This document shows, piece by piece, positions 1-64,000 of a DNA stretch of 64,000 nt (its first letter is position 1; every line of letters begins with the position of its first letter). Position numbers and translations under genes: made by a program. This stretch comes from Sphingopyxis panaciterrulae. GTDB lineage: Bacteria > Pseudomonadota > Alphaproteobacteria > Sphingomonadales > Sphingomonadaceae. Location: positions 124,001 to 188,000 of the forward strand of contig NZ_JACIJH010000007.1 in NCBI RefSeq assembly GCF_014199295.1, written 5' to 3'. The notes below the pieces were generated by a model. It was not told the origin of the DNA, made no database searches, and worked only from the letters and a program-made list of their open reading frames with translations.

Positions 1-122
1 ACCGCGTCGATCGGCAGGCGGCCGATCGCCCAGCCTCCGATGACGGCGGCGATCATCGTCATCAGCAGGACAAGCCAGCGATGCGCGACCGACAGGGCGA
101 CGATGCGGTCGATCAGGCTCAA
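1..122 (-). CDS. czcA: CzcA-like heavy-metal RND efflux pump, N-terminal fragment
   Basis: Only the first 40 or so codons are inside the window; the gene runs off the left edge. The peptide begins LSLIDRIVALSVAHRWLVLL and continues to GRLPIDAV. This matches the amphipathic start and first membrane helix of CzcA/CusA inner-membrane pumps, where 'LPIDAVPD' follows the first helix. The start is a TTG overlapping the TGA stop of the upstream adaptor gene (TTGA), so translation is probably coupled. The metal specificity cannot be read from this piece. Confidence 0.8.
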   Translation of the reverse strand, partial: MSLIDRIVALSVAHRWLVLLMTMIAAVIGGWAIGRLPIDA

Positions 123-1255
123 TGTCCGTGCTCCGCTTCGCCTTTTCCGAGTTCGGCCTTGAGCGTGAAGCTGTTGGCCGCGGCGATCCGTTCATCGCCT
201 CTCAGGCCCGAGATCACGACGACATGGTCGCCGCTTTGGGGCCCCAGAACGATGGGTGTTGCCTTGAAGCCGTGATCGGTGCGGACGAACACGGTCGGCC
301 GCCCCTTGATCGTCTGGATCGCCCCATGCGGGACCAGAATCGAGCCCGCGTTCGCGCCCCGAAGCCGGATTGACGCCGTGACGGGCTCCCCGACGCGCCA
401 CTGCCCCGCGCGGTTGTCGATGATGGCGATGGCCGTCACCAGGCCCGTCGCCTCGTCGAGCACCGGCGATATGAAATCGACCTGCGCCGCCGATTTTCGG
501 TCGCCGGACAGAATCTCGATCGTCGATCCCGGTGCGACCTTGCCGGCATCGGCCGGCGACAGCGAAAGCGAGACCGCGACGCTGGAGAGGTCGGCAACGC
601 GGAACAGTTCGGCATCGGCCGCGACCGTCTGTCCCAGCGTGACGCTGCGCGCCACGACCTGGCCCGACAGCGGCGAAACGATCGCGATCCGGTTGAGCGC
701 GCCGCCGCCGCCACCCGCCGCCGCGACCTGTTGGCGGGCCAGGCGCAAGGCGATGCGCGCTTCGGCCGCGGCCGTGCGGGCCGCGACCAGATCCTGCTCG
801 GGCGAGACCCGTTCGTCGAACAGCCGCTGTTCGCGGCGCAGGGTCGATTCCGCGAGCGCCAGTCGCGCCTGCGCCGCTTCTACCTCGCCGTTGAGCAGCG
901 CGGCCTCGCGGCTTTCGATGATCGCCAGCGCCTGGCCGCGCCCGATCGGCTGGCCGAGATTGCGGGTCAGCGAAACCACCCGGCCCCCGATCGCCGCGGA
1001 TACGACCTGCATGCCCTGCGGATTGCCCTCGATGGTCGCCGGCACGGTCAGCGCTCCGGCGCCGCCGCGGACGACGGTGACCAGCTCGATTCCCGCGCGG
1101 TGAATCTGCTCGGCGCTGAGGTCGATCTCGCCGTCTTCGTCATCGTGCCCGGCTTCTTCCCCGGCGGGCGGAGTGGGTGCTTTTTCCTGACAGCCAGCCA
1201 CCAGCAGCGCGGTGCAGAGCGGCAGCATGATAATCCTGTGGAATGACATGATCAT
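119..1255 (-). CDS. czcB: CzcB-like periplasmic adaptor (membrane fusion) subunit of RND efflux
   Basis: This 378-residue adaptor links the RND pump to the outer-membrane channel. The N-terminus has a lipoprotein signal with lipobox LVAGC near residue 22. A short acidic/His stretch (GHDDEDGE) follows and may bind metal. Next come a barrel-sandwich half, an Ala-rich coiled-coil hairpin (about residues 100-170) and a second barrel region (LGQTVAADAELFRVADL), the usual HlyD/CzcB order. The start codon overlaps the stop of the upstream CzcC-like gene (ATGA) and its stop overlaps the CzcA start, so the three form one operon. The family call is firm; Co/Zn/Cd versus Cu/Ag specificity is not determined. 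Confidence 0.9.
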   Translation of the reverse strand: MIMSFHRIIMLPLCTALLVAGCQEKAPTPPAGEEAGHDDEDGEIDLSAEQIHRAGIELVTVVRGGAGALTVPATIEGNPQGMQVVSAAIGGRVVSLTRNLGQPIGRGQALAIIESREAALLNGEVEAAQARLALAESTLRREQRLFDERVSPEQDLVAARTAAAEARIALRLARQQVAAAGGGGGALNRIAIVSPLSGQVVARSVTLGQTVAADAELFRVADLSSVAVSLSLSPADAGKVAPGSTIEILSGDRKSAAQVDFISPVLDEATGLVTAIAIIDNRAGQWRVGEPVTASIRLRGANAGSILVPHGAIQTIKGRPTVFVRTDHGFKATPIVLGPQSGDHVVVISGLRGDERIAAANSFTLKAELGKGEAEHGH

Positions 1256-2514
1256 TCTCCCAAAGCGGACGGTGCGCGCATCGTCAGCCGTTCGAGCTGC
1301 GCCTGGGCGAGGTGGTAGGAAAGCAGGGCGTCGATCGCGGCCAGCCGCGTCTCGGCCAGCGTCCGTTCGGCATCGAGCAGGTCGAGCTGGCCGAATTTGC
1401 CTTCGCGATAGCCGATGCGGGCGATGCGGGCGGTCTCCGCCGCCGCCGCGAGGGCAGGGCCCGTGGCGGTCGCCGCGGTCGTCGCCGCGTTCGCCAGGTT
1501 TGCCTGTGCGCGCGCGATGCTCCGGTCGGCTTCCATGGCCGCCAGGCGCCGCTGTGCATCCGCCCGCCGGCGTTCCGACGACGCCTGCGCGAGGGCGGCC
1601 TTGCCGCTGTTGAACAAGGGCAGGGGGATCGACAGGCCGATCAGCGCGGCGGTGTCGCCGGTCTCTTCGAGGCGGCGCGCGCCGGCGCTGACCGTCAGGT
1701 CGGGAATGCGCTGCGAACGGGCAAGGCGAACGCCCGCCTCCGCCACCGCGACATTGGCTTCCGCCTCGGCAAGCGCCAGGGTGTCCGCGCTGTCGATCGG
1801 TTCCAGCGGGCCGTAATGGCTCGCGACGCTGGCGAACCAGTCCTCATCCAGCGGCCCGGCAACGGGCGCACCGATCCGCCGAGAGAGGGAAAAACGCGAG
1901 GTCTCCACCAGCCGGCCGGTGCGCTCGACCTCCGCCTCCGCATTGATCCGCGCGAGCTCCGCCCGCTGCATTTCGATGGGCGAGGCGCGGCCGGCGCGAA
2001 CCCGCACCTCGGCGGCGCGCAGCGCATCCGCGGCGATCCGCGCTTGCTCGCGAGCCGTGACCAGCCTGCGCTCGGCCGCTACCGCCTCTGCATAGCTTTG
2101 GATGACGTCGGAACGCAGGTCGGCCTGTGCAGCCGCTGCCTGGATCGCGGCGCGACGCGCCTGCGCATCGGCTACGTCGATTCGGGCCGATCGCTTGCCG
2201 CCCAGTTCGACCGGCAATTCTATCGTGGCGGTGACCTCGGCTCCGCCCAAGGCGCGATAGGGACCGCTGCCCGCGACATTCTCTGCATCGATGGCAAGGG
2301 AGGGGTTGGGGCGCAGGCCCGCTATCTGCCGGCCGGCCTCGGCGGCGCGCAGTTCTGCCGCGGCGGCGTCGAGCGACGGAGAAGCAGCGCCCGCCAGCTC
2401 CAGCGCACGGTGCAGCGTCAGCGAAGGTGCTGTCCCGGCGGACGGCGCGATATGGGCCTGTGCCGCGCAGGCGCAGCACAGGGCGGCCAGCAGGGCCGCG
2501 ATCGATCGGTGCAT
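1252..2514 (-). CDS. czcC: CzcC-like TolC-family outer-membrane channel
   Basis: This 420-residue outer-membrane efflux protein has a cleavable signal peptide (LLAALCCACAAQAH) and two long Ala/Arg/Glu-rich helical repeats, the OEP pattern of TolC/CzcC proteins. The mature part begins with a 'LTLHRALELAGAASPSLDAA' segment typical of the first OEP helix. It lies 60 bases after the small His-rich gene and overlaps the adaptor gene by four bases. It should form the exit duct for the CzcB/CzcA-like pump. Confidence 0.9.
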   Translation of the reverse strand: MHRSIAALLAALCCACAAQAHIAPSAGTAPSLTLHRALELAGAASPSLDAAAAELRAAEAGRQIAGLRPNPSLAIDAENVAGSGPYRALGGAEVTATIELPVELGGKRSARIDVADAQARRAAIQAAAAQADLRSDVIQSYAEAVAAERRLVTAREQARIAADALRAAEVRVRAGRASPIEMQRAELARINAEAEVERTGRLVETSRFSLSRRIGAPVAGPLDEDWFASVASHYGPLEPIDSADTLALAEAEANVAVAEAGVRLARSQRIPDLTVSAGARRLEETGDTAALIGLSIPLPLFNSGKAALAQASSERRRADAQRRLAAMEADRSIARAQANLANAATTAATATGPALAAAAETARIARIGYREGKFGQLDLLDAERTLAETRLAAIDALLSYHLAQAQLERLTMRAPSALGE

Positions 2515-2574
2515 GATGGAATACTCCTGACAAGTCGGACCAGCCCGCTTCCGGCGCGGGCGAAGGAACGCATG

Positions 2575-2913
2575 TCAGGCGATGGGTGGCCTCAGGTCGG
2601 AACCGGCGGCGCCGTGCATGGGCCCCGCGATCTCTCGGGGCATAATGGGGCCGTCGATCGCAAGATGGGCGCCGTGGACCGCGGCACCGGTCAATATCAT
2701 CGTATGATGGCCATGGCATCCGCCATGCTGATGGGGCGCCGCCTTGCCGCTGTCGTCGGGATCCGAACTGGCGTCCGCGTCGTCATGGCCGGCGACCGAT
2801 GACGCCGACACGCCGTCTTCGCAGGCCACGGTTTCTGCGCCATGCGCAACAATCCCCAGTCCCAGCGAGAGGATGAGCAGCGAAGCCGCCAGCAGGATGA
2901 AGATACGAGGCAT
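2575..2913 (-). CDS. Small exported His-rich protein at the head of the metal-efflux operon
   Basis: This 112-residue protein has an N-terminal signal or anchor helix (IFILLAASLLILSLGLGIVA). A mature part rich in Asp, His and Cys follows (GHDDADASSDPDD, then HQHGGCHGHH near residues 61-70), a likely metal-binding run. It is the first gene of the czc-like operon. Small His-rich ORFs occupy this position in several sphingomonad metal-efflux operons, so a periplasmic metal-sensing or chaperone role is plausible. No named family was recognised, and the function is inferred from composition and position. Confidence 0.65.
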   Translation of the reverse strand: MPRIFILLAASLLILSLGLGIVAHGAETVACEDGVSASSVAGHDDADASSDPDDSGKAAPHQHGGCHGHHTMILTGAAVHGAHLAIDGPIMPREIAGPMHGAAGSDLRPPIA

Positions 2914-3053
2914 CGTGTCTATACCGTTACCGCGCGGTCCTGCTTGCCATCATCGGCGCGTGGATTCAAATCTAATGCGATTTCTTCGTCGGGACAAGGA
3001 AGGGCGGGGCAGGCCGTCGAGAGCCATCCAGCCCTTCCTCGTTCCGGGCGGCG

Positions 3054-5450
3054 TCATCTGAAGGAGAAATTGGCCCGCACACCGCAGCGGCGCCCTTCGC
3101 GCGGCTGGATCTGATAGACGACCTCGCCATTGATGTTGCGCGAGTTGAAGCCGACGCTGGCGTCGCGGTCGTTCAGCATGTTGTTGCAGAAGGCGCCGAG
3201 CCTTACCCCTTCCTTCTCCAGCGAGAAATTCAGGTTGACGGTGCTGTAGGAGGGCACCCAGGCAAGGTTGACCGGCGTGTCATATTGCTTGCTGCGATAG
3301 ATATAATCCATGCGCAGGGTCGCATCGAAGCCCGCGAAGGCCGGAGCGGTGAATTGCGCGCCGCCGTTGAACGAGTGCTTCGACGTGTTCTGGATACGCT
3401 TGCCGCTGGCATCGCCGCCGGGGAAGCCATAGATGTCGGCATTTTCGACATTGTAAGCCGAGAATACCGCATCGCGATATTTGGCGTCGTTCAGCGAATA
3501 TCCGACATTGAGGATAAAGCCATCGGTCAGGACGGCCGAGCCTTCGAACTCGATGCCTTTCACCCTCGATTTCGCGGCATTGGCGATTGCGGTCACGGTG
3601 CGGCTGACGCTCGCCACGAACAGCGTGTTGGAAACCTGCTGGTTGGTCCAGTCCACATAATAGGCCGCGATCGAGCCCGTCAGGCGCCGGTCGAGCAGGT
3701 TGAACTTCAACCCCGCCTCATAGCTCCAGGCCTTTTCGGGCTTGTAGGTCGCCCATTCGGGCAGGATGTTCGGATTGGCCGGCGTGGCCAGCACGGACAC
3801 GCCTGCATTGATGCCGCCCGACTTGGTGCCCTTTGCCGCGGACAGATACAGCGACAGATCATCACTCGGCCGATACTGAAGGATGACGCGCGGCGTGAAA
3901 TATTTGAAGTTCGCCTTTTCGAGGCCGGATCCCACTCCGCCGGGCGCGGCGCTCAGGAAGCTGTTGTCGATCTGCTTGTCTTCCCAGGTGTAGCGCCCTT
4001 CGGCGGAGACGATGAACTGGTCCGTCAGATTGAGGTCGACGGACGCGAAGGCCGACAGGAATTCGGCCCGCGCAGACGTGATTTCGGCAATCGGGATGAC
4101 GCCGTCCTCGATCACTGCGATCGTGTTGGCGACCGGATTCGGTCCCAGCGGCGTGTTGGTGATGATCTCGCCGCCCTGGCGGCGGGTCGAATCGACGTTG
4201 AGCCGGCTGTAATAGCCGCCGATGGCCCAGTTCAGGAACGAATTGCCGGTGGATTGCAGGCGCAGTTCCTGACTGATGGCGTCGCGCTTTTCCTTCGTGC
4301 CCGACAGCGTCTGCATCAGCAGCCGGCGCGGCGACGAGCCGGGCGCCCGCGGCGTCAGCAGAAAGATCGTGCCGTCCGGGCTGCGATCCTGGTCGGCCAG
4401 CGTGTCGAAGGTCCGATGATCGTAACCGGAGATCGACGTCAGCATCAGATTGTCCCACTCGGCCGTCACGGTCAGATTGCCGTGGACGGCTTCGCTGTCA
4501 CCCGCGAAGGCGCGGGGGTCGTAGGTGAAGTCTTCGTTGGGATCAGTGTGTAGTTCGCCGCGATAGAGCGTGCCGTATCCCGACGGCGCACCGCGGGACA
4601 CCGTCCGGCAGCACAGGTTGGGATCGTCGGTCGCGACGGCGTTGCGCGCGAAGGTGTTGACGTGGCTGTCCTCGTAGGAGAGCTGAAGCACCGCCTTCAC
4701 CCTGTCCGACATCTGGGCGAGCAGGCCTGCCCGGGCGAACCAGGTTTCGCGCGCGGAAAGCCGCTGGCCGCTGACAGCGTCCTTGTAATAGCCGCCGCTG
4801 TTGTCATAGCCCGCGTCGACGCGCATGGCGACCTGTCCGGGAAGCAGCGCGCCGTTGACGAAGCCCGTGATCCCGCGGCGCTCGCCGTCGCCGAGCACCG
4901 CCGAACCGCCGGTCTCGAAATCCATCGTCGGCTTCTTGGTGATATAGTTGATCGCGCCGGCGAAGCTGTTGCGGCCATATTGCGCGCTCTGCGGCCCGCG
5001 CAGGATCTCGACGCGCTGTATGCCCTCCATGAAGATGGTGGAACTGCTGAAACCGTCGATATAGACGCCGTCGATGAAGGTCGCGACGTTCGTTTCCTCA
5101 CCGGCGCGGCTCGACTGCGACATGCCGCGAATGACCGGACGCGCGGTACTGACGCCGCCGGGCGACGAGAAGTCGAACCCGGGGGTCTGCAGTGACAGGT
5201 CGTCCTGATTGTTGATGTTCCGCTCTGTCAGCGTCTCTCCGCTGAAGCTGGACACGGCGAGCGGCGCCTGGAGAATCGACTCCTCCTTGTTGCGCGCCGT
5301 CACGACGATATCTTCCTGCGCCCGCGACGACGAGGCGGAGGACTGGTTCGAGGGATCCTGGGCGTGGGCCGGTGCGGCCAGAAGCAGCGGCACGGACATG
5401 GCGGTCGCGATACCCGAACCCAATTTGAACCTGATCCCATTCATTTGCAT
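3054..5450 (-). CDS. TonB-dependent outer-membrane receptor
   Basis: This 798-residue receptor has a signal peptide ending in APAHA, a TonB-box-like segment (EDIVVTARNKEE), a plug domain (QAPLAVSSFSG ... RGPQSAQYGRNSFAGAINYITKKP) and a 22-strand-type barrel ending in aromatic ..ANFSFR. The family imports ferric chelates or, in sphingomonads, many organic compounds. Its promoter carries one copy of the palindromic element shared across this cluster, which ties it to the adjoining oxidative genes rather than to the metal operon on its left. Two in-frame ATGs lie six bases apart (5450 and 5444); the purine-rich GAGGGG fits the second slightly better. The ligand is unknown. Confidence 0.93.
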   Translation of the reverse strand: MQMNGIRFKLGSGIATAMSVPLLLAAPAHAQDPSNQSSASSSRAQEDIVVTARNKEESILQAPLAVSSFSGETLTERNINNQDDLSLQTPGFDFSSPGGVSTARPVIRGMSQSSRAGEETNVATFIDGVYIDGFSSSTIFMEGIQRVEILRGPQSAQYGRNSFAGAINYITKKPTMDFETGGSAVLGDGERRGITGFVNGALLPGQVAMRVDAGYDNSGGYYKDAVSGQRLSARETWFARAGLLAQMSDRVKAVLQLSYEDSHVNTFARNAVATDDPNLCCRTVSRGAPSGYGTLYRGELHTDPNEDFTYDPRAFAGDSEAVHGNLTVTAEWDNLMLTSISGYDHRTFDTLADQDRSPDGTIFLLTPRAPGSSPRRLLMQTLSGTKEKRDAISQELRLQSTGNSFLNWAIGGYYSRLNVDSTRRQGGEIITNTPLGPNPVANTIAVIEDGVIPIAEITSARAEFLSAFASVDLNLTDQFIVSAEGRYTWEDKQIDNSFLSAAPGGVGSGLEKANFKYFTPRVILQYRPSDDLSLYLSAAKGTKSGGINAGVSVLATPANPNILPEWATYKPEKAWSYEAGLKFNLLDRRLTGSIAAYYVDWTNQQVSNTLFVASVSRTVTAIANAAKSRVKGIEFEGSAVLTDGFILNVGYSLNDAKYRDAVFSAYNVENADIYGFPGGDASGKRIQNTSKHSFNGGAQFTAPAFAGFDATLRMDYIYRSKQYDTPVNLAWVPSYSTVNLNFSLEKEGVRLGAFCNNMLNDRDASVGFNSRNINGEVVYQIQPREGRRCGVRANFSFR

Positions 5451-5552
5451 AGTCCCCTCTGTCCAGTCCTGATCGGATGCGTCCGGATTCCCGTCGAATT
5501 TGCCATGGTCCGGATAGTCGGCCCAGGGCGGCCTCGGTCGAGCCGGTCCGCT

Positions 5553-5580
5553 ATATGTTATATAGACATAATGATATAAT
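5553..5580. promoter_or_regulatory. Cluster operator, copy 1 (upstream of the TonB receptor)
   Basis: An AT-only island in GC-rich DNA contains half-sites TTATAT and ATATAA in inverted orientation and the heptamer CATAATG. It lies about 105 bases before the receptor start. The same heptamer recurs in six other intergenic regions of the cluster. It is interpreted as a GntR-regulator site; no binding evidence exists. Confidence 0.5.
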
Positions 5581-5679
5581 AAAATGCCCTGTCAACCCGC
5601 ATTCGACAGGGGATGTTGTCAAGGCCGGCCTTGTCCCGGCTACGGGTCGCGTTTCGCGGAAAACCGAGGCTTTGCGGTC

Positions 5680-5710
5680 CGCCGGACCGGCGCAACAGGC
5701 CGGTCCGGCG
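5680..5710 (-). terminator. Strong hairpin downstream of the nitrilase-like gene
   Basis: A perfect 12-bp inverted repeat (CGCCGGACCGGC / GCCGGTCCGGCG) with a 7-base loop starts 31 bases past the nitrilase-like stop codon. It separates that gene from the TonB receptor gene, which has its own promoter element. No T-run follows, so it may be a weak or factor-assisted terminator or an RNA-stabilising hairpin. Confidence 0.45.
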
Positions 5711-5740
5711 CTGGCAGAGGCAGGGCGATTCGGGCGCGGC

Positions 5741-6811
5741 CTATCCCTGCCAGAAGCTGGTCCAGCGGAATTTGTCTTTCAGATAATCATAGGCGTCCCG
5801 CTTGGTTTCGGGCACCCGGGCAAGCCACATATTGGGATCGTAGCGTTCCCGATAATCGTCATAGACGTGCCGGTAGAGCGAGAAATGGACATCGGGGATG
5901 CGGTGGGCCTTTCGATAGGATTCCATGTCGAACACCGCGCGCCGCTTGGTCTCGAACTTGTCTGCCTCCGCCAGGACGACGCCCTTGGGGCCGAAGATGG
6001 CCGACCGGCCGACCCAGTCGTTCCGCGGCGCCTGTTCGACGAAATAATTGTCCGATGGCCGGAACGTGTCGATCGAATTGTTCACGATCGTGACGAAGAC
6101 ATCGTTGTGATAGGCGGTCAGGCGCATGTCGTGCCATTCGCAGCCGCCGGTGGCCGTGCGCAGGATGATCTCCGCGCCCTTGAGCGTCATGCAGCGGAAC
6201 AACTCCGGTTCGAACTGGACCGACGACAGGGAGATGTTGCCGATGTCGGTCCGCTCGACGGGGATGACCGCGTCCAGTCCGTACATTTCGACATAGCGGT
6301 CATAGACATCGTAGATCGTCGTGGTGAACTGCTCCACGCCGGGCCACATGCCGCGCATGTTGCGCTGCTTCCAGTGACGCGCGATCAACTCGCCCGTGGG
6401 CGCGATCAGCAACTGGGTGTTCATCGTGTGCCCGGCCCAGTCGTCGTCGAGCATCTGGCAGCCGAAGGCGATGTAGCAATTATACTGCCGGGCCTTCTTT
6501 CCCAACTCCTGAATCTCCGGACCGTCGGGGTGACGCGAGACGCGCAGATATTGCGCCAGGTCCCAGGGCGCGAAGCCGTGCAGCGGAAATTCGTGAAAGC
6601 ACAGAAGATCGCAGCGACCGCCGGTCTGTTGGGCCTTGTCGATCGCGTTCAGCATATAGGCGAGATTGTCGCGGATACCCGCTTCGGGATTGTCGCCGTC
6701 GACGGCACGGACGGGCGTCTGGACGATCCCGACCGCCACCTTGGCCGAGCGCAGGGGCGCGGTTTCATAGGTGCCGTCGTGTCGAACGAACCCATCGCGA
6801 CGTTGTGACAT
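5741..6811 (-). CDS. Nitrilase/amidase-superfamily protein lacking the catalytic cysteine
   Basis: This 356-residue C-N hydrolase-fold protein resembles aliphatic amidases. The catalytic Glu is present (FHEFPLHGF, E74) and so is the Lys (HWKQRNMRG, K148). The segment that should carry the nucleophilic Cys reads GNISLSSVQFEPELFR (191-206), with Ser or Val where 'ICxDxxxPE' is expected. Downstream LKGAEIILR still aligns with the amidase family (MKGAELIVR). It may be non-catalytic, use Ser, or be a binding or regulatory protein. It is transcribed divergently from the Rieske oxygenase across a shared operator, so a role in the same pathway is likely. The fold is firm; the activity is doubtful. 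Confidence 0.85.
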   Translation of the reverse strand: MSQRRDGFVRHDGTYETAPLRSAKVAVGIVQTPVRAVDGDNPEAGIRDNLAYMLNAIDKAQQTGGRCDLLCFHEFPLHGFAPWDLAQYLRVSRHPDGPEIQELGKKARQYNCYIAFGCQMLDDDWAGHTMNTQLLIAPTGELIARHWKQRNMRGMWPGVEQFTTTIYDVYDRYVEMYGLDAVIPVERTDIGNISLSSVQFEPELFRCMTLKGAEIILRTATGGCEWHDMRLTAYHNDVFVTIVNNSIDTFRPSDNYFVEQAPRNDWVGRSAIFGPKGVVLAEADKFETKRRAVFDMESYRKAHRIPDVHFSLYRHVYDDYRERYDPNMWLARVPETKRDAYDYLKDKFRWTSFWQG

Positions 6812-6871
6812 TGCTTTCTCCTCCGCTGAACATATTCTTGGCGGAGCCTATTGCATGAAGAGGAGTATTGC

Positions 6872-6894
6872 AATATCATTATGATGACATGATG
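6872..6894. promoter_or_regulatory. Cluster operator, copy 2 (between nitrilase-like and Rieske genes)
   Basis: The element reads ATATCATTATG followed by ATGACATGATG, containing the shared heptamer on the minus strand (CATTATG) and a GACATGATG tail also found upstream of other genes here. It sits about 27 bases before the Rieske start and 60 before the divergent nitrilase-like start, so one site could control both. Confidence 0.55.
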
Positions 6895-6920
6895 TTTTAA
6901 TTTCGAGGGCAACGCATCCT

Positions 6921-8105
6921 ATGCTGATCAACAATTGGTATGTGGCTTCCGAGGCGTCCGAAGTCGTCATGGGCAGCCCCAGGAAGGTTCGGATGCTGGG
7001 ATTCGACTTCGTCCTGTTTCGCGACGGAACCGGACGGGTGGCCTGCTTGTCGGACGTCTGCATCCACCGCGGCGCGTCGCTGAGCAAGGGGCGGTGCGAG
7101 GGTGACAGGGTGGCCTGCCCCTTTCACGGATGGGAGTTCGACGGCGAGGGGCGGTGCCAGAAGATTCCCGCCCTTGGCGACACCAAGGTACCGAAGCGGG
7201 GGCGCATCGACAGTTATCCGACGAAGGAGATTTACGGCTGGATCTGGGTTTTCCTGGGCGACCTGCCCGAGGACGAACGCCCCGAGCCGCCCACCCTGCT
7301 GCCCGAATATCACCAGACCGATGCGTGGCGCACCACGCGCATGGTGATCGAGGCGCCGGTGAACTGGACCAAGTTCGAGGAAAATTCGCTCGATACCGCG
7401 CATCTGTCCTTCGTCCACAAGGCGTTCGGCAACCGGATGGACCCGAAGGCGTCGCTGGTGCCGATCGAGCGCACAGCCTATGGCGCGCGCGTCGCCCGCG
7501 AGCGCACGCCGCCCAAGCCCGAGGCGAAAAGCGGCATATTAGGCGAACTGCTCGCCCAGCCGCGCGGCAAGACACGCGTCGAGCTGGAATTTTCGATATT
7601 GGGCCTGTGCCATCGCATCAATCCGACCTTCCGGCCGGGCATGGCGCAGGTGGTATTTTCGGCCTCGACGCCGATCGACCCGCACCACACCCGCCAGTTC
7701 GGCCTCCAGTCCCGCAACTATGCGATCGAACCCGACTATGACGCCGAGCGCCTGGAGGGTCGGCGCGTCGCGATCGGCGAGGATATCGCCGTGGTGTCCA
7801 CCGTCCGCCCCGCGGTCGGGCCGACGCCCTTCTCGGAAGAATTCCTGACGCGCGCAGACGAAATGGAAACGCGGTTCCGGACGATGCTATTCCGCATGAT
7901 CGAGGCCGGTTGGGAAATCGACTATGCGAAGGTCGAGGCGGAGTGGGACCGGAAAGTCTATGTCATCCCCAGCCCGGAACGCCGCAAGGACCCCAAGAAC
8001 TGGGTGCATGAAGCGGTCCCCATGACGCGGCCCCGCGATCCGGATTTCGGGTGGCATGCCCTGGCGGCCGAAGTTTGCCAGCCGGTGGCGGAGTCTTCTG
8101 AATGA
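6921..8105 (+). CDS. Rieske non-heme iron oxygenase, catalytic alpha subunit
   Basis: This 394-residue protein has a full Rieske motif, C47-x-H49 and C66-x2-H69 (CIH ... CPFH). It also has the mononuclear iron motif EN-x2-D158-x2-H161-x4-H166 (ENSLDTAHLSFVHK). It resembles vanillate-demethylase/PobA-type monooxygenase alpha subunits, which hydroxylate or dealkylate aromatic or amine substrates. It starts a three-gene run and its stop overlaps the next start (ATGA). No dedicated ferredoxin or reductase is encoded nearby, so electrons must come from a partner elsewhere or from a generalist system. The substrate is unknown. Confidence 0.93.
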   Translation: MLINNWYVASEASEVVMGSPRKVRMLGFDFVLFRDGTGRVACLSDVCIHRGASLSKGRCEGDRVACPFHGWEFDGEGRCQKIPALGDTKVPKRGRIDSYPTKEIYGWIWVFLGDLPEDERPEPPTLLPEYHQTDAWRTTRMVIEAPVNWTKFEENSLDTAHLSFVHKAFGNRMDPKASLVPIERTAYGARVARERTPPKPEAKSGILGELLAQPRGKTRVELEFSILGLCHRINPTFRPGMAQVVFSASTPIDPHHTRQFGLQSRNYAIEPDYDAERLEGRRVAIGEDIAVVSTVRPAVGPTPFSEEFLTRADEMETRFRTMLFRMIEAGWEIDYAKVEAEWDRKVYVIPSPERRKDPKNWVHEAVPMTRPRDPDFGWHALAAEVCQPVAESSE

Positions 8106-9007
8106 GCGGCGCCGCGCGCACGCCGGTCGCCGGTGCAGGGAGCATCGTGACGTTTCAGCCCGGCGACCTGCTTCTTGCGGCCAGCGATGTCGACGACCGC
8201 AACATCGACCTGCGCAACCATCGCGGGCCGGGGCGCATCCTGCACGTCGGTGCCGCGTTCGATGCGAAATCGACCCTGTGGACCGGCGTGGAAGGGCTGT
8301 TGGTCGGCCTGGCCATCGATCCGGCCGACGGCAGCGTCTGGGGTGCCGATCCGACCGCGAGAAAGCTGATCCACCTGTCCCCGGGCGGCGAGGCCCTGTC
8401 GGTTCCGGCGTTGCCCGAGCGGCCCTGGGGAACGGTCGTCTTCGATGCCGACGGGCGGATGATGCTGGGCGTGCACACGCGCCGGGGGCCGGCGCCCGAC
8501 GACATCTTGGGAGCGGCGAATCTCGTCCGCCTCGAAGGCGAGGGCTGGCGCGGCTTCACGCTGCGGTCGGACGGCGGCCACGCGGGTTTCCACCAGGTGT
8601 CGTCGATCGCGCTCAAGGGCGCGGTGGCGGCGCATCTGGCCGAAGGCGGGCGCCGGATATTCCGCCACGACCTCGATGCCGACCGGCCGCTCGATCCCTT
8701 GCTCGACATGGAATCCGGGGGCGGCGAAGGCCGCGTCTTCGGGGTTTGCGCGCTGGCGGAGGGCTGGCTGGCGGCCACCGGCGACAGCGTCCTGCATCTC
8801 GAAGAGCAGGGGCGGATCGTCGCCCGCTGGTCCATGCCGTCCGAACGGGGGTGGACGCGCGTGACCCCGGCGAAGAACGGCGAGGAATTCTTCGTCAATA
8901 ATTTTCTCGAAGGCGTGATCGAACGGCGGCGCGTCGCCGACGGACAAGTCGTGGCGCGCCATGACATAGGCCGGAAATGCGCGCTGTGCGGCGTCGCTGA
9001 GGTCTGA
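8102..9007 (+). CDS. SMP-30/gluconolactonase-like beta-propeller protein
   Basis: This 301-residue protein carries repeated blade-like segments (GLLVGLAIDPADGSVWGAD, WGTVVFDADGRMMLGV, HAGFHQVSSIALKG). These resemble SMP-30/strictosidine-synthase-type six-bladed propellers. Such proteins hydrolyse lactones or act as binding domains. No signal peptide is seen, so it is probably cytoplasmic. The C-terminus carries a Cys pair (CALCGV). The start overlaps the Rieske stop and the ABC binding-protein gene follows after one base, so the three are probably co-translated. Lactonase function is an inference from fold only. Confidence 0.6.
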   Translation: MSGAARTPVAGAGSIVTFQPGDLLLAASDVDDRNIDLRNHRGPGRILHVGAAFDAKSTLWTGVEGLLVGLAIDPADGSVWGADPTARKLIHLSPGGEALSVPALPERPWGTVVFDADGRMMLGVHTRRGPAPDDILGAANLVRLEGEGWRGFTLRSDGGHAGFHQVSSIALKGAVAAHLAEGGRRIFRHDLDADRPLDPLLDMESGGGEGRVFGVCALAEGWLAATGDSVLHLEEQGRIVARWSMPSERGWTRVTPAKNGEEFFVNNFLEGVIERRRVADGQVVARHDIGRKCALCGVAEV

Positions 9008-9008
9008 G

Positions 9009-10640
9009 ATGAAGGGAATGCAAATGAATGGATATATTCGTCGCGGCGTGACGGCCCTGCTCGCGGCCGCGATGGTGTCGGTCGCGGCATGCGGCGGGGG
9101 CGGTACGGGGCCGTCGGGCGACGCGAATATCCTGAAGCGCGGCACGGCCAGCGAACCGCCGTCCATCGATCCCCATCTGGCGCAAGGGAACAGTTCCTCT
9201 GCGCTGATCGACGATCTGTTCATCGGCCTGACGACGACCGATGCCGAAGGGCGGATGATCGGCGGCCTCGCCGAGCGTTGGGACGTGTCCGACGACGGGC
9301 TGGTCTGGACCTTTCACCTGCGTCCGAACCTGTCCTGGTCGGATGGCAAGCCTTTGACCGCCGACGATGTCGTCTGGTCGTTCCGCAGGCTGATGGACCC
9401 CAAGACGGGCGCGCGTTACGCCGCCAATCTCTATGTGCTGAAGGGCGGACGGGCGGTCAATCAGGGCGCGCCGATGGCGCAGCTTGGCGTCAGCGCGCCC
9501 GATCCGCAGACCGTCCGGTTCGAGCTCGAGCGTCCGACCCCCTATTTTCCCCGGATTCTGACTTCCAACGCCACGGTTCCGGTGCCGCGCCACGCCATCG
9601 AGGCGAACGGGCGCAACTGGACGAAGGCGGGAACCATGGTGTCCAACGGTGCCTTCACCCTGACCGAATGGGTGCCCAACACGCGGATCGCGATCCGCAA
9701 GAATCCCCGCTTTTTCGATGCCGCCAATGTGAAGCTGGACGGCGTTACCTATTTCCCGACGGACAATACCGGCACGCTGGTCAACCGCTATCGCGCCGGC
9801 GAAGTCGACGTGATCCTGAATTTCCCGCCCGACCAGACCGATTTCCTTCGCAAGAATTTCGGCGACGAGGTTCAGGTCAGCCCGAACCAGGGGCTTTATT
9901 ATTTCCTCTTCAACACCAAAAGGCCGCCGTTCGACAATGTGAAGGTGAGGGAGGCGCTGTCGATCGCGGTCGACCGCGAGGCGATAACCCGGCAGGTCCT
10001 GAAGGGCGAGGGCGAACCGGCCTGGTCGCTCGTGCCCAGCGACATCAGCGATTACAAGCGCATTCCGTCCCCCGATGCGGCGACGCCCTATGCCGACCGA
10101 CTGGCCCGCGCCAGGACGCTGCTGACCGAGGCGGGCTATGGCGCCGGCAAGCCGCTGACGCTGGAGTTGCGCTATGACAGCAAGGAGGACAGCCGCCAGA
10201 TCGCCGTCGCGATGAGCGAGATGTGGAAGAAGATCGGGGTGAGCGCGTCGCTGAAGGCGTCGGATTTCCGCGGTATCGTCGGCGATACGCGGGCGGGGCG
10301 GTTCGACGTGATCCGCTATCAGTGGTTCGCGCCCTATGACGACCCGTCGACCTTCCTGGCACTGGTCCGTGGCCGGTCGTCGACCAATCTGACTGGCTAT
10401 GCGAATGGTCGATACGATGCCGAACTCGCTGCGGCGGACATGCAGGAAGACCCCGCCGCGCGCATGGCGCAACTGGCGAAGGCGGAGGCCGACGTGATGA
10501 AGGATTATCCCGTCATGCCGATCTATTTCACGACCGCCCGCCGTATCGTTTCAAGCCGGGTGCATGGCTGGCATCAGGCAAAGGGCGGCAACATGCAGTC
10601 GCGTTGGCTTTCGCTCGATGCCGGCAAGGCCACCAAATGA
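9009..10640 (+). CDS. ABC transporter substrate-binding lipoprotein, SBP family 5 (Opp/Dpp type)
   Basis: This 543-residue binding protein has a lipoprotein signal ending in lipobox VAAC. The SBP_bac_5 signature follows: EPPSIDPHL, GLAERWDVSDDGLVWTFHLR, LSWSDGKPLTADDVVWSFRR. The family feeds peptides, nickel or other small solutes to OppBCDF importers. The matching permeases and ATPases are on the opposite strand at 14942-18672. ATG 9009 has GAGG six bases upstream; ATG 9024 has AAGGGA six bases upstream and gives a more typical signal peptide. Placement with the Rieske gene suggests that the imported compound is its substrate or precursor. Confidence 0.92.
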   Translation: MKGMQMNGYIRRGVTALLAAAMVSVAACGGGGTGPSGDANILKRGTASEPPSIDPHLAQGNSSSALIDDLFIGLTTTDAEGRMIGGLAERWDVSDDGLVWTFHLRPNLSWSDGKPLTADDVVWSFRRLMDPKTGARYAANLYVLKGGRAVNQGAPMAQLGVSAPDPQTVRFELERPTPYFPRILTSNATVPVPRHAIEANGRNWTKAGTMVSNGAFTLTEWVPNTRIAIRKNPRFFDAANVKLDGVTYFPTDNTGTLVNRYRAGEVDVILNFPPDQTDFLRKNFGDEVQVSPNQGLYYFLFNTKRPPFDNVKVREALSIAVDREAITRQVLKGEGEPAWSLVPSDISDYKRIPSPDAATPYADRLARARTLLTEAGYGAGKPLTLELRYDSKEDSRQIAVAMSEMWKKIGVSASLKASDFRGIVGDTRAGRFDVIRYQWFAPYDDPSTFLALVRGRSSTNLTGYANGRYDAELAAADMQEDPAARMAQLAKAEADVMKDYPVMPIYFTTARRIVSSRVHGWHQAKGGNMQSRWLSLDAGKATK

Positions 10641-10655
10641 TCGGGCCGCGGGCGG

Positions 10656-10687
10656 GGCAGGCGGGACCGGGCGACCGGCCCCCTGCC
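10656..10687. terminator. Possible bidirectional terminator hairpin
   Basis: An imperfect GC-rich inverted repeat (GGCAGG...CCGG / CCGG...CCCTGCC) lies exactly between the convergent binding-protein and GntR genes. The T-tract is poor on both strands, so this is tentative. Confidence 0.3.
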
Positions 10688-11457
10688 TATTTCCGCTTGC
10701 CCCTGCCCTCCGCTGGGCGCGCGGGGCCGGCTGCCAGGAACACATGGTGGACATAGGATTCGGTGCGATAATGGGCCGACAGCAGCTCGATCGGCCGCGA
10801 CGCGAGATCGAGGACCTGAAGCCGGACGTGGACCAGCGGCGCGCCGACCGTGGTGCGCAATATATTGGCCAGCCGCGCATCGGCGAGCGTCGCGCCGATA
10901 AGCTGATGGGCGCCCAATATCTCGAATCCCTTGCTTTGCAGGAGCGAGGCCGCGGGACCCTCCGCCAGGTCCGCCGGGGTCAGGTCGATGCCCAGCGCGC
11001 CCGAAATGGCGAGCGTCGTATAGCCGATCGGCTCCTTGTCGCGCATGCGGACGAAGCTGGCCTGCACGACCGGCGCGCCGACGGGCAGGTCAAGGTCGCG
11101 TGCAGTGGCCTCGTCGGCGGCGACGGTGGCGATATCGACGTCTTTCAGCGTCGACCGGGCGTCGAGCTGGCGCAGGCGGCGAACCAGTTCGGAAAAATCG
11201 CCGCGGCTCGGGGATTCGTCGACGTCGCTCGCGACGAACGTGCCCTTTCCCTGCTTGCGTTCGACCAGTCCCTGCTTTTCCAGCATCTCCACCGCCGCGC
11301 GGATGGTGATTCGCGAAACGCCGAAAAGGTCGCACAATTGCGGTTCGGAAGGCAGTTGTCCGCCGGGCGCATAGGCGCCCTGATGAATCCAGTCCTTCAG
11401 GACGGAGTAGACCTGGACATAGCGGGGAAGGTGCAGATTTTCGTCGATCTGGTTCAC
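10687..11457 (-). CDS. GntR-family transcriptional regulator with UTRA ligand domain (copy 1)
   Basis: This 256-residue regulator has an N-terminal winged helix (LPRYVQVYSVLKDWIHQG ... FGVSRITIRAAVEML ... GLVERKQGKGTFVAS) and a C-terminal UTRA/chorismate-lyase-like ligand domain. It belongs to the HutC subfamily. Its recognition-helix region is nearly the same as that of the second GntR gene at 24336 (GVSRITSRKALDLL), so the two may bind similar operators. No copy of the cluster palindrome lies in front of it. It probably represses cluster promoters until a pathway metabolite binds. Confidence 0.92.
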   Translation of the reverse strand: MNQIDENLHLPRYVQVYSVLKDWIHQGAYAPGGQLPSEPQLCDLFGVSRITIRAAVEMLEKQGLVERKQGKGTFVASDVDESPSRGDFSELVRRLRQLDARSTLKDVDIATVAADEATARDLDLPVGAPVVQASFVRMRDKEPIGYTTLAISGALGIDLTPADLAEGPAASLLQSKGFEILGAHQLIGATLADARLANILRTTVGAPLVHVRLQVLDLASRPIELLSAHYRTESYVHHVFLAAGPARPAEGRGKRK

Positions 11458-11596
11458 CGATATCCCCTGTCAAGCTTTGCCGAAAGTGCCGCCGGAACGG
11501 CTGTCCCGTTCATGGCGCTCAACGCGAAACAAAGCAATCGCGAACGATCAATATCCGACTGCACCAGAATAGATGCAACGACAGGAGAGTTCCCCC

Positions 11597-11947
11597 ATGG
11601 AGAAGCTGGCTGCTGTAAAATGCTCGGTCGCGGCAGAGGCCGGACCCAGATCCGACTTCCTCTGGCCGTCCGATACGGACACCGTGCTGTCGATCGTCAT
11701 GGCGCTCGCCGGAGAGGTCGCCACGCTTTATGAGCGCGTCGACACGATCGAGCGCGTTGTCGAACAGGAGCTGGGGCTTTCGCGCGAGAAACTCGACGCC
11801 TTCGTCGCGTCGTCCGCGGCGCAGGCCGAGCGCGGCCAGTGGCACGACGCGTTCGTCGCCCGCCTGATGCGCCGTCTGACCCAGGAGGTTGCGATCCTGC
11901 AAGCGAAGGACGGTCCGCCCATTCCCCGAAAAAGCGCGGGCGATTGA
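11597..11947 (+). CDS. Small helical protein of unknown function (paralogue of the 26361 gene)
   Basis: This 116-residue protein is predicted mostly helical with a heptad-like core (DTVLSIVMALAGEVATLYERVDTIERVVE). No known domain was recognised. The same pattern appears in the 119-residue product at 26361: D-x4-L-x2-I/M-V-ALxxE-x3-L-x4-D-x2-x-R, then a Glu-rich linker and R-L/V-M-R near the C-terminus. The start at 11597 was chosen because GGAGAG lies eight bases upstream; an ATG at 11573 lacks one. It stands just before the aldehyde dehydrogenase operon. An oligomerisation, scaffold or enzyme-accessory role is possible but unproven. Confidence 0.7.
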   Translation: MEKLAAVKCSVAAEAGPRSDFLWPSDTDTVLSIVMALAGEVATLYERVDTIERVVEQELGLSREKLDAFVASSAAQAERGQWHDAFVARLMRRLTQEVAILQAKDGPPIPRKSAGD

Positions 11948-11980
11948 CCCGATCCGCAAAGGGGGCTTGCTTTCAGTCGT

Positions 11981-12003
11981 AATATCCTCATAATGTTATG
12001 ACA
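11981..12003. promoter_or_regulatory. Cluster operator, copy 3 (upstream of the aldehyde dehydrogenase operon)
   Basis: An AATATCC box is followed by the small palindrome CATAA-TG-TTATG (11989-12000), then ACA. It ends about 12 bases before the aldehyde dehydrogenase start, so a bound regulator would block initiation or the promoter. Confidence 0.5.
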
Positions 12004-12014
12004 AAGGAAGCAAG

Positions 12015-13457
12015 ATGAAGATCAAGAACCCCCGAACCGGCGTTGAGGATTTCGAATTCGACGCGGCGTCCGCGGCCGATGTGACGGCGGAGGCGGCGCG
12101 GCTGCGCAACGGCCAGCCCGGTTGGGCCGCGCTGGACCCCGCGCGGCGCGCAGACCTCCTGTCCCGCTGGGCCGACGCCATCGAGGCGGACGCCTATGCG
12201 ATCGGCGAGGCGCTGGCGGTCGACACCGGTCGCCGCTTTCTGGCGCATCGCGAGGTCGCCGGCGCGGTGTCCAACATCCGGCGCTGGGCGCGCATGGCGC
12301 CCGAAAAGCTGGCGACGGCGGCGATGCAGCCGTCGCAGCTCGTCGACGGCCTGCGCTATGGCAACCAACTCGTTCCCTATGCACTGTGCGGCTTCATCTC
12401 GCCGTGGAACTTCCCCGTCACCCTGTCGCTGATCGACGCCGTTCCGGCGCTCGCCGCGGGATCGGCGGCCCTGATCAAGCCGTCGGAAGTCACCCCCCGT
12501 TTCGTCGGCCCGCTGGCGAAGACGCTGGGCGCGGTTCCCGAATTGCAGTCGGTCGTGGGTTTTGTGCTGGGCGGCGGCGAGACCGGGCAGGCGCTCGTCG
12601 AGGAGGTCGATCTGGTCTGCTTCACCGGATCGGTGGCGACGGGCCGCCGGGTGGCGGAACAGGCCGCGCGGCGCTTCATCCCGGCCTCGCTCGAACTGGG
12701 GGGTAAGGACCCGGTCATCGTCACCGCCGATGCCGATCTGGAGCGGGCGACCGACGCGGTGCTTCGCGGGTCGATCCTCAACAGCGGACAGGTGTGCCTG
12801 TCGATCGAGCGCATCTATGTGCATGAGGCGGCGCACGACGATTTCCTGGGCCTGCTGGTCCGCAAGGCGAGCGCGGCGAAGCTGAACAACGAGTCGATCG
12901 ATGGCGGCCACGTCGGCCCGCTGATCTTCGACCGGCAGGCCGACATCATCGAGGCGCATATCGCCGATGCGGTCGCAAAGGGTGCCAAGGTGGAAACCGG
13001 CGGCACGCTGCTGCGCCAGGGCGGCGTCTGGTGCCCGCCCACCGTGCTGTCGGGGGTGACCCACGACATGGCGGTCATGCGCGAGGAAACCTTCGGCCCG
13101 ATCCTGCCGGTCATGGCCTGGTCGACGACGGAGGAAGCGATCGCGCTGGCCAACGACACGAGCTTCGGCCTGTCGGGCTCGGTCATCGCCGGCACGGAGG
13201 AGGAAGGACTTGCCATCGCGTCGCGCATCAACGCCGGCGGCATTTCCATCAACGACTGCGGCCTGACGTTCATGACCTATGAGCCGGAGAAGAACAGCTT
13301 CGGATTTTCGGGAATGGGCGGATCGCGCATGGGGCCGGCCTCGATCAACCGCTTTCTGCGGCGCAAGGCCCTGATCCTGCAAACCAACGCGCCGGCGCCG
13401 ATCGACGCCTTCGCCGAAGGGCAAATCGCTGTTCCGGCAGGAACACCCACAAACTGA
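12015..13457 (+). CDS. NAD(P)-dependent aldehyde dehydrogenase
   Basis: This 480-residue ALDH-superfamily enzyme oxidises an aldehyde to a carboxylate. It has SPWNFPV (catalytic Asn), FTGSVATG (cofactor loop), LELGGKDP (general-base Glu) and GQVCLSIER (nucleophilic Cys), with EETFGPILPV near the C-terminus. It heads a three-gene operon with a diiron heme-oxygenase-like protein (14 bases later) and an SDR. That suggests sequential oxidation or deamination of one intermediate. Length and motifs are standard; the substrate is not assignable. Confidence 0.95.
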   Translation: MKIKNPRTGVEDFEFDAASAADVTAEAARLRNGQPGWAALDPARRADLLSRWADAIEADAYAIGEALAVDTGRRFLAHREVAGAVSNIRRWARMAPEKLATAAMQPSQLVDGLRYGNQLVPYALCGFISPWNFPVTLSLIDAVPALAAGSAALIKPSEVTPRFVGPLAKTLGAVPELQSVVGFVLGGGETGQALVEEVDLVCFTGSVATGRRVAEQAARRFIPASLELGGKDPVIVTADADLERATDAVLRGSILNSGQVCLSIERIYVHEAAHDDFLGLLVRKASAAKLNNESIDGGHVGPLIFDRQADIIEAHIADAVAKGAKVETGGTLLRQGGVWCPPTVLSGVTHDMAVMREETFGPILPVMAWSTTEEAIALANDTSFGLSGSVIAGTEEEGLAIASRINAGGISINDCGLTFMTYEPEKNSFGFSGMGGSRMGPASINRFLRRKALILQTNAPAPIDAFAEGQIAVPAGTPTN

Positions 13458-13471
13458 AGTCAGGAAGAGAG

Positions 13472-14185
13472 ATGATGATGCTTGCAGAACAGGATTTCTA
13501 TGCCGCCCTCGAGGCGGGCCGTAAGCCGAAAGGGTCCGGACAGCACCCCTTTTCCATCCTATGGGCCAATGGCGGCCTGTCGCGCGAACAGCTCGGCCAA
13601 TGGGCGATCCAGCATTATTATTATATCTCGGTCATCCCGCAGCAGTTCGCGGCCCTCTATGCGCGGATGCCCGACGCCACCGGCCGCCATCTGCTGATCG
13701 AGAATCTGGTCGGCGAAGAAATGCCCGAGGAGCCCGAAAAGTCGCACCCCAACCTGCTGCTGAAGTTCGCCAAGGCGTGCGGGCTGGATGCGGACGCGGT
13801 CGAAGCCGCCGAAGAACATGGTCAGATTCTGCCCGGCACCCGCGCCATGCGCGCATGGATCTGGGAATTGTCGACATTACGGTCGATGCACGAAGCCTGT
13901 TCGGGCATCATGGTCGCGCTGGAAGGCCAGTTGCCGACGCTCTATCCTACCTATATCGCCGCGATGGAGAAGATGGGTTTCAGCGAAGACGATCTGGAAT
14001 TCTTCCATGTCCATGTCGAGAATGATGTCGAGCATGCCGAGGTCGGTCTGAAGCTCTGCCATCGCTTCGCCGACACGGAAGGCAAGCAGCGGATGGCGAT
14101 CGAAGCCGTGAAGGGATCGGCGGCGCTGCGGTATCAGATGCTGTCGGAAATCTACGACGCCCTTCAGGTCAAGCAAGCGGCCTGA
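13472..14185 (+). CDS. Heme-oxygenase-like diiron protein (PqqC/CADD/TenA fold)
   Basis: This 237-residue all-helical protein starts HPFSILWANGGLSREQLGQW, as in PqqC/TenA-fold proteins. It then shows the features of the diiron subgroup: ENLVGEE (77-83), H92, E151 in ALEGQLP, and H181-x3-D185-x2-H188 (HVENDVEH). That last spacing equals the H-x3-D-x2-H ligand set of Chlamydia CADD. Members of this group perform N-oxygenation, C-C cleavage, decarboxylation or nitrile formation. It sits between an aldehyde dehydrogenase and an SDR, with AGGAAG in front of a run of three ATGs. The metal-ligand pattern is good; the reaction is open. Confidence 0.85.
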   Translation: MMMLAEQDFYAALEAGRKPKGSGQHPFSILWANGGLSREQLGQWAIQHYYYISVIPQQFAALYARMPDATGRHLLIENLVGEEMPEEPEKSHPNLLLKFAKACGLDADAVEAAEEHGQILPGTRAMRAWIWELSTLRSMHEACSGIMVALEGQLPTLYPTYIAAMEKMGFSEDDLEFFHVHVENDVEHAEVGLKLCHRFADTEGKQRMAIEAVKGSAALRYQMLSEIYDALQVKQAA

Positions 14186-14901
14186 TGAGCCGGCCGCTGC
14201 TCGACGCCACCGGGCGGGTGCTGCTCGTCACGGGCGCGTCGGGCGGCATCGGCACCGCCGTTGCCGACCTCTATCGCGAAGCGGGCGGCCGCGTCGCAGG
14301 GCTCGACCTTCATCCATCGGAGGAGGTGCGGGCCTGCGACGTGACCGACGAGGCGTCGGTCGCCGAGGCCGTCGCGGCGGTCCTGGATCGCCACGGCCGC
14401 ATCGACGATGTCGTCCACGCCGCCGGCATCGTCGGCGCGGGGCGACTGGCGGATCTGCAACTGGCGGACTGGCACCGCGTGCTCGACGCCAATCTGACCT
14501 CTGCCTTCCTGCTGGCGCGCGTCTGCGCGGCGCCGCTGGCCGCGTCGCGGGGCCGGATGGTCCTGCTGTCGTCGACCAACGGTCGCAACGGCGGATCGCA
14601 TCTTTCGGGGGCGGCCTATGCCGTCGCGAAGGCCGGCCTCGTCAATCTGGTCCGCTATCTGGCCAAGGAATGGGCTGAAGCGGGCGTGCGCGTGAATTGC
14701 ATTGCGCCCGGTCCGGTCGACACGCCGATGCTGGCGCGCCTCGACCCGGTGCAACGACAGGCGCTGGCGGACGGTATGCTGACCGGGCACCTGCCCACGG
14801 CCGGCGATATCGCCGCGTCGATCGCCTTCCTGCTTGGGGACCATGGCGCCGTCTATACGGGCACCACGCTCAATCCTTCCGGGGGCTTTTTTCTCGCCTG
14901 A
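14185..14901 (+). CDS. Short-chain dehydrogenase/reductase
   Basis: This 238-residue classical SDR has TGASGGIG (16-23) for NAD(P), an active-site Ser region (LLSSTNGRNGG), YAVAK (Tyr-x3-Lys) and IAPGPVDTPM. The coenzyme strand end GLDLHPSEE, with Asp after the second strand, favours NAD over NADP. Its ATG overlaps the last base of the preceding diiron-protein stop, so the pair is translationally coupled. It probably interconverts an alcohol and carbonyl in the same pathway as the aldehyde dehydrogenase. Confidence 0.92.
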   Translation: MSRPLLDATGRVLLVTGASGGIGTAVADLYREAGGRVAGLDLHPSEEVRACDVTDEASVAEAVAAVLDRHGRIDDVVHAAGIVGAGRLADLQLADWHRVLDANLTSAFLLARVCAAPLAASRGRMVLLSSTNGRNGGSHLSGAAYAVAKAGLVNLVRYLAKEWAEAGVRVNCIAPGPVDTPMLARLDPVQRQALADGMLTGHLPTAGDIAASIAFLLGDHGAVYTGTTLNPSGGFFLA

Positions 14902-14941
14902 AACGGATCGCCGGCAGGTCGACGACAGCAAAAGCGCGGAA

Positions 14942-15937
14942 TCAGCCGACCTCTTCCAACCTTATTCCGCTATAGTGGCAGGCCACGCGCCGCGCATCGT
15001 CGGCTTCGGTGACGGCCGGGACATCCAGAATGCAATTGGGTTTCGCGACGGGGCAACGTGTGCGAAAGACGCAGCCCGACGGCGGGTCCAGCGGCGAGGG
15101 GACGTCGTCCTTCAGCAGCAAGTGTCGGCGCGTCTGCTCGATGTCGGGATCGGGAACGGGCACAGCGGACAGCAGCGCCTGCGTATAGGGATGATATTGG
15201 CGCCCGAACAGCGCGGGGGCCGGCGCATCCTCCATCAGGCACCCCAGATACATGACCATCACATGCGTCGCGATCTGCCGGACGATGGCAAGGTCGTGGC
15301 TGATGAAGAGGATCGAGATGCCCGTCTCGCGTTGAAGATCGATCAGCAGGTTGACGATCTGCGCCTTGACCGACACGTCGAGAGCGGACACCGCTTCGTC
15401 GCATATCAGCAGGTCCGGTTCGGCTATCATCGCGCGCGCGATGGCGATGCGCTGCGCCTGTCCGCCGGAAAATTCGGATGGGTAGCGATCGGCCATGTCC
15501 GCCGTCAGCCCCAGCTTTTCGAGCCAGTCGATGGCGAGCGGGCGCCGTCTTGCCGGCGCGATGTCGGGCCGCAGCGTTTCCAGCGGTTCCGCGATGATGT
15601 CGCCCACCGTCATGCGCGGGTTCAGGCTGCCGAGCGGATTCTGGAAAACCGGCTGGACCGACCGCCGAAATTCGCGCAGCCCGGCCGCGTCGAGCTCGCC
15701 GACATCGCGGCCGCGCCACAGCACGCGCCCCTGTGCCGGCTTGACGAAGCCCAATATGGCGCGGGCGAGCGTCGACTTGCCGCAGCCCGATTCCCCGACG
15801 ATGCCCAGGCATTCGCCGCCGTCCATCGTCAGCGAAACGTCGGACACGGCGCGCAGCGTGCGTCCTTTCGCGAACATGCCGGCCCCGATCTGGAAGCGGA
15901 CATGAAGCCCTTCGACGGACAGCAGGGGCGCGGTCAT
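14942..15937 (-). CDS. Opp/Dpp-type ABC importer ATPase (F-type subunit)
   Basis: This 331-residue ATPase has Walker A GESGCGKST, signature SGGQAQR, Walker B LLICDEA and a switch His (FISHDLA). The C-terminal oligopeptide-transporter extension with paired Cys (CVFRTRCPVAKPNC) identifies the Opp/Dpp family. The start at 15937 overlaps the stop of the partner ATPase (ATGA). It is the last gene of the four-gene permease/ATPase operon and converges on the SDR gene. Confidence 0.95.
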   Translation of the reverse strand: MTAPLLSVEGLHVRFQIGAGMFAKGRTLRAVSDVSLTMDGGECLGIVGESGCGKSTLARAILGFVKPAQGRVLWRGRDVGELDAAGLREFRRSVQPVFQNPLGSLNPRMTVGDIIAEPLETLRPDIAPARRRPLAIDWLEKLGLTADMADRYPSEFSGGQAQRIAIARAMIAEPDLLICDEAVSALDVSVKAQIVNLLIDLQRETGISILFISHDLAIVRQIATHVMVMYLGCLMEDAPAPALFGRQYHPYTQALLSAVPVPDPDIEQTRRHLLLKDDVPSPLDPPSGCVFRTRCPVAKPNCILDVPAVTEADDARRVACHYSGIRLEEVG

Positions 15938-16893
15938 AACGGCACTTTCAAGCAGGCGGCCGACAGCGTGCCCTGGCGGCGGACGTGGGGCCGGGTGGTC
16001 GCGCACGCATCGTCCGCATGCGCGCAGCGGGGCGCGAAGGCGCAGCCGGAAAAGCTCTGGCTGATCGGCGGCGGCGTTCCCGGTATCGTCGGCAGCGGTC
16101 CGTCCATCGGGCGGTCTATGCGGGGCGTGCAGGCGAGCAGGCCGCGCGTATAGGGATGGGCGGGCGCGGCGAACAGGTCGGCGGCGGGGCCATGTTCGAC
16201 GATGCGGCCGCTGTACATGACGGCTACCTCGTCGCAGACGCCGGCCACCACGCCCAGATCGTGGGTGATCAGGATGATGGCGGTCTGGGCATGCTGCTTC
16301 AGCTTGGCGAACTGCTGGATGATCGTGGCCTGGACCGTCACGTCGAGCGCCGTCGTCGGCTCGTCGGCGATCAGCAGCAAGGGCTTGCAGAGCAGCGCCA
16401 TCGCGATCATCACCCGCTGCCGCATCCCGCCGGACAGTTCGTGCGGATATTGCCGCAGCCGCCGTTCGGGTTCGGATATGCGCACGACGTCGAGCATCGA
16501 CCGGGCATTGTCGAGCGCGTCCTTCCGTTTCAGCCCGCGGTGGACCTGCAGCATCTCGGCAAGCTGGTCGCCGATCCGCATGTGCGGGGTGAGCCCGGTG
16601 ATCGAATCCTGAAACACCAGCGAGATGCGGTCGCCGCGCAGCCGGTCGAGCGTGCGACGGGGCATGCCGATCAGTTCCTGACCCTCGAACAGCGCCGATC
16701 CGCTGACGACGCCATTCTCCGGCAGCAGGCCGAGAAGGCCGAGCATCGTCTGGCTCTTGCCCGAGCCCGATTCGCCGACGATGCCGAGGCAGCGGCCCGG
16801 TTCGACCTGAAAGCTGACGCCCTTGACGGCCTGCAACTCGCCGCGCGGAGTGCGAAAGGTGACCCTGAGGTCGTCGACATCGAGCAGGGCCAT
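15934..16893 (-). CDS. Opp/Dpp-type ABC importer ATPase (D-type subunit)
   Basis: This 319-residue ATPase has GESGSGKSQ (Walker A), LSGGMRQR (signature), LLIADEP (Walker B) and the C-terminal Cys-containing extension (GCAFAPRCAHADDAC). The start at 16893 (MALLDVDDLRVTF) was chosen because the preceding permease stop lies only four bases upstream. It pairs with the following ATPase as a heterodimeric motor. Confidence 0.95.
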   Translation of the reverse strand: MALLDVDDLRVTFRTPRGELQAVKGVSFQVEPGRCLGIVGESGSGKSQTMLGLLGLLPENGVVSGSALFEGQELIGMPRRTLDRLRGDRISLVFQDSITGLTPHMRIGDQLAEMLQVHRGLKRKDALDNARSMLDVVRISEPERRLRQYPHELSGGMRQRVMIAMALLCKPLLLIADEPTTALDVTVQATIIQQFAKLKQHAQTAIILITHDLGVVAGVCDEVAVMYSGRIVEHGPAADLFAAPAHPYTRGLLACTPRIDRPMDGPLPTIPGTPPPISQSFSGCAFAPRCAHADDACATTRPHVRRQGTLSAACLKVPL

Positions 16894-16897
16894 GATC

Positions 16898-17752
16898 CTA
16901 GCGCCCCCGCGGATCGAGCGCATCGCGCAGGCCGTCGCCGACCGCATTGAAGGACAGCATGGTGATCGCCAGCAGGACGGCGGGGAAAACCAGCATCCAG
17001 CTCGCCGAATCGAGCATGGTGGCGCCCTGGTTGATCAGCAGGCCCCAGCTCGTCAGCGGCTCCTGAACGCCGAGGCCGAGGAAGGAGAGCGAGCTTTCCA
17101 CGATGATGTTCACGGGGATCAGCAGCGTGGAATAGACGACGACCGGACCGATGATGTTGGGTACGACATAGCGCGTCAGGATACGGGGAGTGGGAAGGGC
17201 GATGGCGCGCGCGCCGTCCATGAATTCGAGGTTGCGGATCGCGATCGTCTGCCCCCGCACGATGCGGGACATGGTCAGCCATTCGACCGCGCCGATCGCG
17301 GCGAAGATCAGGAAGATATTATTCCCGAGCACCGTCACCAGCACGATGATGAGGAACAGCAGCGGAACCGCATAGAGAATGTCGACGAAGCGCATCATCA
17401 GCATATCGACGGCGCCGCCGAACCAGCCCGCGGTGGTGCCCCAGGCAACGCCGATGAACAGCGCGATCACCGTGGCGATCAGGCCGATCGCCAGCGAGAT
17501 GCGCGCGCCATAGAAGACGCGCACGAACAGGTCGCGGCCGTTCGCATCGGTGCCGAACCAGTGGAAATCGGCGAAGCTTGGCGGTCGCAGCGCCCGTTCG
17601 AGCGATGCGTCTTCCAGCCCGTAGGGCCAGGCCATCGGGACGATCACCGCCAGCAGGACGATCACCGTCAGCAGCACGAGGCCGACCATCGCGGCGCGAT
17701 TGGCCGCGAAGCGGGCGAGGGCCTGGCGGCGTGCCGAATGGGATGGGCTCAT
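16898..17752 (-). CDS. Opp/Dpp-type ABC importer permease (C-type subunit)
   Basis: This 284-residue inner-membrane permease has an N-terminal helix (MVGLVLLTVIVLLAVIVPM), the periplasmic HWFGTDANGRDLF segment typical of DppC/OppC, and five further helices with the EAA-like loop (EFMDGARAIALPTPRILTRYVVPN). The start at 17752 overlaps the DppB-like stop (ATGA). A longer in-frame reading upstream only continues into the coding region of the other permease and was not used. Confidence 0.94.
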   Translation of the reverse strand: MSPSHSARRQALARFAANRAAMVGLVLLTVIVLLAVIVPMAWPYGLEDASLERALRPPSFADFHWFGTDANGRDLFVRVFYGARISLAIGLIATVIALFIGVAWGTTAGWFGGAVDMLMMRFVDILYAVPLLFLIIVLVTVLGNNIFLIFAAIGAVEWLTMSRIVRGQTIAIRNLEFMDGARAIALPTPRILTRYVVPNIIGPVVVYSTLLIPVNIIVESSLSFLGLGVQEPLTSWGLLINQGATMLDSASWMLVFPAVLLAITMLSFNAVGDGLRDALDPRGR

Positions 17753-18672
17753 TTGACCCTCGCGCGGGGGTCGAGCCAGCCATAGGCGATGTCGACCAGC
17801 AGGTTGAGAAGGATGAGGACGGTTGCGTAGAGAATGACGATTCCCATCACGAGGCCATAGTCGCGATTGATCGCGCCCTGCACGAAGAAGCGGCCGATGC
17901 CGGGCAGCGAGAAGATCTGCTCCACGATGACCGACCCGGTGACGACGTTGGCGGCGACCGGCCCCAGATAGCTCATGACGGGCAGGAAGGCGGAGCGCAT
18001 GACATGGCGCCACAGGACGCGCCGTTCGGGCATGCCTTTGGCTCGCGCGGTGCGCACATAGTCGGCCGACAGGGTTTCGAGCATCGAACTGCGCGTGATG
18101 CGGGCGATCGCGGCGATCTGGGGCAGGGCGAGGGCGACGACGGGAAGCAGCCAGTAACGCAGCGACCCGTCGCCCCAGCCCGCCACGGGCAAGAGCTGCA
18201 GGGTGATGCCGAACAACAGGGTCAGGATGGGCGCGACCACGAAATTGGGGACCGCGATACCCACCGACGCCAGCATCATGATCGCCCCGTCGAGGACGCC
18301 GTTGCGGTTGCGCGCGGCGATAACGCCGGCGAGCAGCCCGATAATGGTGGCCAGCAGCATCGCGGTCAGGCCGAGCTTCAGCGTCACCGGCAGACCGTCG
18401 GCGATCAACTCGCCCACCGAACGGTCGGGATAGGTGGTGGACGGCCCGAAATCGAAGTGCGTGAGCCCGTCCAGGAACCGCAGATACTGGGTGCCGATCG
18501 GCTGATCGAGTCCATAGCTCGCCTCCAGATTGGCACGAACCAGTGGATCGAGATCGACTTCCGCATCGAACGGCCCGCCCGGCGCCGCGCGCATCAGGAA
18601 GAAGGAGGCGGTGACGATGATGAGCAGCGTCGGGATGCCGATCGACAGACGCTTGAGGATATAGCCGCCCAC
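17749..18672 (-). CDS. Opp/Dpp-type ABC importer permease (B-type subunit)
   Basis: This 307-residue permease begins MGGYILKRLSIGIPTLLIIV, the standard DppB/OppB start. It carries the LGLDQPIGTQYLRFL-like periplasmic segment and the conserved EAA loop (YVRTARAKGMPERRVLWRHVMRSA). It is the first gene of the permease/ATPase operon, read leftward from a 340-base divergent promoter region shared with a methyltransferase. Confidence 0.94.
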   Translation of the reverse strand: MGGYILKRLSIGIPTLLIIVTASFFLMRAAPGGPFDAEVDLDPLVRANLEASYGLDQPIGTQYLRFLDGLTHFDFGPSTTYPDRSVGELIADGLPVTLKLGLTAMLLATIIGLLAGVIAARNRNGVLDGAIMMLASVGIAVPNFVVAPILTLLFGITLQLLPVAGWGDGSLRYWLLPVVALALPQIAAIARITRSSMLETLSADYVRTARAKGMPERRVLWRHVMRSAFLPVMSYLGPVAANVVTGSVIVEQIFSLPGIGRFFVQGAINRDYGLVMGIVILYATVLILLNLLVDIAYGWLDPRARVK

Positions 18673-18858
18673 CGCCTTTACTCCGCAGCGGTAAGGTGCG
18701 GAGGTCGGCCCGCGCAGGGCACATCGCGGCGATGCGTGACGATGCTCATCGCAGGGGGCGTCCTGAAGGGGTCGAGCGGGCGGATGGGGCGTCCGGAACC
18801 GGCATATTGGGGGTCACGCGACATTTCCCTTTCCATCGCGACAAGCTTGTGTCACAAA

Positions 18859-18884
18859 CATAATGACATGACAACATGATAATC
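18859..18884. promoter_or_regulatory. Cluster operator, copy 4
   Basis: The element reads CATAATGACATGACA followed by ACATGATAATC, placing the shared heptamer next to GACATGA as in the copy at 25164. It is the only AT-rich block in this divergent region and could serve both directions. Confidence 0.5.
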
Positions 18885-18909
18885 AAGACTGCTTCGGAGG
18901 AAAGGGGAA

Positions 18910-18999
18910 ATGCCCCTCGAAGCGGGCCGGACGGCCGGCGATGCCGGCTTTTCGCGCTCGCGTCCGGGCCTGTCGCATCGGATATGCAGCTTTACGTGA
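18910..18999 (+). CDS. Possible 29-residue leader peptide
   Basis: An ATG follows GGAGGAAAGGGGAA, one of the strongest ribosome-binding sequences in the cluster. The frame encodes MPLEAGRTAGDAGFSRSRPG and nine more residues, then stops 13 bases before the methyltransferase start. It lies just downstream of the operator. It could be a translated leader or a chance frame; there is no homology evidence. Confidence 0.3.
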   Translation: MPLEAGRTAGDAGFSRSRPGLSHRICSFT

Positions 19000-19012
19000 G
19001 TGAGAGGAAGCC

Positions 19013-20134
19013 ATGATCGACCAATCCCGTCATGAAATGCTGGCGAAGCCGCTGCCGGACGAAGAGGCGCGGCAGCGGTTCGTCCTGTCGCTGAAGCGCC
19101 ATATCGGCGGTCCGATGCGCGAAGCCACGCCGGTCGTCTGGGCGCGCGAGGCGGAGCCCGCCTTCTCCGCGCGGGTGCGGCGTGCGCCGGCGACGCGCGA
19201 GGAAGCCGAGGCGGCACTCGACGCGACGCGATTCCATCGTTTCGCCAAGGCGCTGAACCGCACCGGCCAGGAAATGATGTGGCAGGCGATCGGCGAGACG
19301 ATCTATCGCGAGGAAAGCCGGATACGCGCGGCGGCGGCCCGCCTGTCGTCGCAGAAGGGGGCCGGGGGCACGCTGGAACTCGACTCCGATCTGGCCGTCG
19401 ACCCCATCTACAGGCATTGCTTCATCCACCTTCAGCCCGAGGGCTATCTGCCGCCCGACCCCGATGGCGACAGCGTCGTCGCGGGTGCCTTCTACGAAAG
19501 CGGGGGCCGGCTCTATTCGATGGGGCGCGGCATTACGGCAGGCGATTCAAAGGCGTTGGCGGCGATTGCCTGGCTCCGTGCCTACCGTCCCGGCTGGGAA
19601 CCCCGCAACATCCTGGACATGGGGTGCGCGGCGGGCGGCGCGTCGACCGTATATCCCGCGCATTTCCCGAATGCCGAGGTGCACGCGGTCGATCTCGGCG
19701 CGTCGATGCTGCGCTATGCCCATGCGCGCGCCGAATCGATCGGGGTGCCGGTGCATTTCCACCAGCGGGATGCCGGCAGGGCCGGCTTCGCCGACGGAAG
19801 TTTCGATCTGATCGTCAGCCACAATCTGTTTCACGAAATCTCCGATGCGAAGCGCCGCGAGGTCGCCGCCGAGACGCTTCGCCTGCTCGCGCCGGGGGGG
19901 CTTGCGATCCACCAGGACGTCGACCTGCTGTTCCGGGGCAAGGCGCTGTGGGAGGAGGCGGAGTGCGCCTATGATTTCTATCACAACAACGAGCCCTTCT
20001 GGCTGACCTATGTCGCATGCGATTTCGCGTCCGAGTTGCGCGATGCCGGATTCGACGCCGCTTCGGTGAGCGAGCATAAGGTACCGAAAACCGCGGGTCC
20101 CGGCTTCTGGCACGCCTTCGTCGCCGAGAAATAG
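19013..20134 (+). CDS. Class I SAM-dependent methyltransferase with N-terminal helical domain (copy 1)
   Basis: This 373-residue protein has a roughly 190-residue helical N-terminal domain with no recognised family. A Rossmann methyltransferase domain follows: ILDMGCAAGG (motif I), VHAVDLGASML (motif II) and SFDLIVSHNLFHE (motif IV). A NNEPFW motif in the C-terminal part is shared with the paralogue at 25231. GAGAGG lies just upstream of the ATG. The methyl acceptor is unknown; membership in the operator-controlled cluster suggests the pathway substrate or an intermediate. Confidence 0.88.
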   Translation: MIDQSRHEMLAKPLPDEEARQRFVLSLKRHIGGPMREATPVVWAREAEPAFSARVRRAPATREEAEAALDATRFHRFAKALNRTGQEMMWQAIGETIYREESRIRAAAARLSSQKGAGGTLELDSDLAVDPIYRHCFIHLQPEGYLPPDPDGDSVVAGAFYESGGRLYSMGRGITAGDSKALAAIAWLRAYRPGWEPRNILDMGCAAGGASTVYPAHFPNAEVHAVDLGASMLRYAHARAESIGVPVHFHQRDAGRAGFADGSFDLIVSHNLFHEISDAKRREVAAETLRLLAPGGLAIHQDVDLLFRGKALWEEAECAYDFYHNNEPFWLTYVACDFASELRDAGFDAASVSEHKVPKTAGPGFWHAFVAEK

Positions 20135-20200
20135 CCGCCGGGTCGGCGGTCGTCCTCGATCCTGTGTAGACGATTGGTTGAATTTTGCCCTTAACATCGT

Positions 20201-20225
20201 AATGTCATCATGATAATATGACATT
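20201..20225. promoter_or_regulatory. Cluster operator, copy 5
   Basis: Perfect 8-base half-sites AATGTCAT and ATGACATT are inverted around a 9-base spacer, ending 31 bases before the flavoprotein start. The half-sites match those of the palindrome at 24089-24109, with wider spacing. Confidence 0.6.
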
Positions 20226-20256
20226 TCATGTATCGAGGGCGAAAGGATCCATATTG

Positions 20257-21447
20257 ATGCAGGCTTCCTTGCTGAAGGAAAGCGAAACCGCGCCGACGCT
20301 CGAGTCGCTGATCGCCGCTGTCGATCGGCTGGGTCCGACGCTGCGCGCGCGGGCGGCGGAAGCGGAAGGGCAGCGCCAGCTTCCCGCAGAGACGATCCGC
20401 GACCTGTTCGATGCCGGAGTCCTGCGCTTCTTCATTCCCCGGCGCTTCGGCGGCCACGAGCTGGAATGGGGCGGCCATCTCGCGCTCGGGCGCCGTCTCG
20501 CGCATCATTGCGCCTCGACCGCCTGGATCAGTTGCGTTGTCGGTTCCCATGCCACCTATGTCGGGCGCATGGACCCGCGCGCCCAGCAGGACGTATGGGG
20601 CAGCGACTCCGACATTCTGGTCGCGACCGGATCGGTGTCGCGCAACGTGTCGGTGGAGGCGGTGGAGGGCGGCTTTCGCATCAGCGGCCGCTGGAGCTTC
20701 TGCAGCGGCATCGACCACGCCGGCTGGGCGCTGCTTCGCGCCTCGCCGACGGGAGACCAGCGGCAGACCTATTTCCTGTTCCCCCGGTCCGATTTCCGCA
20801 TCGACGACGACTGGTTCGTCAGCGGCATGAGCGGCACCGGATCGAAGAGCGCGATTGTCGACAATGCTTTCGTCCCCACTTATCGCACGCTGCCGCTCGG
20901 GACACTGATGGCGCCCGAACCGCCGGGCGGGGCAGTCAATCCGGGTTATATCTACAAATATAATTTCCGTCCCTTTTCGGGCGCGAATCTGCTGGGTCCG
21001 ATCATCGGCGGCGCCGAGGCGGTGGTGGCGGCCTATCGCGACCTGCTGGAGGCGGGAACGCCGGGTCAGTCGAAGGACGATGTGCAGACGCAATTGCGCC
21101 TCGCCGAATCGGAGGCGGAGGTCGGCGCGGCCCTGTGCCTGATGGATTCGCTGGTGGCGCGGTTGCAGGATTACGGCCGCAACAATATCGACGTGCCCCA
21201 TCCGGAACGGATCGGCTTCGTCCGCGACCGAACCTTCGCCGCCCGGCTCTGTTTCAACGCGGCCGAGCGGCTGGTGACCTCGCTGGATCAGTCGGTCGTG
21301 CTCTCCGAGCATCCCATCCAGCGCTGCTTCCGCGACCTCGGCGGGATGATCCAGCAGATCGGCGTCAACTGGGACCGCAACATGACCGACGTGATCAAGG
21401 CGAGCTTCGGCCGCCAGACCAACATCCCCTTCCTCAACACCCAGTAA
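20257..21447 (+). CDS. Acyl-CoA-dehydrogenase-type flavin monooxygenase (HsaA-like group D)
   Basis: This 396-residue protein has the acyl-CoA dehydrogenase fold: an N-terminal helical domain (FFIPRRFGGHELEWGGHLALG), CASTAWISCVVGSHA, a middle beta domain with ISGRWSFCSGIDHA, and a C-terminal helical domain. The lack of the usual catalytic Glu context and the presence of a flavin reductase gene in the cluster (26830) favour an HsaA/HpaB-like two-component monooxygenase using reduced FMN or FAD. AAAGGA precedes the ATG at 20257; an upstream ATG at 20218 lies inside the operator and was rejected. The next gene is a shorter paralogue. Confidence 0.88.
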   Translation: MQASLLKESETAPTLESLIAAVDRLGPTLRARAAEAEGQRQLPAETIRDLFDAGVLRFFIPRRFGGHELEWGGHLALGRRLAHHCASTAWISCVVGSHATYVGRMDPRAQQDVWGSDSDILVATGSVSRNVSVEAVEGGFRISGRWSFCSGIDHAGWALLRASPTGDQRQTYFLFPRSDFRIDDDWFVSGMSGTGSKSAIVDNAFVPTYRTLPLGTLMAPEPPGGAVNPGYIYKYNFRPFSGANLLGPIIGGAEAVVAAYRDLLEAGTPGQSKDDVQTQLRLAESEAEVGAALCLMDSLVARLQDYGRNNIDVPHPERIGFVRDRTFAARLCFNAAERLVTSLDQSVVLSEHPIQRCFRDLGGMIQQIGVNWDRNMTDVIKASFGRQTNIPFLNTQ

Positions 21448-21458
21448 CGGGAACCCCC

Positions 21459-22487
21459 ATGGTGGACCTTATTCAAGACAAGGCAGCGCTGTCGCTGCGC
21501 ATCGACGGCATCGCAGAGGCACTGACACAGTCGGCCGGCGACGATGTGGAGTCGACGGCTTCGACACTGTCGCTGGTGCGCGATGCCGGCCTTTTCGAGC
21601 TGGACGATCCCCTCCTGGCGCTCGAGGCCACCCGCGCCGTGGGCCGCTTTTGCGCCTCGACGGCCTGGATGCTCGCCGAACATGGCGAAGCGCGGCGGCT
21701 GCTCGGCGGCTTCCCGGCGTCCGTGCGCGACGCTGTGGGGCGCGGGCTGATCGTCATCGCGCGCGGCGGCGAGGGCGCGAGCCTGTCGGGCGACGCGATC
21801 CGCGGCGTCTGGCCGTCGGTCGGCGGCCTTGTCCATGCCGACTGGCTGTTGCTGACGGGCGTTGCCGATGCATCGGGCCAGGACGGCGTTGCGCTGGTTC
21901 CTGCCGGGCCGGTTCGGGCCACCCCCTACGCCTATCTGGGCGGGCTGCGCGGCGTGGGCTGGCAGAGAGTCGAAATCGACGCCCTGTCCGTCGCGCCGGG
22001 ATGCTGGGCGCCGGCCTTTGTCTTCGCGGACCGGGGGCTGGGCGGCAACCGCCTGATCGGCAGCCTGATCGGCTGTGCAGAGGGCGGGTATCGGGACTAT
22101 GTCCGGATGACGCGATCGCGCATCACCGGCATCGGTGGCGCCTCGGTCGCCGGCTTCACGCAGGTGCAGGCTCGCCTCGCCGAGAGCGACGCCGAACTGG
22201 GCTGCGCGACCCGGCTGTTCGAGGCGCTGGTGGCTGGTCTCGATGGGGATGACGATGCGCATGCGCGCCGCGACCGCGCCTATATGGCGCATCTGGCGCT
22301 GGACGCCGTCACGCGGCTCGTGCGGCAGATGGGAGCGATGGGGCTTTCGGAGAGCAACCCGGTGCAGCGCCGCTATCGTGACCTGCGGACGCTGGCAGCC
22401 GACGCCGCCTTCGCCTGGGACGACCATATGGCGGGCTATGGCCGCGCGCTGCTCGGCATCGGAGAGACGGTCGACGCTGCGGCTTAG
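21459..22487 (+). CDS. Shortened acyl-CoA-dehydrogenase-like protein, likely partner of the preceding gene
   Basis: This 342-residue product aligns with the upstream flavoprotein (CASTAWML versus CASTAWIS; FTQVQARLAESDAELG versus VQTQLRLAESEAEVG; ESNPVQRRYRDL versus SEHPIQRCFRDL). It has a shorter N-terminal domain and lacks the GRWSFCSG flavin-loop segment, reading RGVWPSVGG instead. The gap to the upstream stop is 11 bases. It may form a heteromer in which one chain is catalytically reduced, as known for paired acyl-CoA dehydrogenases of sterol degradation. That comparison is inference. Confidence 0.82.
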   Translation: MVDLIQDKAALSLRIDGIAEALTQSAGDDVESTASTLSLVRDAGLFELDDPLLALEATRAVGRFCASTAWMLAEHGEARRLLGGFPASVRDAVGRGLIVIARGGEGASLSGDAIRGVWPSVGGLVHADWLLLTGVADASGQDGVALVPAGPVRATPYAYLGGLRGVGWQRVEIDALSVAPGCWAPAFVFADRGLGGNRLIGSLIGCAEGGYRDYVRMTRSRITGIGGASVAGFTQVQARLAESDAELGCATRLFEALVAGLDGDDDAHARRDRAYMAHLALDAVTRLVRQMGAMGLSESNPVQRRYRDLRTLAADAAFAWDDHMAGYGRALLGIGETVDAAA

Positions 22488-22622
22488 AGTCTGTCAGACA
22501 CTGGAGCAGGATCGTCTTTGACGGAAAAGCGTGTGTCCTCGCGAAGGCGGAGGCGCACGGATGATTCATAGCGCTTCAATCAAAGATGTTCGTGCTCCAG
22601 GACCGGCCGGTTTCGCGAAGGA

Positions 22623-24041
22623 TCAAGCGAGATGCTCTCCTAGCCAGCGGCCGAACGCGAGCGCCGGGGACAGCGCCATTCCTCCGACGCCGCCTTTCCC
22701 GGACAGGTTGCTGCCCAGAACCTCGCCCACCGCGTAAAGCCCGGTTATGGGCTTTTCGTCGCTGTCGAGCACATGGAACGCGGTATCGACCTTCAGCCCC
22801 GCGAAACCGCGCACGGTATAGCTGGCGATCGGCAGGGCATAGAAGGGCGGCTGCGCGATGGGCAGGGGCATGTGGCGGCGGCCCAGCCGGTCCCGACCGG
22901 TTTCGGCCGCACGGTTATAGTCGGCGACGGTCTCTTCCAGCTTCGCGGCGGCGATGCCGCAAGCGTCGGCGAGGGCGGCGATACTGTCCGCCGTGACGAT
23001 GCTGCCGTCCGGATCATAGAAGCGCGCGGCCTTTTCCCGGTCGAAATAGGTGAAGATGGTCGGGGCCACCTCGCGAATCGCCTGATCGTAGATGACGAAT
23101 CCGCAGGATTTCGGCTGTTCCATCATCAACGCGGAACGCGTGTCGGCGCTGTCGTTGTCCTCGGCGAAGAAGCGCTCGCCGTTCAGGTTGACGATGATTT
23201 CCCATGGCTGCCGGTCCTGCGGGACCAGCCCGCCCGGCGCGCGATAGCGCGGCGCGTCGGGTGCGCCGAGCGTATGATCGAGCACGCCGCCGAAATTCGG
23301 CAGGAATTTCTCGTCATGCACGATGCTGCCCCCGGCGCCGAGACCGAGTTCCAGCCCGCGTCCGGTGGCGTGATGATAGGAACCGGGCCACAGCGTTGCG
23401 CCCCGGTGGAGCCGGGCGAAGAGGTCCGGATTGGCACCATAGCCGCCCGTCGCAAGGACGATATTGCGGCCGCGAAACGACTCTCCGCCCGCCTTCAGGC
23501 CGCAGACGATGCCGTCCTCGATGATCAGGCCGTCGACATCGCTGCCCAGTTTCAACGTCACCCGGCCCGCGCGGACATGCTCGTCGAGCATCGGCTTCAG
23601 CACCTCGAGGATCGAAAGGCCTTCCTTCTTCCCCCAATAGGTGCGCGCGATGCTGTAGGCCTCATGCCCGTGGATGACGCGGGGCATATCGTCTTCCATC
23701 TCGAACCCGTGATCCATCAGCCAGTCGATCAACGGCCCCTGCAGGCGCACGGCGAGTTCGAGCATGGCGGAATCCGACGTTCCCTTGCTGATCCGCATGG
23801 CATCGTCATAATGGTCCTGCGCGGTATCGACGATGCCCCTCTGAGCCTGAAGCTTCGTTCCTGCTCCGCTGAGCTGTCCGCGGTTGATGAGAAGCGCGCC
23901 ACCCACCTGGCCGGCCTTCTCCAGAAGGCAGACCGACCGGCCGCGCCGGGCCGCGAAAATGGCGATGGTCAGGCCGGCCGGGCCGGCCCCGGCGATGACG
24001 ATATCGTACGTCGCTTGCGGAGTGGAATGGGCAGTCGTCAT
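22623..24041 (-). CDS. FAD-dependent oxidoreductase of the fumarate-reductase / ketosteroid-dehydrogenase group
   Basis: This 472-residue flavoprotein has an N-terminal dinucleotide fold (IVIAGAGPAGLTIAIFAARRG), the substrate-side region ATGGYGANPDLFARL, and the C-terminal FAD-capping motif GEVLGSNLSGKGGVGGMALS. The family reduces or desaturates C=C bonds next to carbonyls (fumarate, 3-ketosteroids, urocanate). No signal peptide or multiheme domain is present, so it is a soluble cytoplasmic type. A near-ideal cluster palindrome lies 48 bases upstream of its start. It converges on the acyl-CoA-dehydrogenase-like pair. Confidence 0.9.
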   Translation of the reverse strand: MTTAHSTPQATYDIVIAGAGPAGLTIAIFAARRGRSVCLLEKAGQVGGALLINRGQLSGAGTKLQAQRGIVDTAQDHYDDAMRISKGTSDSAMLELAVRLQGPLIDWLMDHGFEMEDDMPRVIHGHEAYSIARTYWGKKEGLSILEVLKPMLDEHVRAGRVTLKLGSDVDGLIIEDGIVCGLKAGGESFRGRNIVLATGGYGANPDLFARLHRGATLWPGSYHHATGRGLELGLGAGGSIVHDEKFLPNFGGVLDHTLGAPDAPRYRAPGGLVPQDRQPWEIIVNLNGERFFAEDNDSADTRSALMMEQPKSCGFVIYDQAIREVAPTIFTYFDREKAARFYDPDGSIVTADSIAALADACGIAAAKLEETVADYNRAAETGRDRLGRRHMPLPIAQPPFYALPIASYTVRGFAGLKVDTAFHVLDSDEKPITGLYAVGEVLGSNLSGKGGVGGMALSPALAFGRWLGEHLA

Positions 24042-24088
24042 ATTGTTCGGAATCCGTCACCAGAGAAGTCAGGTCGGTTTTGGATATC

Positions 24089-24109
24089 ATAATGTCATAA
24101 TGACATTAT
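24089..24109. promoter_or_regulatory. Cluster operator, copy 6 (best palindrome)
   Basis: This is a perfect 10-1-10 inverted repeat, ATAATGTCAT-A-ATGACATTAT, with two overlapping CATAATG heptamers. It is 48 bases before the flavoprotein start and 227 before the divergent GntR start. It is the most symmetrical copy and the best candidate to define the consensus. Confidence 0.75.
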
Positions 24110-24335
24110 ATCAAGCTGCGAGAATTTCGTTTTTGTACGATGCCGATGTACGGAATATCGCGCCCTTCGCCGCGTCCTGCGGGCGAAAAGGCAGCTATGT
24201 CGATATGCCGTCATACCATTAAGCGGTACTTGCTTATCCCCGGCCGCTTCAGCATAGTCCGGCAAAGGTCGTGTCGGCATGATGGTGTCGTCCGCACGGT
24301 AGCCCCCTTCTTCTTCAATTCGGATCGCGACGAAA

Positions 24336-25115
24336 ATGACCGTAAATTCCTCCGAAGTCGTCCGCGACTCCATCAAGGCGCTGCGATATCATCAGGTCTA
24401 TTCCATTCTGCGGGGGTGGATATTCGACGGTACCTATCCGGCGGGAGCGAAGCTGCCCCCGGAAGGCGAATTGTGCGAGCGGCTGGGCGTATCGCGCATA
24501 ACGTCGCGCAAGGCGCTGGACCTGCTGGTGAGCGAGGGGCTGGTCCGGCGCGTGCAGGGCAAGGGGACCTTCGTCGCATCCGAATTGAACGGCGCGCCGA
24601 CGGTCGGCGATATGGAACAGTTGATCCACCGCGTCGCGCGCGCCTCGTCCCGATCGAAGGTCGTCGACGTGAAGATCCGCGAAGTGATCGGCGATCCGGA
24701 CATCTGTCGCGACCTCGATATCGACGAGGGAGGCAAGGTCCGCGAGATCGGCTTCGTGCGGACGCTCGACGGCAAGCCGACCGGCTATCGGCAATCCTAT
24801 CTTCCACTGGATGTGGCGCCCGGCATCACGCCGGATGAGATTCGGCGCAAGCCCATGCTGCAGGTGTTCGAAGACCATGGCGTAAGGATTTCGGCGGCGG
24901 ACACGCTGGTCGGCGCCTGCCTCGCGGACACGCAAAAGGCCATGATCCTCGATACCACGGTCGGCGTGCCGCTGGTCCGTATCCGCCTGATCCTTCTCGA
25001 CGAGGACAAGCGGCCGATCGAGCGCAGCACCCGATATTATCTTGCCGATTATTACGAGCATCACCTGTATCTGACCCGGTCGGCCGGACTGAACGCCAGC
25101 AATCTGAGCATCTGA
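24336..25115 (+). CDS. GntR-family transcriptional regulator with UTRA ligand domain (copy 2)
   Basis: This 259-residue HutC-type regulator has a winged helix at residues 15-85 (YHQVYSILRGWIFDGTYPAG, then LGVSRITSRKALDLL and VQGKGTFVAS) and a UTRA domain ending in HHLYLTRS. It is clearly paralogous to the regulator at 10687 over its whole length. The cluster operator at 24089 lies in its divergent upstream region, so autoregulation is possible. The ligand is presumably the imported compound or a product. Confidence 0.93.
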   Translation: MTVNSSEVVRDSIKALRYHQVYSILRGWIFDGTYPAGAKLPPEGELCERLGVSRITSRKALDLLVSEGLVRRVQGKGTFVASELNGAPTVGDMEQLIHRVARASSRSKVVDVKIREVIGDPDICRDLDIDEGGKVREIGFVRTLDGKPTGYRQSYLPLDVAPGITPDEIRRKPMLQVFEDHGVRISAADTLVGACLADTQKAMILDTTVGVPLVRIRLILLDEDKRPIERSTRYYLADYYEHHLYLTRSAGLNASNLSI

Positions 25116-25163
25116 ACCGCGTGCCGTGGTGCCGGCACCGCCGGCCTCCATCTCGTCTTGTAT

Positions 25164-25183
25164 AATATCATAATGACATGATG
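25164..25183. promoter_or_regulatory. Cluster operator, copy 7
   Basis: The sequence AATATCATAATGACATGATG shares 15 bases (CATAATGACATGA plus flank) with the copy upstream of the ABC importer. It ends 47 bases before the second methyltransferase start. Confidence 0.6.
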
Positions 25184-25230
25184 ACTTAATGGTGGTAAAT
25201 GGAACGTCGAGTCCATGAGGAGAGACCGCC

Positions 25231-26364
25231 TTGTCCGAACCACGCCCGCTTCCCCATGCCATGTCCGCTCTGCCCGATGCGGCGGAACAGGCCCGACTCG
25301 ATTTCGCGGTGGCCTTCAAGCATCTGCTGGGACATCCGATCAAATCCGCCTTGCCGCATATCTATCGCGAGCGTGCGGAGCCCGCCTGGGCCGCGCAACA
25401 TGGCCGCGCGCCGGAGAATTGGCAGGAAGTCGGAGAGGCTCTGTCGGACACGTCCGCCTATCGCTGGTGGAGCGCTCTCGCCCGCGCCCAGCAGGAATAT
25501 TATGTCGATGTGACCTCCACCGTATGCGAGCGCCAACTGCCCGAGCTGATCGAGCGCTATCGCGCGATCTCCCGGGCGGCGACGTGTGGCACGCTGACCC
25601 TCGATCCCGACCTCGCGATTCCGCCCTATCAGTCCGAAGTCGACATTCACTGCGTTCCGGGGTCCTATTTCCTCGAACGCACCGAGGACGACGTGTGGGC
25701 GGGCGCGCGCTCGGATCTCGGCAGCTTCGTCTTCATGATGGGGGGCAACGGCCCCCTGTGCGACGACAAGGGCCAGACGGGCGCCGCTTTCCTGAAAGCC
25801 CGCTTCCCGGATTTCAAGGCGACACGCGTGCTCGACATGGGCTGTACCGTCGGCATGTCGACGCTTCCCTATGTCGATGCCTATCCCGAGGCCGAGGTCC
25901 ATGCGATCGACCTGTCCGCGCCGTCGCTGCGTTTTGCCCACGCTCGCGCCGAATCGCTGGGCAAGGCGGTGCATTTCCGCCAGGCCAATGCCGAGCATGC
26001 GCCTTATGGCGACGGGAGTTTCGACCTGGTGGTCAGCCATATCCTGCTGCACGAGCTTTCCTGCGGCGCGCTCGACCGCGTGCTCGCCGAATGTCACCGG
26101 CTGCTGCGCCCCGGCGGTATCATGCTGCATGTCGAGGTTCCGATCCGCCGCAAGGACCCGCTCGACCAGTTTCTGTGGAACTGGGACACGACGAACAACA
26201 ACGAACCCTTCTGGTCGACGCTGGCGGAACTCGACCTTGTCGAACCGGCGGTGCGCGCGGGCTTTCCCCGGGAATCGATCTTCGAGGCCGAAATGCCCTC
26301 GCTGTCCCGCAAGGGAGGCATCTGGCTCGGCTATGGCGCGCGGAAAGCGGGAGACGCACAATGA
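25231..26364 (+). CDS. Class I SAM-dependent methyltransferase with N-terminal helical domain (copy 2)
   Basis: This 377-residue paralogue of the 19013 gene has VLDMGCTVGMS (motif I), VHAIDLSAPSLRFAHARAES, SFDLVVSHILLHE and NNNEPFW. It keeps the same extra N-terminal helical domain (about 190 residues), which contains a variant EPAWAAQHGRAP segment matching EPAFSARVRRAP in copy 1. A TTG start is chosen because AGGAGA lies seven bases upstream; the ATG at 25261 lacks such a site. It overlaps the following small helical gene by four bases (ATGA). Confidence 0.87.
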   Translation: MSEPRPLPHAMSALPDAAEQARLDFAVAFKHLLGHPIKSALPHIYRERAEPAWAAQHGRAPENWQEVGEALSDTSAYRWWSALARAQQEYYVDVTSTVCERQLPELIERYRAISRAATCGTLTLDPDLAIPPYQSEVDIHCVPGSYFLERTEDDVWAGARSDLGSFVFMMGGNGPLCDDKGQTGAAFLKARFPDFKATRVLDMGCTVGMSTLPYVDAYPEAEVHAIDLSAPSLRFAHARAESLGKAVHFRQANAEHAPYGDGSFDLVVSHILLHELSCGALDRVLAECHRLLRPGGIMLHVEVPIRRKDPLDQFLWNWDTTNNNEPFWSTLAELDLVEPAVRAGFPRESIFEAEMPSLSRKGGIWLGYGARKAGDAQ

Positions 26365-26720
26365 CCAGGGTTATCAGCGCGCCGCTGCCCAAAGCCGCCA
26401 AGGGCGAGCGCCCCTTCTCGCTGAAGGATGCCGATCACGAGCGGTTGCTGAACATGATCGTCGCCCTGACCGCGGAGATCAGCGTGCTGCAGGACCAGCA
26501 GGACATGCTGACCCGCATCCTGGTTGCGCGCGGCGTCGCCACCGACGAGGAAATAGCCTATTTTCAGCCCGATACCGCCGCCTCCGCGGCGCGGGCGACG
26601 AAGCGCCGCGGACTGATCGAACGCGTCATGCGGATCATCATCGCCGACGCCGAGCGTGCGGTGCGCGACGAGAAGCCCTATGAGGACCTGCTGGCCATGG
26701 TGTCGTCGCCGACGTCCTAG
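26361..26720 (+). CDS. Small helical protein of unknown function (paralogue of the 11597 gene)
   Basis: This 119-residue protein has a heptad-like helix (LLNMIVALTAEISVLQDQQDMLTRILV) and a second C-terminal helix (RGLIERVMRIIIADAERAV). Overlap with the methyltransferase start-stop (ATGA) implies equimolar translation, so it may be a subunit or chaperone of that enzyme. The paralogue at 11597 sits next to a different enzyme set. No recognised domain, signal peptide or metal motif is present. Confidence 0.78.
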   Translation: MTRVISAPLPKAAKGERPFSLKDADHERLLNMIVALTAEISVLQDQQDMLTRILVARGVATDEEIAYFQPDTAASAARATKRRGLIERVMRIIIADAERAVRDEKPYEDLLAMVSSPTS

Positions 26721-26768
26721 CGATTGGGCCTTTGGAAGCGTGGCAAGCCATCATCCGAGCGCTCTAAT

Positions 26769-26795
26769 ACATAATGTTGTTATGTTGACATGATG
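26769..26795. promoter_or_regulatory. Cluster operator, copy 8 (upstream of the flavin reductase)
   Basis: A 6-5-6 palindrome ACATAA-TGTTG-TTATGT is followed by the GACATGATG tail seen in copy 2. It contains the shared heptamer CATAATG and ends about 35 bases before the reductase start. Confidence 0.5.
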
Positions 26796-26829
26796 AATAG
26801 TCCCGCTATCCTGTAGCCATTGTCGCAGG

Positions 26830-27369
26830 ATGAAGGGATGCGATTTGCAGGACGCGATGGACAGGATGAGCGTGCCGACGCGGGTCGACGAGGCGCTGAT
26901 GCGCCGCGTATGCGGCAATTATGCCACCGGCGTCGCGATCGTCAGCACGATGTCGGCGACCGACCAGCCCGTCGCGCTGACGGTCAATTCCTTTTCATCG
27001 GTGTCGCTCGATCCGCCCCTGATCCTGTGGAGCCTGCGCTCGACGTCCCCCAGCCGTCGCCATTTCGAGGAAGGCAAGGCCTTTGCCATCTCCATCCTGG
27101 GGGAGGGGCAGAATGAACTGGCGATGCGTTTCGCGCGTGCCGTTCCGGACAAGTTCGACGGCGTCACGCGCCGCCCCGGCCTGTTGGGCGCCCCCCTGAT
27201 CGAAGGCAGCATCGCCCATCTGGAATGTCTGCGCTACCATCATCTCGAAGCCGGCGATCACATCATTTTCATCTGGCATGTCGTCGAAGCGCGTCAGGCT
27301 CCGGATCGCGCCCCGCTCACCTATTACGAAGGCCGCTTTCATCGCATCGCTCCGCTTCCCGGCGCTTAA
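26830..27369 (+). CDS. Flavin reductase (HpaC/HsaB-like) for a two-component monooxygenase
   Basis: This 179-residue protein has the split-barrel flavin reductase pattern: CGNYATGVAIVST at the start, VALTVNSFSSVSLDPPLILWSL for FMN/FAD, FAISILGEGQ and a C-terminal GDHIIFIWHVVEA. The family supplies reduced flavin to separate oxygenases; the likely client is the acyl-CoA-dehydrogenase-type protein at 20257. Start choice is uncertain: 26830 has no clear ribosome site, while 26857 has AGGA four bases upstream. It carries its own cluster operator. Confidence 0.9.
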   Translation: MKGCDLQDAMDRMSVPTRVDEALMRRVCGNYATGVAIVSTMSATDQPVALTVNSFSSVSLDPPLILWSLRSTSPSRRHFEEGKAFAISILGEGQNELAMRFARAVPDKFDGVTRRPGLLGAPLIEGSIAHLECLRYHHLEAGDHIIFIWHVVEARQAPDRAPLTYYEGRFHRIAPLPGA

Positions 27370-27553
27370 TGCCAAGGTGCGGCAATATCGGCGCGAGGAA
27401 CTGGAGCGCCGGGCGCTTGTCGGCATCGCCGACCGGCTGGCGGACAAGATCGAGGGCGGGCTTTATCAGCCATCCATGAAGGCCCGCGTGGCCGAGCCCG
27501 GATGTGCCCGGGTCTGCGGGAATGACAAGGTTATGAGACGCAGAATATCGTGA
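27365..27553 (+). pseudogene. Coding-like tail without a start, possible gene remnant
   Basis: In the frame offset from the flavin reductase the DNA reads LNAKVRQYRREELERRALVG and continues IADRLADKIEGGLYQPSM, with GC-rich third codon positions. It looks like a real amphipathic helix but has no start codon of its own. It could be the remnant of a truncated gene at the cluster edge, or a frameshifted extension of the reductase. Confidence 0.3.
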
Positions 27554-27587
27554 ACCGGTCGAAAGCGATCAGCGTCCCGCCCTCGTA

Positions 27588-28910
27588 TCAAACCGCCGCC
27601 AGCGCCTGGTCGAAATCGGCGATCAGGTCGTCGGCATTCTCGATGCCGATCGACACGCGGACCAGATTGTCGGTGATGCCGAGCGCCTTCTTGCGCTCGT
27701 CAGGGACCGACAGATGGGTCATCGCGGCGGGGTGGCTGGCGAGCGTCTCGGTGCCGCCGAGGCTGACCGCGAGCTTCGCGATCTTCAGCGCGTCGAGAAA
27801 GCGGAAGCTCTCCGCCTCGCCGCCCTTGATGAACAGCGAAAAGGTCGATCCGGCGCCGGTGCAGTGGCGCTCGAAGATATCCTTCTGCGCCCCTTCCTTC
27901 AGAAAGCCGAGATAGCCGAGCCCCTCGACCTTCGGATGCTGCTTCAGGAAGGCGCAGACCTTGGCGGCATTCTCGCCCGCGCGGCTCATGCGCAGCTCGA
28001 CCGTCTCGAGGCTGCGCAGCAGCATCCAGGCGGTATTGGGGTCGCAGATGGTGCCGATGGTGTTGCGCATCATGCGGATCGGACCGAGCCAATGCTTCGC
28101 GCCGAGCACGCCGCCGGCGACGAGATCGCTGTGGCCGCCGGCATATTTGGTCAGGCTGTAGAGCACGATGTCGGCGCCGTGCTGGAGCGGCGCGGACCAC
28201 AGCGGGCCGAGGAAGGTGTTGTCGATGGCGATCGGCGGGCGGACGTCCTCGGCGAAGGCGGCGTCGACCGCGGCGCGCATCGCCTGCACGTCGACGAGCG
28301 CGTTGGTGGGGTTCGCGGGGCTTTCGAGATAGACCATCGCGACCTTGCCGCCCTGCTTCGCCGCCAGTTCCTTCGCGCGGGCTAGGATCGCGTCCATGTC
28401 GGCGCGCGAGGCTTCGGCGGGAAAATCGACATAGGCGGCGCCGAAGCGCGACAGGATGCGCGCGATCAGCGTCTCGGTCGCGGCATAGAGCGGCCCCGAA
28501 TGGACGATGACGTCGTTCATGTTGACGTGCGCAAGGAGCAGCGTCGCGATCGCCGACATGCCGGAGGAGAAGACGAGCGCGTCCTCCGCCTTTTCCCAGA
28601 CGCCCAGCCGCGCCTCGAGGATTTCCTGGTTCGGGCCGTTGAAGCGCGAATAGACGAGACCCTCGGCCCCGCCGGGGCGCTTGCCGGTGATGCCCTCGAA
28701 ATGGCGCTTGCCCGCGGCGGCGCTTTCGAAGGCGAAGGTCGAGGTCAGGAACACCGGCGGCTTCAGCGAGCCCTCGGACAGCATCGGGTCATAGCCATAT
28801 CCCATCATCAGCGTCGAGGGCGACAGCGGATGGCCGCCGATCTCGGTGACGTCGGCCTTGGGCTTGCGGCGGGCGGGGGCACCGGTGAGGGCGTCGTTGT
28901 CGATGGGCAT
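27588..28910 (-). CDS. Cystathionine gamma-synthase / methionine gamma-lyase family PLP enzyme
   Basis: This 440-residue Cys/Met-metabolism PLP enzyme has VFSSGMSAIATLLLAHV, YLESPANPTN, IAIDNTFLGPLWSAPLQHGAD and the PLP-lysine motif LYSLTKYAGGHSDLVAGG. The fold and order are standard for transsulfuration and gamma-elimination enzymes, but the exact reaction cannot be fixed from motifs. The start at 28910 (MPIDNDALTG) has AGGAG seven bases upstream, better than the longer frame. It marks the return to ordinary chromosomal genes after the accessory cluster. Confidence 0.9.
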   Translation of the reverse strand: MPIDNDALTGAPARRKPKADVTEIGGHPLSPSTLMMGYGYDPMLSEGSLKPPVFLTSTFAFESAAAGKRHFEGITGKRPGGAEGLVYSRFNGPNQEILEARLGVWEKAEDALVFSSGMSAIATLLLAHVNMNDVIVHSGPLYAATETLIARILSRFGAAYVDFPAEASRADMDAILARAKELAAKQGGKVAMVYLESPANPTNALVDVQAMRAAVDAAFAEDVRPPIAIDNTFLGPLWSAPLQHGADIVLYSLTKYAGGHSDLVAGGVLGAKHWLGPIRMMRNTIGTICDPNTAWMLLRSLETVELRMSRAGENAAKVCAFLKQHPKVEGLGYLGFLKEGAQKDIFERHCTGAGSTFSLFIKGGEAESFRFLDALKIAKLAVSLGGTETLASHPAAMTHLSVPDERKKALGITDNLVRVSIGIENADDLIADFDQALAAV

Positions 28911-28979
28911 GGGGGGACTCCTGCGGGTCGATGGTTTCCGTTGCAACTAGCGCGCTTTTCGTTGCCGGTCACCCCGCCA

Positions 28980-30263
28980 TCAATCCTCGAGGATCAGGCT
29001 CCGTTCCCGGGTTTCGGGCAGCAGCAGCGTCGCGACGCCTGCCATCCCGATGACCAGCGCGACATAGACATAGAAAAGATGCTCGACCCCCTGACCCTTG
29101 AGCCACAGCGCGACCATCTCGACCGTGCCGCCGAAGATCGCATTGCCGATCGCATAGGGCAGCGCGACCCCCAGCCCGCGGATATGGGCGGGAAACAGCT
29201 CCGCCTTCACCAGCGCATTGTTCGCGGTATAGCCGCTCTGCAGCGTGATCGGGACCAGGATCACCAAGGTCGCCACGACGGGCGAGGTGACGCGTTCCAG
29301 CGTCAGGAAGGTCGGCACCGCGGCGATGGCGCCGCCGATGCCGAACAGCAGCAGCATCGGCTTGCGCCCGAAGCGGTCGGCGAGCGCGCCGAAGATCGGC
29401 TGCATCGCCGCGAACCACAGCAGCGCGACCGCGATGATGTTGGTCGCGGTCGCCTTGTCGAAGCCGACGCTGTTGAACAGATATTTCTGCATATAGCTGA
29501 TGTAGGTATAGGCGCCGATCCCGCCGCCGGCCGACAGCAGGCCGACGAGGATGCTCTCGCGCCGATGCTCGCGCCACAGCAGCTTCGCGGTCGAGAGCGG
29601 GCGGGTGGCCGCCTGATTCTCGAACGACGGCGTCTCGGCGAGGCCGCGGCGGAGCAGATAGACGCCGAGCGCGAGCAGCGCGCCGATCACGAAGGGAATG
29701 CGCCAGCCCCAGGCGGTGAGCTGTGCCTCGGTCAGCACGGCCTGCAGCAGGATCGCGACGAAGATCGCGCAAAGCTGGCCGCCGATCAGGGTCAGATATT
29801 GAAAGCTGGCCCAGAAGCCGCGATGCGCGCGCGGCGCCATTTCGGACAGATAGGTCGCGCTCGCGCCATATTCGCCGCCGAGCGACAGGCCCTGAAAGAT
29901 GCGCGCGGCGACCAGGATCGCGGGACCGGCGAGCCCCGCCTGCGCATAGGTCGGCGCCACGGCGATCAACAGCGAACCGCCGAACATCAGCGCGACCGAC
30001 AGCGTCAGCCCCGCCTTGCGCCCGCGCGTGTCGGCAAAGCGCCCCATCGCCCAGGCGCCGATCGGCCGCATCACGAAGCCGACGGCAAAGATGGTCGCGG
30101 CGCTCAGAAGCTGCGCGGTCGGATCGGCCTCGGGGAAAAAGACCGGCGCGAAATAGATGGCGAAGGCGGCATAGGCGAACCAGTCGTACCATTCGACCAG
30201 ATTGCCCGCAGATCCGCCGATGATCGACAGCAGCCGTTTGCGCGGTATCGCCAGCGCCTTCAT
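28980..30263 (-). CDS. MHS-family MFS transporter (alpha-ketoglutarate/dicarboxylate permease-like)
   Basis: This 427-residue, 12-helix transporter has GNLVEWYDWFAYAAFAIYF in the first helix and GLSLGGEYGASATYLSEMAP after helix 4, hallmarks of the metabolite:H+ symporter family (KgtP, ShiA, ProP). ATG 30263 (MKALAIPRKRLL) has GGAGAAG just upstream; the longer frame reads through an intergenic repeat and was rejected. The substrate is probably an organic acid. Confidence 0.9.
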   Translation of the reverse strand: MKALAIPRKRLLSIIGGSAGNLVEWYDWFAYAAFAIYFAPVFFPEADPTAQLLSAATIFAVGFVMRPIGAWAMGRFADTRGRKAGLTLSVALMFGGSLLIAVAPTYAQAGLAGPAILVAARIFQGLSLGGEYGASATYLSEMAPRAHRGFWASFQYLTLIGGQLCAIFVAILLQAVLTEAQLTAWGWRIPFVIGALLALGVYLLRRGLAETPSFENQAATRPLSTAKLLWREHRRESILVGLLSAGGGIGAYTYISYMQKYLFNSVGFDKATATNIIAVALLWFAAMQPIFGALADRFGRKPMLLLFGIGGAIAAVPTFLTLERVTSPVVATLVILVPITLQSGYTANNALVKAELFPAHIRGLGVALPYAIGNAIFGGTVEMVALWLKGQGVEHLFYVYVALVIGMAGVATLLLPETRERSLILED

Positions 30264-30294
30264 CCGCTTCTCCCCTTTCACCCTCTTTTTTGTC

Positions 30295-30314
30295 ATTCCC
30301 GCGAAAGCGGGAAT
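30295..30314. repeat. Short palindromic repeat with GAAA loop
   Basis: An 8-bp perfect stem (ATTCCCGC / GCGGGAAT) closes a GAAA tetraloop, within the string TCATTCCCGCGAAAGCGGGA. This element is common between sphingomonad genes. Confidence 0.8.
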
Positions 30315-30435
30315 CCAGTTCCGACGCCGGTTCGCTGGATTCTCGCTTTGAATGGCGAGGATTGGGGCCGGATGCAATCGGCCGCCCGTTCGGGTGGTGC
30401 CTCAGTTTGGATTTGGAAGGGGCCATCCCCTGCCT

Positions 30436-30512
30436 CGTCACCCCGGACTTGATCCGGGGTCCCGCTCAGCGATGCCCGAAAAGCGGGACCCCGGATCAAG
30501 TCCGGGGTGACG
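30436..30512. repeat. Long intergenic inverted repeat, 31-bp perfect arms
   Basis: The left arm (30436-30466) begins CGTCACCCCGGACTTGATCC and is perfectly inverted at 30482-30512, with a 15-base loop. Each arm also contains an internal CCCCGGA...TCCGGGG palindrome, so the block can form nested hairpins. It is one of several dispersed repeat families in this half of the window. Confidence 0.88.
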
Positions 30513-30563
30513 AAGAAAGGAGAACCACGCTCCTGCTTTCAAACTGTGCCACCATCCCCGGTC

Positions 30564-31325
30564 CTAGCCCAACCCGATCACCGACACTTGCCGGCCATAA
30601 CCATTCTCGCCCCGCAGGCAGGCGCGGCGGTAGCTGTAATAGTCCCCCGCCTCGGCGCAGGTGTCCTGCCCGCCGATGGCGATGCGCGTGACCCCCGCCG
30701 CGGCGAGGCGCGCAGCGACATAGGCGGCGATGTCGAACATCGCGTGGCCGGGGCGCCCGGCGGCGAAGAAGCGTTCGTTGGCGGGATCGTCGGCGACGAA
30801 GCGCTCCACGAAACCCGCGTCGACCTCATAGGAGGCGCGGCCGATGCACGGGCCGATCGCGGCGGCGATCGCGCCGCGCCGCGCGCCGAGACCTTCCATC
30901 GCATCCAGCGTCGCGTCGGTGATGCCCGCGATCGCGCCCTTCCACCCGGCATGGGCGGCGGCGACAACGCCCGCCTCACGGTCGGCGAAGAGGACGGGAA
31001 CGCAGTCAGCGGTCAGGATGCCGAGCAGGATGCCGGGGGTGCGCGTCGCCAGCGCGTCGGCCTCGGGCCGCGCCGCGAGGTCGGTCGCCGCGTCCACCGT
31101 GACGCAGCGCCTGCCGTGCACCTGATACACGCCGGCGAGCGCCGCGCCGGGCAGCACCGCGTCGGCGGCGCGGCGGCGGTTCTCGGCGATCAGCGCCGGA
31201 TCGTCGCCCGAGCCGAGGCCGCAGTTGAGCGACGCGAGTTCGCCCGCCGACACGCCGCCGCGGCGCCCGAAGAATCCGTGCGGCACGCCGTCCAGCGGCG
31301 CCGCGGTGGTGAAGGGCGGGGTCAC
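30564..31325 (-). CDS. pgeF: PgeF/YfiH laccase-domain protein (peptidoglycan-editing or purine-nucleoside enzyme)
   Basis: This 253-residue protein has the YfiH/PgeF metal motifs LTADCVPVLFAD and AAHAGWKGAIAG, the N-terminal HGFFGRRGGVS and the C-terminal YYSYRR. The family edits mis-incorporated residues in peptidoglycan precursors or acts on nucleosides. It starts at GTG 31325, overlapping the acetyltransferase stop (GTGA), and is the last gene of the lgt-midA-GNAT-pgeF operon. Confidence 0.9.
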   Translation of the reverse strand: MTPPFTTAAPLDGVPHGFFGRRGGVSAGELASLNCGLGSGDDPALIAENRRRAADAVLPGAALAGVYQVHGRRCVTVDAATDLAARPEADALATRTPGILLGILTADCVPVLFADREAGVVAAAHAGWKGAIAGITDATLDAMEGLGARRGAIAAAIGPCIGRASYEVDAGFVERFVADDPANERFFAAGRPGHAMFDIAAYVAARLAAAGVTRIAIGGQDTCAEAGDYYSYRRACLRGENGYGRQVSVIGLG

Positions 31326-31840
31326 AGGTCGAGCCTCCAGATGCGGTCCTCGTCGATATGGTCGCCGACGCGAAAGGCGTTGCGGCCGACGTCGACGAAG
31401 CCATAGCGGCGATAAAAGGCCTGCGCGCGGGGGTTTTCGGTGAACACCGACAGATAGAGGATCGACGCCCGCTCGCGCGCCCAGGCAATGCCCCATTCGA
31501 TCAGCGCCGCGGCGACCCCGGTGCCCTTTGCCGCCGCGCCGACATAGAGCTGGTGCAGCTCGGTCGCGTCGTCGGACGGCTGGCCGGGGGGCAGGGCGAA
31601 ATCGATCGGGCCGAGCTTGACGAAGCCCAGGATCGCGCCGCCCGCACCGCGGACCAGCGCGACCGTCCAATCGGGATCGGCGATCTGCGCCGCGATCCGC
31701 TCCGGCGGGTTCCAGCCGGCGAGGAAGGCCGCGAGGTCGGCGGGGTCATAGATATGCCCGAAGGTGTCGACGAACGACGCTTCGGCAAAGGCCGACAGCG
31801 CCTCGGCATCGGCGGCGGTGGCCGGTTCGACGGTGGTCAT
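31322..31840 (-). CDS. GNAT-family N-acetyltransferase
   Basis: This 172-residue acetyltransferase has a GNAT fold with LHQLYVGAAAKGTGVAAALIEWG, the acetyl-CoA binding region Q/R-x2-G-x-G/A, and a final FYRRYGFVDVG segment. The acceptor is unknown. It is coupled by four-base overlaps to midA upstream and pgeF downstream. Confidence 0.85.
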   Translation of the reverse strand: MTTVEPATAADAEALSAFAEASFVDTFGHIYDPADLAAFLAGWNPPERIAAQIADPDWTVALVRGAGGAILGFVKLGPIDFALPPGQPSDDATELHQLYVGAAAKGTGVAAALIEWGIAWARERASILYLSVFTENPRAQAFYRRYGFVDVGRNAFRVGDHIDEDRIWRLDL

Positions 31841-32907
31841 GCGGAGTCTCCCGGTTCGGCGAAGCCCTCGGGGCGCGGCCAGCCCGAAGCGTGGATCGCC
31901 ATGACCTTGAACAGGTCGCCCATCGCCGCGGGCTCGACCAGCCGGTCGCGCTGCCCCGTCAGTTCGTCGGCGCGGTCCGGCGCGGCGGCGGCGAGCGCGG
32001 TCAGCCGCGCGTCGATGCCCAGTCGCCGCAGCCAGTCGCCCTGGCCGACCGGCCCCGCGACGAGCGCCCCGGCGTTGCGCGCGGCAAAGGCGAGCGCGGC
32101 GAAATCGACATGCGCGGTCAGATCGGCCTCACCCGGCTGCGCGAAGGGATCGGCGAAGCGATGCGCCTTCACCGCCTGCAGCGTGTCGCCTGCGGCGGGG
32201 CCGCTATAGCCATAGTCGATCGCGAGCAGCGCGCCCCCGTGACGCGACAGGCGAAAAGCGCAGCCCTGCATGATCGCGGCCGCGGCGGGTGCGGTCTCGA
32301 CGATGGTGCCGACGGGCTGATGACGGAGCGCGGGCGGAACCGCCTCGGCGGCGGGGGTGTCGCCCGCCGCGGCGGCCAGCGTGTCCTGATCGCGCACCAC
32401 GACGCGCTCGCGCCAGCCCTTCGCCGTCCGCACATATTGGTGGATCGGCAGCGCGTCGAAAAATTCATTGGCGACGATGATCGGCGCGACGTCGGCGGGC
32501 AGGTCGGCAATGTCGGCATGATGGACGGCGGCGGGGATCCGCGCCGCCTGCGCCGCGCGCAGCGCCGGGCTGGTCTCGATCAGGTGGATGCCCTGCGGCA
32601 TGGCGCCGAAGCGCGCCATCGCGCGCAGCGCATCGAGCGCCAGCGTGCCGCGCCCGGGGCCGAGCTCGATATAGCGAAAGGCGGGCTTGCCCGCGCGCAG
32701 CCACAGATCGGCGATCCAGACGCCGACCATCTCGCCGAACATCTGGCTGATCTCGGGCGCGGTGGTGAAATCGCCGGCGGCGCCCAGCGGATCGCGCGTC
32801 GCATAATAATGCGCGTTGGCGGCCGCCATATAATCGGCGACCGTCATCGCCCGCGCGCTCGCGATCTGCAACATCAGTTCGGCAGGCGTCGGCGGGCCGT
32901 CAGGCAA
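31837..32907 (-). CDS. MidA/NDUFAF7-family SAM methyltransferase
   Basis: This 356-residue class I methyltransferase starts with [23 protein letters not shown] and has [22 protein letters not shown] and [10 protein letters not shown], the signature of the MidA/NDUFAF7 (DUF185) family. The mitochondrial member methylates an Arg of complex I subunit NDUFS2, so a role in complex I assembly is likely but not proven here. It overlaps the lgt stop by eight bases. Confidence 0.88.
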
Positions 32908-33772
32908 CGCTGTCTTTCCCAGCGATCGGCTCGACGCGTTGGCGGCGGCCCTTGGCGGTCATGACCAGCCACACTCCCGCGATCAGCATCGGGACGGTCA
33001 GCGTCTGCCCCATGGTCAGCCCCCACGACAGCGTGCCGAGCTGGACGTCGGGTTCGCGCACGAACTCAAGGCTGAAGCGGCTGAGGCCATAGAGGATCGC
33101 GGCGAGGCCGAAGAGGAAACCCGGCTTGTATCGCGCGTCGGTGCGCCAGAAGAAAAAGGCGAGGATCGCGAACATGAGAATGCCCTCCAGCCCCGCCTCG
33201 TAGAGCTGGCTCGGGTGGCGCGGCAGGTCGCCGGCGCGCGGGAAGATGATCGCCCAGGGCACGGTCGTCGGCCGGCCCCACAGCTCGCCGTTCACGAAAT
33301 TGGCGAGGCGGCCGAAGAAGAGGCCGAAGGGCACGACGCAGGCGATATAGTCGCAGAAGCGCAGGAAATTCAGCTTTTCCTTGCGCGTCACGTACCAGAT
33401 GGCGAGCAGCACGCCGACGACTCCGCCGTGCAGCGACATGCCGCCGTCCCAGAGCTTGAAGATCTCGATCGGATGGCGGAGGTAATTGCCGAGATTGTAG
33501 AAGAGGACATAGCCGATGCGCCCGCCGACGATGATGCCGAGCATCGCATAGAAGACCATGTCGTCGGCGTGGCGGCGCGCCATCGGGGCGCCGGGCTGCG
33601 CGATCAGCTTCAGCAGATACCAGTAACCGACGAAGATTCCCGCCAGATAGGCGAGCGCATACCAGCGGATGGGCAGGCCGAAGACGCTGAACGCGATTTC
33701 GCTATGGTCGCCCATCAGGTCTTGAAAGTTCAGATATTGCGTCGCATCGGCTAAGGTTGCAAAAAGAAACAT
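32900..33772 (-). CDS. lgt: Phosphatidylglycerol:prolipoprotein diacylglyceryl transferase
   Basis: This 290-residue, seven-helix membrane enzyme transfers diacylglycerol to the lipobox Cys of prolipoproteins. It has [31 protein letters not shown] and [13 protein letters not shown], the Lgt signatures, including the catalytic Arg and His regions. A start at [12 protein letters not shown] (33772) is used; a shorter start at MGDHSEIAF is possible. It heads the lgt-midA-GNAT-pgeF operon, divergent from the acyl-CoA synthetase. Confidence 0.95.
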
Positions 33773-33846
33773 ATTGTCTCGGCCCTTCCCCAGGAGAGGC
33801 CTTCCCCATAGGGGGTAAGGCAAGCGAGACCAAGAGGAGAGATAGG

Positions 33847-35553
33847 ATGCCATCCGCGCTCGATTTGCGCCTGGACGCCGCTTACAAGCTGATCACCGGA
33901 CCCGGAGGGCCGATCGAGGTCGGGACCATCGAACAGGATGGCCGTACACTGCCCTATATCTCCAATGCGCCGACCAACCTGACCGACTATATCGCCTTCT
34001 TCAGCGCCCAGCACGGCGACGCGACCTTTCTGGTCGAGGGTAATGAGCGGCTGAGCTTCGCGCAGACCTGGGCCGCGGCGCGCAAGGTGGCGGCGGGGCT
34101 GATCGAGGGATATGGCGTCGAGCGCGGCGACCGGGTCGCCATCGCGATGCGCAACGCCAACGCCTGGTGTGTCACCTATCTCGGCGTCCTGATGGCGGGC
34201 GGCTGCGCGACCCTGCTCAACGGCTGGTGGCAGGGCGCCGAACTCGCGGCGGGAATCGCCGACAGCGAGGCGAAGCTGGTCCTCGCCGACCCGCAGCGCG
34301 CCGAACGGCTCGCCTGCACCGAACATGGCGCACAGGTCGTCACGCTCGACATCACGCGTCCGATCGACGAGGCGATCGCGCCGATCACCGATGCGGGGGG
34401 CAGCGACGCGACGGTGCTGCCGTCTCTGACCGGCGACGACCTCGCGACCATCCTCTTCACCTCGGGCTCGACCGGCCAGTCGAAGGGGGCCTGGTCGCGC
34501 CACCGCGCGGTGGTGCAGGCGATCTTCAACTATGTCACCCAGACCGCGAGCATCGTCCATCTGCTGACCGAGGACGGGCAGATGTCGGACATCCAGCCCG
34601 CGACGCTGATCTGCACGCCGCTGTTCCACGTCACCGCGGAAATCCCGGTGTTTCTCCAGAGCTTCGCGCTCGGGCGCAAGCTGGTCCTGATGCCGAAATG
34701 GAACGCCGAAGAGGCGATGCGGCTGATCCAGGACGAGCAGGTCAATTATTTCGTCGGCGTGCCGCTGATGAGCTATGAGATTCTCGTCCATCCGAACCGG
34801 TCGAAATATGATCTGTCGACGTGCAAGAGCTACGCCGGCGGCGGCTCGCCGCGCCCGCCCGAACATGTGAAGCGCCTCGCGACCGAAATGGGCGAGGGCA
34901 AGCCGCTGCTCGGCTATGGCCTCACCGAAACCAACGCGGTCGGCTGCGGCATCATCAACGAGAACTACCTCGCCAAGCCGATGTCGACGGGTCCCGCGTC
35001 GAAGCCGCTCGTCGACCTCGCGATTCTCGACGACCGCGGCGAACCGCTGCCGCAGGGGCAGGTGGGCGAGGTGTGCATCCGCTCGATCTGCAATTTCGAG
35101 GGCTATTGGAACAATCCCGAAGCGACGAAGGCCGCCTTCTTCGCCAACGGCTATTTCCGCACCGGCGACCTCGGCTATCTCGACGAGGACGAATATCTGT
35201 TCATCGTCGACCGCAAGAAGGACATCATCATCCGCGGCGGTGAGAATATCAGTTGCCCCGAGGTCGAGGCGGCGATCTACGCCCATCCCGACGTCCAGGA
35301 ATGCGCGGTGTTCGGCCTGCCCGACGAGCGGCTGGGCGAAGTCGTCGGCGCGGCGGTGTGGCTGACGCCGGACAGCAAGACCGACGCGACCTTGCTCGCC
35401 ACTTTCCTGAGCGAACATCTCGCGCCCTTCAAGGTGCCGGCGAAGATCTGGCTGGCCGACGCGCCGCTCCCCAAGCTGGGCAGCGAAAAGATCGACAAGG
35501 TCAGCCTGCGCAGCCGCTATCGCGACGAATATGCGGCGGAGCTTGCGGCCTGA
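33847..35553 (+). CDS. AMP-forming acyl-CoA synthetase / ligase
   Basis: This 568-residue ANL-superfamily enzyme has [20 protein letters not shown] (P-loop), [31 protein letters not shown] and [19 protein letters not shown]. The C-terminal Lys loop reads LGSEKIDK, with E replacing the usual G before the catalytic Lys. It activates a carboxylic acid with ATP and CoA; medium-chain or aromatic acids are typical. ATG 33847 follows GAGGAGAG-type purines and was preferred over an upstream in-frame start. Confidence 0.92.
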
Positions 35554-35565
35554 GGCAATTTTATG

Positions 35566-35656
35566 ATCCGTTCGTGCTGAGCCTGTCGAAGCCCCGTCCT
35601 TTTTGAACGACGCAAGAAGGAAGAACAGCCCTTCGACAGGCTCAGGGCGAACGGAT
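35566..35656. repeat. Intergenic inverted repeat, CCGTTCG...GTCGAAG family
   Basis: The left arm (35566-35591, ATCCGTTCGTGCTGAGCCTG...) is inverted at 35631-35656 with a two-base difference. The same arm sequence family occurs at 52962-53053. It lies in the gap after the acyl-CoA synthetase and may act as a terminator. Confidence 0.85.
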
Positions 35657-35684
35657 TTTACGGCGGATAGGGAGCGAACGGATC

Positions 35685-36554
35685 ATGGCAGCGCGAGACA
35701 TGCCGAACGCTTCTGCCTCATCCGACCAGCCCGTCAATCGGATTCAGCCGACCCGCATCTATCGCCACCGGCTGCCGACGCGGCTCTGGCACTGGGTCAA
35801 TGCCGTCACCCTGCTTGTTCTCCTGATGAGCGGGCTGATGATCTTCAATGCCCACCCGCGCCTCTATTGGGGACAGGCGGGCGCGAACCACGATCCGGCC
35901 TGGCTCGAGATCGGGGCGACGCGCGAGACCGGATTCCTGCGTGTCGGGTCGCTGCGGGTCGAGACGACCGGGGTGCTCGGGCGCTGGACCGACCGCCGCG
36001 GCGTCCAGCAGACATGGGCCTTTCCCGGCTGGGCGACGATCCCGACCCGCTACAGCCTCGCCGACGGGCGGCGCTGGCATTTGACCTTCGCGTGGCTGCT
36101 CGCGATCGCGCTGACGCTCTACATGCTCTGGACGGTGCTCGGCGGGCATCTGGCGAAGGACCTGCACGTCCGGCGCGGCGAATGGGCGCCGCGGCACATC
36201 TGGCAGGACATCCGGGATCATGCCCGGCTGCGCTTCCCGGCGGGGGAGGCGGCGGCGCGCTACAATATCCTCCAGAAATTGAGCTATATCGGCGTGATCT
36301 TCCTTCTGCTGCCGCTGATGATCGCGACCGGGCTCGCCATGTCGCCGGGCTTCAACGCGACCGCGCCATGGCTCGTCGACCTGCTGGGCGGGCGGCAGTC
36401 GGCGCGTTCGATCCATTTCATCGCGGCGTGGCTCCTTGTCCTCTTCTTCCTCGTCCATATCGTCATGGTGCTGCTCGCGGGGCCGGTGAACGAACTGCGC
36501 GCGATGGTGACCGGCTGGTTCCGCCTGCCGCCCGGAAAGGAGGGCGACGCATGA
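35685..36554 (+). CDS. Membrane cytochrome b subunit of a molybdoenzyme system
   Basis: This 289-residue protein has four to five hydrophobic helices and histidines placed for b-heme ligation (YRHRLPTRLWHWVNAVTLLV, WHLTFAWLLAIALTLYMLW, SIHFIAAWLLVLFFLVHIV). This pattern is typical of cytochrome b561/FdnI-type membrane anchors. Its stop overlaps the molybdoenzyme start (ATGA), so it probably passes electrons between that periplasmic enzyme and quinone. Confidence 0.88.
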   Translation: MAARDMPNASASSDQPVNRIQPTRIYRHRLPTRLWHWVNAVTLLVLLMSGLMIFNAHPRLYWGQAGANHDPAWLEIGATRETGFLRVGSLRVETTGVLGRWTDRRGVQQTWAFPGWATIPTRYSLADGRRWHLTFAWLLAIALTLYMLWTVLGGHLAKDLHVRRGEWAPRHIWQDIRDHARLRFPAGEAAARYNILQKLSYIGVIFLLLPLMIATGLAMSPGFNATAPWLVDLLGGRQSARSIHFIAAWLLVLFFLVHIVMVLLAGPVNELRAMVTGWFRLPPGKEGDA

Positions 36555-37321
36555 GCGACCTCATCCTGCCGCGCCGCCGGCTGATCGCGCGCGCCGGGGG
36601 GCTGGCCCTGTCACTGCCCCTGCTGTCGGCCTGCGACGCGATCAACGAGGCGCCGCCGATGCGAAAAATCCTGTCGCTCGGCGAAAAGATGCACTTTGCG
36701 AGCCAGCGCGCGCTGACCGACCGCGACGCGCTGGCGCGCGAGTTCACCCGCGCCGACATTTCGCCCGTCTTCCGCCCCAACGGGACGCGCCTGCCCGCCG
36801 GCAAGGCCTATGCCGCGCACGCCGCGCGCGGCTTCGCCGACTGGCGCGTCGCGGTGACGGGGCTGGTCGCGCGGCCGCTGTCGCTGTCGCTGGCCGATAT
36901 CCGCGCGATGCCGCAGCGCAGCCAGATCACCCGCCACGATTGCGTCGAGGGGTGGAGCGCGATCGGCGAATGGACCGGGGTGCCGCTTCGCCATGTGCTC
37001 GCTGCGGCGGGGCTGAAGGACGGCGCGCGCTACATCGTCTTCCGCTGCGCCGATCGCATCGGCGACGCCGACTATTATGAAAGCTGCGACCTCGTCGATG
37101 CCCTTCACCCGCAGACCGTCCTCGCCTGGTCGCTCAACCGCCGGCTGCTGCCGATCGCCAACGGCGCGCCGCTACGCCTGCGGATCGAGCGGCAACTGGG
37201 GTACAAGCACGCCAAATATCTGACCGGAATCGAGGCGGTGGCAAGCCTCGACGGCATCGGTGCGGGGAAGGGGGGTTACTGGGAGGATCGCGTGGACTAT
37301 GAATGGTATGCGGGAATATAA
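36551..37321 (+). CDS. Sulfite-oxidase-fold molybdopterin oxidoreductase (MsrP/YedY-like)
   Basis: This 256-residue protein has a twin-arginine signal (RRRLIARAGG) that ends in a lipobox (LLSAC28D), so it may be a Tat-exported lipoprotein. The sulfite-oxidase/YedY molybdopterin domain has the molybdenum-ligand Cys in RHDCVEGWSAIGEW (C131). It probably faces the periplasm and is served by the cytochrome b gene just upstream. The substrate is unknown; related enzymes reduce oxidised methionine or oxidise sulfite. The MsrP/YedZ partner type is not present. Confidence 0.88.
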   Translation: MSDLILPRRRLIARAGGLALSLPLLSACDAINEAPPMRKILSLGEKMHFASQRALTDRDALAREFTRADISPVFRPNGTRLPAGKAYAAHAARGFADWRVAVTGLVARPLSLSLADIRAMPQRSQITRHDCVEGWSAIGEWTGVPLRHVLAAAGLKDGARYIVFRCADRIGDADYYESCDLVDALHPQTVLAWSLNRRLLPIANGAPLRLRIERQLGYKHAKYLTGIEAVASLDGIGAGKGGYWEDRVDYEWYAGI

Positions 37322-37341
37322 AAAATGAGGAGGTCGCCCCC

Positions 37342-38583
37342 ATGTCCATTCTCCATCCCTTTCTGTCGCGCGTCGTCCGCCGGGGCCGGCTGACCATCTT
37401 CGCCCCCGACGGCAGCGAGGAAGATTTCGGCACCCCGGCACCCGGTTTTCCCGAGGTCGTTGTCCGCTTCGTCAGCGGCAAGGCGATGCGTCGGGTCATC
37501 CTCGACCCGCGGCTCGGCGCGGCCGAGGCCTTCATGGACGGCGACCTGCGAATCGAGCGCGGCGACATCATGGAACTGATCCAGCTTTTCCGCATGAACA
37601 CGCTATGGGATCGCGGCAGCAAGCTGAAGGATCGCAGCATCGCCGGCGAGGCGGCGGACTGGATCAGGACGCGTATCGATTCGATCAACCGTCGTGGCCG
37701 CTCGCGCGCGAACGTCGCGCATCACTACGACATCGGCAACGACCTCTACCGCCTCTTCCTCGACAGCGACCTGCAATATAGCTGCGCCTACTGGCCGCGC
37801 GAGGACATGACGCTGGAGGAGGCGCAGGCGGCGAAGAAGGCGCATATCGCGGCCAAGCTCGCGCTCGCGCCGGGCCAGCGGGTGCTCGACATCGGCTGCG
37901 GCTGGGGCGGCATGGCGATCACGCTGGCAAAACTCGCCGACGTCACCGTCCACGGCATCACCCTGTCCGAGGAACAGTTCGCGCTGGCGCAGGCGCGCGC
38001 GGCGCAGGCCGGACTCGCCGACCGCGTGACCTTCGAACTCATCGACTATCGCGACCTTGCGCTGCGCGACGCGGGGCGCTTCGACCGCATCGTGTCGGTC
38101 GGCATGTTCGAGCATGTCGGCGCGCATAATTACGACACCTTCTTCCGCGCCTGCGCGAACCTGATGACCGCCGACGGGGTGATGCTGCTCCACACGATCG
38201 GCCGCTTCGGCAAACCGGGGTCGACCGACGCCTTCACCCGCAAATATATCTTCCCCGGCGGCTATATCCCGGCGCTCAGCGAAACGGTGGCGGCGAGTGA
38301 GAAGAGCCGGCTGATCGTGACCGATGTCGAGACGCTGCGGCTCCATTATGCGCGGACGCTGCGCCAATGGTACGCCCGCACGGTCGCGCACCGCGACGAG
38401 ATCACCCGGATGATGGACGAGCGCTTCTTCCGCATGTGGACCTTCTACCTCGCCGGCGCGACCGCGGCGTTCGAGAGCGGCGGCATGGGCAATTACCAGA
38501 TCCAGTTCGTCCGAAGCCGCCACGCGCTGCCGTTGACGCGGGACTATATGGCGGCGGCGGAGCGGGATTATGGCGGGTGGTAG
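37342..38583 (+). CDS. cfa: Cyclopropane-fatty-acyl-phospholipid synthase
   Basis: This 413-residue SAM-dependent enzyme adds a methylene group across lipid double bonds. It has NVAHHYDIGNDLYRLFLD, LQYSCAYWPRED, VLDIGCGWGGMA and VSVGMFEHVG, the Cfa signatures, with an N-terminal lipid-binding domain. ATG 37342 has GAGGAGG upstream. Its position 20 bases behind the molybdoenzyme suggests co-transcription, but the functions are unrelated. Confidence 0.94.
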   Translation: MSILHPFLSRVVRRGRLTIFAPDGSEEDFGTPAPGFPEVVVRFVSGKAMRRVILDPRLGAAEAFMDGDLRIERGDIMELIQLFRMNTLWDRGSKLKDRSIAGEAADWIRTRIDSINRRGRSRANVAHHYDIGNDLYRLFLDSDLQYSCAYWPREDMTLEEAQAAKKAHIAAKLALAPGQRVLDIGCGWGGMAITLAKLADVTVHGITLSEEQFALAQARAAQAGLADRVTFELIDYRDLALRDAGRFDRIVSVGMFEHVGAHNYDTFFRACANLMTADGVMLLHTIGRFGKPGSTDAFTRKYIFPGGYIPALSETVAASEKSRLIVTDVETLRLHYARTLRQWYARTVAHRDEITRMMDERFFRMWTFYLAGATAAFESGGMGNYQIQFVRSRHALPLTRDYMAAAERDYGGW

Positions 38584-38597
38584 TCATCGCACCGCCA

Positions 38598-38645
38598 ATG
38601 TGATCTATAGTTGACAATCTCCAATTCGTAATCTATGGATCACAT
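38598..38645 (+). promoter_or_regulatory. Toxin-antitoxin promoter with flanking inverted repeat
   Basis: The arm ATGTGATCTATAG (38598-38610) and its near-perfect inverse CTATGGATCACAT (38633-38645, one mismatch) flank a TTGACA (-35) at 38611. The right arm overlaps the expected -10 region and ends directly at the toxin ATG. It is a candidate autoregulatory operator. No Shine-Dalgarno sequence precedes the ATG, so the toxin messenger may be leaderless. Confidence 0.65.
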
Positions 38646-38939
38646 ATGATCGAGATTCGGCGCACCGACATATTCGATCAATGGATGGCCGGACTTCGCG
38701 ATGTTGCGGCGCGTGCCCGAATCCTGAAACGGATCGGCCGTCTGGGTGCGGGCAACATGGGCGATGCCAAGCCGGTTGGCGGCGGCGTGAGCGAACTGCG
38801 CTTCACCTTTGGCCGGGGCTACCGGGTCTATTTCACAAGGCGAGGCGATCGGATTCTGCTCTTGCTCTGTGGCGGGGACAAAAGTTCACAGGGGAAGGAC
38901 ATTGCCCGTGCGAAGGCTCTGGCGAAGGAGGTCGAATGA
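38646..38939 (+). CDS. RelE/ParE-superfamily toxin
   Basis: This 97-residue basic protein has EIRRTDIFDQWMAGLRD, RARILKRIGRLGAGNMGDAK and the RelE-fold core GVSELRFTFGRGYRVYFTRR. It ends in LLCGGDKSSQGKDIARAKAL, typical of the COG3657 addiction-killer group. It is the first gene of the pair (toxin before antitoxin) and overlaps the antitoxin start. The predicted role is growth inhibition by acting on the ribosome or gyrase; the target is not determined. Confidence 0.92.
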   Translation: MIEIRRTDIFDQWMAGLRDVAARARILKRIGRLGAGNMGDAKPVGGGVSELRFTFGRGYRVYFTRRGDRILLLLCGGDKSSQGKDIARAKALAKEVE

Positions 38940-39220
38940 TGGCGATTGAAACGAAACCTTGGGATGCCGCCGATTATCTCAACACCCCGGAGGATATCGC
39001 TGCCTATCTCGATGCCTATCTGGAGGATGGCACCAGCGAGGAAATCCGCGAGGCGCTGAAGACCATCGCCCGCTCGCACGGGATGACGCTGCTCGCCAAG
39101 GAAACCGGCCTGACGCGCGAGGCGCTCTACAAGGCGCTGGGCGACAAGGGGAATCCGACGCTGGACACGCTGGTCAGGGTGACGAGAGCGCTGGGGCTTC
39201 GCCTTTCGCTGGCGGCATAG
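38936..39220 (+). CDS. XRE-type antitoxin (HI1420/COG3636 family)
   Basis: This 94-residue antidote has a Cro/C1-like helix-turn-helix (LLAKETGLTREALYKALGDKG, then NPTLDTLVRVTRALG) and an N-terminal extension (WDAADYLNTPEDIAAYLDAY) that should bind the toxin. Tandem ATGs at 38936 and 38939 overlap the toxin stop. It probably represses the operator in front of the pair. Confidence 0.93.
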   Translation: MMAIETKPWDAADYLNTPEDIAAYLDAYLEDGTSEEIREALKTIARSHGMTLLAKETGLTREALYKALGDKGNPTLDTLVRVTRALGLRLSLAA

Positions 39221-39354
39221 GGAAGGGGCCGCTTACCGATAGCTCCCTCTGCTCTCGCCGGCCCCGCAATCCCGATTCCCTTTCTAGCCGCCCCGTCCTA
39301 AGGCCGGGCCGGGGGTTCACCCCTTCGTTTCTGTCGCCATCGTGGGATCGCACC

Positions 39355-40512
39355 ATGACCAACTCGCCCCTGTCGCAGGGCATCGCACCGTTCCGGGCCA
39401 TCGAGATCAGTCACCTCGCGCGCAAATTGCGCGCCGAAGGCCGCTCGGTGATCCATATGGAGTTTGGCCAGCCTTCCGATGGGGCGCCGGCGGGGGCGGT
39501 CGCGGTGGCGCGCGCCGCGCTGGGCGAACCCGACATGGGCTATTGGGAAAGCGTGCCGCTGCGCCAACGCATCGCGCGCCATTATGACGATCAATACGGT
39601 GTCGATCTCGATCCGCAGCGAATCCTGCTGACCTGCGGTGCCTCGCCCGCGCTCGTCCTCGCGCTGCTGACCGGTTTCGCGGCGGGCAGCCGGGTGATGA
39701 CCGCGCGGCCCGGCTATGTCGCCTATCGCAATTCGCTGCGCGCCGTGCATATGGTCCCGGTGGAGGTCGAATGCGGCGCGAACGACCGCTTCCAGATCCA
39801 CGCGCGCCATATCCGCGCGGCCGATCCTGCGCCCGACGGCCTGATCGTCGCCAGCCCCGCCAATCCCACCGGCACGATCATCCCGCCCGCCGAGCTGGCC
39901 GACCTCGCCGCCGCCTGCCGCGAGCGCGGCGTCCGCATCATCTCCGACGAAATCTATCACCGGCTCAGCTATGGCGCCGAAACGCACAGCATGCTGCAAT
40001 ATGACCCCGATGCCTTCGTCATCAACAGCTTCTCCAAATATTACGGCATGCCCGGCTGGCGGCTCGGCTGGATCGTCTGCCCGCCCGGTCTGGTCGCCGA
40101 AGCGCGCGCGCGGATCGGCAATCTGTTCCTGTCGCCGCCCGCGCTCAGCCAGCAGGCGGCGCTGGCGGCCTTCGACTGCGAGGACGAACTCGACGCGCGC
40201 GTCGCCATGTATCGCCGCAACCGCGAACTGCTGATCGATTGCCTCGCCCGCATCGGCATCACCGACATCGCGCCGTCGGACGGCGCTTTCTATATCTATG
40301 CCTCGATCGCCCATCTGACCGACGACAGCCTGGCCCTGTGCAAGCGGCTGCTCGAGGACACCGGCGTCGCCACCGCGCCGGGGCTCGATTTCGACCCCGA
40401 ACGCGGCGCGCGCTTCATCCGCTTCAGCTATGCCGTGAGCACGGACCTGGCGCGCGAGGCCTGCGCGCGGCTGGAAGCGTGGTTCGCGGCCAATTACCCC
40501 ATGGATGCGTGA
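39355..40512 (+). CDS. Class I/II aminotransferase (aspartate/aromatic type)
   Basis: This 385-residue fold-type I PLP aminotransferase has LIVASPANPTGTI, DEIYHRLSYG and the PLP-lysine motif NSFSKYYGMPGWRLGW, with an Arg-rich substrate site (ARFIRFSYAVS). It matches aspartate-aminotransferase-like enzymes of sphingomonads; the amino donor and acceptor are not fixed by motifs. It precedes argG by about 180 bases. Confidence 0.9.
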   Translation: MTNSPLSQGIAPFRAIEISHLARKLRAEGRSVIHMEFGQPSDGAPAGAVAVARAALGEPDMGYWESVPLRQRIARHYDDQYGVDLDPQRILLTCGASPALVLALLTGFAAGSRVMTARPGYVAYRNSLRAVHMVPVEVECGANDRFQIHARHIRAADPAPDGLIVASPANPTGTIIPPAELADLAAACRERGVRIISDEIYHRLSYGAETHSMLQYDPDAFVINSFSKYYGMPGWRLGWIVCPPGLVAEARARIGNLFLSPPALSQQAALAAFDCEDELDARVAMYRRNRELLIDCLARIGITDIAPSDGAFYIYASIAHLTDDSLALCKRLLEDTGVATAPGLDFDPERGARFIRFSYAVSTDLAREACARLEAWFAANYPMDA

Positions 40513-40690
40513 TATCGGTGGCAGGCCCCGAATAAGGGGCCGTCCTGCAACACCGCATTGGGTCGGTCTTCATCGCATATCGCGTCTTCTCTTCCCGCGC
40601 TCGCCGCTGCTTTTGCGCGATCAGGCCGTTGCGCCGCGCGGGCTGGCCTGCTAGCCGCGCCCGCGTCGTCTCCCGCCAGAAGGTGCCCCC

Positions 40691-41908
40691 ATGTCCGAGT
40701 CCATCAAGCGCGTCGTCCTTGCCTATTCGGGAGGGCTCGACACCAGCGTCATCCTGAAATGGCTGCAGGCGACCTACGGCTGCGAGGTGGTGACCTTCAC
40801 CGCCGACCTCGGGCAGGGCGAGGAGCTGGAGCCCGCGCGCGCCAAGGCCGAGCTGATGGGGATCGCACCGAATCATATCTATATCGACGACCTGCGCGAG
40901 GAATTCGTCCGCGATTTCGTCTTTCCGATGATGCGCGCCAATGCCCGCTACGAGGGCGATTACCTGCTCGGCACCTCGATCGCGCGGCCGCTGATCTCGA
41001 AGCGGCTGGTCGAGATTGCGAAGGAAACCGGCGCCGACGCGGTCGCGCACGGTGCGACCGGCAAGGGCAACGACCAGGTGCGTTTCGAGCTGTCCTGCTA
41101 TGCGCTCAATCCCGACATCAAGGTCATCGCGCCGTGGCGCGAATGGGACCTGACCAGCCGCACCGCGCTGATCGACTTCGCCGAGAAGAACCAGATTCCG
41201 GTGCCCAAGGACAAGCGCGGTGAAAGCCCGTTCAGCACCGACGCCAACCTCCTCCACACCTCGTCGGAGGGCAAGGTGCTCGAGGATCCGTGGGAAGAAA
41301 CCCCCGACTATGTCTATTCGCGCACGGTGAACCCCGAGGATGCGCCCGACGCCCCCGAATATATCACCATCGATTTCGAGCGCGGTGACGGCGTCGCGCT
41401 GAACGGGCAGACGATGTCGCCCGCGACGCTGCTCGCGGCGCTCAACGACCTCGGCCGCAAGCATGGGATCGGCCGCCTCGACCTCGTCGAGAATCGCTTC
41501 GTCGGCATGAAGTCGCGCGGCATGTACGAGACACCGGGCGGCGAAATCTATGCTCGCGCGCACCGCGGGATCGAAAGCATCACCCTCGACCGCGGCGCCG
41601 CGCACCTCAAGGATGAGCTGATGCCGAAATATGCCGAGCTCATCTACAACGGCTTCTGGTTCGCGCCGGAGCGCGAGATGCTGCAGGCGGCGATCGACCA
41701 CAGCCAGGCAAAGGTCAGCGGCACGGTGCGTTTGAAGCTCTACAAGGGCAGCGCCCATGTCGTCGGCCGCAAGTCGCCGCACAGCCTGTACAGCGAACGC
41801 CACGTGACCTTCGAGGATGACGCCGGCGCCTATGACCAGAAGGATGCGGCGGGCTTCATCAAGCTCAATGCTCTGCGCCTGAAGCTGCTCGCGCGGCGCG
41901 ATCGCTGA
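40691..41908 (+). CDS. argG: Argininosuccinate synthase
   Basis: This 405-residue enzyme joins citrulline and aspartate with ATP in arginine synthesis. It has the N-type ATP pyrophosphatase loop [28 protein letters not shown] and [13 protein letters not shown]. Length and motif order are normal. It starts 178 bases after the aminotransferase, with its own promoter region. Confidence 0.97.
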
Positions 41909-41962
41909 GCGCGGCGACTCGGGACCGGGCACGGCTCCTCCGTTAACCTTTCGGGGGCGAAA

Positions 41963-41992
41963 GAGGCTCGGGCGCTCGCCCGACCGAGCCTC
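41963..41992 (+). terminator. Hairpin downstream of argG
   Basis: GAGGCTCGG and CCGAGCCTC form a 9-bp stem around an inner GGGC...GCCC helix, 55 bases after the stop. No T-run follows, so this may be a Rho-assisted or weak terminator. Confidence 0.4.
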
Positions 41993-42165
41993 GACTCGCC
42001 GCGTTCCTGCAACCTCGATAGGACAAGTCGTTGAAAATCAGCGTTCCCTTGCCGTGCGTGCGCGGCGGGCTGTCGTGACAGTGTAACGTAATTTTGCTAC
42101 CAAAATGGTTCTAACGCGGTAATATATCACCAGAACAGGGTGGGGTTGCCGTCAACCGAAGATGG

Positions 42166-42393
42166 GTGGCTATGCAGACATCATCCCCTCCGGCCTCAGA
42201 GGCCTATGAATGGCAGCCGTGCTTCCTTCTGTTTCCCCGCATCGGCAAGCTGATGGATCGTCACGGGCTGCGCACGCGGGTGATCCTGCCCGGCGGCTAT
42301 TATGCGCGCCGCTCGCGGACCTTCGGAACCTGGATCTATCGCAAGGCCCGTGCGCAAAATCCACCGCGCCTCGACGGGAAACGAGTGGCGTAG
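42166..42393 (+). CDS. Small hypothetical protein
   Basis: A 75-codon frame from GTG 42166 (or ATG 42172) encodes SSPPASEAYEWQPCFLLFPR and a basic, Tyr/Arg-rich tail (GGYYARRSRTFGTWIYRKAR). It has coding-like composition and an AT-rich upstream region but no recognised domain and no clear ribosome site. It may be a small basic protein; its reality is moderately supported. Confidence 0.45.
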   Translation: MAMQTSSPPASEAYEWQPCFLLFPRIGKLMDRHGLRTRVILPGGYYARRSRTFGTWIYRKARAQNPPRLDGKRVA

Positions 42394-42451
42394 GGTGCCC
42401 ATGAGCGTCTAGACCGGCCTTCCCGCTTCCCGGCGGAAGGGCGAGTCGGTC

Positions 42452-43168
42452 ATGCGCAATCTGGATTTCTCCTCGTGGCAGAGCATCGGCGCGACGCTGA
42501 TCGGGCTGGCGCTCGTCACGTTGATCGGCGTCGGCATCCGGCTGATCGTCATGATGACGATCCAGCAGCGCCGCGAGCGGATGAATCGCCAGATCAACGA
42601 GCGGCTGCGCCTATTGATCGCGGCCTACAAGGCGCTCGGCGGCTCCTTCACCGGCAATCTGGCGGTCGATCCGCGCCACCTGCGCGACCTGCGCCGCGCC
42701 GCTGTCGAGGCGGACCCCGGCTCGCCCGGAGACAATGAATCCGACCGCCCGCGCCGCATTCGCGACGCCGTCGAGGCGGCGCTGTCCGATATCATCCTGC
42801 TCGGCACCGAAGAGCATGTCCGGCTCGCGACCCGCGCCGCGCAGGAACTGGTCGAGGGGCGGCCGGTGCATATGCACGGACTGGTGGTCGCGCTGCGCGA
42901 CTTCATCCGCCGGGCGCTCGACCTCGCGCCGATCCCGTCCGACATCGTCATTCCGGCGCAGGGCCCGACCCGGCCGGCGAGCAGCGGCGGCAAGGGCGGC
43001 GGGCGCGGCAGCGAAGGCGGCGGCGGTGGCCGCGGTGGCGGGGGAGGCGGCGGAATGGGCGGCGGCATGGGGATGGCGGGCGGCCTGGGCGTCGCCGGTG
43101 GCGCGAGCCTCGCCCGTGGTCATGCGCCCGAGGGCGACGACGGCCCGGCGGGCAGCGGATCGACATGA
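42452..43168 (+). CDS. Membrane-anchored protein with Gly-rich C-terminal tail
   Basis: This 238-residue protein has one N-terminal transmembrane helix (IGATLIGLALVTLIGVGIRLIVMM), a helical basic cytoplasmic domain (QQRRERMNRQINERLRLLIA ... AALSDIILLGTEEHVRLA) and a low-complexity Gly-rich tail (about residues 178-225). No family was recognised. It stands alone between a small ORF and the threonine-aldolase-like gene. Confidence 0.75.
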   Translation: MRNLDFSSWQSIGATLIGLALVTLIGVGIRLIVMMTIQQRRERMNRQINERLRLLIAAYKALGGSFTGNLAVDPRHLRDLRRAAVEADPGSPGDNESDRPRRIRDAVEAALSDIILLGTEEHVRLATRAAQELVEGRPVHMHGLVVALRDFIRRALDLAPIPSDIVIPAQGPTRPASSGGKGGGRGSEGGGGGRGGGGGGGMGGGMGMAGGLGVAGGASLARGHAPEGDDGPAGSGST

Positions 43169-43217
43169 AGGATCGGCACCGCTTCCATCCGATCGAAACA
43201 GCTTCTAAGGGCGGCTC

Positions 43218-44228
43218 ATGACCGCGACCCGTTTCTTTTCCGATAATGCCGCCACCGTGCATCCCGCCGTGATGGAAGCGATGGTCGCCGCAAATCGTGT
43301 CGACACCGCCTATGACGGCGACGCGCTCAGCCGCTCGCTCGACGCCGCCTTTTCGGGCCTGTTCGAGACGGATTGCGAAGCGGTGTGGATTCCGACCGGC
43401 ACCGCCGCGAACAGCATCATCCTCGCCCATTTCGCGCGGCCGTGGCAGGGCATCCTGTGTCACGAGGAAGCGCATATCGAGGTCGACGAATGCGGCGCGC
43501 CGACCTTCTATTCGGGCGGCGCCAAGCTGATGACGCTGCCGGGCGGCGGCGCGAAGATCGATGCCGAGGCGCTGACGGCCCGCCTCGCCGGCATCCGCAA
43601 GGATGTGCATCAGGTGCAGCCGGCGGCGATCAGCATCACCAACGCAACCGAATATGGCCTGTCGTGGCGTGCGGACGAGATTGGCGCGATCGGTGAAATC
43701 GCCCGGGCCGAAGGGTTGAAGCTGCACATGGACGGCGCACGCTTCGCGAATGCCGTCGCCTTCCTCGGCTGCGCGCCCGCCGATGTGACCTGGCGCGCCG
43801 GGGTCGATGCGCTGTCCTTCGGTTTCACCAAGAATGGCGCGATGATGGCCGAGGCGATTCTCTTCTTCGGCGGCAGCGGCGGTGCCGGCGTGCGCGAGCT
43901 CAGGAAGCGTGGCGGCCATCTGCTCAGCAAGGGGCGCTTCGTCGCGGCGCAGATCCGCGCGATGCTGGCGGACGATCTCTGGCTCGCCAACGCCCGCGCC
44001 GCCAACGCCGGCGCCGCGGCGCTGGCGTTGGCGTGCGGCGACCGGCTGCTCCATCCGGTGGAGGCGAACGAGCTGTTCGTGCGGCTCGCTGCCGAGGAGG
44101 CGGCGCGGCTGCGCGGGGCGGGATTCGATTTCTACGACTGGGGCGAGGGCGCGGCGCGGCTGGTCGTGAGCTGGGATCAGGACGCGGACGCCGTCGCGCC
44201 GCTCGCCGCCGCGATCGCCGCGCTATGA
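43218..44228 (+). CDS. Low-specificity threonine aldolase / beta-eliminating lyase-like PLP enzyme
   Basis: This 336-residue fold-type I PLP enzyme has FFSDNAATVHPAVMEAM, WIPTGTAANSIILAHFA, HEEAHIEVDECGAP, HMDGARFANAVA and the Lys motif LSFGFTKNGAMMAEA. The family cleaves threonine or allo-threonine to glycine and acetaldehyde. The stop overlaps the following DMT exporter start (ATGA), so an amino acid export link is possible. Confidence 0.88.
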   Translation: MTATRFFSDNAATVHPAVMEAMVAANRVDTAYDGDALSRSLDAAFSGLFETDCEAVWIPTGTAANSIILAHFARPWQGILCHEEAHIEVDECGAPTFYSGGAKLMTLPGGGAKIDAEALTARLAGIRKDVHQVQPAAISITNATEYGLSWRADEIGAIGEIARAEGLKLHMDGARFANAVAFLGCAPADVTWRAGVDALSFGFTKNGAMMAEAILFFGGSGGAGVRELRKRGGHLLSKGRFVAAQIRAMLADDLWLANARAANAGAAALALACGDRLLHPVEANELFVRLAAEEAARLRGAGFDFYDWGEGAARLVVSWDQDADAVAPLAAAIAAL

Positions 44229-45178
44229 CCGACGCCCAGCCGACGCTGCTCAGCCCGCGCGTCCTGTTTCCCTTTGCGCTGGTGACGATGATCTGGGGGT
44301 CGACCTGGATTGTCATCACCGGGCAGTTGGGCGTCGTGCCGCCGAGCTGGTCGGTGACCTATCGCTTCACGGCGGCGGCGGCGGCGATGTTCGTCTTTGC
44401 CGTGCTGCGGCGCGAAAAGCTGGTGCCCGATGCGCGCGCGCTGGGCTTTGCGGCGCTGCTCGGCATCGCGCAATTCACCTTCAACTTCAATTTCGTCTAT
44501 CGCGCCGAACAGCATATCACGTCGGGACTGGTCGCGGTGCTGTTCGCGCTGCTGATCGTTCCCAACACGCTGTTCGGGCGCGCCTTTCTGAAGACCCCGC
44601 TCGAGCGGCGCTTTCTGGCAGGGGCGGGGATCGCGATCGTCGGCGTCGCGATGATGATCGTCCACGAATATCGCGCGGCGGCGCTCGGCCCGGCGGCAGT
44701 CGTCACCGGAACCGCCTTCACGCTGGCCGGCGTGCTGAGCGCCTCGATCGCCAACGTCATGCAGGGAACGCGCTTCGCCCGCGCGCAGTCGATGACGGTG
44801 ATGATCGCCTGGGCGATGCTGTTCGGCGCGCTTGCCGACGGCGCCTATGCCTGGATCACCACCGGGCCGCCGGTGATCGAGACGCGCTTCGTCTATCTGG
44901 CCGGCGTCCTCTATCTCGGCGTGATCGCGAGCGCGGTGACCTTCCCGCTCTATTTCGGCGTCATCCGCGCCGTCGGTCCGGGGCAGGCGGCGTGGTCGAG
45001 CGTGCTGATCCCGATCATCGCGATGGGCTTTTCGACCGTGTTCGAGGCCTATCGCTGGGCGCCGCTGTCGATCATCGGCGGCGCGGTCACGCTCGTCGGG
45101 CTGGTGATCGCGGTCGCGAAGCGGCCGGAACGGCCTTCGCTCAGCGGCAATATGGTGTCGGTGCCGGTCGAGGATTAG
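44225..45178 (+). CDS. EamA/DMT-family transporter
   Basis: This 317-residue membrane protein has ten hydrophobic segments in two EamA repeats (first TMIWGSTWIVITGQLG). The family exports amino acids or other metabolites. It is translationally coupled to the threonine-aldolase-like gene. Confidence 0.88.
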   Translation: MTDAQPTLLSPRVLFPFALVTMIWGSTWIVITGQLGVVPPSWSVTYRFTAAAAAMFVFAVLRREKLVPDARALGFAALLGIAQFTFNFNFVYRAEQHITSGLVAVLFALLIVPNTLFGRAFLKTPLERRFLAGAGIAIVGVAMMIVHEYRAAALGPAAVVTGTAFTLAGVLSASIANVMQGTRFARAQSMTVMIAWAMLFGALADGAYAWITTGPPVIETRFVYLAGVLYLGVIASAVTFPLYFGVIRAVGPGQAAWSSVLIPIIAMGFSTVFEAYRWAPLSIIGGAVTLVGLVIAVAKRPERPSLSGNMVSVPVED

Positions 45179-45197
45179 GACGGACTGGCGATCCGGC

Positions 45198-46481
45198 CTA
45201 GCCCGCGCTGATCCGCTCGATATCGGCGCCGACCGCCTGCAATTTCTCCTCGAGCCGTTCATAGCCGCGGTCGAGGTGATAGACGCGGTTGACCTGCGTC
45301 TCGCCGCGCGCCGCGAGACCGGCGATGATGAGACTCATCGAGGCGCGCAGGTCGGTTGCCATCACCGGCGCGCCGACGAGGGCGTCGACCCCGCGCACCA
45401 CTGCGCTTCGCCCGCGCACGTCGATGTCGCAGCCCATGCGCGCGAGTTCGGGAACGTGCATGTAGCGATTCTCGAAGATGGTCTCGGTAAACAGCGATGC
45501 GCCGGTGCCGAGGGTCGCCATCGCCATGAACTGCGCCTGCATGTCGGTCGCGAAGCCGGGGTAGGGCGATGTCGACAGCGTGACCGGCTGGGCGCGGCCC
45601 GACATGGCGACGCGGATGCCGCCTTTGACCTCTTCGACCGTCGCGCCCGCTTCGCGCAGCGCGGCGAGCGTCGCCTCCATCTCGGCCGCCTTTGCGCCGA
45701 CCAACTCGACGTCGCCTTCGGTGATCACCGCGGCGCAGGCATAGCTGCCCGCCTCGATGCGGTCGGCCATCACGCGATAGGTCGCGCCGTGCAGCCGGTC
45801 GACGCCCTCGATGGTCAGCGTTTCGCTGCCGATGCCGTCGATCTGTGCCCCCATCGCGACCAGGCAGTTGCACAGGTCGACGATCTCGGGCTCGCGCGCC
45901 GCATTTTCGAGCACGCAGGTCCCCTTGGCGAGTACCGCCGCCATCACGGCATTTTCGGTCGCGCCGACCGACACGACGGGAAAGGTGAACTTGCCGCCGG
46001 CGAGCCGCCCGCCCGGCGCGCTGGCTTTCACATAACCCGAAGCGAGCTCGATCTCGGCGCCGAAGGCTTCGAGCGCCTTCAGGTGCAGGTCGATCGGCCG
46101 GTTGCCGATCGCGCAGCCGCCGGGCAAGCTGACCGTCGCCTCGCCCGCGCGCGCCAGCAGCGGGCCGAGGACGAGGATCGACGCGCGCATCTTGCGCACG
46201 ATGTCATAGGGCGCGACGGTCGAGGTCAGGGTGGTCGCGCGCGCCGTCATCACCCGGCCGAAATCCTCCGGCCGCGAGCCTTCGATCGTCGTCGAACAGC
46301 CGAGCTGGTTGAGCAGATGCCCGAAGCCGTCGACGTCGGCGAGCCGCGGCAGGTTGCGCAAGGTCAGCGGCTCGTCGGTGAGCAGCGCGCAGGGGAGCAG
46401 GGTGAGCGCCGCATTCTTGGCGCCCGAGATGGGGATACGGCCCTTCAATCGCTGGCCGCCGCGAACGACGATCTGATCCAT
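45198..46481 (-). CDS. murA: UDP-N-acetylglucosamine 1-carboxyvinyltransferase
   Basis: This 427-residue enzyme catalyses the first committed step of peptidoglycan synthesis. It has [20 protein letters not shown] at the start and [20 protein letters not shown], which contains the catalytic Cys targeted by fosfomycin. It is convergent with the DMT gene and shares its start region with a divergent second DMT gene. Confidence 0.97.
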
Positions 46482-46540
46482 TGAGCGTCTTTAGCGGATG
46501 CGAGCTTGCACGCAAGCGGGCAGGCGGACAGAGAGAGGCG

Positions 46541-47518
46541 ATGAGCGAGCGACGGGATGGAATGACGGGGCGGCAAGCGGTGGGCGGAATCGGGGCGCTA
46601 TGGTCGCGGCCCTATCTGCTGCTGACCATGACCGCGCTGTTCTGGGCCGGCAATTCGATCGTCGGTCGCGCGGCGCGCGATCTGGTGCCGCCCGTGGCGC
46701 TGGCCTTCTGGCGCTGGGCGATCGCGCTGGCGCTGCTGCTGCCGCTCGCCTGGCCGCATTTGCGGCGCGACTGGCGGGTGCTGCGAAGCCATTGGCCGAT
46801 CCTGCTGCTGCTCGGCGCGCTGGGCATCGGCGCGTTCGGCACCATGCTCTATACCGGGCTGACGACGACGACCGCGCTCAATTCGATGCTGCTGCAATCG
46901 GCGCAGCCCGCGCTGATCCTGATGATCGGTGCGCTGATGATGAAGGACCGGACGGGGCTGCGCCAGATCGTCGGCGTGGTGATTTCGCTGGCGGGGGTGC
47001 TGACCGTCGTGTCGCGCGGGGACCCCGGCGTCCTGCTGGGGCTGGAGCTCAACCGGGGCGACGCGGTGATCGCGGCAGCGGTGTTGCTGTGGGCCTTCTA
47101 TTCGGTGCTGCTCCGCCGCAGGCCGGCGGTGCATTCGCTCAGCTTCCTCGCCGTGTCGATCGTCGCGGGGCTGGCGGTGGTCGCGCCCGTCTATGCGGTC
47201 GAACTCGCGCGCGGCCGCCACATCGCCATGGCGAACGAAAGCCTGCTGGCGATCGCCTATGTCGCGATCTTTCCGTCGTTCATTGCCTATCTTTTCTTCA
47301 ATCGCGGCGTCGAACTGATCGGATCGGCGGCGACGGGGCAATATATGAACGTCATGCCGCTGATGGGCGCCGGGCTCGCCATGCTGTTCCTCGGCGAAAA
47401 ACTCTATCGCTTCCATGTCGTCGGGCTGGCGCTCGTCGTCGCGGGCATCGTCATCGCGGGGCGGAGCGTGCAGGCGCCGGTCACGGGGGCGCCCGCGGTC
47501 GTACCGCGCGAGCGTTGA
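46541..47518 (+). CDS. EamA/DMT-family transporter
   Basis: This 325-residue, ten-helix DMT protein (first helix YLLLTMTALFWAGNSIVGRA) resembles the family of the 44225 gene but is not a close copy. GAGAGG precedes ATG 46541; earlier in-frame starts fall in the murA promoter. The substrate is unknown. Confidence 0.86.
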   Translation: MSERRDGMTGRQAVGGIGALWSRPYLLLTMTALFWAGNSIVGRAARDLVPPVALAFWRWAIALALLLPLAWPHLRRDWRVLRSHWPILLLLGALGIGAFGTMLYTGLTTTTALNSMLLQSAQPALILMIGALMMKDRTGLRQIVGVVISLAGVLTVVSRGDPGVLLGLELNRGDAVIAAAVLLWAFYSVLLRRRPAVHSLSFLAVSIVAGLAVVAPVYAVELARGRHIAMANESLLAIAYVAIFPSFIAYLFFNRGVELIGSAATGQYMNVMPLMGAGLAMLFLGEKLYRFHVVGLALVVAGIVIAGRSVQAPVTGAPAVVPRER

Positions 47519-47576
47519 GAACCTTGAATTTGCCCTTCTTCTCGCTCGACCCGAACGGAAGCGAGACGGTGCCGAT

Positions 47577-48206
47577 TTAGCGCGCCCTGCTCTCGCTCAG
47601 CGCCGCCTCGACCTGATCGAGGCGGTCCTTGCCGAAGAACATCTCGCTTCCGACGAAGAGGGTCGGAATGCCGAAGGCGCCGCGCGCGACCGCGGCTTCG
47701 GTATTGGCGGCGAGCTTCGCCTTGATTTCGGGCTCCTGCGTCCGCGCGAGCAGCGCGGGGCCGTCGAAGCCGTTTGCCGAGAGGAAGGCCGCGGCCACCT
47801 CCACATCGTCCATTTCCAGCCCCTCCTCCCACATCGCGCGGTTCACCGCGTCGATATAATCGTCGAGATTCCCCTCGTCCTCGGCGACGATGGCGCCGCG
47901 CATGACGAGCAATGTGTTGACCGGGAAATGCGGGTTGAGCCTGAATCGGGTCAGGCCGTGCCTGTCGATGAAGCGCCGCATCTCAAGATTTTCATAGGCG
48001 AGCTTGGCGGGGATGTCGGCATATTGCAGCATCGGCGCCCTGTTGCCCGTCGCCTTGAAGATGCCGCCGAGCAGGCAAGGCGTGACGACCAGGTCGGCGC
48101 CGGTGCGGTCGAGCAGCTCGGGCAGCACCTTGAGCGTCAGATAGGCGTTGGGGCTGCCGAAATCGAAGATGAGTTCGAGGGTTTTTCGAGGGGTTTGGAT
48201 CACCAT
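47577..48206 (-). CDS. 2-hydroxychromene-2-carboxylate isomerase-like (DsbA/kappa-GST fold)
   Basis: This 209-residue thioredoxin-fold protein begins LELIFDFGSPNAYLTLKVLP, where the Ser after DFG/DFS matches the glutathione-activating Ser of NahD and kappa-GST isomerases. It ends GIPTLFVGSEMFFGKDRLDQ. The family isomerises aromatic ring-cleavage products or uses glutathione. It overlaps the upstream SDR by seven bases, forming a two-gene unit opposite an HxlR regulator. Confidence 0.85.
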   Translation of the reverse strand: MVIQTPRKTLELIFDFGSPNAYLTLKVLPELLDRTGADLVVTPCLLGGIFKATGNRAPMLQYADIPAKLAYENLEMRRFIDRHGLTRFRLNPHFPVNTLLVMRGAIVAEDEGNLDDYIDAVNRAMWEEGLEMDDVEVAAAFLSANGFDGPALLARTQEPEIKAKLAANTEAAVARGAFGIPTLFVGSEMFFGKDRLDQVEAALSESRAR

Positions 48207-48931
48207 TTCTCTCCCCATGGCCGCAGGTCGAGTTCGTGCGTCCAGGCGCTTTTCGGCTGGCGGTGGAGCATCACATAATTGGCGGCGATGGCGTCGGGGT
48301 TCAGGATCAGCTCCTCCGCCTTCGCGCGGTCGAAATCGGGATGGCGGCCCTTGATGAACTCGGTGTCGATCGCGCCGTCGATGACGACATGCGCGACGTG
48401 AATGCCCTGCGGCCCCAGTTCGCGCGCCATCGACTGGGCGAGCATCCGAAGCGCCGCCTTGGCCCCCGAAAAGGCCGCGAAGCCCGATCCGCCGCGCAGG
48501 CTCGCCGTCGCGCCGGTGAAGATTATCGTGCCGCGCCCGCGTGGGGCCATGCGCTTCGCCGCCTCGCGCCCCATCAGGAAACCGGCGAGGCACGCCATTT
48601 CCCAGACCTTGGTGTAGACGCGCACGCTCGTCTCGCCGATCGGGAAATTGACGTTCGCGCCGATGTTGAACACCGCGACCTCGACCGGGCCGACCTCTGC
48701 CTCGACCTGGTCGAACAGTGCGATCATCGCCGCTTCGTCGCGGGCATCGGCGGGAAAGGCGCGCGCCTGGTGTCCCGCATCGCGGATCGTCGCTGCGAGC
48801 GCCTCCAGCGCGTCGGCGTGCCGTTCGCGCCGGGTGACGCAGGCGGTCAGCCCTTCCGCTGCGAAAGCGCGCGCGATGGCGCCGCCCGTGGCGTCGCCGG
48901 CGCCGATGATGATGGCTGCGGGGTTGGGCAT
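48200..48931 (-). CDS. Short-chain dehydrogenase/reductase
   Basis: This 243-residue SDR-fold protein has an unusual cofactor loop (IIGAGDATGGAIARAFAAEG) and NIGANVNFPI. The active-site region reads FTGATASLRGGSGFAAFSGAKAAL, so the classical Tyr of Y-x3-K appears replaced by Phe (FSGAK). It is therefore an atypical member, possibly with altered activity. It is paired with the isomerase-like gene. Confidence 0.82.
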   Translation of the reverse strand: MPNPAAIIIGAGDATGGAIARAFAAEGLTACVTRRERHADALEALAATIRDAGHQARAFPADARDEAAMIALFDQVEAEVGPVEVAVFNIGANVNFPIGETSVRVYTKVWEMACLAGFLMGREAAKRMAPRGRGTIIFTGATASLRGGSGFAAFSGAKAALRMLAQSMARELGPQGIHVAHVVIDGAIDTEFIKGRHPDFDRAKAEELILNPDAIAANYVMLHRQPKSAWTHELDLRPWGEKW

Positions 48932-48962
48932 CGCGACTCTCCTGTTGGCGATGCATAGTAGA

Positions 48963-48975
48963 TATGATAATCATA
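48963..48975. promoter_or_regulatory. Palindrome between the SDR and HxlR genes
   Basis: A perfect 6-1-6 inverted repeat TATGAT-A-ATCATA sits in the only AT-rich stretch between the divergent SDR and HxlR genes, 32 bases from the SDR start. It is a candidate HxlR operator. Confidence 0.45.
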
Positions 48976-49036
48976 GTTACAAGATATTTCTTTTCCCGGT
49001 GATGGAGGCTAATTCGACGCTCATGGAAAAGGGTTC

Positions 49037-49110
49037 GTCATTGCGAGCGCAGCGAGGCCATCCGGGGCGTGACAAGCCGCCCCGGATGGCCTCGCTGCGC
49101 TCGCAATGAC
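49037..49110. repeat. Intergenic inverted repeat, 32-bp perfect arms
   Basis: The arm at 49037-49068 (GTCATTGCGAGCGCAGCGAG...) is perfectly inverted at 49079-49110 around a 10-base loop. It belongs to a repeat family common in this group and lies 18 bases before the HxlR start. Confidence 0.88.
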
Positions 49111-49128
49111 GGGGAGCGAAGGTCGCTC

Positions 49129-49620
49129 ATGCCGAGACGCGCGGATCTGTCGGATACTTTCTGCCCCGTCGGCCGCGCCGCCGAACTGCTCGGCGACCGC
49201 GCGGTGCTGCTGATCCTGCGCGAGCTGTTCTTCGGGCGGGGACGCTTCGAGGCGATCGCGGCGAGTAGCGGCCTTGGCCCGCAGCTTATCTCGGCGCGGC
49301 TCAAGCGGCTGGTGGCCGAGGGCGTGGTCGAGCGCCAGGCCTATCGGGAGAGGCCGCCGCGTTACGAGTATCGGTTGACCGCGAAGGGCAGGGATCTGTT
49401 CGACGTCCTCTACGCGATGCGGGGTTGGGCCGAACGCTGGGCCTATCGCGAGGGCGAGACCGGCGGTGGCCCGGCGATGCGCTATATTCACCGCACCTGT
49501 GGCGCCGACGTCGGCACCGCGACCGTCTGCCCCGGCTGCGGCGAGGTGCTGCGCTATGGCGCGCTGAAGGGAGAACCGTCGCCGGCGCTCAGGGCCGAGC
49601 AGGCGGCGAAGGCGGGCTGA
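49129..49620 (+). CDS. HxlR-family regulator with C-terminal zinc-ribbon-like motif
   Basis: This 163-residue winged-helix protein has FCPVGRAAELLGDRAVLLIL, the HxlR opening with a Cys near the N-terminus, and an RFEAIAASSGLGPQLISARL recognition region. The C-terminus carries four cysteines (RTCGADVGTATVCPGCGEVL), suggesting a metal or redox site. It is divergent from the SDR/isomerase pair, which it probably controls. Its stop abuts the convergent clpS stop. Confidence 0.88.
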   Translation: MPRRADLSDTFCPVGRAAELLGDRAVLLILRELFFGRGRFEAIAASSGLGPQLISARLKRLVAEGVVERQAYRERPPRYEYRLTAKGRDLFDVLYAMRGWAERWAYREGETGGGPAMRYIHRTCGADVGTATVCPGCGEVLRYGALKGEPSPALRAEQAAKAG

Positions 49621-49986
49621 TCAGGCTTTTTCCAGCGTGCATTGCAGCGGGTGCTGGTTCTGCCGTGCGGCGTCCATCACCTGGTTCACCTTGGTCTCCG
49701 CGACCTCGTAGCTGAACACGCCGCACACGCCGACGCCCTGCTGGTGGACGTGGAGCATCACCTGCGTCGCCTGCTCGATGTCCATGTTGAAGAAGCGTTG
49801 CAGCACCATCACGACGAATTCCATCGGGGTGTAATCGTCGTTGAGCAACAGCACCTTGTACATCGACGGCTTCTTGGGCTTCGCGCGCGTGCGCGTCGCG
49901 ATGCCGACGCCGGGGGTGCCGGGCGTGTCCTCATCCTTGTCCGCCATGGCGCGGATCGGGTCGGAAGGCGGAACGGAAATCATCAT
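49621..49986 (-). CDS. clpS: ATP-dependent Clp protease adaptor ClpS
   Basis: This 121-residue N-degron adaptor for ClpAP has [20 protein letters not shown] and [20 protein letters not shown], the ClpS core. The N-terminus is extended by about 40 residues relative to short ClpS proteins; a start at 49947 (MADKDEDT) is an alternative. No clpA is adjacent in the window. Confidence 0.96.
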
Positions 49987-50065
49987 CCCCGGAATATCGC
50001 ACGCGGCAACGGAATCGCAAGAGGGCGGGATGGTTAATCCCGCCTCTCGTCAAGGGTACGTCTGT

Positions 50066-51019
50066 TCACTCGGCCAGAAACGCATCGAGCGCCTTGGCGA
50101 ACGCCTCGGGCTGATCGAGCATGATGAAGTGGCGGCTGCCCGGTACCATTTGCGCCTTGAAGGTCGCGACGTCCGCATATTGCGGCTCGAACGCCGCCTT
50201 GGCGGCTTCGGCCGGCATCGCGCTGTCGTCCTGCGCATAGAGCAGGGTCACCGGTGCCGTGATCTGCCCCAGTTCGCCGCGCAGGTCGGTGGTCATGTCG
50301 TCGTAGAAAAGCTGCGCGCTGACCCGCGGGTCGGACTCGCGCATCCAGCCCGCGATCGCGGTGCGGCCCGCGGGCGTGTTCGACATGGCGCCGGCCATGC
50401 TTGCCGCGCCGGGATCGGCGACCGGACCCGCCGGCTTCGGCTTGCCATATTGCGCGCGCATCGCGGCGGCCATCGCCTCGGCCTGCGGCTTCATCATCTC
50501 GGCCGTCGCGCCGGGGGCGAAGATGGTGCCGATGAAGGGCACGGCGTCGACGACCATCAGCCTGCCGACCTCCTGCGGCGCGCGCGCCGCGATCATCAGC
50601 CCGGTCAGCCCGCCGAGCGAATGGCCGACGACCGCGGGGGCGGGGCGACCCGCGTCGGTGATGCAATCGTCGATATAGTCGGCGACCTCCTGCATCATCG
50701 GTTCGAGCACCGGCCCCTCGGCGTTGATCCCCGCGTCGTCGTCGCCGAAGCCGCGCACCTGCACCAGATGCAGGCGATAGCGGCCCTTCAGCCGTTCGGC
50801 GGTCGCGTCCCACACCGCGCGCGGCGACGACAGGCCAGGGATCAGCACCACGTCGGGGCCTTTGCCTTCGACTTTTATCGTGACGCGCTTGCCCTCGATC
50901 AGCGGGGCGGCGCAGGCGGCGTCGGGCTCGGCCGCCCGCGCATCGGCGGCCACGACCAGCGCGGTGGCGACCCCAATGGCGATCGCGACGGCGGCGCCAA
51001 GCGAAATCTTCTTCTTCAT
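50066..51019 (-). CDS. Exported alpha/beta hydrolase
   Basis: This 317-residue protein has a signal peptide (AAVAIAIGVATALVVAADARA) and an alpha/beta-hydrolase fold: VVLIPGLSSP (oxyanion loop), VVGHSLGGLTG (nucleophile Ser) and a C-terminal SRHFIMLDQPEAF (catalytic His). It is probably a periplasmic esterase or similar. It follows the XRE gene by four bases in the same direction and may share its operon. Confidence 0.88.
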   Translation of the reverse strand: MKKKISLGAAVAIAIGVATALVVAADARAAEPDAACAAPLIEGKRVTIKVEGKGPDVVLIPGLSSPRAVWDATAERLKGRYRLHLVQVRGFGDDDAGINAEGPVLEPMMQEVADYIDDCITDAGRPAPAVVGHSLGGLTGLMIAARAPQEVGRLMVVDAVPFIGTIFAPGATAEMMKPQAEAMAAAMRAQYGKPKPAGPVADPGAASMAGAMSNTPAGRTAIAGWMRESDPRVSAQLFYDDMTTDLRGELGQITAPVTLLYAQDDSAMPAEAAKAAFEPQYADVATFKAQMVPGSRHFIMLDQPEAFAKALDAFLAE

Positions 51020-51023
51020 CGCA

Positions 51024-51215
51024 TCAATCCTTCAGGAAAATATCTTCGATCCGCAGCTCGAACAGGTCGGCGATGCGGAAGGCGAGGGGGAGCGACGGGT
51101 CGTATTTCCCCGTCTCGATCGCGTTGACCGACTGGCGCGACACTTCGAGCCGCTCGGCGAGATCGCCCTGGCTCCAGTCGCGCTCGGCGCGCAGGACCTT
51201 GAGGCGGTTCTTCAT
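51024..51215 (-). CDS. Small XRE-family repressor
   Basis: This 63-residue Cro/C1-type helix-turn-helix protein (RLKVLRAERDWSQGDLAERL, then VSRQSVNAIETGKYDPSLPL) consists of little more than the DNA-binding domain. It overlaps the membrane-protein stop (ATGA). Tandem operator-like sites lie upstream of the membrane gene, consistent with autoregulation of the pair. Confidence 0.92.
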   Translation of the reverse strand: MKNRLKVLRAERDWSQGDLAERLEVSRQSVNAIETGKYDPSLPLAFRIADLFELRIEDIFLKD

Positions 51216-51805
51216 GCGCCGCGCATCCGCTGCCAGATTTGCGCGACGCCGAGCCCGATCGCCCAGACCGGCACGACCATCCAGCTTTCGACGTGCGGCA
51301 CGACCTTGAAGCTTTCCAGAAAGCCCCACACGGTCCCCACGATCAGCAGGAAGCCGAGGCCGAACAGCGCATTGATGGCATAGCGCAGCTTCAGATATTC
51401 GTCGGTCTCCTCGACCAGATAGCGATAGAGCGCCCAGACGAAATAGATGATCGGCAGCGCCGGCAGTACCGCGATCAGCCACAGCAGCGGCCCTTCGGGT
51501 TTCAGCCAGTCGTTGACCGAAACGGCAAAGAACAGCGCCGCGACATAGGAGAAGGACCAGATCAGCCCGCGGCGGTTGTAGCGTTTGAGCGCGGGCGAGG
51601 TGCAGCCGGCGAGGTTGCCGCTGCGCTCGGTCGAGCGGATCAGCGGGATCAGCAACAGCATCGGCGGCAGCATGACGATCATCGTCCAGATGCCGTCGAG
51701 TCCGGCGAACCGCGCGCCGAACCCCGTCCCGAACATCGCGACGACGAACGCCAGCGCCCAGAGCAGCGGTGCGTGATTGGCGACGGGCGCGTTGTCGTCC
51801 GCCAT
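51212..51805 (-). CDS. Four- to five-helix membrane protein paired with an XRE repressor
   Basis: This 197-residue hydrophobic protein (LLWALAFVVAMFGTGFGARF, IWTMIVMLPPMLLLIPLI, PLLWLIAVLPALPIIYFVWA, YAINALFGLGFLLIVGTVWG) has no recognised function. Membrane protein plus tiny XRE repressor is a recurring pair in sphingomonads and other bacteria. Its promoter region holds repeated GTCAA/TTGAC sites. Confidence 0.8.
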   Translation of the reverse strand: MADDNAPVANHAPLLWALAFVVAMFGTGFGARFAGLDGIWTMIVMLPPMLLLIPLIRSTERSGNLAGCTSPALKRYNRRGLIWSFSYVAALFFAVSVNDWLKPEGPLLWLIAVLPALPIIYFVWALYRYLVEETDEYLKLRYAINALFGLGFLLIVGTVWGFLESFKVVPHVESWMVVPVWAIGLGVAQIWQRMRGA

Positions 51806-51853
51806 CTCAGGCGCTCCGCGGACGCGGCAAGGAGGGATGAATGGCAGTCATTG

Positions 51854-51923
51854 GTCAAGCTCCCTTGTTAATCAGTCAAGGGACATTGACACCATCAGGT
51901 CATAAAGTCAAGCAACATTGACA
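51854..51923. promoter_or_regulatory. Tandem XRE operator candidate
   Basis: Two copies of GTCAA-N6-TTGAC (51875-51890 and 51907-51922) are embedded in 18-base direct repeats (AGTCAAGGGACATTGACA / AGTCAAGCAACATTGACA). A weaker third, GTCAA-N6-TTGTT, is at 51854. They lie 49-118 bases before the membrane-protein start, spaced by about two and three helical turns. Confidence 0.7.
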
Positions 51924-51980
51924 AATTGATTGGCTTGCTTGTCGATAAGCGCTCGCAAGTGCGCGGAAATCCGGGGAAAT

Positions 51981-52358
51981 CTATCCGATCAGGCGACTCG
52001 GCCAGCCGACCCGCACCAGCGTGTCGCCGGGGTCCGAAACCGCGAATTCGTACATGCCCCACGGCTTGTGAGTCGGCCCCTTGACCGGACCGATGATCGC
52101 GTCGCGGACCGCTTTGGCTATCTCGGCGACCTTTTCGGTGTAGAGATAGAGGCCGAACGGATTCTGCCCCGGCACCAGCCACTCCTGCGGCGATTCATTG
52201 GTCAGGTGAAGCTGCCAGCCCGCGCCGTCGTCGAGCAGACGATAGCTGCCGTGATCGCTCACGACCTTGAGCCCCAGCCGTTCATAGAAGGCTGTGCTCG
52301 CGTCGAGGTCGCGGCAGGGCAGGATCGCCGCGATGCTGTGGCGGGGCGCGTCGGACAT
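51981..52358 (-). CDS. VOC/glyoxalase-superfamily protein
   Basis: This 125-residue protein has two beta-alpha-beta-beta-beta modules (AAILPCRDLDASTAFYERLG ... GLYLYTEKVAEIAKAVRD) and ends in MYEFAVSDPGDTLVRVGWPS. It resembles bleomycin-resistance or glyoxalase-type VOC proteins. The metal ligands are not complete, so binding rather than catalysis is possible. Confidence 0.85.
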   Translation of the reverse strand: MSDAPRHSIAAILPCRDLDASTAFYERLGLKVVSDHGSYRLLDDGAGWQLHLTNESPQEWLVPGQNPFGLYLYTEKVAEIAKAVRDAIIGPVKGPTHKPWGMYEFAVSDPGDTLVRVGWPSRLIG

Positions 52359-52367
52359 GGCCCGAGT

Positions 52368-52802
52368 TTAACCGTGCGTTTCCGCCTCGCCAATCGGGTT
52401 TTTTGCACCGTGCCGCAGCCGCCAGTTGGCGAGATGCGCCGCCGCGAGGGCGATCGCGCCGGCCGAGGTGAACCAGCGGTCGGCGGCTTCGGGGTCTAAC
52501 GCGCCGAGCCAGCCCTCATGGCCGGCGAGGCCGAGCACGAGGAGGCACAGTCCGCCCGCCGCGAGCAGCGCTGGCCCCGCGCGCCGGTGCCGCCGCCAGC
52601 CGCCCGACATGGCGGCGAACGCCGCGGGCGCCGCGAGCAGCAGGATCGCCGCGTGAAACGCATCGGGCAGCGCCAGCCACGCGCTGAGTGCCGGGGCGAG
52701 CAGCAGAACCAGCGGCAGCACAAGGCAATGGATCAGGCAGGCGAAGGACAGGCCGACGCCCATCACGTCGAACAGCCGCGCGCGGGAAGAGGGGAGGCAC
52801 AT
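52368..52802 (-). CDS. MerC-like membrane protein
   Basis: This 144-residue protein with four hydrophobic helices has the MerC start GVGLSFACLIHCLVLPLVLL, with paired Cys-x3-His-Cys for a soft metal. MerC proteins move mercury, but chromosomal homologues are often in metal-homeostasis regulons. A perfect 9-1-9 palindrome of Fur/Zur type lies 39 bases upstream of the chosen start (ATG 52802), suggesting control by metal rather than mercury. Confidence 0.8.
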   Translation of the reverse strand: MCLPSSRARLFDVMGVGLSFACLIHCLVLPLVLLLAPALSAWLALPDAFHAAILLLAAPAAFAAMSGGWRRHRRAGPALLAAGGLCLLVLGLAGHEGWLGALDPEAADRWFTSAGAIALAAAHLANWRLRHGAKNPIGEAETHG

Positions 52803-52840
52803 GGGAGAGGGCTTTCGCAAAGAGGGCTGCGCGCCCAGAT

Positions 52841-52859
52841 AATGATACATTGTATCATT
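52841..52859. promoter_or_regulatory. Fur/Zur-type 19-bp palindrome upstream of the MerC-like gene
   Basis: AATGATACA-T-TGTATCATT is a perfect 9-1-9 inverted repeat, the architecture of Fur-family boxes. It is positioned over the promoter of the MerC-like gene. Which Fur-family member would bind is not known. Confidence 0.7.
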
Positions 52860-52961
52860 GCAAGCGGTGATTGCGAATCCGCCCCTTGCCGCTCCCCGCG
52901 CATACTGGCAAAGGAGCGCAGTTTCACGAGCGGCGATCCTGGAACGACGGGTGTTAATCCT

Positions 52962-53053
52962 AAACCGTTCGCCCTGAGCTTGTCGAAGGGCCGTTCTTTC
53001 TTTCAAGGTCGAAAGGAAGGACGGTGCTTCGACAAGCTCAGCACGAACGGTTT
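52962..53053. repeat. Intergenic inverted repeat, same family as 35566-35656
   Basis: The left arm AAACCGTTCGCCCTGAGCTT...GTCGAAG (52962-52988) and inverted right arm (53027-53053) differ at two to three bases and share the CCGTTCG...GTCGAAG core with the repeat after the acyl-CoA synthetase. It lies between the MerC-like and thrS promoters. Confidence 0.85.
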
Positions 53054-53107
53054 GGCGGTGACGTCGATTTCAAGGTGCGCCGCTCTACCTGAAAGGCCTG
53101 TTTCCCG

Positions 53108-55111
53108 ATGTCCGAGATGATCCGCGTCACCCTTCCCGATGGCTCTGCCCGAGAAGTCGCGCGCGGCACTACCCCGGCGCAGATTGCGGCGGATATCGGT
53201 CCCGGCCTCGCCAAGGCGGCGCTCGCCGCGAAGGTCGACGGCGAGGTGCGCGACATCCTGCGCCCGCTCGACGCCGACACGAACCTCGCGCTCATCACCA
53301 GCCGTGACGAGGCCGACGCGCTCGAACTCGTCCGCCACGACTATGCGCATATCCTCGCCGAAGCGGTGCAGGCGCTGTGGCCGGGAACGCAGATCACCTT
53401 CGGTCCCGCGACCGAGGACGGTTTCTATTATGACGTGAAGGCGCCCGAGAGCCGCGATCCCTTCTCGATGGACGACCTGCCCGCGATCGAGGAGAAGATG
53501 CGCGAGATCATCCGCGCCGACAAGCCGCTCCGCCGCGAGGTGTGGAGCCGCGACGCGCTGATCGCCAAATGGGAAAAGGACGGCGAGGTCTTCAAGGCCG
53601 AATGGGCGAAGGAACTGCCCGAGGGCGAGGACCTCACCGTCTATTGGTCGGGTGACGACTGGCTCGACATGTGCCGCGGCCCGCACCTCGCGAGCACGGG
53701 CAAGGTCGATCCCCAGGCGTTCAAGCTGATGCGCGTCGCGGGCGCCTATTGGCGCGGCGACCAGAAGAACGCACAGCTCACGCGCATCTACGGCACCGGC
53801 TGGCTCAACAAGAAGCAGCTCGACGCGCATCTCCACAAACTGGAGGAGGCTGCGAAGCGCGACCATCGCAGGCTCGGGCGCGAGATGGACCTGTTCCACC
53901 TGCAGGAAGAGGCGCACGGCAGCGTCTTCTGGCACCCGCACGGCTATATCGTCTGGCGCGAGCTCGAAGCCTATATGCGCCGCGCGATCGACGGCGCGGG
54001 CTACAAGGAGGTCAAGACCCCGCAGGTGATGGACGCGCGCCAGTGGGAGCAGTCGGGTCACTGGGGCAAATATCGCGAGAATATGTTCGTCATCCCCGAC
54101 GAGATTCCGAACACCGAGGACGAAGGCCCGCTCGTCTCCGACGCCGCCGAATGGATGGCGCTCAAGCCGATGAACTGCCCCGCGCACGTCCTGATCTTCC
54201 GTCAGGGGATCAAGTCGTACCGCGACCTGCCGCTGCGCATCTACGAGAATGGCTGCTGTCATCGCAATGAACCCCACGGCGCCCTCCACGGCCTGATGCG
54301 CGTGCGCCAGTTCACGCAGGACGACGCGCACATCTTCTGCCGCGAGGATCAGATCATCGACGAGGTGCAGGATTTCTGCGCGCTCGCCGACCGCATCTAC
54401 AAGGATTTCGGCTTTTCCTACGCGATCAAGCTGGCGCTGCGCCCCGACCAGCGCTTCGGCAGCGATGCGGTGTGGGACATGGCCGAGGCCGAACTGCGCG
54501 ACGCGGTCGTCCGCGCGGGGCTGGCGACCGACGATTATGGCTGGGAGGAGTTGTCGGGCGAAGGCGCCTTCTATGCGCCCAAGCTCGAATGGCATCTGAC
54601 CGACGCGATCGGGCGGACGTGGCAGGTCGGCACGATCCAGTCGGACCGCGTCCTGCCCGAGCGCCTCGACGCGAGCTATATTGCCGAGGACGGCGAGCGC
54701 CACCGCCCGATCATGCTGCACCGCGCGATCTTCGGCAGCTACGAACGCTTCATCGGCATCCTGATCGAACATTATGCCGGCCGCTTTCCGACCTGGCTCG
54801 CGCCGGTGCAGGCGGTGGTCGCGACGATCGTGTCCGACGCCGACGATTATGCGATCGACGCCGCGGCGCAGCTTCAGGCGGCCGGCATTCGGGTAGAGAG
54901 CGACCTGCGCAACGAGAAGATCAACTATAAGGTGCGCGAGCACAGCCTCGCCAAGGTCCCCTACCTGCTCGTCGTCGGCAAGCGCGAGGCGGAGGAAGGC
55001 ACGGTCGCGGTCCGCACCCTCGGCCAGGACGGCCAGCGCATCATGCCGCTTGCCGAGGCGATCGCGATGCTGACAGCCGAGGCGACGCCGCCGGACCTGC
55101 GGGCGGCTTGA
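53108..55111 (+). CDS. thrS: Threonyl-tRNA synthetase
   Basis: This 667-residue class II synthetase charges tRNA-Thr. It has an N-terminal TGS/editing region ([37 protein letters not shown]), motif 1 ([17 protein letters not shown]), [10 protein letters not shown], motif 2 ([20 protein letters not shown]) and motif 3 ([19 protein letters not shown]). Zn ligands Cys/His/His are present in MNCPAH and the later His residues. It heads an operon with a TauE/SafE gene, joined by a TTGA overlap. Confidence 0.97.
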
Positions 55112-55869
55112 CCGCCCTGCACCCGATCCTCGGCTTCGCGCCGCTGACGCTGGCGGGCGCGGCGGCGATGACATTCGGCGCCGCTTATGTGCGCGGGCTG
55201 ACCGGCTTCGGCATGGCGATCATCCTCGTGCCGCTGCTCGGGCTGATCATTCCGCCCGCGCAGGCGGTGGTGCTCGGCATCCTGCTGCAACTGCTGATCG
55301 GGCCGGTGGGGCTCGGGCTGATCCACGCCGACGCCGACCGCGCGACGGCACTGCCCATCGGGCTGATCGCGATGGCGACGACGCCGATCGGCATGGCGGT
55401 GCTGGGCGTGACGCGGCCCGACGTCGCGCGGCTGCTCATTACTGCGGTCGCGGTGGGCGCCTTCGTCGCGGTGCTGCTGCCCAAGCAGCCGGAAGGGCAT
55501 CGGCCGGGCCGCGGCGCGGTGATCGGCACCGGAGTCGCATCGGGCCTGTTGACCGGTTTCGCGGCGATGCCGGGGCCGCCGGTCGTGCCCTTCTATCTGC
55601 GCCGCCGGCTCGAGCCCCGCGTCGCGCGCGCCTCGATGCTGCTGATCTTCTTCCTGACCGCGATCGCCGGGACGGCCGCGGCGCTGTGGGTCGGCATCGC
55701 GACGAAGCGGCTCGCGCTGCTCGCGTTGCTGCTCTTCGCGCCGATGTGGCTCGGCAACCGCTTCGGCGGCCGCCATTTCGGCCGCGTGCCGCCGCATGTG
55801 TGGCAGGCGATGGTCGCGGTCGTGCTGGGCGTCGCGGCGATCTCGGCGGTGGTGCGACTGCTGAACTGA
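55108..55869 (+). CDS. TauE/SafE (TSUP)-family membrane transporter
   Basis: This 253-residue protein has seven to eight hydrophobic helices and the repeated [20 protein letters not shown] / [20 protein letters not shown] segments of the TSUP family, which move sulfite, sulfonates or organic acids. The TTG start overlaps the thrS stop; an ATG at 55168 is possible. The substrate is unknown. Confidence 0.85.
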
Positions 55870-55872
55870 ACG

Positions 55873-56352
55873 TCAGCCGCCAGCGAGGTGCGCCAGCGCG
55901 GCGCCGTCGACGCGCATCACCGTCCATTCGTCCATCATGCGTGCGCCGAGTCCCTTGTAGAATCCGATCGACGGCGCGTTCCAGTCGAGCACCGACCATT
56001 CGAGCCGCGCGCAGTCGCGTGCCGCGCACAGCTTCGCGAGATGGGCGAGCAGCGCCTTGCCGAGCCCCGACCCGCGCGCCTCGGGGCGGACGAACAGATC
56101 CTCCAGATAGAGGCCGGGCTTGCCCTCGAAGGTCGAGAAATTGTGGAAGAACAGCGCGAAACCCTGCGGCATCCCATCGATCTCGCCGATGATCACCTCG
56201 GCATAGGGGCGCGGCCCGAACAGCTTGTCGCCGAGCGTGGCTTCGTCGAAGCGGACTGCGTGCGCGAGCTTTTCATAATCGGCGAGGTCGCGGATGAACT
56301 GCGCGATCAGCGGCAGGTCGGCGGGGGCGGCGGAGCGGATGGAGAGCGTCAT
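55873..56352 (-). CDS. GNAT acetyltransferase, spermidine/diamine type
   Basis: This 159-residue protein resembles SSAT/diamine acetyltransferases: ALFFHNFSTFEGKPGLYLED, LFVRPEARGSGLGKALLAHL (acetyl-CoA loop) and EWSVLDWNAPSIGFYKGLGA. It probably acetylates a polyamine or similar amine. It is convergent with the TauE/SafE gene. Confidence 0.87.
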   Translation of the reverse strand: MTLSIRSAAPADLPLIAQFIRDLADYEKLAHAVRFDEATLGDKLFGPRPYAEVIIGEIDGMPQGFALFFHNFSTFEGKPGLYLEDLFVRPEARGSGLGKALLAHLAKLCAARDCARLEWSVLDWNAPSIGFYKGLGARMMDEWTVMRVDGAALAHLAGG

Positions 56353-56383
56353 GGACGCCCTGTGTCGATGGGAGGTGCGGCTG

Positions 56384-56800
56384 TCAAATCCGCTTTCGCG
56401 CGAACAAGATCGCGAGTGCGGCGATGACGAGCGCCGGCTGGCCGATCACCGCGGGCGCATCGGCCCAGAAGGTCGCGGGGCCGCAAATGCCCGCCGCGAC
56501 CTCATAGATGTGGAGCAGGCCGTGCAGGGTCAGCCACAGCCCGCCGACGACTGCGGCGCGCCAGTGACGGATCGGGTTCGCGGCGGCATAGAGCAGGATC
56601 AGCCCCGATCCCAGATAGGCAAGCCCGATGTCGCGGATGAAATGCGCGTTGGGCGGCCCGGTCGTGACGACGGTCGGCACGAAGACATACCAGTCGAGCG
56701 GCTTCGCCAGCATGAAGGCCCCATTGGCGATGCAGGTGACCGCGGCTATCAGCAGCAGGAACTGGGCGAGGCGGTCGAGGGTGGCGAATCTCGCGGGCAT
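56384..56800 (-). CDS. Small four-helix membrane protein
   Basis: This 138-residue hydrophobic protein (FLLLIAAVTCIANGAFML, ... AYLGSGLILLYAAANPI, AAVVGGLWLTLHGLLHIYEV, PALVIAALAILFA) has no recognised function. The start at 56800 has GGAGGAG eight bases upstream. It lies between ispG and the GNAT gene on the same strand. Confidence 0.78.
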   Translation of the reverse strand: MPARFATLDRLAQFLLLIAAVTCIANGAFMLAKPLDWYVFVPTVVTTGPPNAHFIRDIGLAYLGSGLILLYAAANPIRHWRAAVVGGLWLTLHGLLHIYEVAAGICGPATFWADAPAVIGQPALVIAALAILFARKRI

Positions 56801-56866
56801 GGCGCAGGCTCCTCCAGCCATGAAAGGAGAGGATGCTACGCCGTGCTGACAATGTTGTGAATGGCC

Positions 56867-58018
56867 TTACGCCGCCTTGCCGTGCAGCCTGTCCATGCTC
56901 ACCGCGCTCCCCGCCTCGATCTCGGCCGCCTTGGCCTCGACCAGCGCGACGATGTGCGCGATCATGTCGGCGTCCTCGACATGGTGGTCGGTGACGCCCG
57001 ACAGATAGACCATATGCTTGCCGTTGCCGCCGCCGGTGATGCCGATGTCGGTTTCGCGCGCCTCGCCGGGGCCGTTGACGACGCAGCCGAGGACCGAGAG
57101 CGACATCGGGGTCTTGATATGCTGGAGCGCATCCTCGAGCCGCTGCACGGTGCGGATGACGTCGAAACCCTGCCGCGCGCAGCTCGGGCACGACACGACG
57201 CGGACGCCGCGGGTCCTGAGGCCGAGCGATTTCAATATCTCGTAGCCGACGCGCACCTCTTCCTCGGGCTCGGCCGACAGGCTGACGCGGATCGTGTCGC
57301 CGATCCCGGCCCACAGCAGATTGCCGATGCCGAGCGCCGACTTGACCGTGCCGCCGATCAGCCCCCCCGCCTCGGTGATCCCCAGGTGCAGCGGGCAGTC
57401 GACCGCCTCGGCGAGCTGCATGTAGGAGGCGACCGCGAGGAAGACGTCGCTCGCCTTCACCGCGACCTTATATTCGTGGAAATCATGATCCTGCAGCAGC
57501 TTGATATGGTCGAGCGCGCTTTCGACCAGCGCCTCGGGGCAGGGCTCGCCATATTTTTCGAGCAGATGCTTCTCGAGCGACCCCGCGTTGACCCCGATGC
57601 GGATCGCGCAGCCGTTCGCCTTCGCCGCGCGCACGACCTCGCCGACGCGCTCCGACGATCCGATGTTGCCGGGGTTGATGCGCAGGCAGGCGGCGCTGGC
57701 GTCGGCAGCTTCGAGGGCGCGCTTGTAGTGGAAATGGATGTCGGCGACGATCGGAATGCGCGCCGCGCGCACGATCTGACCCAGCGCCGCGGTCGAGTCG
57801 GTGTCGGGGCAGGACACGCGGATCAGGTCGGCGCCCGCCTCCTCGCAGCGGCGAATCTGGTCGATCGTCGCCACCGCGTCGCTGGTCGGCGTGTTGGTCA
57901 TCGTCTGCACCGTGATCGGCGCGCCGCCGCCGACGGGGACGCTGCCCACCATGATCTGGCGGGATTCGCGCCGCGCAATGTCGCGCCAGGGGCGCAGGCC
58001 GGGATTGTGATCGCTCAT
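56867..58018 (-). CDS. ispG: (E)-4-hydroxy-3-methylbut-2-enyl-diphosphate synthase
   Basis: This 383-residue 4Fe-4S enzyme of the MEP isoprenoid pathway has an N-terminal TIM-barrel ([27 protein letters not shown]) and a C-terminal iron-sulfur domain with [14 protein letters not shown] and [20 protein letters not shown], which carry the cluster cysteines. The ATG at 58018 is used; an in-frame TTG lies four codons upstream. Confidence 0.96.
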
Positions 58019-58130
58019 GATGCGTGCCAAATGGTGGAGAAAGCCGCTCTTTAGACGTCCGGCCGCCGCTTGGCAAAGGGCAAGCGGATGGCGGACGCTG
58101 CTCCTGCTATTTCAAGATGGAGACTCTCCG

Positions 58131-58877
58131 ATGACGATCCCGGCCAAGGCGTGTTTCGGCGCGCTGCTCGCCCTGTCCGTCCTGCCCGCGGCCGCGCAGG
58201 CGCAGGCCATCCCCAGCGGGCCGCTGACGGTGTCGGGCGGGGTCAGTGTCGTCTCCGACTATCGCTTTCGCGGCCTGTCGCGCTCAGACGGCAAGGTCGA
58301 GGTTCAGTCGACGATCAGCGTCGATCACGACAGCGGCCTCTATGCGGGCGTGTGGGGATCGGGCCTGCCCGATACGCCGCGCTATGGCCAGTATGAGCTC
58401 GACCTGTTCGCCGGCTATGCGACCGAGGTCGCGCCCGGCACATCGCTCGACGTCGGCGCTACCTATTATGTCTATCCCGGCCATCGCGACGGGGCGGGGG
58501 CGAGCGATTATGTCGAGCTGTCGGGGCGGCTGTCGCACGACCTGGGGCCGCTGTCGGCGACCGCGACGCTCGCCTACGCGCCCGACCAGAAGGCGCTCGG
58601 CCGCGACGACAATCTTTATCTGAACCTTGGGCTTTCCTCGGGCATTCCGAACACGCCGGTGACGCTGTCGGCGAACCTCGGCTACACCGACGGTGCGCTC
58701 GGCGCGCTCGCGGGGGACCGCAACTATCTCGACTGGTCGCTGGGCGCGAGCGTCGTGAACGGCCCGGTGACGCTCTCGGCGCGCTATGTCGATACCGATA
58801 TCCGCAAGACGGGGGTGAAGGCGCTGGACCGGCTCTATGACCCGACACTCGTCTTCAGCATCGGCCTGTCTTTCTGA
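58131..58877 (+). CDS. TorF-family putative outer-membrane porin (copy 1)
   Basis: This 248-residue exported beta-barrel has a signal peptide ending in AAAQAQA and alternating barrel strands from VSGGVSVVSDYRFRGLSRSD to TLVFSIGLSF. The opening 'SDYRFRG' and the aromatic C-terminus are hallmarks of this family. A second copy follows 220 bases later. Confidence 0.9.
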   Translation: MTIPAKACFGALLALSVLPAAAQAQAIPSGPLTVSGGVSVVSDYRFRGLSRSDGKVEVQSTISVDHDSGLYAGVWGSGLPDTPRYGQYELDLFAGYATEVAPGTSLDVGATYYVYPGHRDGAGASDYVELSGRLSHDLGPLSATATLAYAPDQKALGRDDNLYLNLGLSSGIPNTPVTLSANLGYTDGALGALAGDRNYLDWSLGASVVNGPVTLSARYVDTDIRKTGVKALDRLYDPTLVFSIGLSF

Positions 58878-58927
58878 TAGAGCGCGAAATAATCAGTCTC
58901 TTGAGATGAATATTTCATAATGAAATT

Positions 58928-58943
58928 GTTGCAATTTTGCAAC
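58928..58943. promoter_or_regulatory. Palindrome upstream of the second TorF-like porin
   Basis: GTTGCAA-TT-TTGCAAC is a perfect 7-2-7 inverted repeat in an AT-rich stretch between the two porin genes. It may be an operator for the downstream porin. Confidence 0.4.
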
Positions 58944-59097
58944 ATGGCCCATTTTTTAGGCAGAAACGCGATTTTCTGATTGTGCGCCGCAGCAGTTTCG
59001 CCAAAAGAAAGACCGTCTGAAAGGACTGGTCCGCGACAGAGGCCGGCCGTCAGGCAGCAGGCAGGGACGATCCACATCCAGCAAGGATCTGTCCATC

Positions 59098-59826
59098 ATG
59101 AAGACTCTTTCCCGCGCGTGCCTCGGCATGCTTCTCGCCGCCGCGGCGCTTCCCACGGCGGCCCATGCCCAGAACGAAGACAGCGACGGCATCACCGTTT
59201 CGGGCAGCGCCACCGTCGTCAGCGACTATCGCTTTCGCGGTTTCAGCCAGTCGAACGAGGAAGCCGCGATCCAGGGCGGCATCACCGTCAGCCACGACAG
59301 CGGCCTCTATCTCGGCACCTGGGGTTCGAGCATCGGCTTCGCCAATGGGACGGAGATCGACGTCTTCGGCGGCTATGCCAGGGAAATCGCTCCCGGCCTG
59401 ACGGCCGACGTCGGTGCGACGCTCTACCTCTATCCGGGCACGGCCAACAGCTCGGTGATCGAACCCTATTTCGCGGTGTCGGGCGACCTCGGCCCGGCGT
59501 CGGTCAAGACCGGCATCGCCTGGGCGCCGGGCGGACAGGACTCCCTGGGCGACGCCAGCGGGGTCTATCTCTACACCGATGCCGGCATCGCCGTTCCCAA
59601 CACGCCCTTCACACTGAAGGGCCATGTCGGCTTCGCGAAGAGCGGCAGCTTCCTCGGCGGCGCCGACGGTGACGTCGTCGATTATTCGGTGGGCGTCGAG
59701 GCGAGCTGGAAGATGCTGACCCTCGGTGTTTCCTACGTCAACACCGATGCGCCCAAATTCGGCGGCTACAAGGAAAGCGTCGGCGCCGACGGCGCGGTGC
59801 TCTTCACGCTCGGCGCCGCATTCTGA
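59098..59826 (+). CDS. TorF-family putative outer-membrane porin (copy 2)
   Basis: This 242-residue paralogue of the preceding porin has a signal peptide ending in AAHAQ, VVSDYRFRGFSQSNEEAAIQ near the start and VLFTLGAAF at the end. Tandem arrangement suggests differential regulation; only this copy has the GTTGCAA palindrome upstream. Confidence 0.9.
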   Translation: MKTLSRACLGMLLAAAALPTAAHAQNEDSDGITVSGSATVVSDYRFRGFSQSNEEAAIQGGITVSHDSGLYLGTWGSSIGFANGTEIDVFGGYAREIAPGLTADVGATLYLYPGTANSSVIEPYFAVSGDLGPASVKTGIAWAPGGQDSLGDASGVYLYTDAGIAVPNTPFTLKGHVGFAKSGSFLGGADGDVVDYSVGVEASWKMLTLGVSYVNTDAPKFGGYKESVGADGAVLFTLGAAF

Positions 59827-59914
59827 CGGAGGACCGGGGCGGCCTTGGAGGGAGGCCGCCCCCTTCCTGTTGGCGATTGGCTGGTCTCGGGTGAAACCCT
59901 GCTCTATCCTGCTG

Positions 59915-60017
59915 CGTCATGCTGAACTTGTTTCAGCATCCATGGCCTGTTCTCTCGGCCAGCGCTGCGCATCATTCGAGTGCAGGCCATGGACCCTGAA
60001 ACCAGTTCAGGGTGACG
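59915..60017. repeat. Intergenic inverted repeat with AAC/TTG core
   Basis: The left arm CGTCATGCTGAACTTGTTTC...CCATGGCCTG (59915-59949) is imperfectly inverted at 59983-60017. It lies between the second porin and the alpha-hydroxy-acid oxidase and may act as a bidirectional terminator. Confidence 0.8.
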
Positions 60018-60029
60018 AGATAGAGGGAA

Positions 60030-61178
60030 TTATCGCCAGCGCAGATTGTCGCGCCCCAGATCGGCGAGGCTCTTCGCGCCCATCAGCTTCATCCCGCGTT
60101 CGATCTCGGCGCGCAGCAGGCGGACCGCGCGATCGACCCCCGCTTCGCCTGCTGCGGCGAGCGCGTAGAGATAGAGGCGCCCACCCGAACAGGCCTTGAC
60201 GCCGACCGACAGCGCTTTCAGCACATGGGTGCCGCGGGTGATGCCGCCGTCGCAGATGACCTCCACTCTGTCGCCGACCGCGTCGACGATGTCGGCCAGC
60301 GCGTCGAAGGGCGACAGGCTGCCGTCGAGCTGGCGCCCACCATGGTTCGACACCATGATCGCGGTGGCGCCGATATCGGCGGCGCGCTTCGCATCCTCGA
60401 CCGCGACGATCCCTTTCAGGCAGAAGGGGCCGTCCCATTGCTTGCGGATCGCCTCGGCGCGTTTCCAGTCGAGGCTTTGATCGAGCATCGTCGTGAAATA
60501 ATCGGCGACCGACTTCGGCACGCTCGACCCCTCCGACACATGGGTCGCCAGATTGGGCAGGCTGAACTTTTCGCGCAGCACATAGTTGAGCCCCCAGCCG
60601 GGCTTGATCGCATAGCTCAGCATGTTGCGCGGCGTGAAGCGCGGCGGCGAGGTGAAACCCGATCGCAGGCAACGCTCGCGATTGCCGCCGACGATCGTGT
60701 CGACGGTCAGCGCGACCGCATCGAATTTCGCGTCGCGCGCCGCGTCGAGCATCGCGCGGTTCAGCCCCTCGTCGTGATGGACATAGAGCTGGAACAGCTT
60801 GGGCGCATCGGTCAGCGCCCCCGCCTCGGCGAGACTGACCGTCGCGAGGCTGGAGATGCCGGCGACGGTTCCGGCCTTCGCCGCCGCGCGCAGCACCGCG
60901 CGCTCGCCCTGCCAGTGGAACAATCGCTGGAGCGCGGTGGGCGACAGGAACAGCGGCATCGCCACCTCGCGCCCGAACAGCGTCGTGCGCATGTCGACGC
61001 TTTCCATTCCGGCCAAGACGCGCGGGATCAGGTCGCAACTGTCGAAGGCGTCGCGGTTGCGTCGCCGCGTGACCTCGTCGTCGGCGGCGCCGTCGATATA
61101 GTCGAACACCGGCCACGGCAGCCGCCGCTTCGCCAGCGCGCGGAAATCGTCGATATTGTGGCAGTCGGTGAGTTTCAT
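60030..61178 (-). CDS. FMN-dependent alpha-hydroxy-acid oxidase/dehydrogenase
   Basis: This 382-residue TIM-barrel flavoenzyme of the LldD/glycolate-oxidase family has WPVFDYIDGAADDEVTRRRN, FLSPTALQRLFHWQGE, ALTVDT and VSNHGGRQLDGSLSPFDALA with the catalytic His. It oxidises a 2-hydroxy acid to a keto acid. The start at 61178 (MKLTDCHNIDDF) was chosen; the longer frame runs through an intergenic repeat. Confidence 0.93.
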   Translation of the reverse strand: MKLTDCHNIDDFRALAKRRLPWPVFDYIDGAADDEVTRRRNRDAFDSCDLIPRVLAGMESVDMRTTLFGREVAMPLFLSPTALQRLFHWQGERAVLRAAAKAGTVAGISSLATVSLAEAGALTDAPKLFQLYVHHDEGLNRAMLDAARDAKFDAVALTVDTIVGGNRERCLRSGFTSPPRFTPRNMLSYAIKPGWGLNYVLREKFSLPNLATHVSEGSSVPKSVADYFTTMLDQSLDWKRAEAIRKQWDGPFCLKGIVAVEDAKRAADIGATAIMVSNHGGRQLDGSLSPFDALADIVDAVGDRVEVICDGGITRGTHVLKALSVGVKACSGGRLYLYALAAAGEAGVDRAVRLLRAEIERGMKLMGAKSLADLGRDNLRWR

Positions 61179-61188
61179 TCCTCTAATC

Positions 61189-61270
61189 CCGTTCGTGTCG
61201 AGCGAAGTCGAGACACCCATCGTGATAGCGCCAGACCGATGGGCATCTCGACTTCGCTCGATGCGAACGG
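61189..61270. repeat. Intergenic inverted repeat, GTTCG...TCGAGCGAAGTCGAG family
   Basis: The arm at 61189-61222 (CCGTTCGTGTCGAGCGAAGT...) is inverted at 61237-61270 with a few mismatches and a 14-base loop. It lies 11 bases upstream of the hydroxy-acid oxidase start. Confidence 0.85.
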
Positions 61271-61293
61271 TGAAAAGGTGGAATAGACCATCG

Positions 61294-62523
61294 TCACGCC
61301 GCCCCGTCCACCAGCCGCCCCAGCGCCCAGCGCGGCTCGACCGCGCGCGCCGCATCCTCGACATGCGCCGCGACCCGCGCGCCGATCGCCGGGGCGAGGG
61401 CGAAGGCGCGCCCGGCGGCGCCACCGACCAGCCAGACGCGCGGATGCTTGGGCAGGCGGTCGAGCAGCAGGTCGCCGGTCGCGGTGCGGCAGTCGTGCGC
61501 CGCGGCGCTCGCGACCACCGGCGCCTCGGCGAGCCGCGGCAGGCGGCCGGCCAGCCATTGCCGGACCTCGGCCAGCGCGCGCTCATCGGCGCGGCGGTCG
61601 AAGCTGTCGGGATCGACGCTCGCGTCGGGCACGCTTTTCCACACCCGCACCCCGACCCCCTCGATGTCGGGCAGCAGGTTGAAGCCATAGGCACGGTCGA
61701 CCAGTGCCGGCATCGCGGGCGGGCGGAACTGGGTGTCGCCCTGCCCGGGGCCGAAGTGGAAGATCTGGTGCCGCACCGCCGACAGCCGCTGCGGGGTCAA
61801 TATCTGCGGGAACAGCTCGGTCAGCCACGCGCCGCTCGCATAGACCAGGCTGCGCGCGGTGCCACCGTCGGGAAGCATGTAGAGGTCGCGCCGCTTGTCG
61901 CGCAGCGGCGCGGGCATCACGACATCCTCGGGCGCGATCTGCGCGTCGAGGATGGCTTCCAGCACCCCGCGCCGCCCGGCGAGCATCGCGCCGCCCTTTT
62001 CGGCGACCAGCGCCGCCGCCTCGGGACGCCACGCGATCTGCGTGTAGCGCGGGCGGAGCTGCTCGCCGGTCAGCCGTTCGGCGCTGCGCGCCTCGATCGC
62101 GGCGAGCGCAGTTACCGCCTCACAGGGCGTGAGGATCGGCAGGCTGGCGCTGTCCGACAGCCGCTGCCACGCCTCTCGGCTCTCTTCGACCAGCCCAGCG
62201 TAGAGCGCGTCGCCGCCCTGCACCGGGTCGAGCATCATCGACGGCAGGTTGGACGCCGCGCGCCCGTTCCCCGCGCCATAGGCGTCGAACAGCCGGACGC
62301 TGAGGCCGCGGCGCACCAGATGCCACGCGGTCCAGGCGCCGAGCGCGCCCGCGCCCACGACCGCAACGTCGACCTGTTTCTCGGGCGGCCTCGCGCCCTT
62401 GCGCCGGCGCGAGCGCCGTGGTTCGGGCGGCTCCCTGCGCTTCGGCTCCTTCTTCGCCGCCGCCCCGAGCGCGAGTGCCGCCGGGGTGGCGGCCAGCGCG
62501 GCGAGCAGGCGCCGCCGATTCAT
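61294..62523 (-). CDS. Tat-exported FAD-dependent amine/amino-acid oxidoreductase (DAO type)
   Basis: This 409-residue protein has a twin-arginine-like signal (NRRRLLAALAATPAALALGA), a basic Pro/Arg-rich linker (residues 25-47), the FAD-binding motif VAVVGAGALGAWTAWHLVRR and the DAO-type C-terminus VWLVGGAAGRAFALAPAIGA. It may oxidise a D-amino acid or sarcosine-like amine in the periplasm. Its ATG shares one base with the preceding amidohydrolase stop. Confidence 0.88.
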   Translation of the reverse strand: MNRRRLLAALAATPAALALGAAAKKEPKRREPPEPRRSRRRKGARPPEKQVDVAVVGAGALGAWTAWHLVRRGLSVRLFDAYGAGNGRAASNLPSMMLDPVQGGDALYAGLVEESREAWQRLSDSASLPILTPCEAVTALAAIEARSAERLTGEQLRPRYTQIAWRPEAAALVAEKGGAMLAGRRGVLEAILDAQIAPEDVVMPAPLRDKRRDLYMLPDGGTARSLVYASGAWLTELFPQILTPQRLSAVRHQIFHFGPGQGDTQFRPPAMPALVDRAYGFNLLPDIEGVGVRVWKSVPDASVDPDSFDRRADERALAEVRQWLAGRLPRLAEAPVVASAAAHDCRTATGDLLLDRLPKHPRVWLVGGAAGRAFALAPAIGARVAAHVEDAARAVEPRWALGRLVDGAA

Positions 62524-64000
62524 CAGTCGCCCTTTTTCTTGTAATAGCGATAGCCGCCGACCCAGGTTTCGAGCGGAGTCATCTGGCGGATCTCGCTGGG
62601 GCTCGCGAGCAGAGGGTCGGCGCCCAGGATCAGGAAATCGGCGCGCATCCCGGGCATCAGCGTGCCGATGCGATCCTCGGCGAAGCCGGCATAGGCGGCG
62701 CTGCGGGTGAAACCATCGAGCGCGGTCTCGCGGCTCACCGCCTCCTCGGGGTGCCAGCCGCCGAAGGGCTGGCCCGCGGCATCGGTGCGCGAGATGGCGG
62801 CGGCGATGCCGGGAAAGGGATTCGCGCTCTCGACCGGCACGTCGGACCCGAAGGCCAGGCGGACGCCCGCCTTCTCCATGCTGCGCCACGCATAGGCGCC
62901 TGCCAGCCGCTCCGGCCCCAGCCGCGCCTCGGCCATCAGCCGGTCCGATGGCTGGTGGATCGGCTGCATCGAGGCGATGACGCCGAGTTGCATGAAGCGC
63001 GGAATGTCGGCGGGATCGACGATCTGCGCATGTTCGATGCGCCAGCGCCGCTCGCCAGGCAGGTCGGCGTTGAGGTCAGCGATCGCGTCGAGCGCCTCGG
63101 CATTGGCGGCGTCGCCGATCGCGTGGACCGCGACCTGGAACTTGTCCATCGACGCGCGCACCATCTTGTTGCGAAGCTGCGCGGGGGTCAGCAGCGGCAA
63201 GCCTTTCTGCCCCGGCGCGTCGGCATAGGGTGCCTTCAGCCACGCCCCGCGCGAGCCGAGCGCGCCGTCGAGATAGAGCTTCACCCCGACCATGCGCAGC
63301 TTGTCGCCATACAGCCAGGGCGTCGGCCCCGGCCCGCCGATCAGCGCCATATTGTCGATGTCGTGGCCATAGCTGATGATGCGGATCGCCAGCGCATGTT
63401 TGTCACCGGCGCGGCGAAAGCTCTGCCAGTCCTCGATCGTCGTGCCCATATCGGCGATCGTCGTGATCCCCTGTTCCAGCAGTTTCTGCTGCGCGAGCAG
63501 GAAGGCGCGGTCGCGGTCGCGCGCCAGCGGTTTGGGCACCGCCGCTGCAATGAGGTTGGCTGCGGCATCGACGAAGACGCCGCTCGGCTGGCCGTTCGCC
63601 GTCTCGATCCGCCCGCCCTCGGGCGCCTTGGTTTCGGCGGTCACGCGTGCGGTGCGCATCGCGGCGCTGTTCGCCCAGCCGGCATGGCCGTCGACGCGCT
63701 CGAGCCACACCGGACGGTCGGCGACCACCGAGTCGATATCGGCGGCGGTCGGAAAGCGGCCGAGTCCCCATTTTTCCTGGTTCCAGCCGCGCCCGATGAT
63801 CCACGGCGTCTCGGGATTGTCGGCGGCATATTTTTTGATCGCGGCCTGCGCTTCGGCGAGCGAGGTCGTGTCGCTGAGGTCGAGTGTCATCAGCGAAAAG
63901 CCGAGCCCCATGACATGGCCGTGCGCGTCGATCAGCCCGGGGATCAGCGTTTTGCCCTTGGCGTCCTGCTTGAAATCGGGACGCTCGGGCCGCTTGTCCT
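62523..64000 (-). CDS. YtcJ-type amidohydrolase, start beyond the window
   Basis: At least 491 residues are visible and the 5' end runs off the right edge. Metal-dependent hydrolase motifs are IPGLIDAHGHVMGLG, VHAIGDAANAEALDAIADLN and RIEHAQIVDPADIPRFMQ, with a C-terminal FTRSAAYAGFAEDRIGTLMP. This is the YtcJ-like amidohydrolase family. A long N-terminal part and probably a signal peptide are outside the window. Confidence 0.92.
   Translation of the reverse strand, partial: DKRPERPDFKQDAKGKTLIPGLIDAHGHVMGLGFSLMTLDLSDTTSLAEAQAAIKKYAADNPETPWIIGRGWNQEKWGLGRFPTAADIDSVVADRPVWLERVDGHAGWANSAAMRTARVTAETKAPEGGRIETANGQPSGVFVDAAANLIAAAVPKPLARDRDRAFLLAQQKLLEQGITTIADMGTTIEDWQSFRRAGDKHALAIRIISYGHDIDNMALIGGPGPTPWLYGDKLRMVGVKLYLDGALGSRGAWLKAPYADAPGQKGLPLLTPAQLRNKMVRASMDKFQVAVHAIGDAANAEALDAIADLNADLPGERRWRIEHAQIVDPADIPRFMQLGVIASMQPIHQPSDRLMAEARLGPERLAGAYAWRSMEKAGVRLAFGSDVPVESANPFPGIAAAISRTDAAGQPFGGWHPEEAVSRETALDGFTRSAAYAGFAEDRIGTLMPGMRADFLILGADPLLASPSEIRQMTPLETWVGGYRYYKKKGD

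Follow-up and report, generated by a model that had tools for sequence, protein, structure and literature searches.

Comparison with described systems

Catabolism of N-heteroaromatic compounds of the nicotinate/nicotine type involves a molybdenum hydroxylase, an FAD hydroxylase and maleamate/maleate steps. The iac cluster for indole-acetate combines a two-subunit Rieske dioxygenase with an IacA-type monooxygenase, and metallophore clusters of the staphylopine type are characterized by nicotianamine-synthase-like and opine dehydrogenase genes. The gene cluster described here lies at 3054-27369 of the window, i.e. the whole analysed stretch of 64,000 nucleotides from a member of the sphingomonad family. 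Together with its counterparts in relatives it resembles the nicotinate/nicotine type in the FAD_binding_3 hydroxylase, the Amdase/EutA-like protein (which we take to belong to the maleate-isomerase superfamily), isochorismatase-type hydrolases and aldehyde dehydrogenase (ALDH), as well as in a molybdenum hydroxylase and an amine oxidase of the Thermaurantiacus locus. However, neither 2,5-dihydroxypyridine dioxygenase nor N-formylmaleamate deformylase was found among the proteins scanned, whereas the cluster has a Rieske oxygenase (RO), a haem-oxygenase (HO)-like diiron protein, an HsaA-like flavin monooxygenase, two methyltransferases and TonB/Opp import. The cluster also has no known-pathway dioxygenase for ring cleavage, which counts against a catabolic role.

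The iac type was rejected, as the large subunit RO is of the VanA_C type and the 22 cluster genes include no beta-subunit; so was the staphylopine type, neither defining gene of which turned up when 20 proteins of the cluster were scanned with Pfam. Islands on the plasmids pJE1 (Sphingomonas sp. JE1) and pTomTYG65b (Sphingobium sp. TomTYG65) likewise carry a TonB receptor, GntR, SDR and methyltransferase, followed in pJE1 by a small protein and FAD oxidoreductases. Unlike the cluster, pJE1 carries additional hydantoinase A/B and a HapK/REDY-like protein, and the annotation of the stretch lists no gene for Opp, a nitrilase or an HO-like protein. A literature search did not find the cluster described, which is weak evidence with subscription journals mostly outside that search.

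Gene content of the cluster

The cluster comprises about 22 genes, mostly under one shared DNA motif, and every gene class named in the earlier note was found as an open reading frame. Pfam was run on 20 of the encoded proteins, and the assignment of the other two, OppD and OppC, is by homology. Uptake is represented by a TonB-dependent receptor (3054-5450(-); PF00593 1.2e-38, PF07715 8.4e-18), an Opp-type solute-binding protein of the SBP_bac_5 family (9009-10640(+); PF00496 6.5e-99), the ATPases OppF (14942-15937(-); PF00005, PF08352) and OppD (15934-16893(-); sequence and homologues in relatives), and the permeases OppC (16898-17752(-); homology) and OppB (17749-18672(-); PF00528 1.1e-44). 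Both regulators, GntR1 (10687-11457(-)) and GntR2 (24336-25115(+); 44% identical to GntR1), combine a GntR winged helix with a UTRA domain, as is characteristic of the HutC subfamily.

The Rieske/VanA_C oxygenase RO (6921-8105(+); PF00355 9.6e-25, PF19112 7.2e-14) has the CxH/CxxH and DxxH-x4-H iron motifs. The cluster itself contains neither a dedicated ferredoxin nor a dedicated reductase, which counts against a catabolic role; in Brevundimonas an HcaD-like ferredoxin reductase adjoins the methyltransferase MT1 and is a plausible RO partner there. A weakly SMP-30/gluconolactonase-like protein (8102-9007(+); PF08450 8.3e-4, under the gathering score) was missing from the earlier gene list.

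ALDH (12015-13457(+); PF00171 5.3e-106) has its nearest NCBIfam match, below cut-off, in SSADH PRK09407. It shares an operon with the HO-like diiron protein HDO (13472-14185(+); PF14518 4.8e-26) and a short-chain dehydrogenase (SDR; 14185-14901(+); PF13561 1.2e-49). HDO resembles CADD / PqqC: it aligns with TIGR04305 (2.5e-29) and the chains 9pj4 and 5vrc, and in the alignment with 9pj4 the six predicted diiron ligand positions are kept (E82/83, H92, E151, H181, D185 and H188, corresponding to CADD-type ligands). It differs in its operon context and in reaching only 102.4 bits versus the cut-off of 200, by which membership in the CADD family was rejected.

OXA (20218-21447(+), likely start 20257), an acyl-CoA-dehydrogenase (ACAD)-like flavin oxygenase, resembles HsaA and p-hydroxyphenylacetate hydroxylase C2 (HPAH-C2): it matches HsaA (NF045629 1.7e-72, 2rfq 2.9e-53), and a flavin reductase (FR; 26830-27369(+); PF01613 7.2e-39) stands under the same operator motif. 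In contrast to that system, OXA is paired with the shorter ACAD-like chain OXB (21459-22487(+); PF08028 3e-16; about 29% identical to OXA); with 244.3 bits against an equivalog cut-off of 450, it was rejected as an HsaA equivalog. An FAD_binding_2 flavoprotein (22623-24041(-); PF00890 2e-41, TIGR01813 2.8e-54) is similar to flavocytochrome c and tricarballylate dehydrogenase.

Two class I SAM methyltransferases, each with a Rossmann SAM domain and DxGCxxG motif, complete the set together with two small helical proteins that have no Pfam match and a nitrilase-like protein (NIT; 5741-6811(-); CN_hydrolase, PF00795 9e-19). MT1 (19013-20134(+); PF13649 1.2e-20) has a long N-terminal region, and the structure model of MT2 (25261-26364(+); PF13649 4.7e-22) displays two long N-terminal helices and the SAM domain. 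SH1 maps to 11597-11947(+) and SH2 to 26361-26720(+).

A shared operator

The operator is a 21-bp palindrome, ATAATGTCATNATGACATTAT, present in eight copies, each upstream of an operon. The similarity claimed for these eight sites is confirmed by scores of 25.0-36.5 bits each (in-sample scores, as the palindromic matrix was built from nine intergenic stretches, eight of which carry the operator). The GntR1/SH1 intergenic stretch (11458-11596) is without one. Five copies overlap promoter-like sites: 5560-5580 upstream of the TonB receptor (25.8 bits; site 5595-5568(-)), 6873-6893 between NIT and RO (29.0 bits; 6906-6878(-)), 20199-20219 upstream of OXA (31.7 bits; 20191-20219), the perfect palindrome at 24089-24109 upstream of the FAD_binding_2 gene (36.5 bits; 24114-24086(-)), and 26774-26794 upstream of FR (25.1 bits; TTGACA-16-TATCCT at 26785-26812). 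The others lie at 11979-11999 upstream of ALDH (25.0 bits), at 18860-18880 between OppB and MT1 (27.1 bits), and at 25162-25182 upstream of MT2 (34.5 bits), where a second site at 25170 overlaps.

With the eight sites and their shifted registers set aside, nothing in the 64-kb window scores above 11.3 bits, and the runner-up reaches 9.6. Searching the 4.43-Mb genome for ATNATGTCATNATGACATNAT with <=3 mismatches matched 6 positions, covering 5 of the 8 operators, and nothing outside those operators (reversed control: 0). The operators at 5560, 6873 and 11979 differ from ATNATGTCATNATGACATNAT by >3 mismatches, and so does a further site of 18.1 bits left of the window.

The 24 kb previously proposed as the full extent must be revised, as the system runs on to the left of the window. 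There the genome encodes an ABC-2 transporter with an operator and a FAD_binding_3 hydroxylase-Amdase-ALDH operon, with no site >10 bits in front of the latter. The genome's LeuCD/HMGL/PuuE set is encoded on a different contig (C23) and has no operators. Both observations count against a catabolic regulon.

Conservation in relatives

The cluster is a conserved core with a variable shell. NIT, RO, both methyltransferases, both small helical proteins, GntR, ALDH, HDO, SDR and Opp form the core, which recurs with the operator in Thermaurantiacus, a Brevundimonas MAG and a Terricaulis MAG, and in part on a 4.8-kb MAG contig as a fourth relative. The latter belongs to the same genus as Thermaurantiacus (g31), so that 2 of the 4 relatives are of one genus. 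As to the shell, in the fetched stretches one relative has OXA/OXB together with the FAD_binding_2 flavoprotein, a different one has GntR2, and two have FR.

Sites >14 bits number 2 in the Thermaurantiacus, 6 in the Brevundimonas and 8 in the Terricaulis locus, compared to means of 0.0, 0.05 and 0.15 over 20 first-order shuffles; 1 such site was found in 20 control regions (400 kb) and 4 in 512 kb of other loci. The presence of only two in Thermaurantiacus counts against a catabolic regulon.

Several further genes stand behind operators: in Thermaurantiacus a string of molybdenum hydroxylase genes with MT1 at its end; in Brevundimonas FAD_binding_3-Amdase-ALDH and OXA-OXB with two PuuE-like genes (the site before FR reaches only 12.2 bits); and in Terricaulis FR-Opp (18.6 bits), an Amdase-FAD fusion, ALDH-FAD hydroxylase, a PrpB-like/AcnA-like pair and an ABC-2 transporter.

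Co-inheritance of the families with the operator across relatives, set beforehand as a check, was thus observed for the core genes. The earlier notion of one co-regulated, co-inherited system for uptake and oxidation stands insofar as core synteny extends to three long loci of other genera and the short fourth contig, with the operator before the same genes; gene order is rearranged, however, and the shell is variable.

Proposed function

We hypothesize that the cluster serves inducible uptake and oxidative catabolism of one small external molecule, an N-heterocyclic aromatic or related compound, which we consider somewhat probable. The nitrogen-containing or aromatic substrate suggested earlier gains indirect support from genes that relatives carry nearby and linked to the operator (FAD_binding_3 hydroxylases, Amdase/EutA-like, PuuE-like, HpaE-like ALDH, molybdenum hydroxylase); judged only from these gene neighbours, an N-heterocyclic aromatic (pyridine-, pyrrole- or imide-like) is the most likely class.

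The compound would cross the outer membrane via the TonB receptor and the inner membrane via the solute-binding protein and OppBCDF, going by their families. One or both HutC-type GntR proteins may occupy the palindrome over the promoter-like sites, to be released by the compound or an intermediate. Inside the cell, RO, HDO and OXA/OXB, a two-component flavin monooxygenase supplied by FR, would oxidize the molecule, the FAD_binding_2 protein may desaturate or reduce it, and SDR and ALDH could take alcohol and aldehyde groups to the acid, as family chemistry suggests. Each methyltransferase with a small helical partner may methylate an intermediate; we infer roles in the cluster for both methyltransferases and for NIT. 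Further ring breakdown is probably the task of the genes left of the window, with their FAD_binding_3 hydroxylase, Amdase-like protein and semialdehyde-type ALDH, and the ring may end as a substituted maleate-type acid, as suggested by amide-hydrolase-like, aconitase-like and C-C lyase families in relatives.

Alternatively, the cluster might make and re-import a small metal-binding or signalling molecule, tailored by the oxygenases and methyltransferases and exported by the ABC-2 transporter. Staphylopine/pseudopaline systems use a TonB receptor or Opp-type importer, and both are found here; SAM methylation, for which there are two enzymes, is seldom seen in catabolism and might be a sign of biosynthesis, where the class of HO-like diiron enzymes is common. 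ABC-2 transporters, a type able to export, count against catabolism, and one carries the operator both left of the window and in Terricaulis. This appears unlikely, however: among the scanned proteins of the cluster and relatives, which include part of the neighbouring genes, there is no enzyme that would build a scaffold, such as an NRPS, a PKS, a nicotianamine-synthase-like protein or a ligase, relatives add breakdown-type hydrolases, Amdase-like, aconitase-like and lyase genes, and the regulators are GntR/UTRA rather than metal regulators.

We also regard as quite unlikely a detoxification system, in which oxidation and methylation would act on a toxic aromatic of plant or microbial origin and any gain of carbon would be secondary. 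Detoxification typically involves methyltransferases and broad oxidation, and the scattered distribution (0 of 6 genomes of the same genus have NIT) suits a niche trait, but dedicated import across two membranes would bring the toxin in, and the regulon extends to PrpB-like and AcnA-like genes in Terricaulis. That unrelated operons lie side by side by chance under independent control is very improbable and largely refuted because the operator is conserved: gene order does vary among lineages, and OXA/OXB, FAD_binding_2 and GntR2 are absent from some relatives' loci, but one motif precedes eight operons and is found nowhere else in the genome at <=3 mismatches, and it recurs in three other genera.

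The cluster is sharply defined (one operator, one core, four genera including its own), and a single induction screen could reveal the substrate.

Methyltransferase pair and Cys-less nitrilase

The methyltransferase/small-protein pair and the Cys-less nitrilase, listed earlier as parts of the cluster, are not peculiar to it. MT2 and SH2 overlap by 4 bp and co-occur in relatives, which shows their pairing. A small helical protein is encoded in 22 of 22 stretches with a methyltransferase and in 0 of 18 without, the genes usually overlapping. The claimed paralogy of SH1 and SH2 holds only through family members that join them; there is no direct BLAST match between the two, which are 21% identical in alignment.

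Of 298 genomes sampled from the sphingomonad family, 59 have the methyltransferase. In its other islands, PuuE-like, isochorismatase, LeuCD, HMGL, Amdase and FAD_binding_3 genes are overrepresented, as tested with queries from outside those islands. RO and HDO occur in 0 of 20 other islands tested, where the enrichment of TonB receptors also falls short of significance (13 vs 7, p = 0.056, with the receptor of the window as query); both results count against the catabolic reading.

Two widespread unexplained parts are thereby exposed, both tied to islands resembling pathways for the breakdown of nitrogen-containing compounds, and understanding a single cluster would assign functions in many others. 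Possibly, though this is a doubtful extension, they form a new catabolic nitrogen-ring toolkit of sphingomonads and related alphaproteobacteria, with a translationally coupled two-subunit methyltransferase as an obligate step in many degradation islands and a clade of the nitrilase superfamily in which a Ser/Thr hydroxyl substitutes for the Cys or the nucleophile is missing altogether.

NIT indeed lacks the catalytic Cys that marks active nitrilases with their Glu-Lys-Cys triad, as noted earlier; Ser-Ser stands in its place. With the aliphatic amidase / formamidase branch it shares the CN_hydrolase domain by Pfam (as do 19 of 19 members of A4) and the triad residues Glu74 and Lys148, and a profile of 19 relatives matches the aliphatic amidase 2plq at 1.7e-19. 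The group differs from that branch by Ser or Thr instead of the catalytic Cys in 22 of 22 members (Thr in 3). The PE motif, used as anchor to aliphatic amidase, places this position at Ser196 of NIT, and the adjacent position 197 is a nearly invariant Ser.

Conservation of the core in relatives

A search of the genome collection with the Cys-less nitrilase-like protein (NIT) of the cluster returned four loci with best-segment identities of 81–92%, located in Thermaurantiacus tibetensis (L052), a Brevundimonas MAG (L053), a Terricaulis MAG (L054), and on a 4.8-kb contig of an uncultured Sphingomonadaceae MAG (L051). The earlier note had taken the stretch 3054–27369, where 22 genes fit its description, for one operator-linked cluster, and co-inheritance is borne out for a core common to the three long loci: NIT, the Rieske oxygenase (RO), the methyltransferases MT1 and MT2, the small helical proteins SH1 and SH2, the regulator GntR1, ALDH, the haem-oxygenase-like diiron protein (HDO), SDR, and OppBCDF. 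The short contig holds NIT, RO, MT2, SH2 and the SMP-30-like protein (SMP). The Brevundimonas core is split over two contigs, the second carrying HDO, SDR and MT1; both break off within an ALDH of this kind, from which we infer that they adjoin. Frame changes interrupt NIT, RO and MT2 of Terricaulis, perhaps as assembly errors.

The remaining genes are more scattered among the fetched stretches: flavin reductase (FR) in Brevundimonas and Terricaulis, the solute-binding protein and SMP in Thermaurantiacus and Brevundimonas, the flavin monooxygenase and its paired shorter chain (OXA/OXB; 55% and 39% identity) and the FAD_binding_2 protein (76% over a fragment) in Brevundimonas, and GntR2 (63%) in Terricaulis. 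Genes for UbiD and a UbiX-type flavoprotein are found close to the Thermaurantiacus core. Distant NIT or MT copies in two further genomes (L069–L074; G588, G665) are excluded from these statements on synteny.

Within the family, 16 of 298 genomes match NIT at 1e-30 or better, and copies of at least 84% identity are confined to the source genome, G030 and G256; the latter two belong to one genus, and their contigs G030:C15 and G256:C313 are identical to L052 and L051, respectively. None of six same-genus genomes has a match, and within the class NIT is found at 1e-40 in 3 of 385 genomes, the source genome counted. The cluster is thus sporadic, as judged by its nitrilase, which suggests horizontal spread. 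Near the Thermaurantiacus cluster a gene (L031, 3161–4288) looks relaxase-like by eye, and would hint at a mobile element.

Operators in the window and in relatives

A palindromic matrix derived from nine intergenic stretches of the window has the consensus ATAATGTCATNATGACATTAT. The eight similar operators claimed before are confirmed, with sites of 25.0–36.5 bits (in-sample scores) in 8 of the 9 training stretches; the matrix scan found none in the ninth (11458–11596). Outside these operators and their shifted registers, no score in the 64-kb window exceeds 11.3 bits. Throughout the source genome (4.43 Mb, 35 contigs), the pattern at up to three mismatches occurs at six positions, all within five of the eight operators, and a control pattern gave 0 matches genome-wide. 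Promoter-like sites overlap five of the eight operators, namely those at the TonB receptor gene, NIT, OXA, the FAD_binding_2 gene and FR (observed versus expected: 5 vs 1.9 and 4 vs 1.3), an overlap that would fit repressor sites and is suggestive only.

The operator is co-inherited with the genes. Sites above 14 bits number 2 in 40 kb of Thermaurantiacus (shuffle mean 0.0), 6 in 39 kb of Brevundimonas (0.05) and 8 in 45 kb of Terricaulis (0.15). Control regions totalling 400 kb hold a single such site, and 512 kb of other loci used as background hold 4 (maximum 19.1 bits). The NIT–RO intergenic region carries an operator of 15.3, 28.9 and 24.1 bits in Thermaurantiacus, Brevundimonas and Terricaulis, respectively, and of 16.4 bits on the short contig L051. 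Operators upstream of SH1, ALDH or GntR1 are found in Brevundimonas and Terricaulis; the site upstream of Brevundimonas FR reaches merely 12.2 bits. Further operators of the relatives precede gene sets missing from the window. In Brevundimonas these are FAD_binding_3-Amdase-ALDH and OXA-OXB plus a pair of PuuE-like genes; Terricaulis has a fused Amdase-FAD_binding_3 gene, an ALDH together with a FAD hydroxylase, and a PrpB-like gene next to an AcnA-like gene (481 aa, about half an aconitase). In Thermaurantiacus the operator stands before a molybdenum hydroxylase gene, after which come FGE-like, amine oxidase and 2Fe-2S genes and MT1.

Gene classes and extent of the cluster

The window corresponds to C7:124001–188000 of the source genome. 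Pfam supports the gene classes named in the earlier note for the 20 proteins scanned. The closest NCBIfam models, all below their cut-offs, are HsaA and HPAH oxygenase for OXA, CADD and PqqC for HDO, and flavocytochrome c for the FAD_binding_2 protein. Three ferredoxin reductases elsewhere in the source genome (40–42% identity) are candidate partners of RO.

The extent of 24 kb did not hold. In the adjoining stretch to the left (L135, C7:104001–124000), an ABC-2 transporter composed of two DUF3526 permeases and an ATPase has an upstream operator of 18.1 bits (at 16810 of that stretch), and its permeases are 41–43% identical to those behind a Terricaulis operator; the system hence reaches about 7 kb beyond the left edge of the window. 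The same stretch holds a third GntR/UTRA gene and a FAD_binding_3-Amdase-ALDH operon (57%, 41% and 54% identity to the Brevundimonas set) with no site above 10 bits upstream. If this operon belongs to the system, the extent would be about 11.5 kb left of the edge. Judged by eye, two genes left of the cluster (119–2514) resemble metal-efflux subunits, and those from 27588 rightward appear housekeeping-like. A 39-nt inverted repeat at 30428–30520 (92% complementary, 15-nt loop) may be a dispersed repeat element.

The methyltransferase–helical protein pair and its islands

Of 298 family genomes, 59 contain an MT2 match of 1e-60 or better; at 1e-40, matches occur in 17 of 372 class and 4 of 299 phylum genomes (source genome included each time). 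The 52 locus groups, picked for their MT or NIT genes, contain 46 MT genes. A same-strand SH gene lies no more than 600 bp away from 35 of these, on the downstream side in 34 cases, and 18 pairs share an overlap of exactly 4 bp. The 11 MT genes without a nearby SH are an upper bound, since the MT of L040 runs up to a stretch boundary and has its SH on the adjacent stretch; they include MT1 of the window, Thermaurantiacus and Brevundimonas, where SH1 stands apart in the ALDH operon. An SH profile built solely from the window and L051–L054 detected SH in all 20 additional MT stretches and in 2 of the 20 controls. The two positive controls are exactly those with an MT match, so that SH is present in 22/22 stretches with MT and 0/18 without.

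A structure model of MT computed from five sequences (mean pLDDT 73.5; below 50 at residues 125–167) displays a pair of long helices at the N-terminus and a SAM domain, the latter with fold matches to many class I methyltransferases, DnrK and RdmB among them. Fold matches cover the N-terminal helices (residues 7–104) scantily, which is no evidence of a new fold.

A first test of gene content around MT genes was biased, the families having been chosen for recurring there and the queries including members from the tested loci. With queries from outside the tested islands, 20 MT islands were compared with 20 control regions, two of which (L114, L133) hold MT matches and were still counted as controls. 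Enriched (each at p < 0.05, uncorrected) were PuuE-like (14 vs 1), isochorismatase (9 vs 0), LeuC (9 vs 1), LeuD (8 vs 0), HMGL (7 vs 0), Terricaulis-type Amdase (7 vs 0), FAD_binding_3 (6 vs 0), PrpB-like (5 vs 0), NIT (7 vs 1) and ALDH (10 vs 4). TonB receptors (13 vs 7, p = 0.056), CaiB (3 vs 0, p = 0.12), SDR (2 vs 4) and GntR1 (1 vs 0) were not enriched, and Brevundimonas-type Amdase, window RO and window HDO scored 0 vs 0 each.

A second island of the source genome, on C23 (L044, L134), comprises four MT copies, FAD_binding_3, DUF1330, a TonB receptor, an Amdase-like protein (82% to the query), a PEPM/ICL-like gene, two isochorismatases, two LeuCD, CaiB, HMGL and all three PuuE-like matches of the genome. 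It has no operator of the window type; a link with the window cluster is possible. Plasmids pJE1 (L060) and pTomTYG65b (L062) have in common an island of TonB receptor, GntR, alcohol dehydrogenase, SDR and MT genes of seemingly equal sizes. The annotation of pJE1 lists MmgE/PrpD and HapK/REDY-like genes (hypothetical in the pTomTYG65b record), followed by a small protein, FAD oxidoreductases, hydantoinase A/B and succinate-semialdehyde dehydrogenase.

Possible function

The gene families of the cluster are consistent with an inducible system that takes up a compound and degrades it oxidatively. Of the nitrogen-containing or aromatic substrate proposed before, the nitrogen-containing ring is favoured by the neighbour families in relatives. 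Because C–N bond enzymes, FAD hydroxylases, Amdase-like proteins and hydratase/lyase pairs flank the core there, we favour, from gene content, a putative substrate with such a ring, which would be opened towards substituted-maleate-type acids. Breakdown of tetrapyrroles or bilins to maleimides is attractive because of TonB/Opp import together with PuuE-like and LeuCD-type genes; none of the genes is specific for it, and these compounds are retained as one among several possible N-ring substrates. A nicotine or nicotinate pathway serves as chemical analogy only, dihydroxypyridine dioxygenase not having been seen among the proteins scanned. The indole-acetic acid (iac) cluster was rejected: a Rieske beta subunit is missing from the 22 genes, and OXA is closest to HsaA/HPAH C2. 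Metallophore synthesis is disfavoured, no scaffold enzyme being present among the proteins scanned. Searches for combinations of these families found no description of this set in the portion of the literature covered.

The nitrilase clade

The position of the catalytic Cys was set by alignment of the PE motif to aliphatic amidase. In the window protein this position is Ser196; across the group of 22, Ser is found in 19 members and Thr in 3, and the following position, 197, is Ser almost throughout. Glu74 and Lys148 are invariant in a 19-member alignment, which leaves out three members reading HAQA where others have HEFP. A second, distant group of six is without the Lys motif and has Ser at the Cys position by the PE anchor, in a gapped part of the alignment. 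Compared with solved structures, the window NIT alone gave no match at 1e-3; the 19-member profile did. Full-length identity of 81–84% across genera argues for a functional protein, conceivably acting via a hydroxyl nucleophile or in a binding role.

The Pfam TAT model is scored by 1 of 19 NIT members. By eye, some relatives (L098, L099, L103, L104, L111, L112) start with a twin-arginine-like leader, and these adjoin DUF1838-like, cytochrome c or amine oxidase genes together with TonB receptors.
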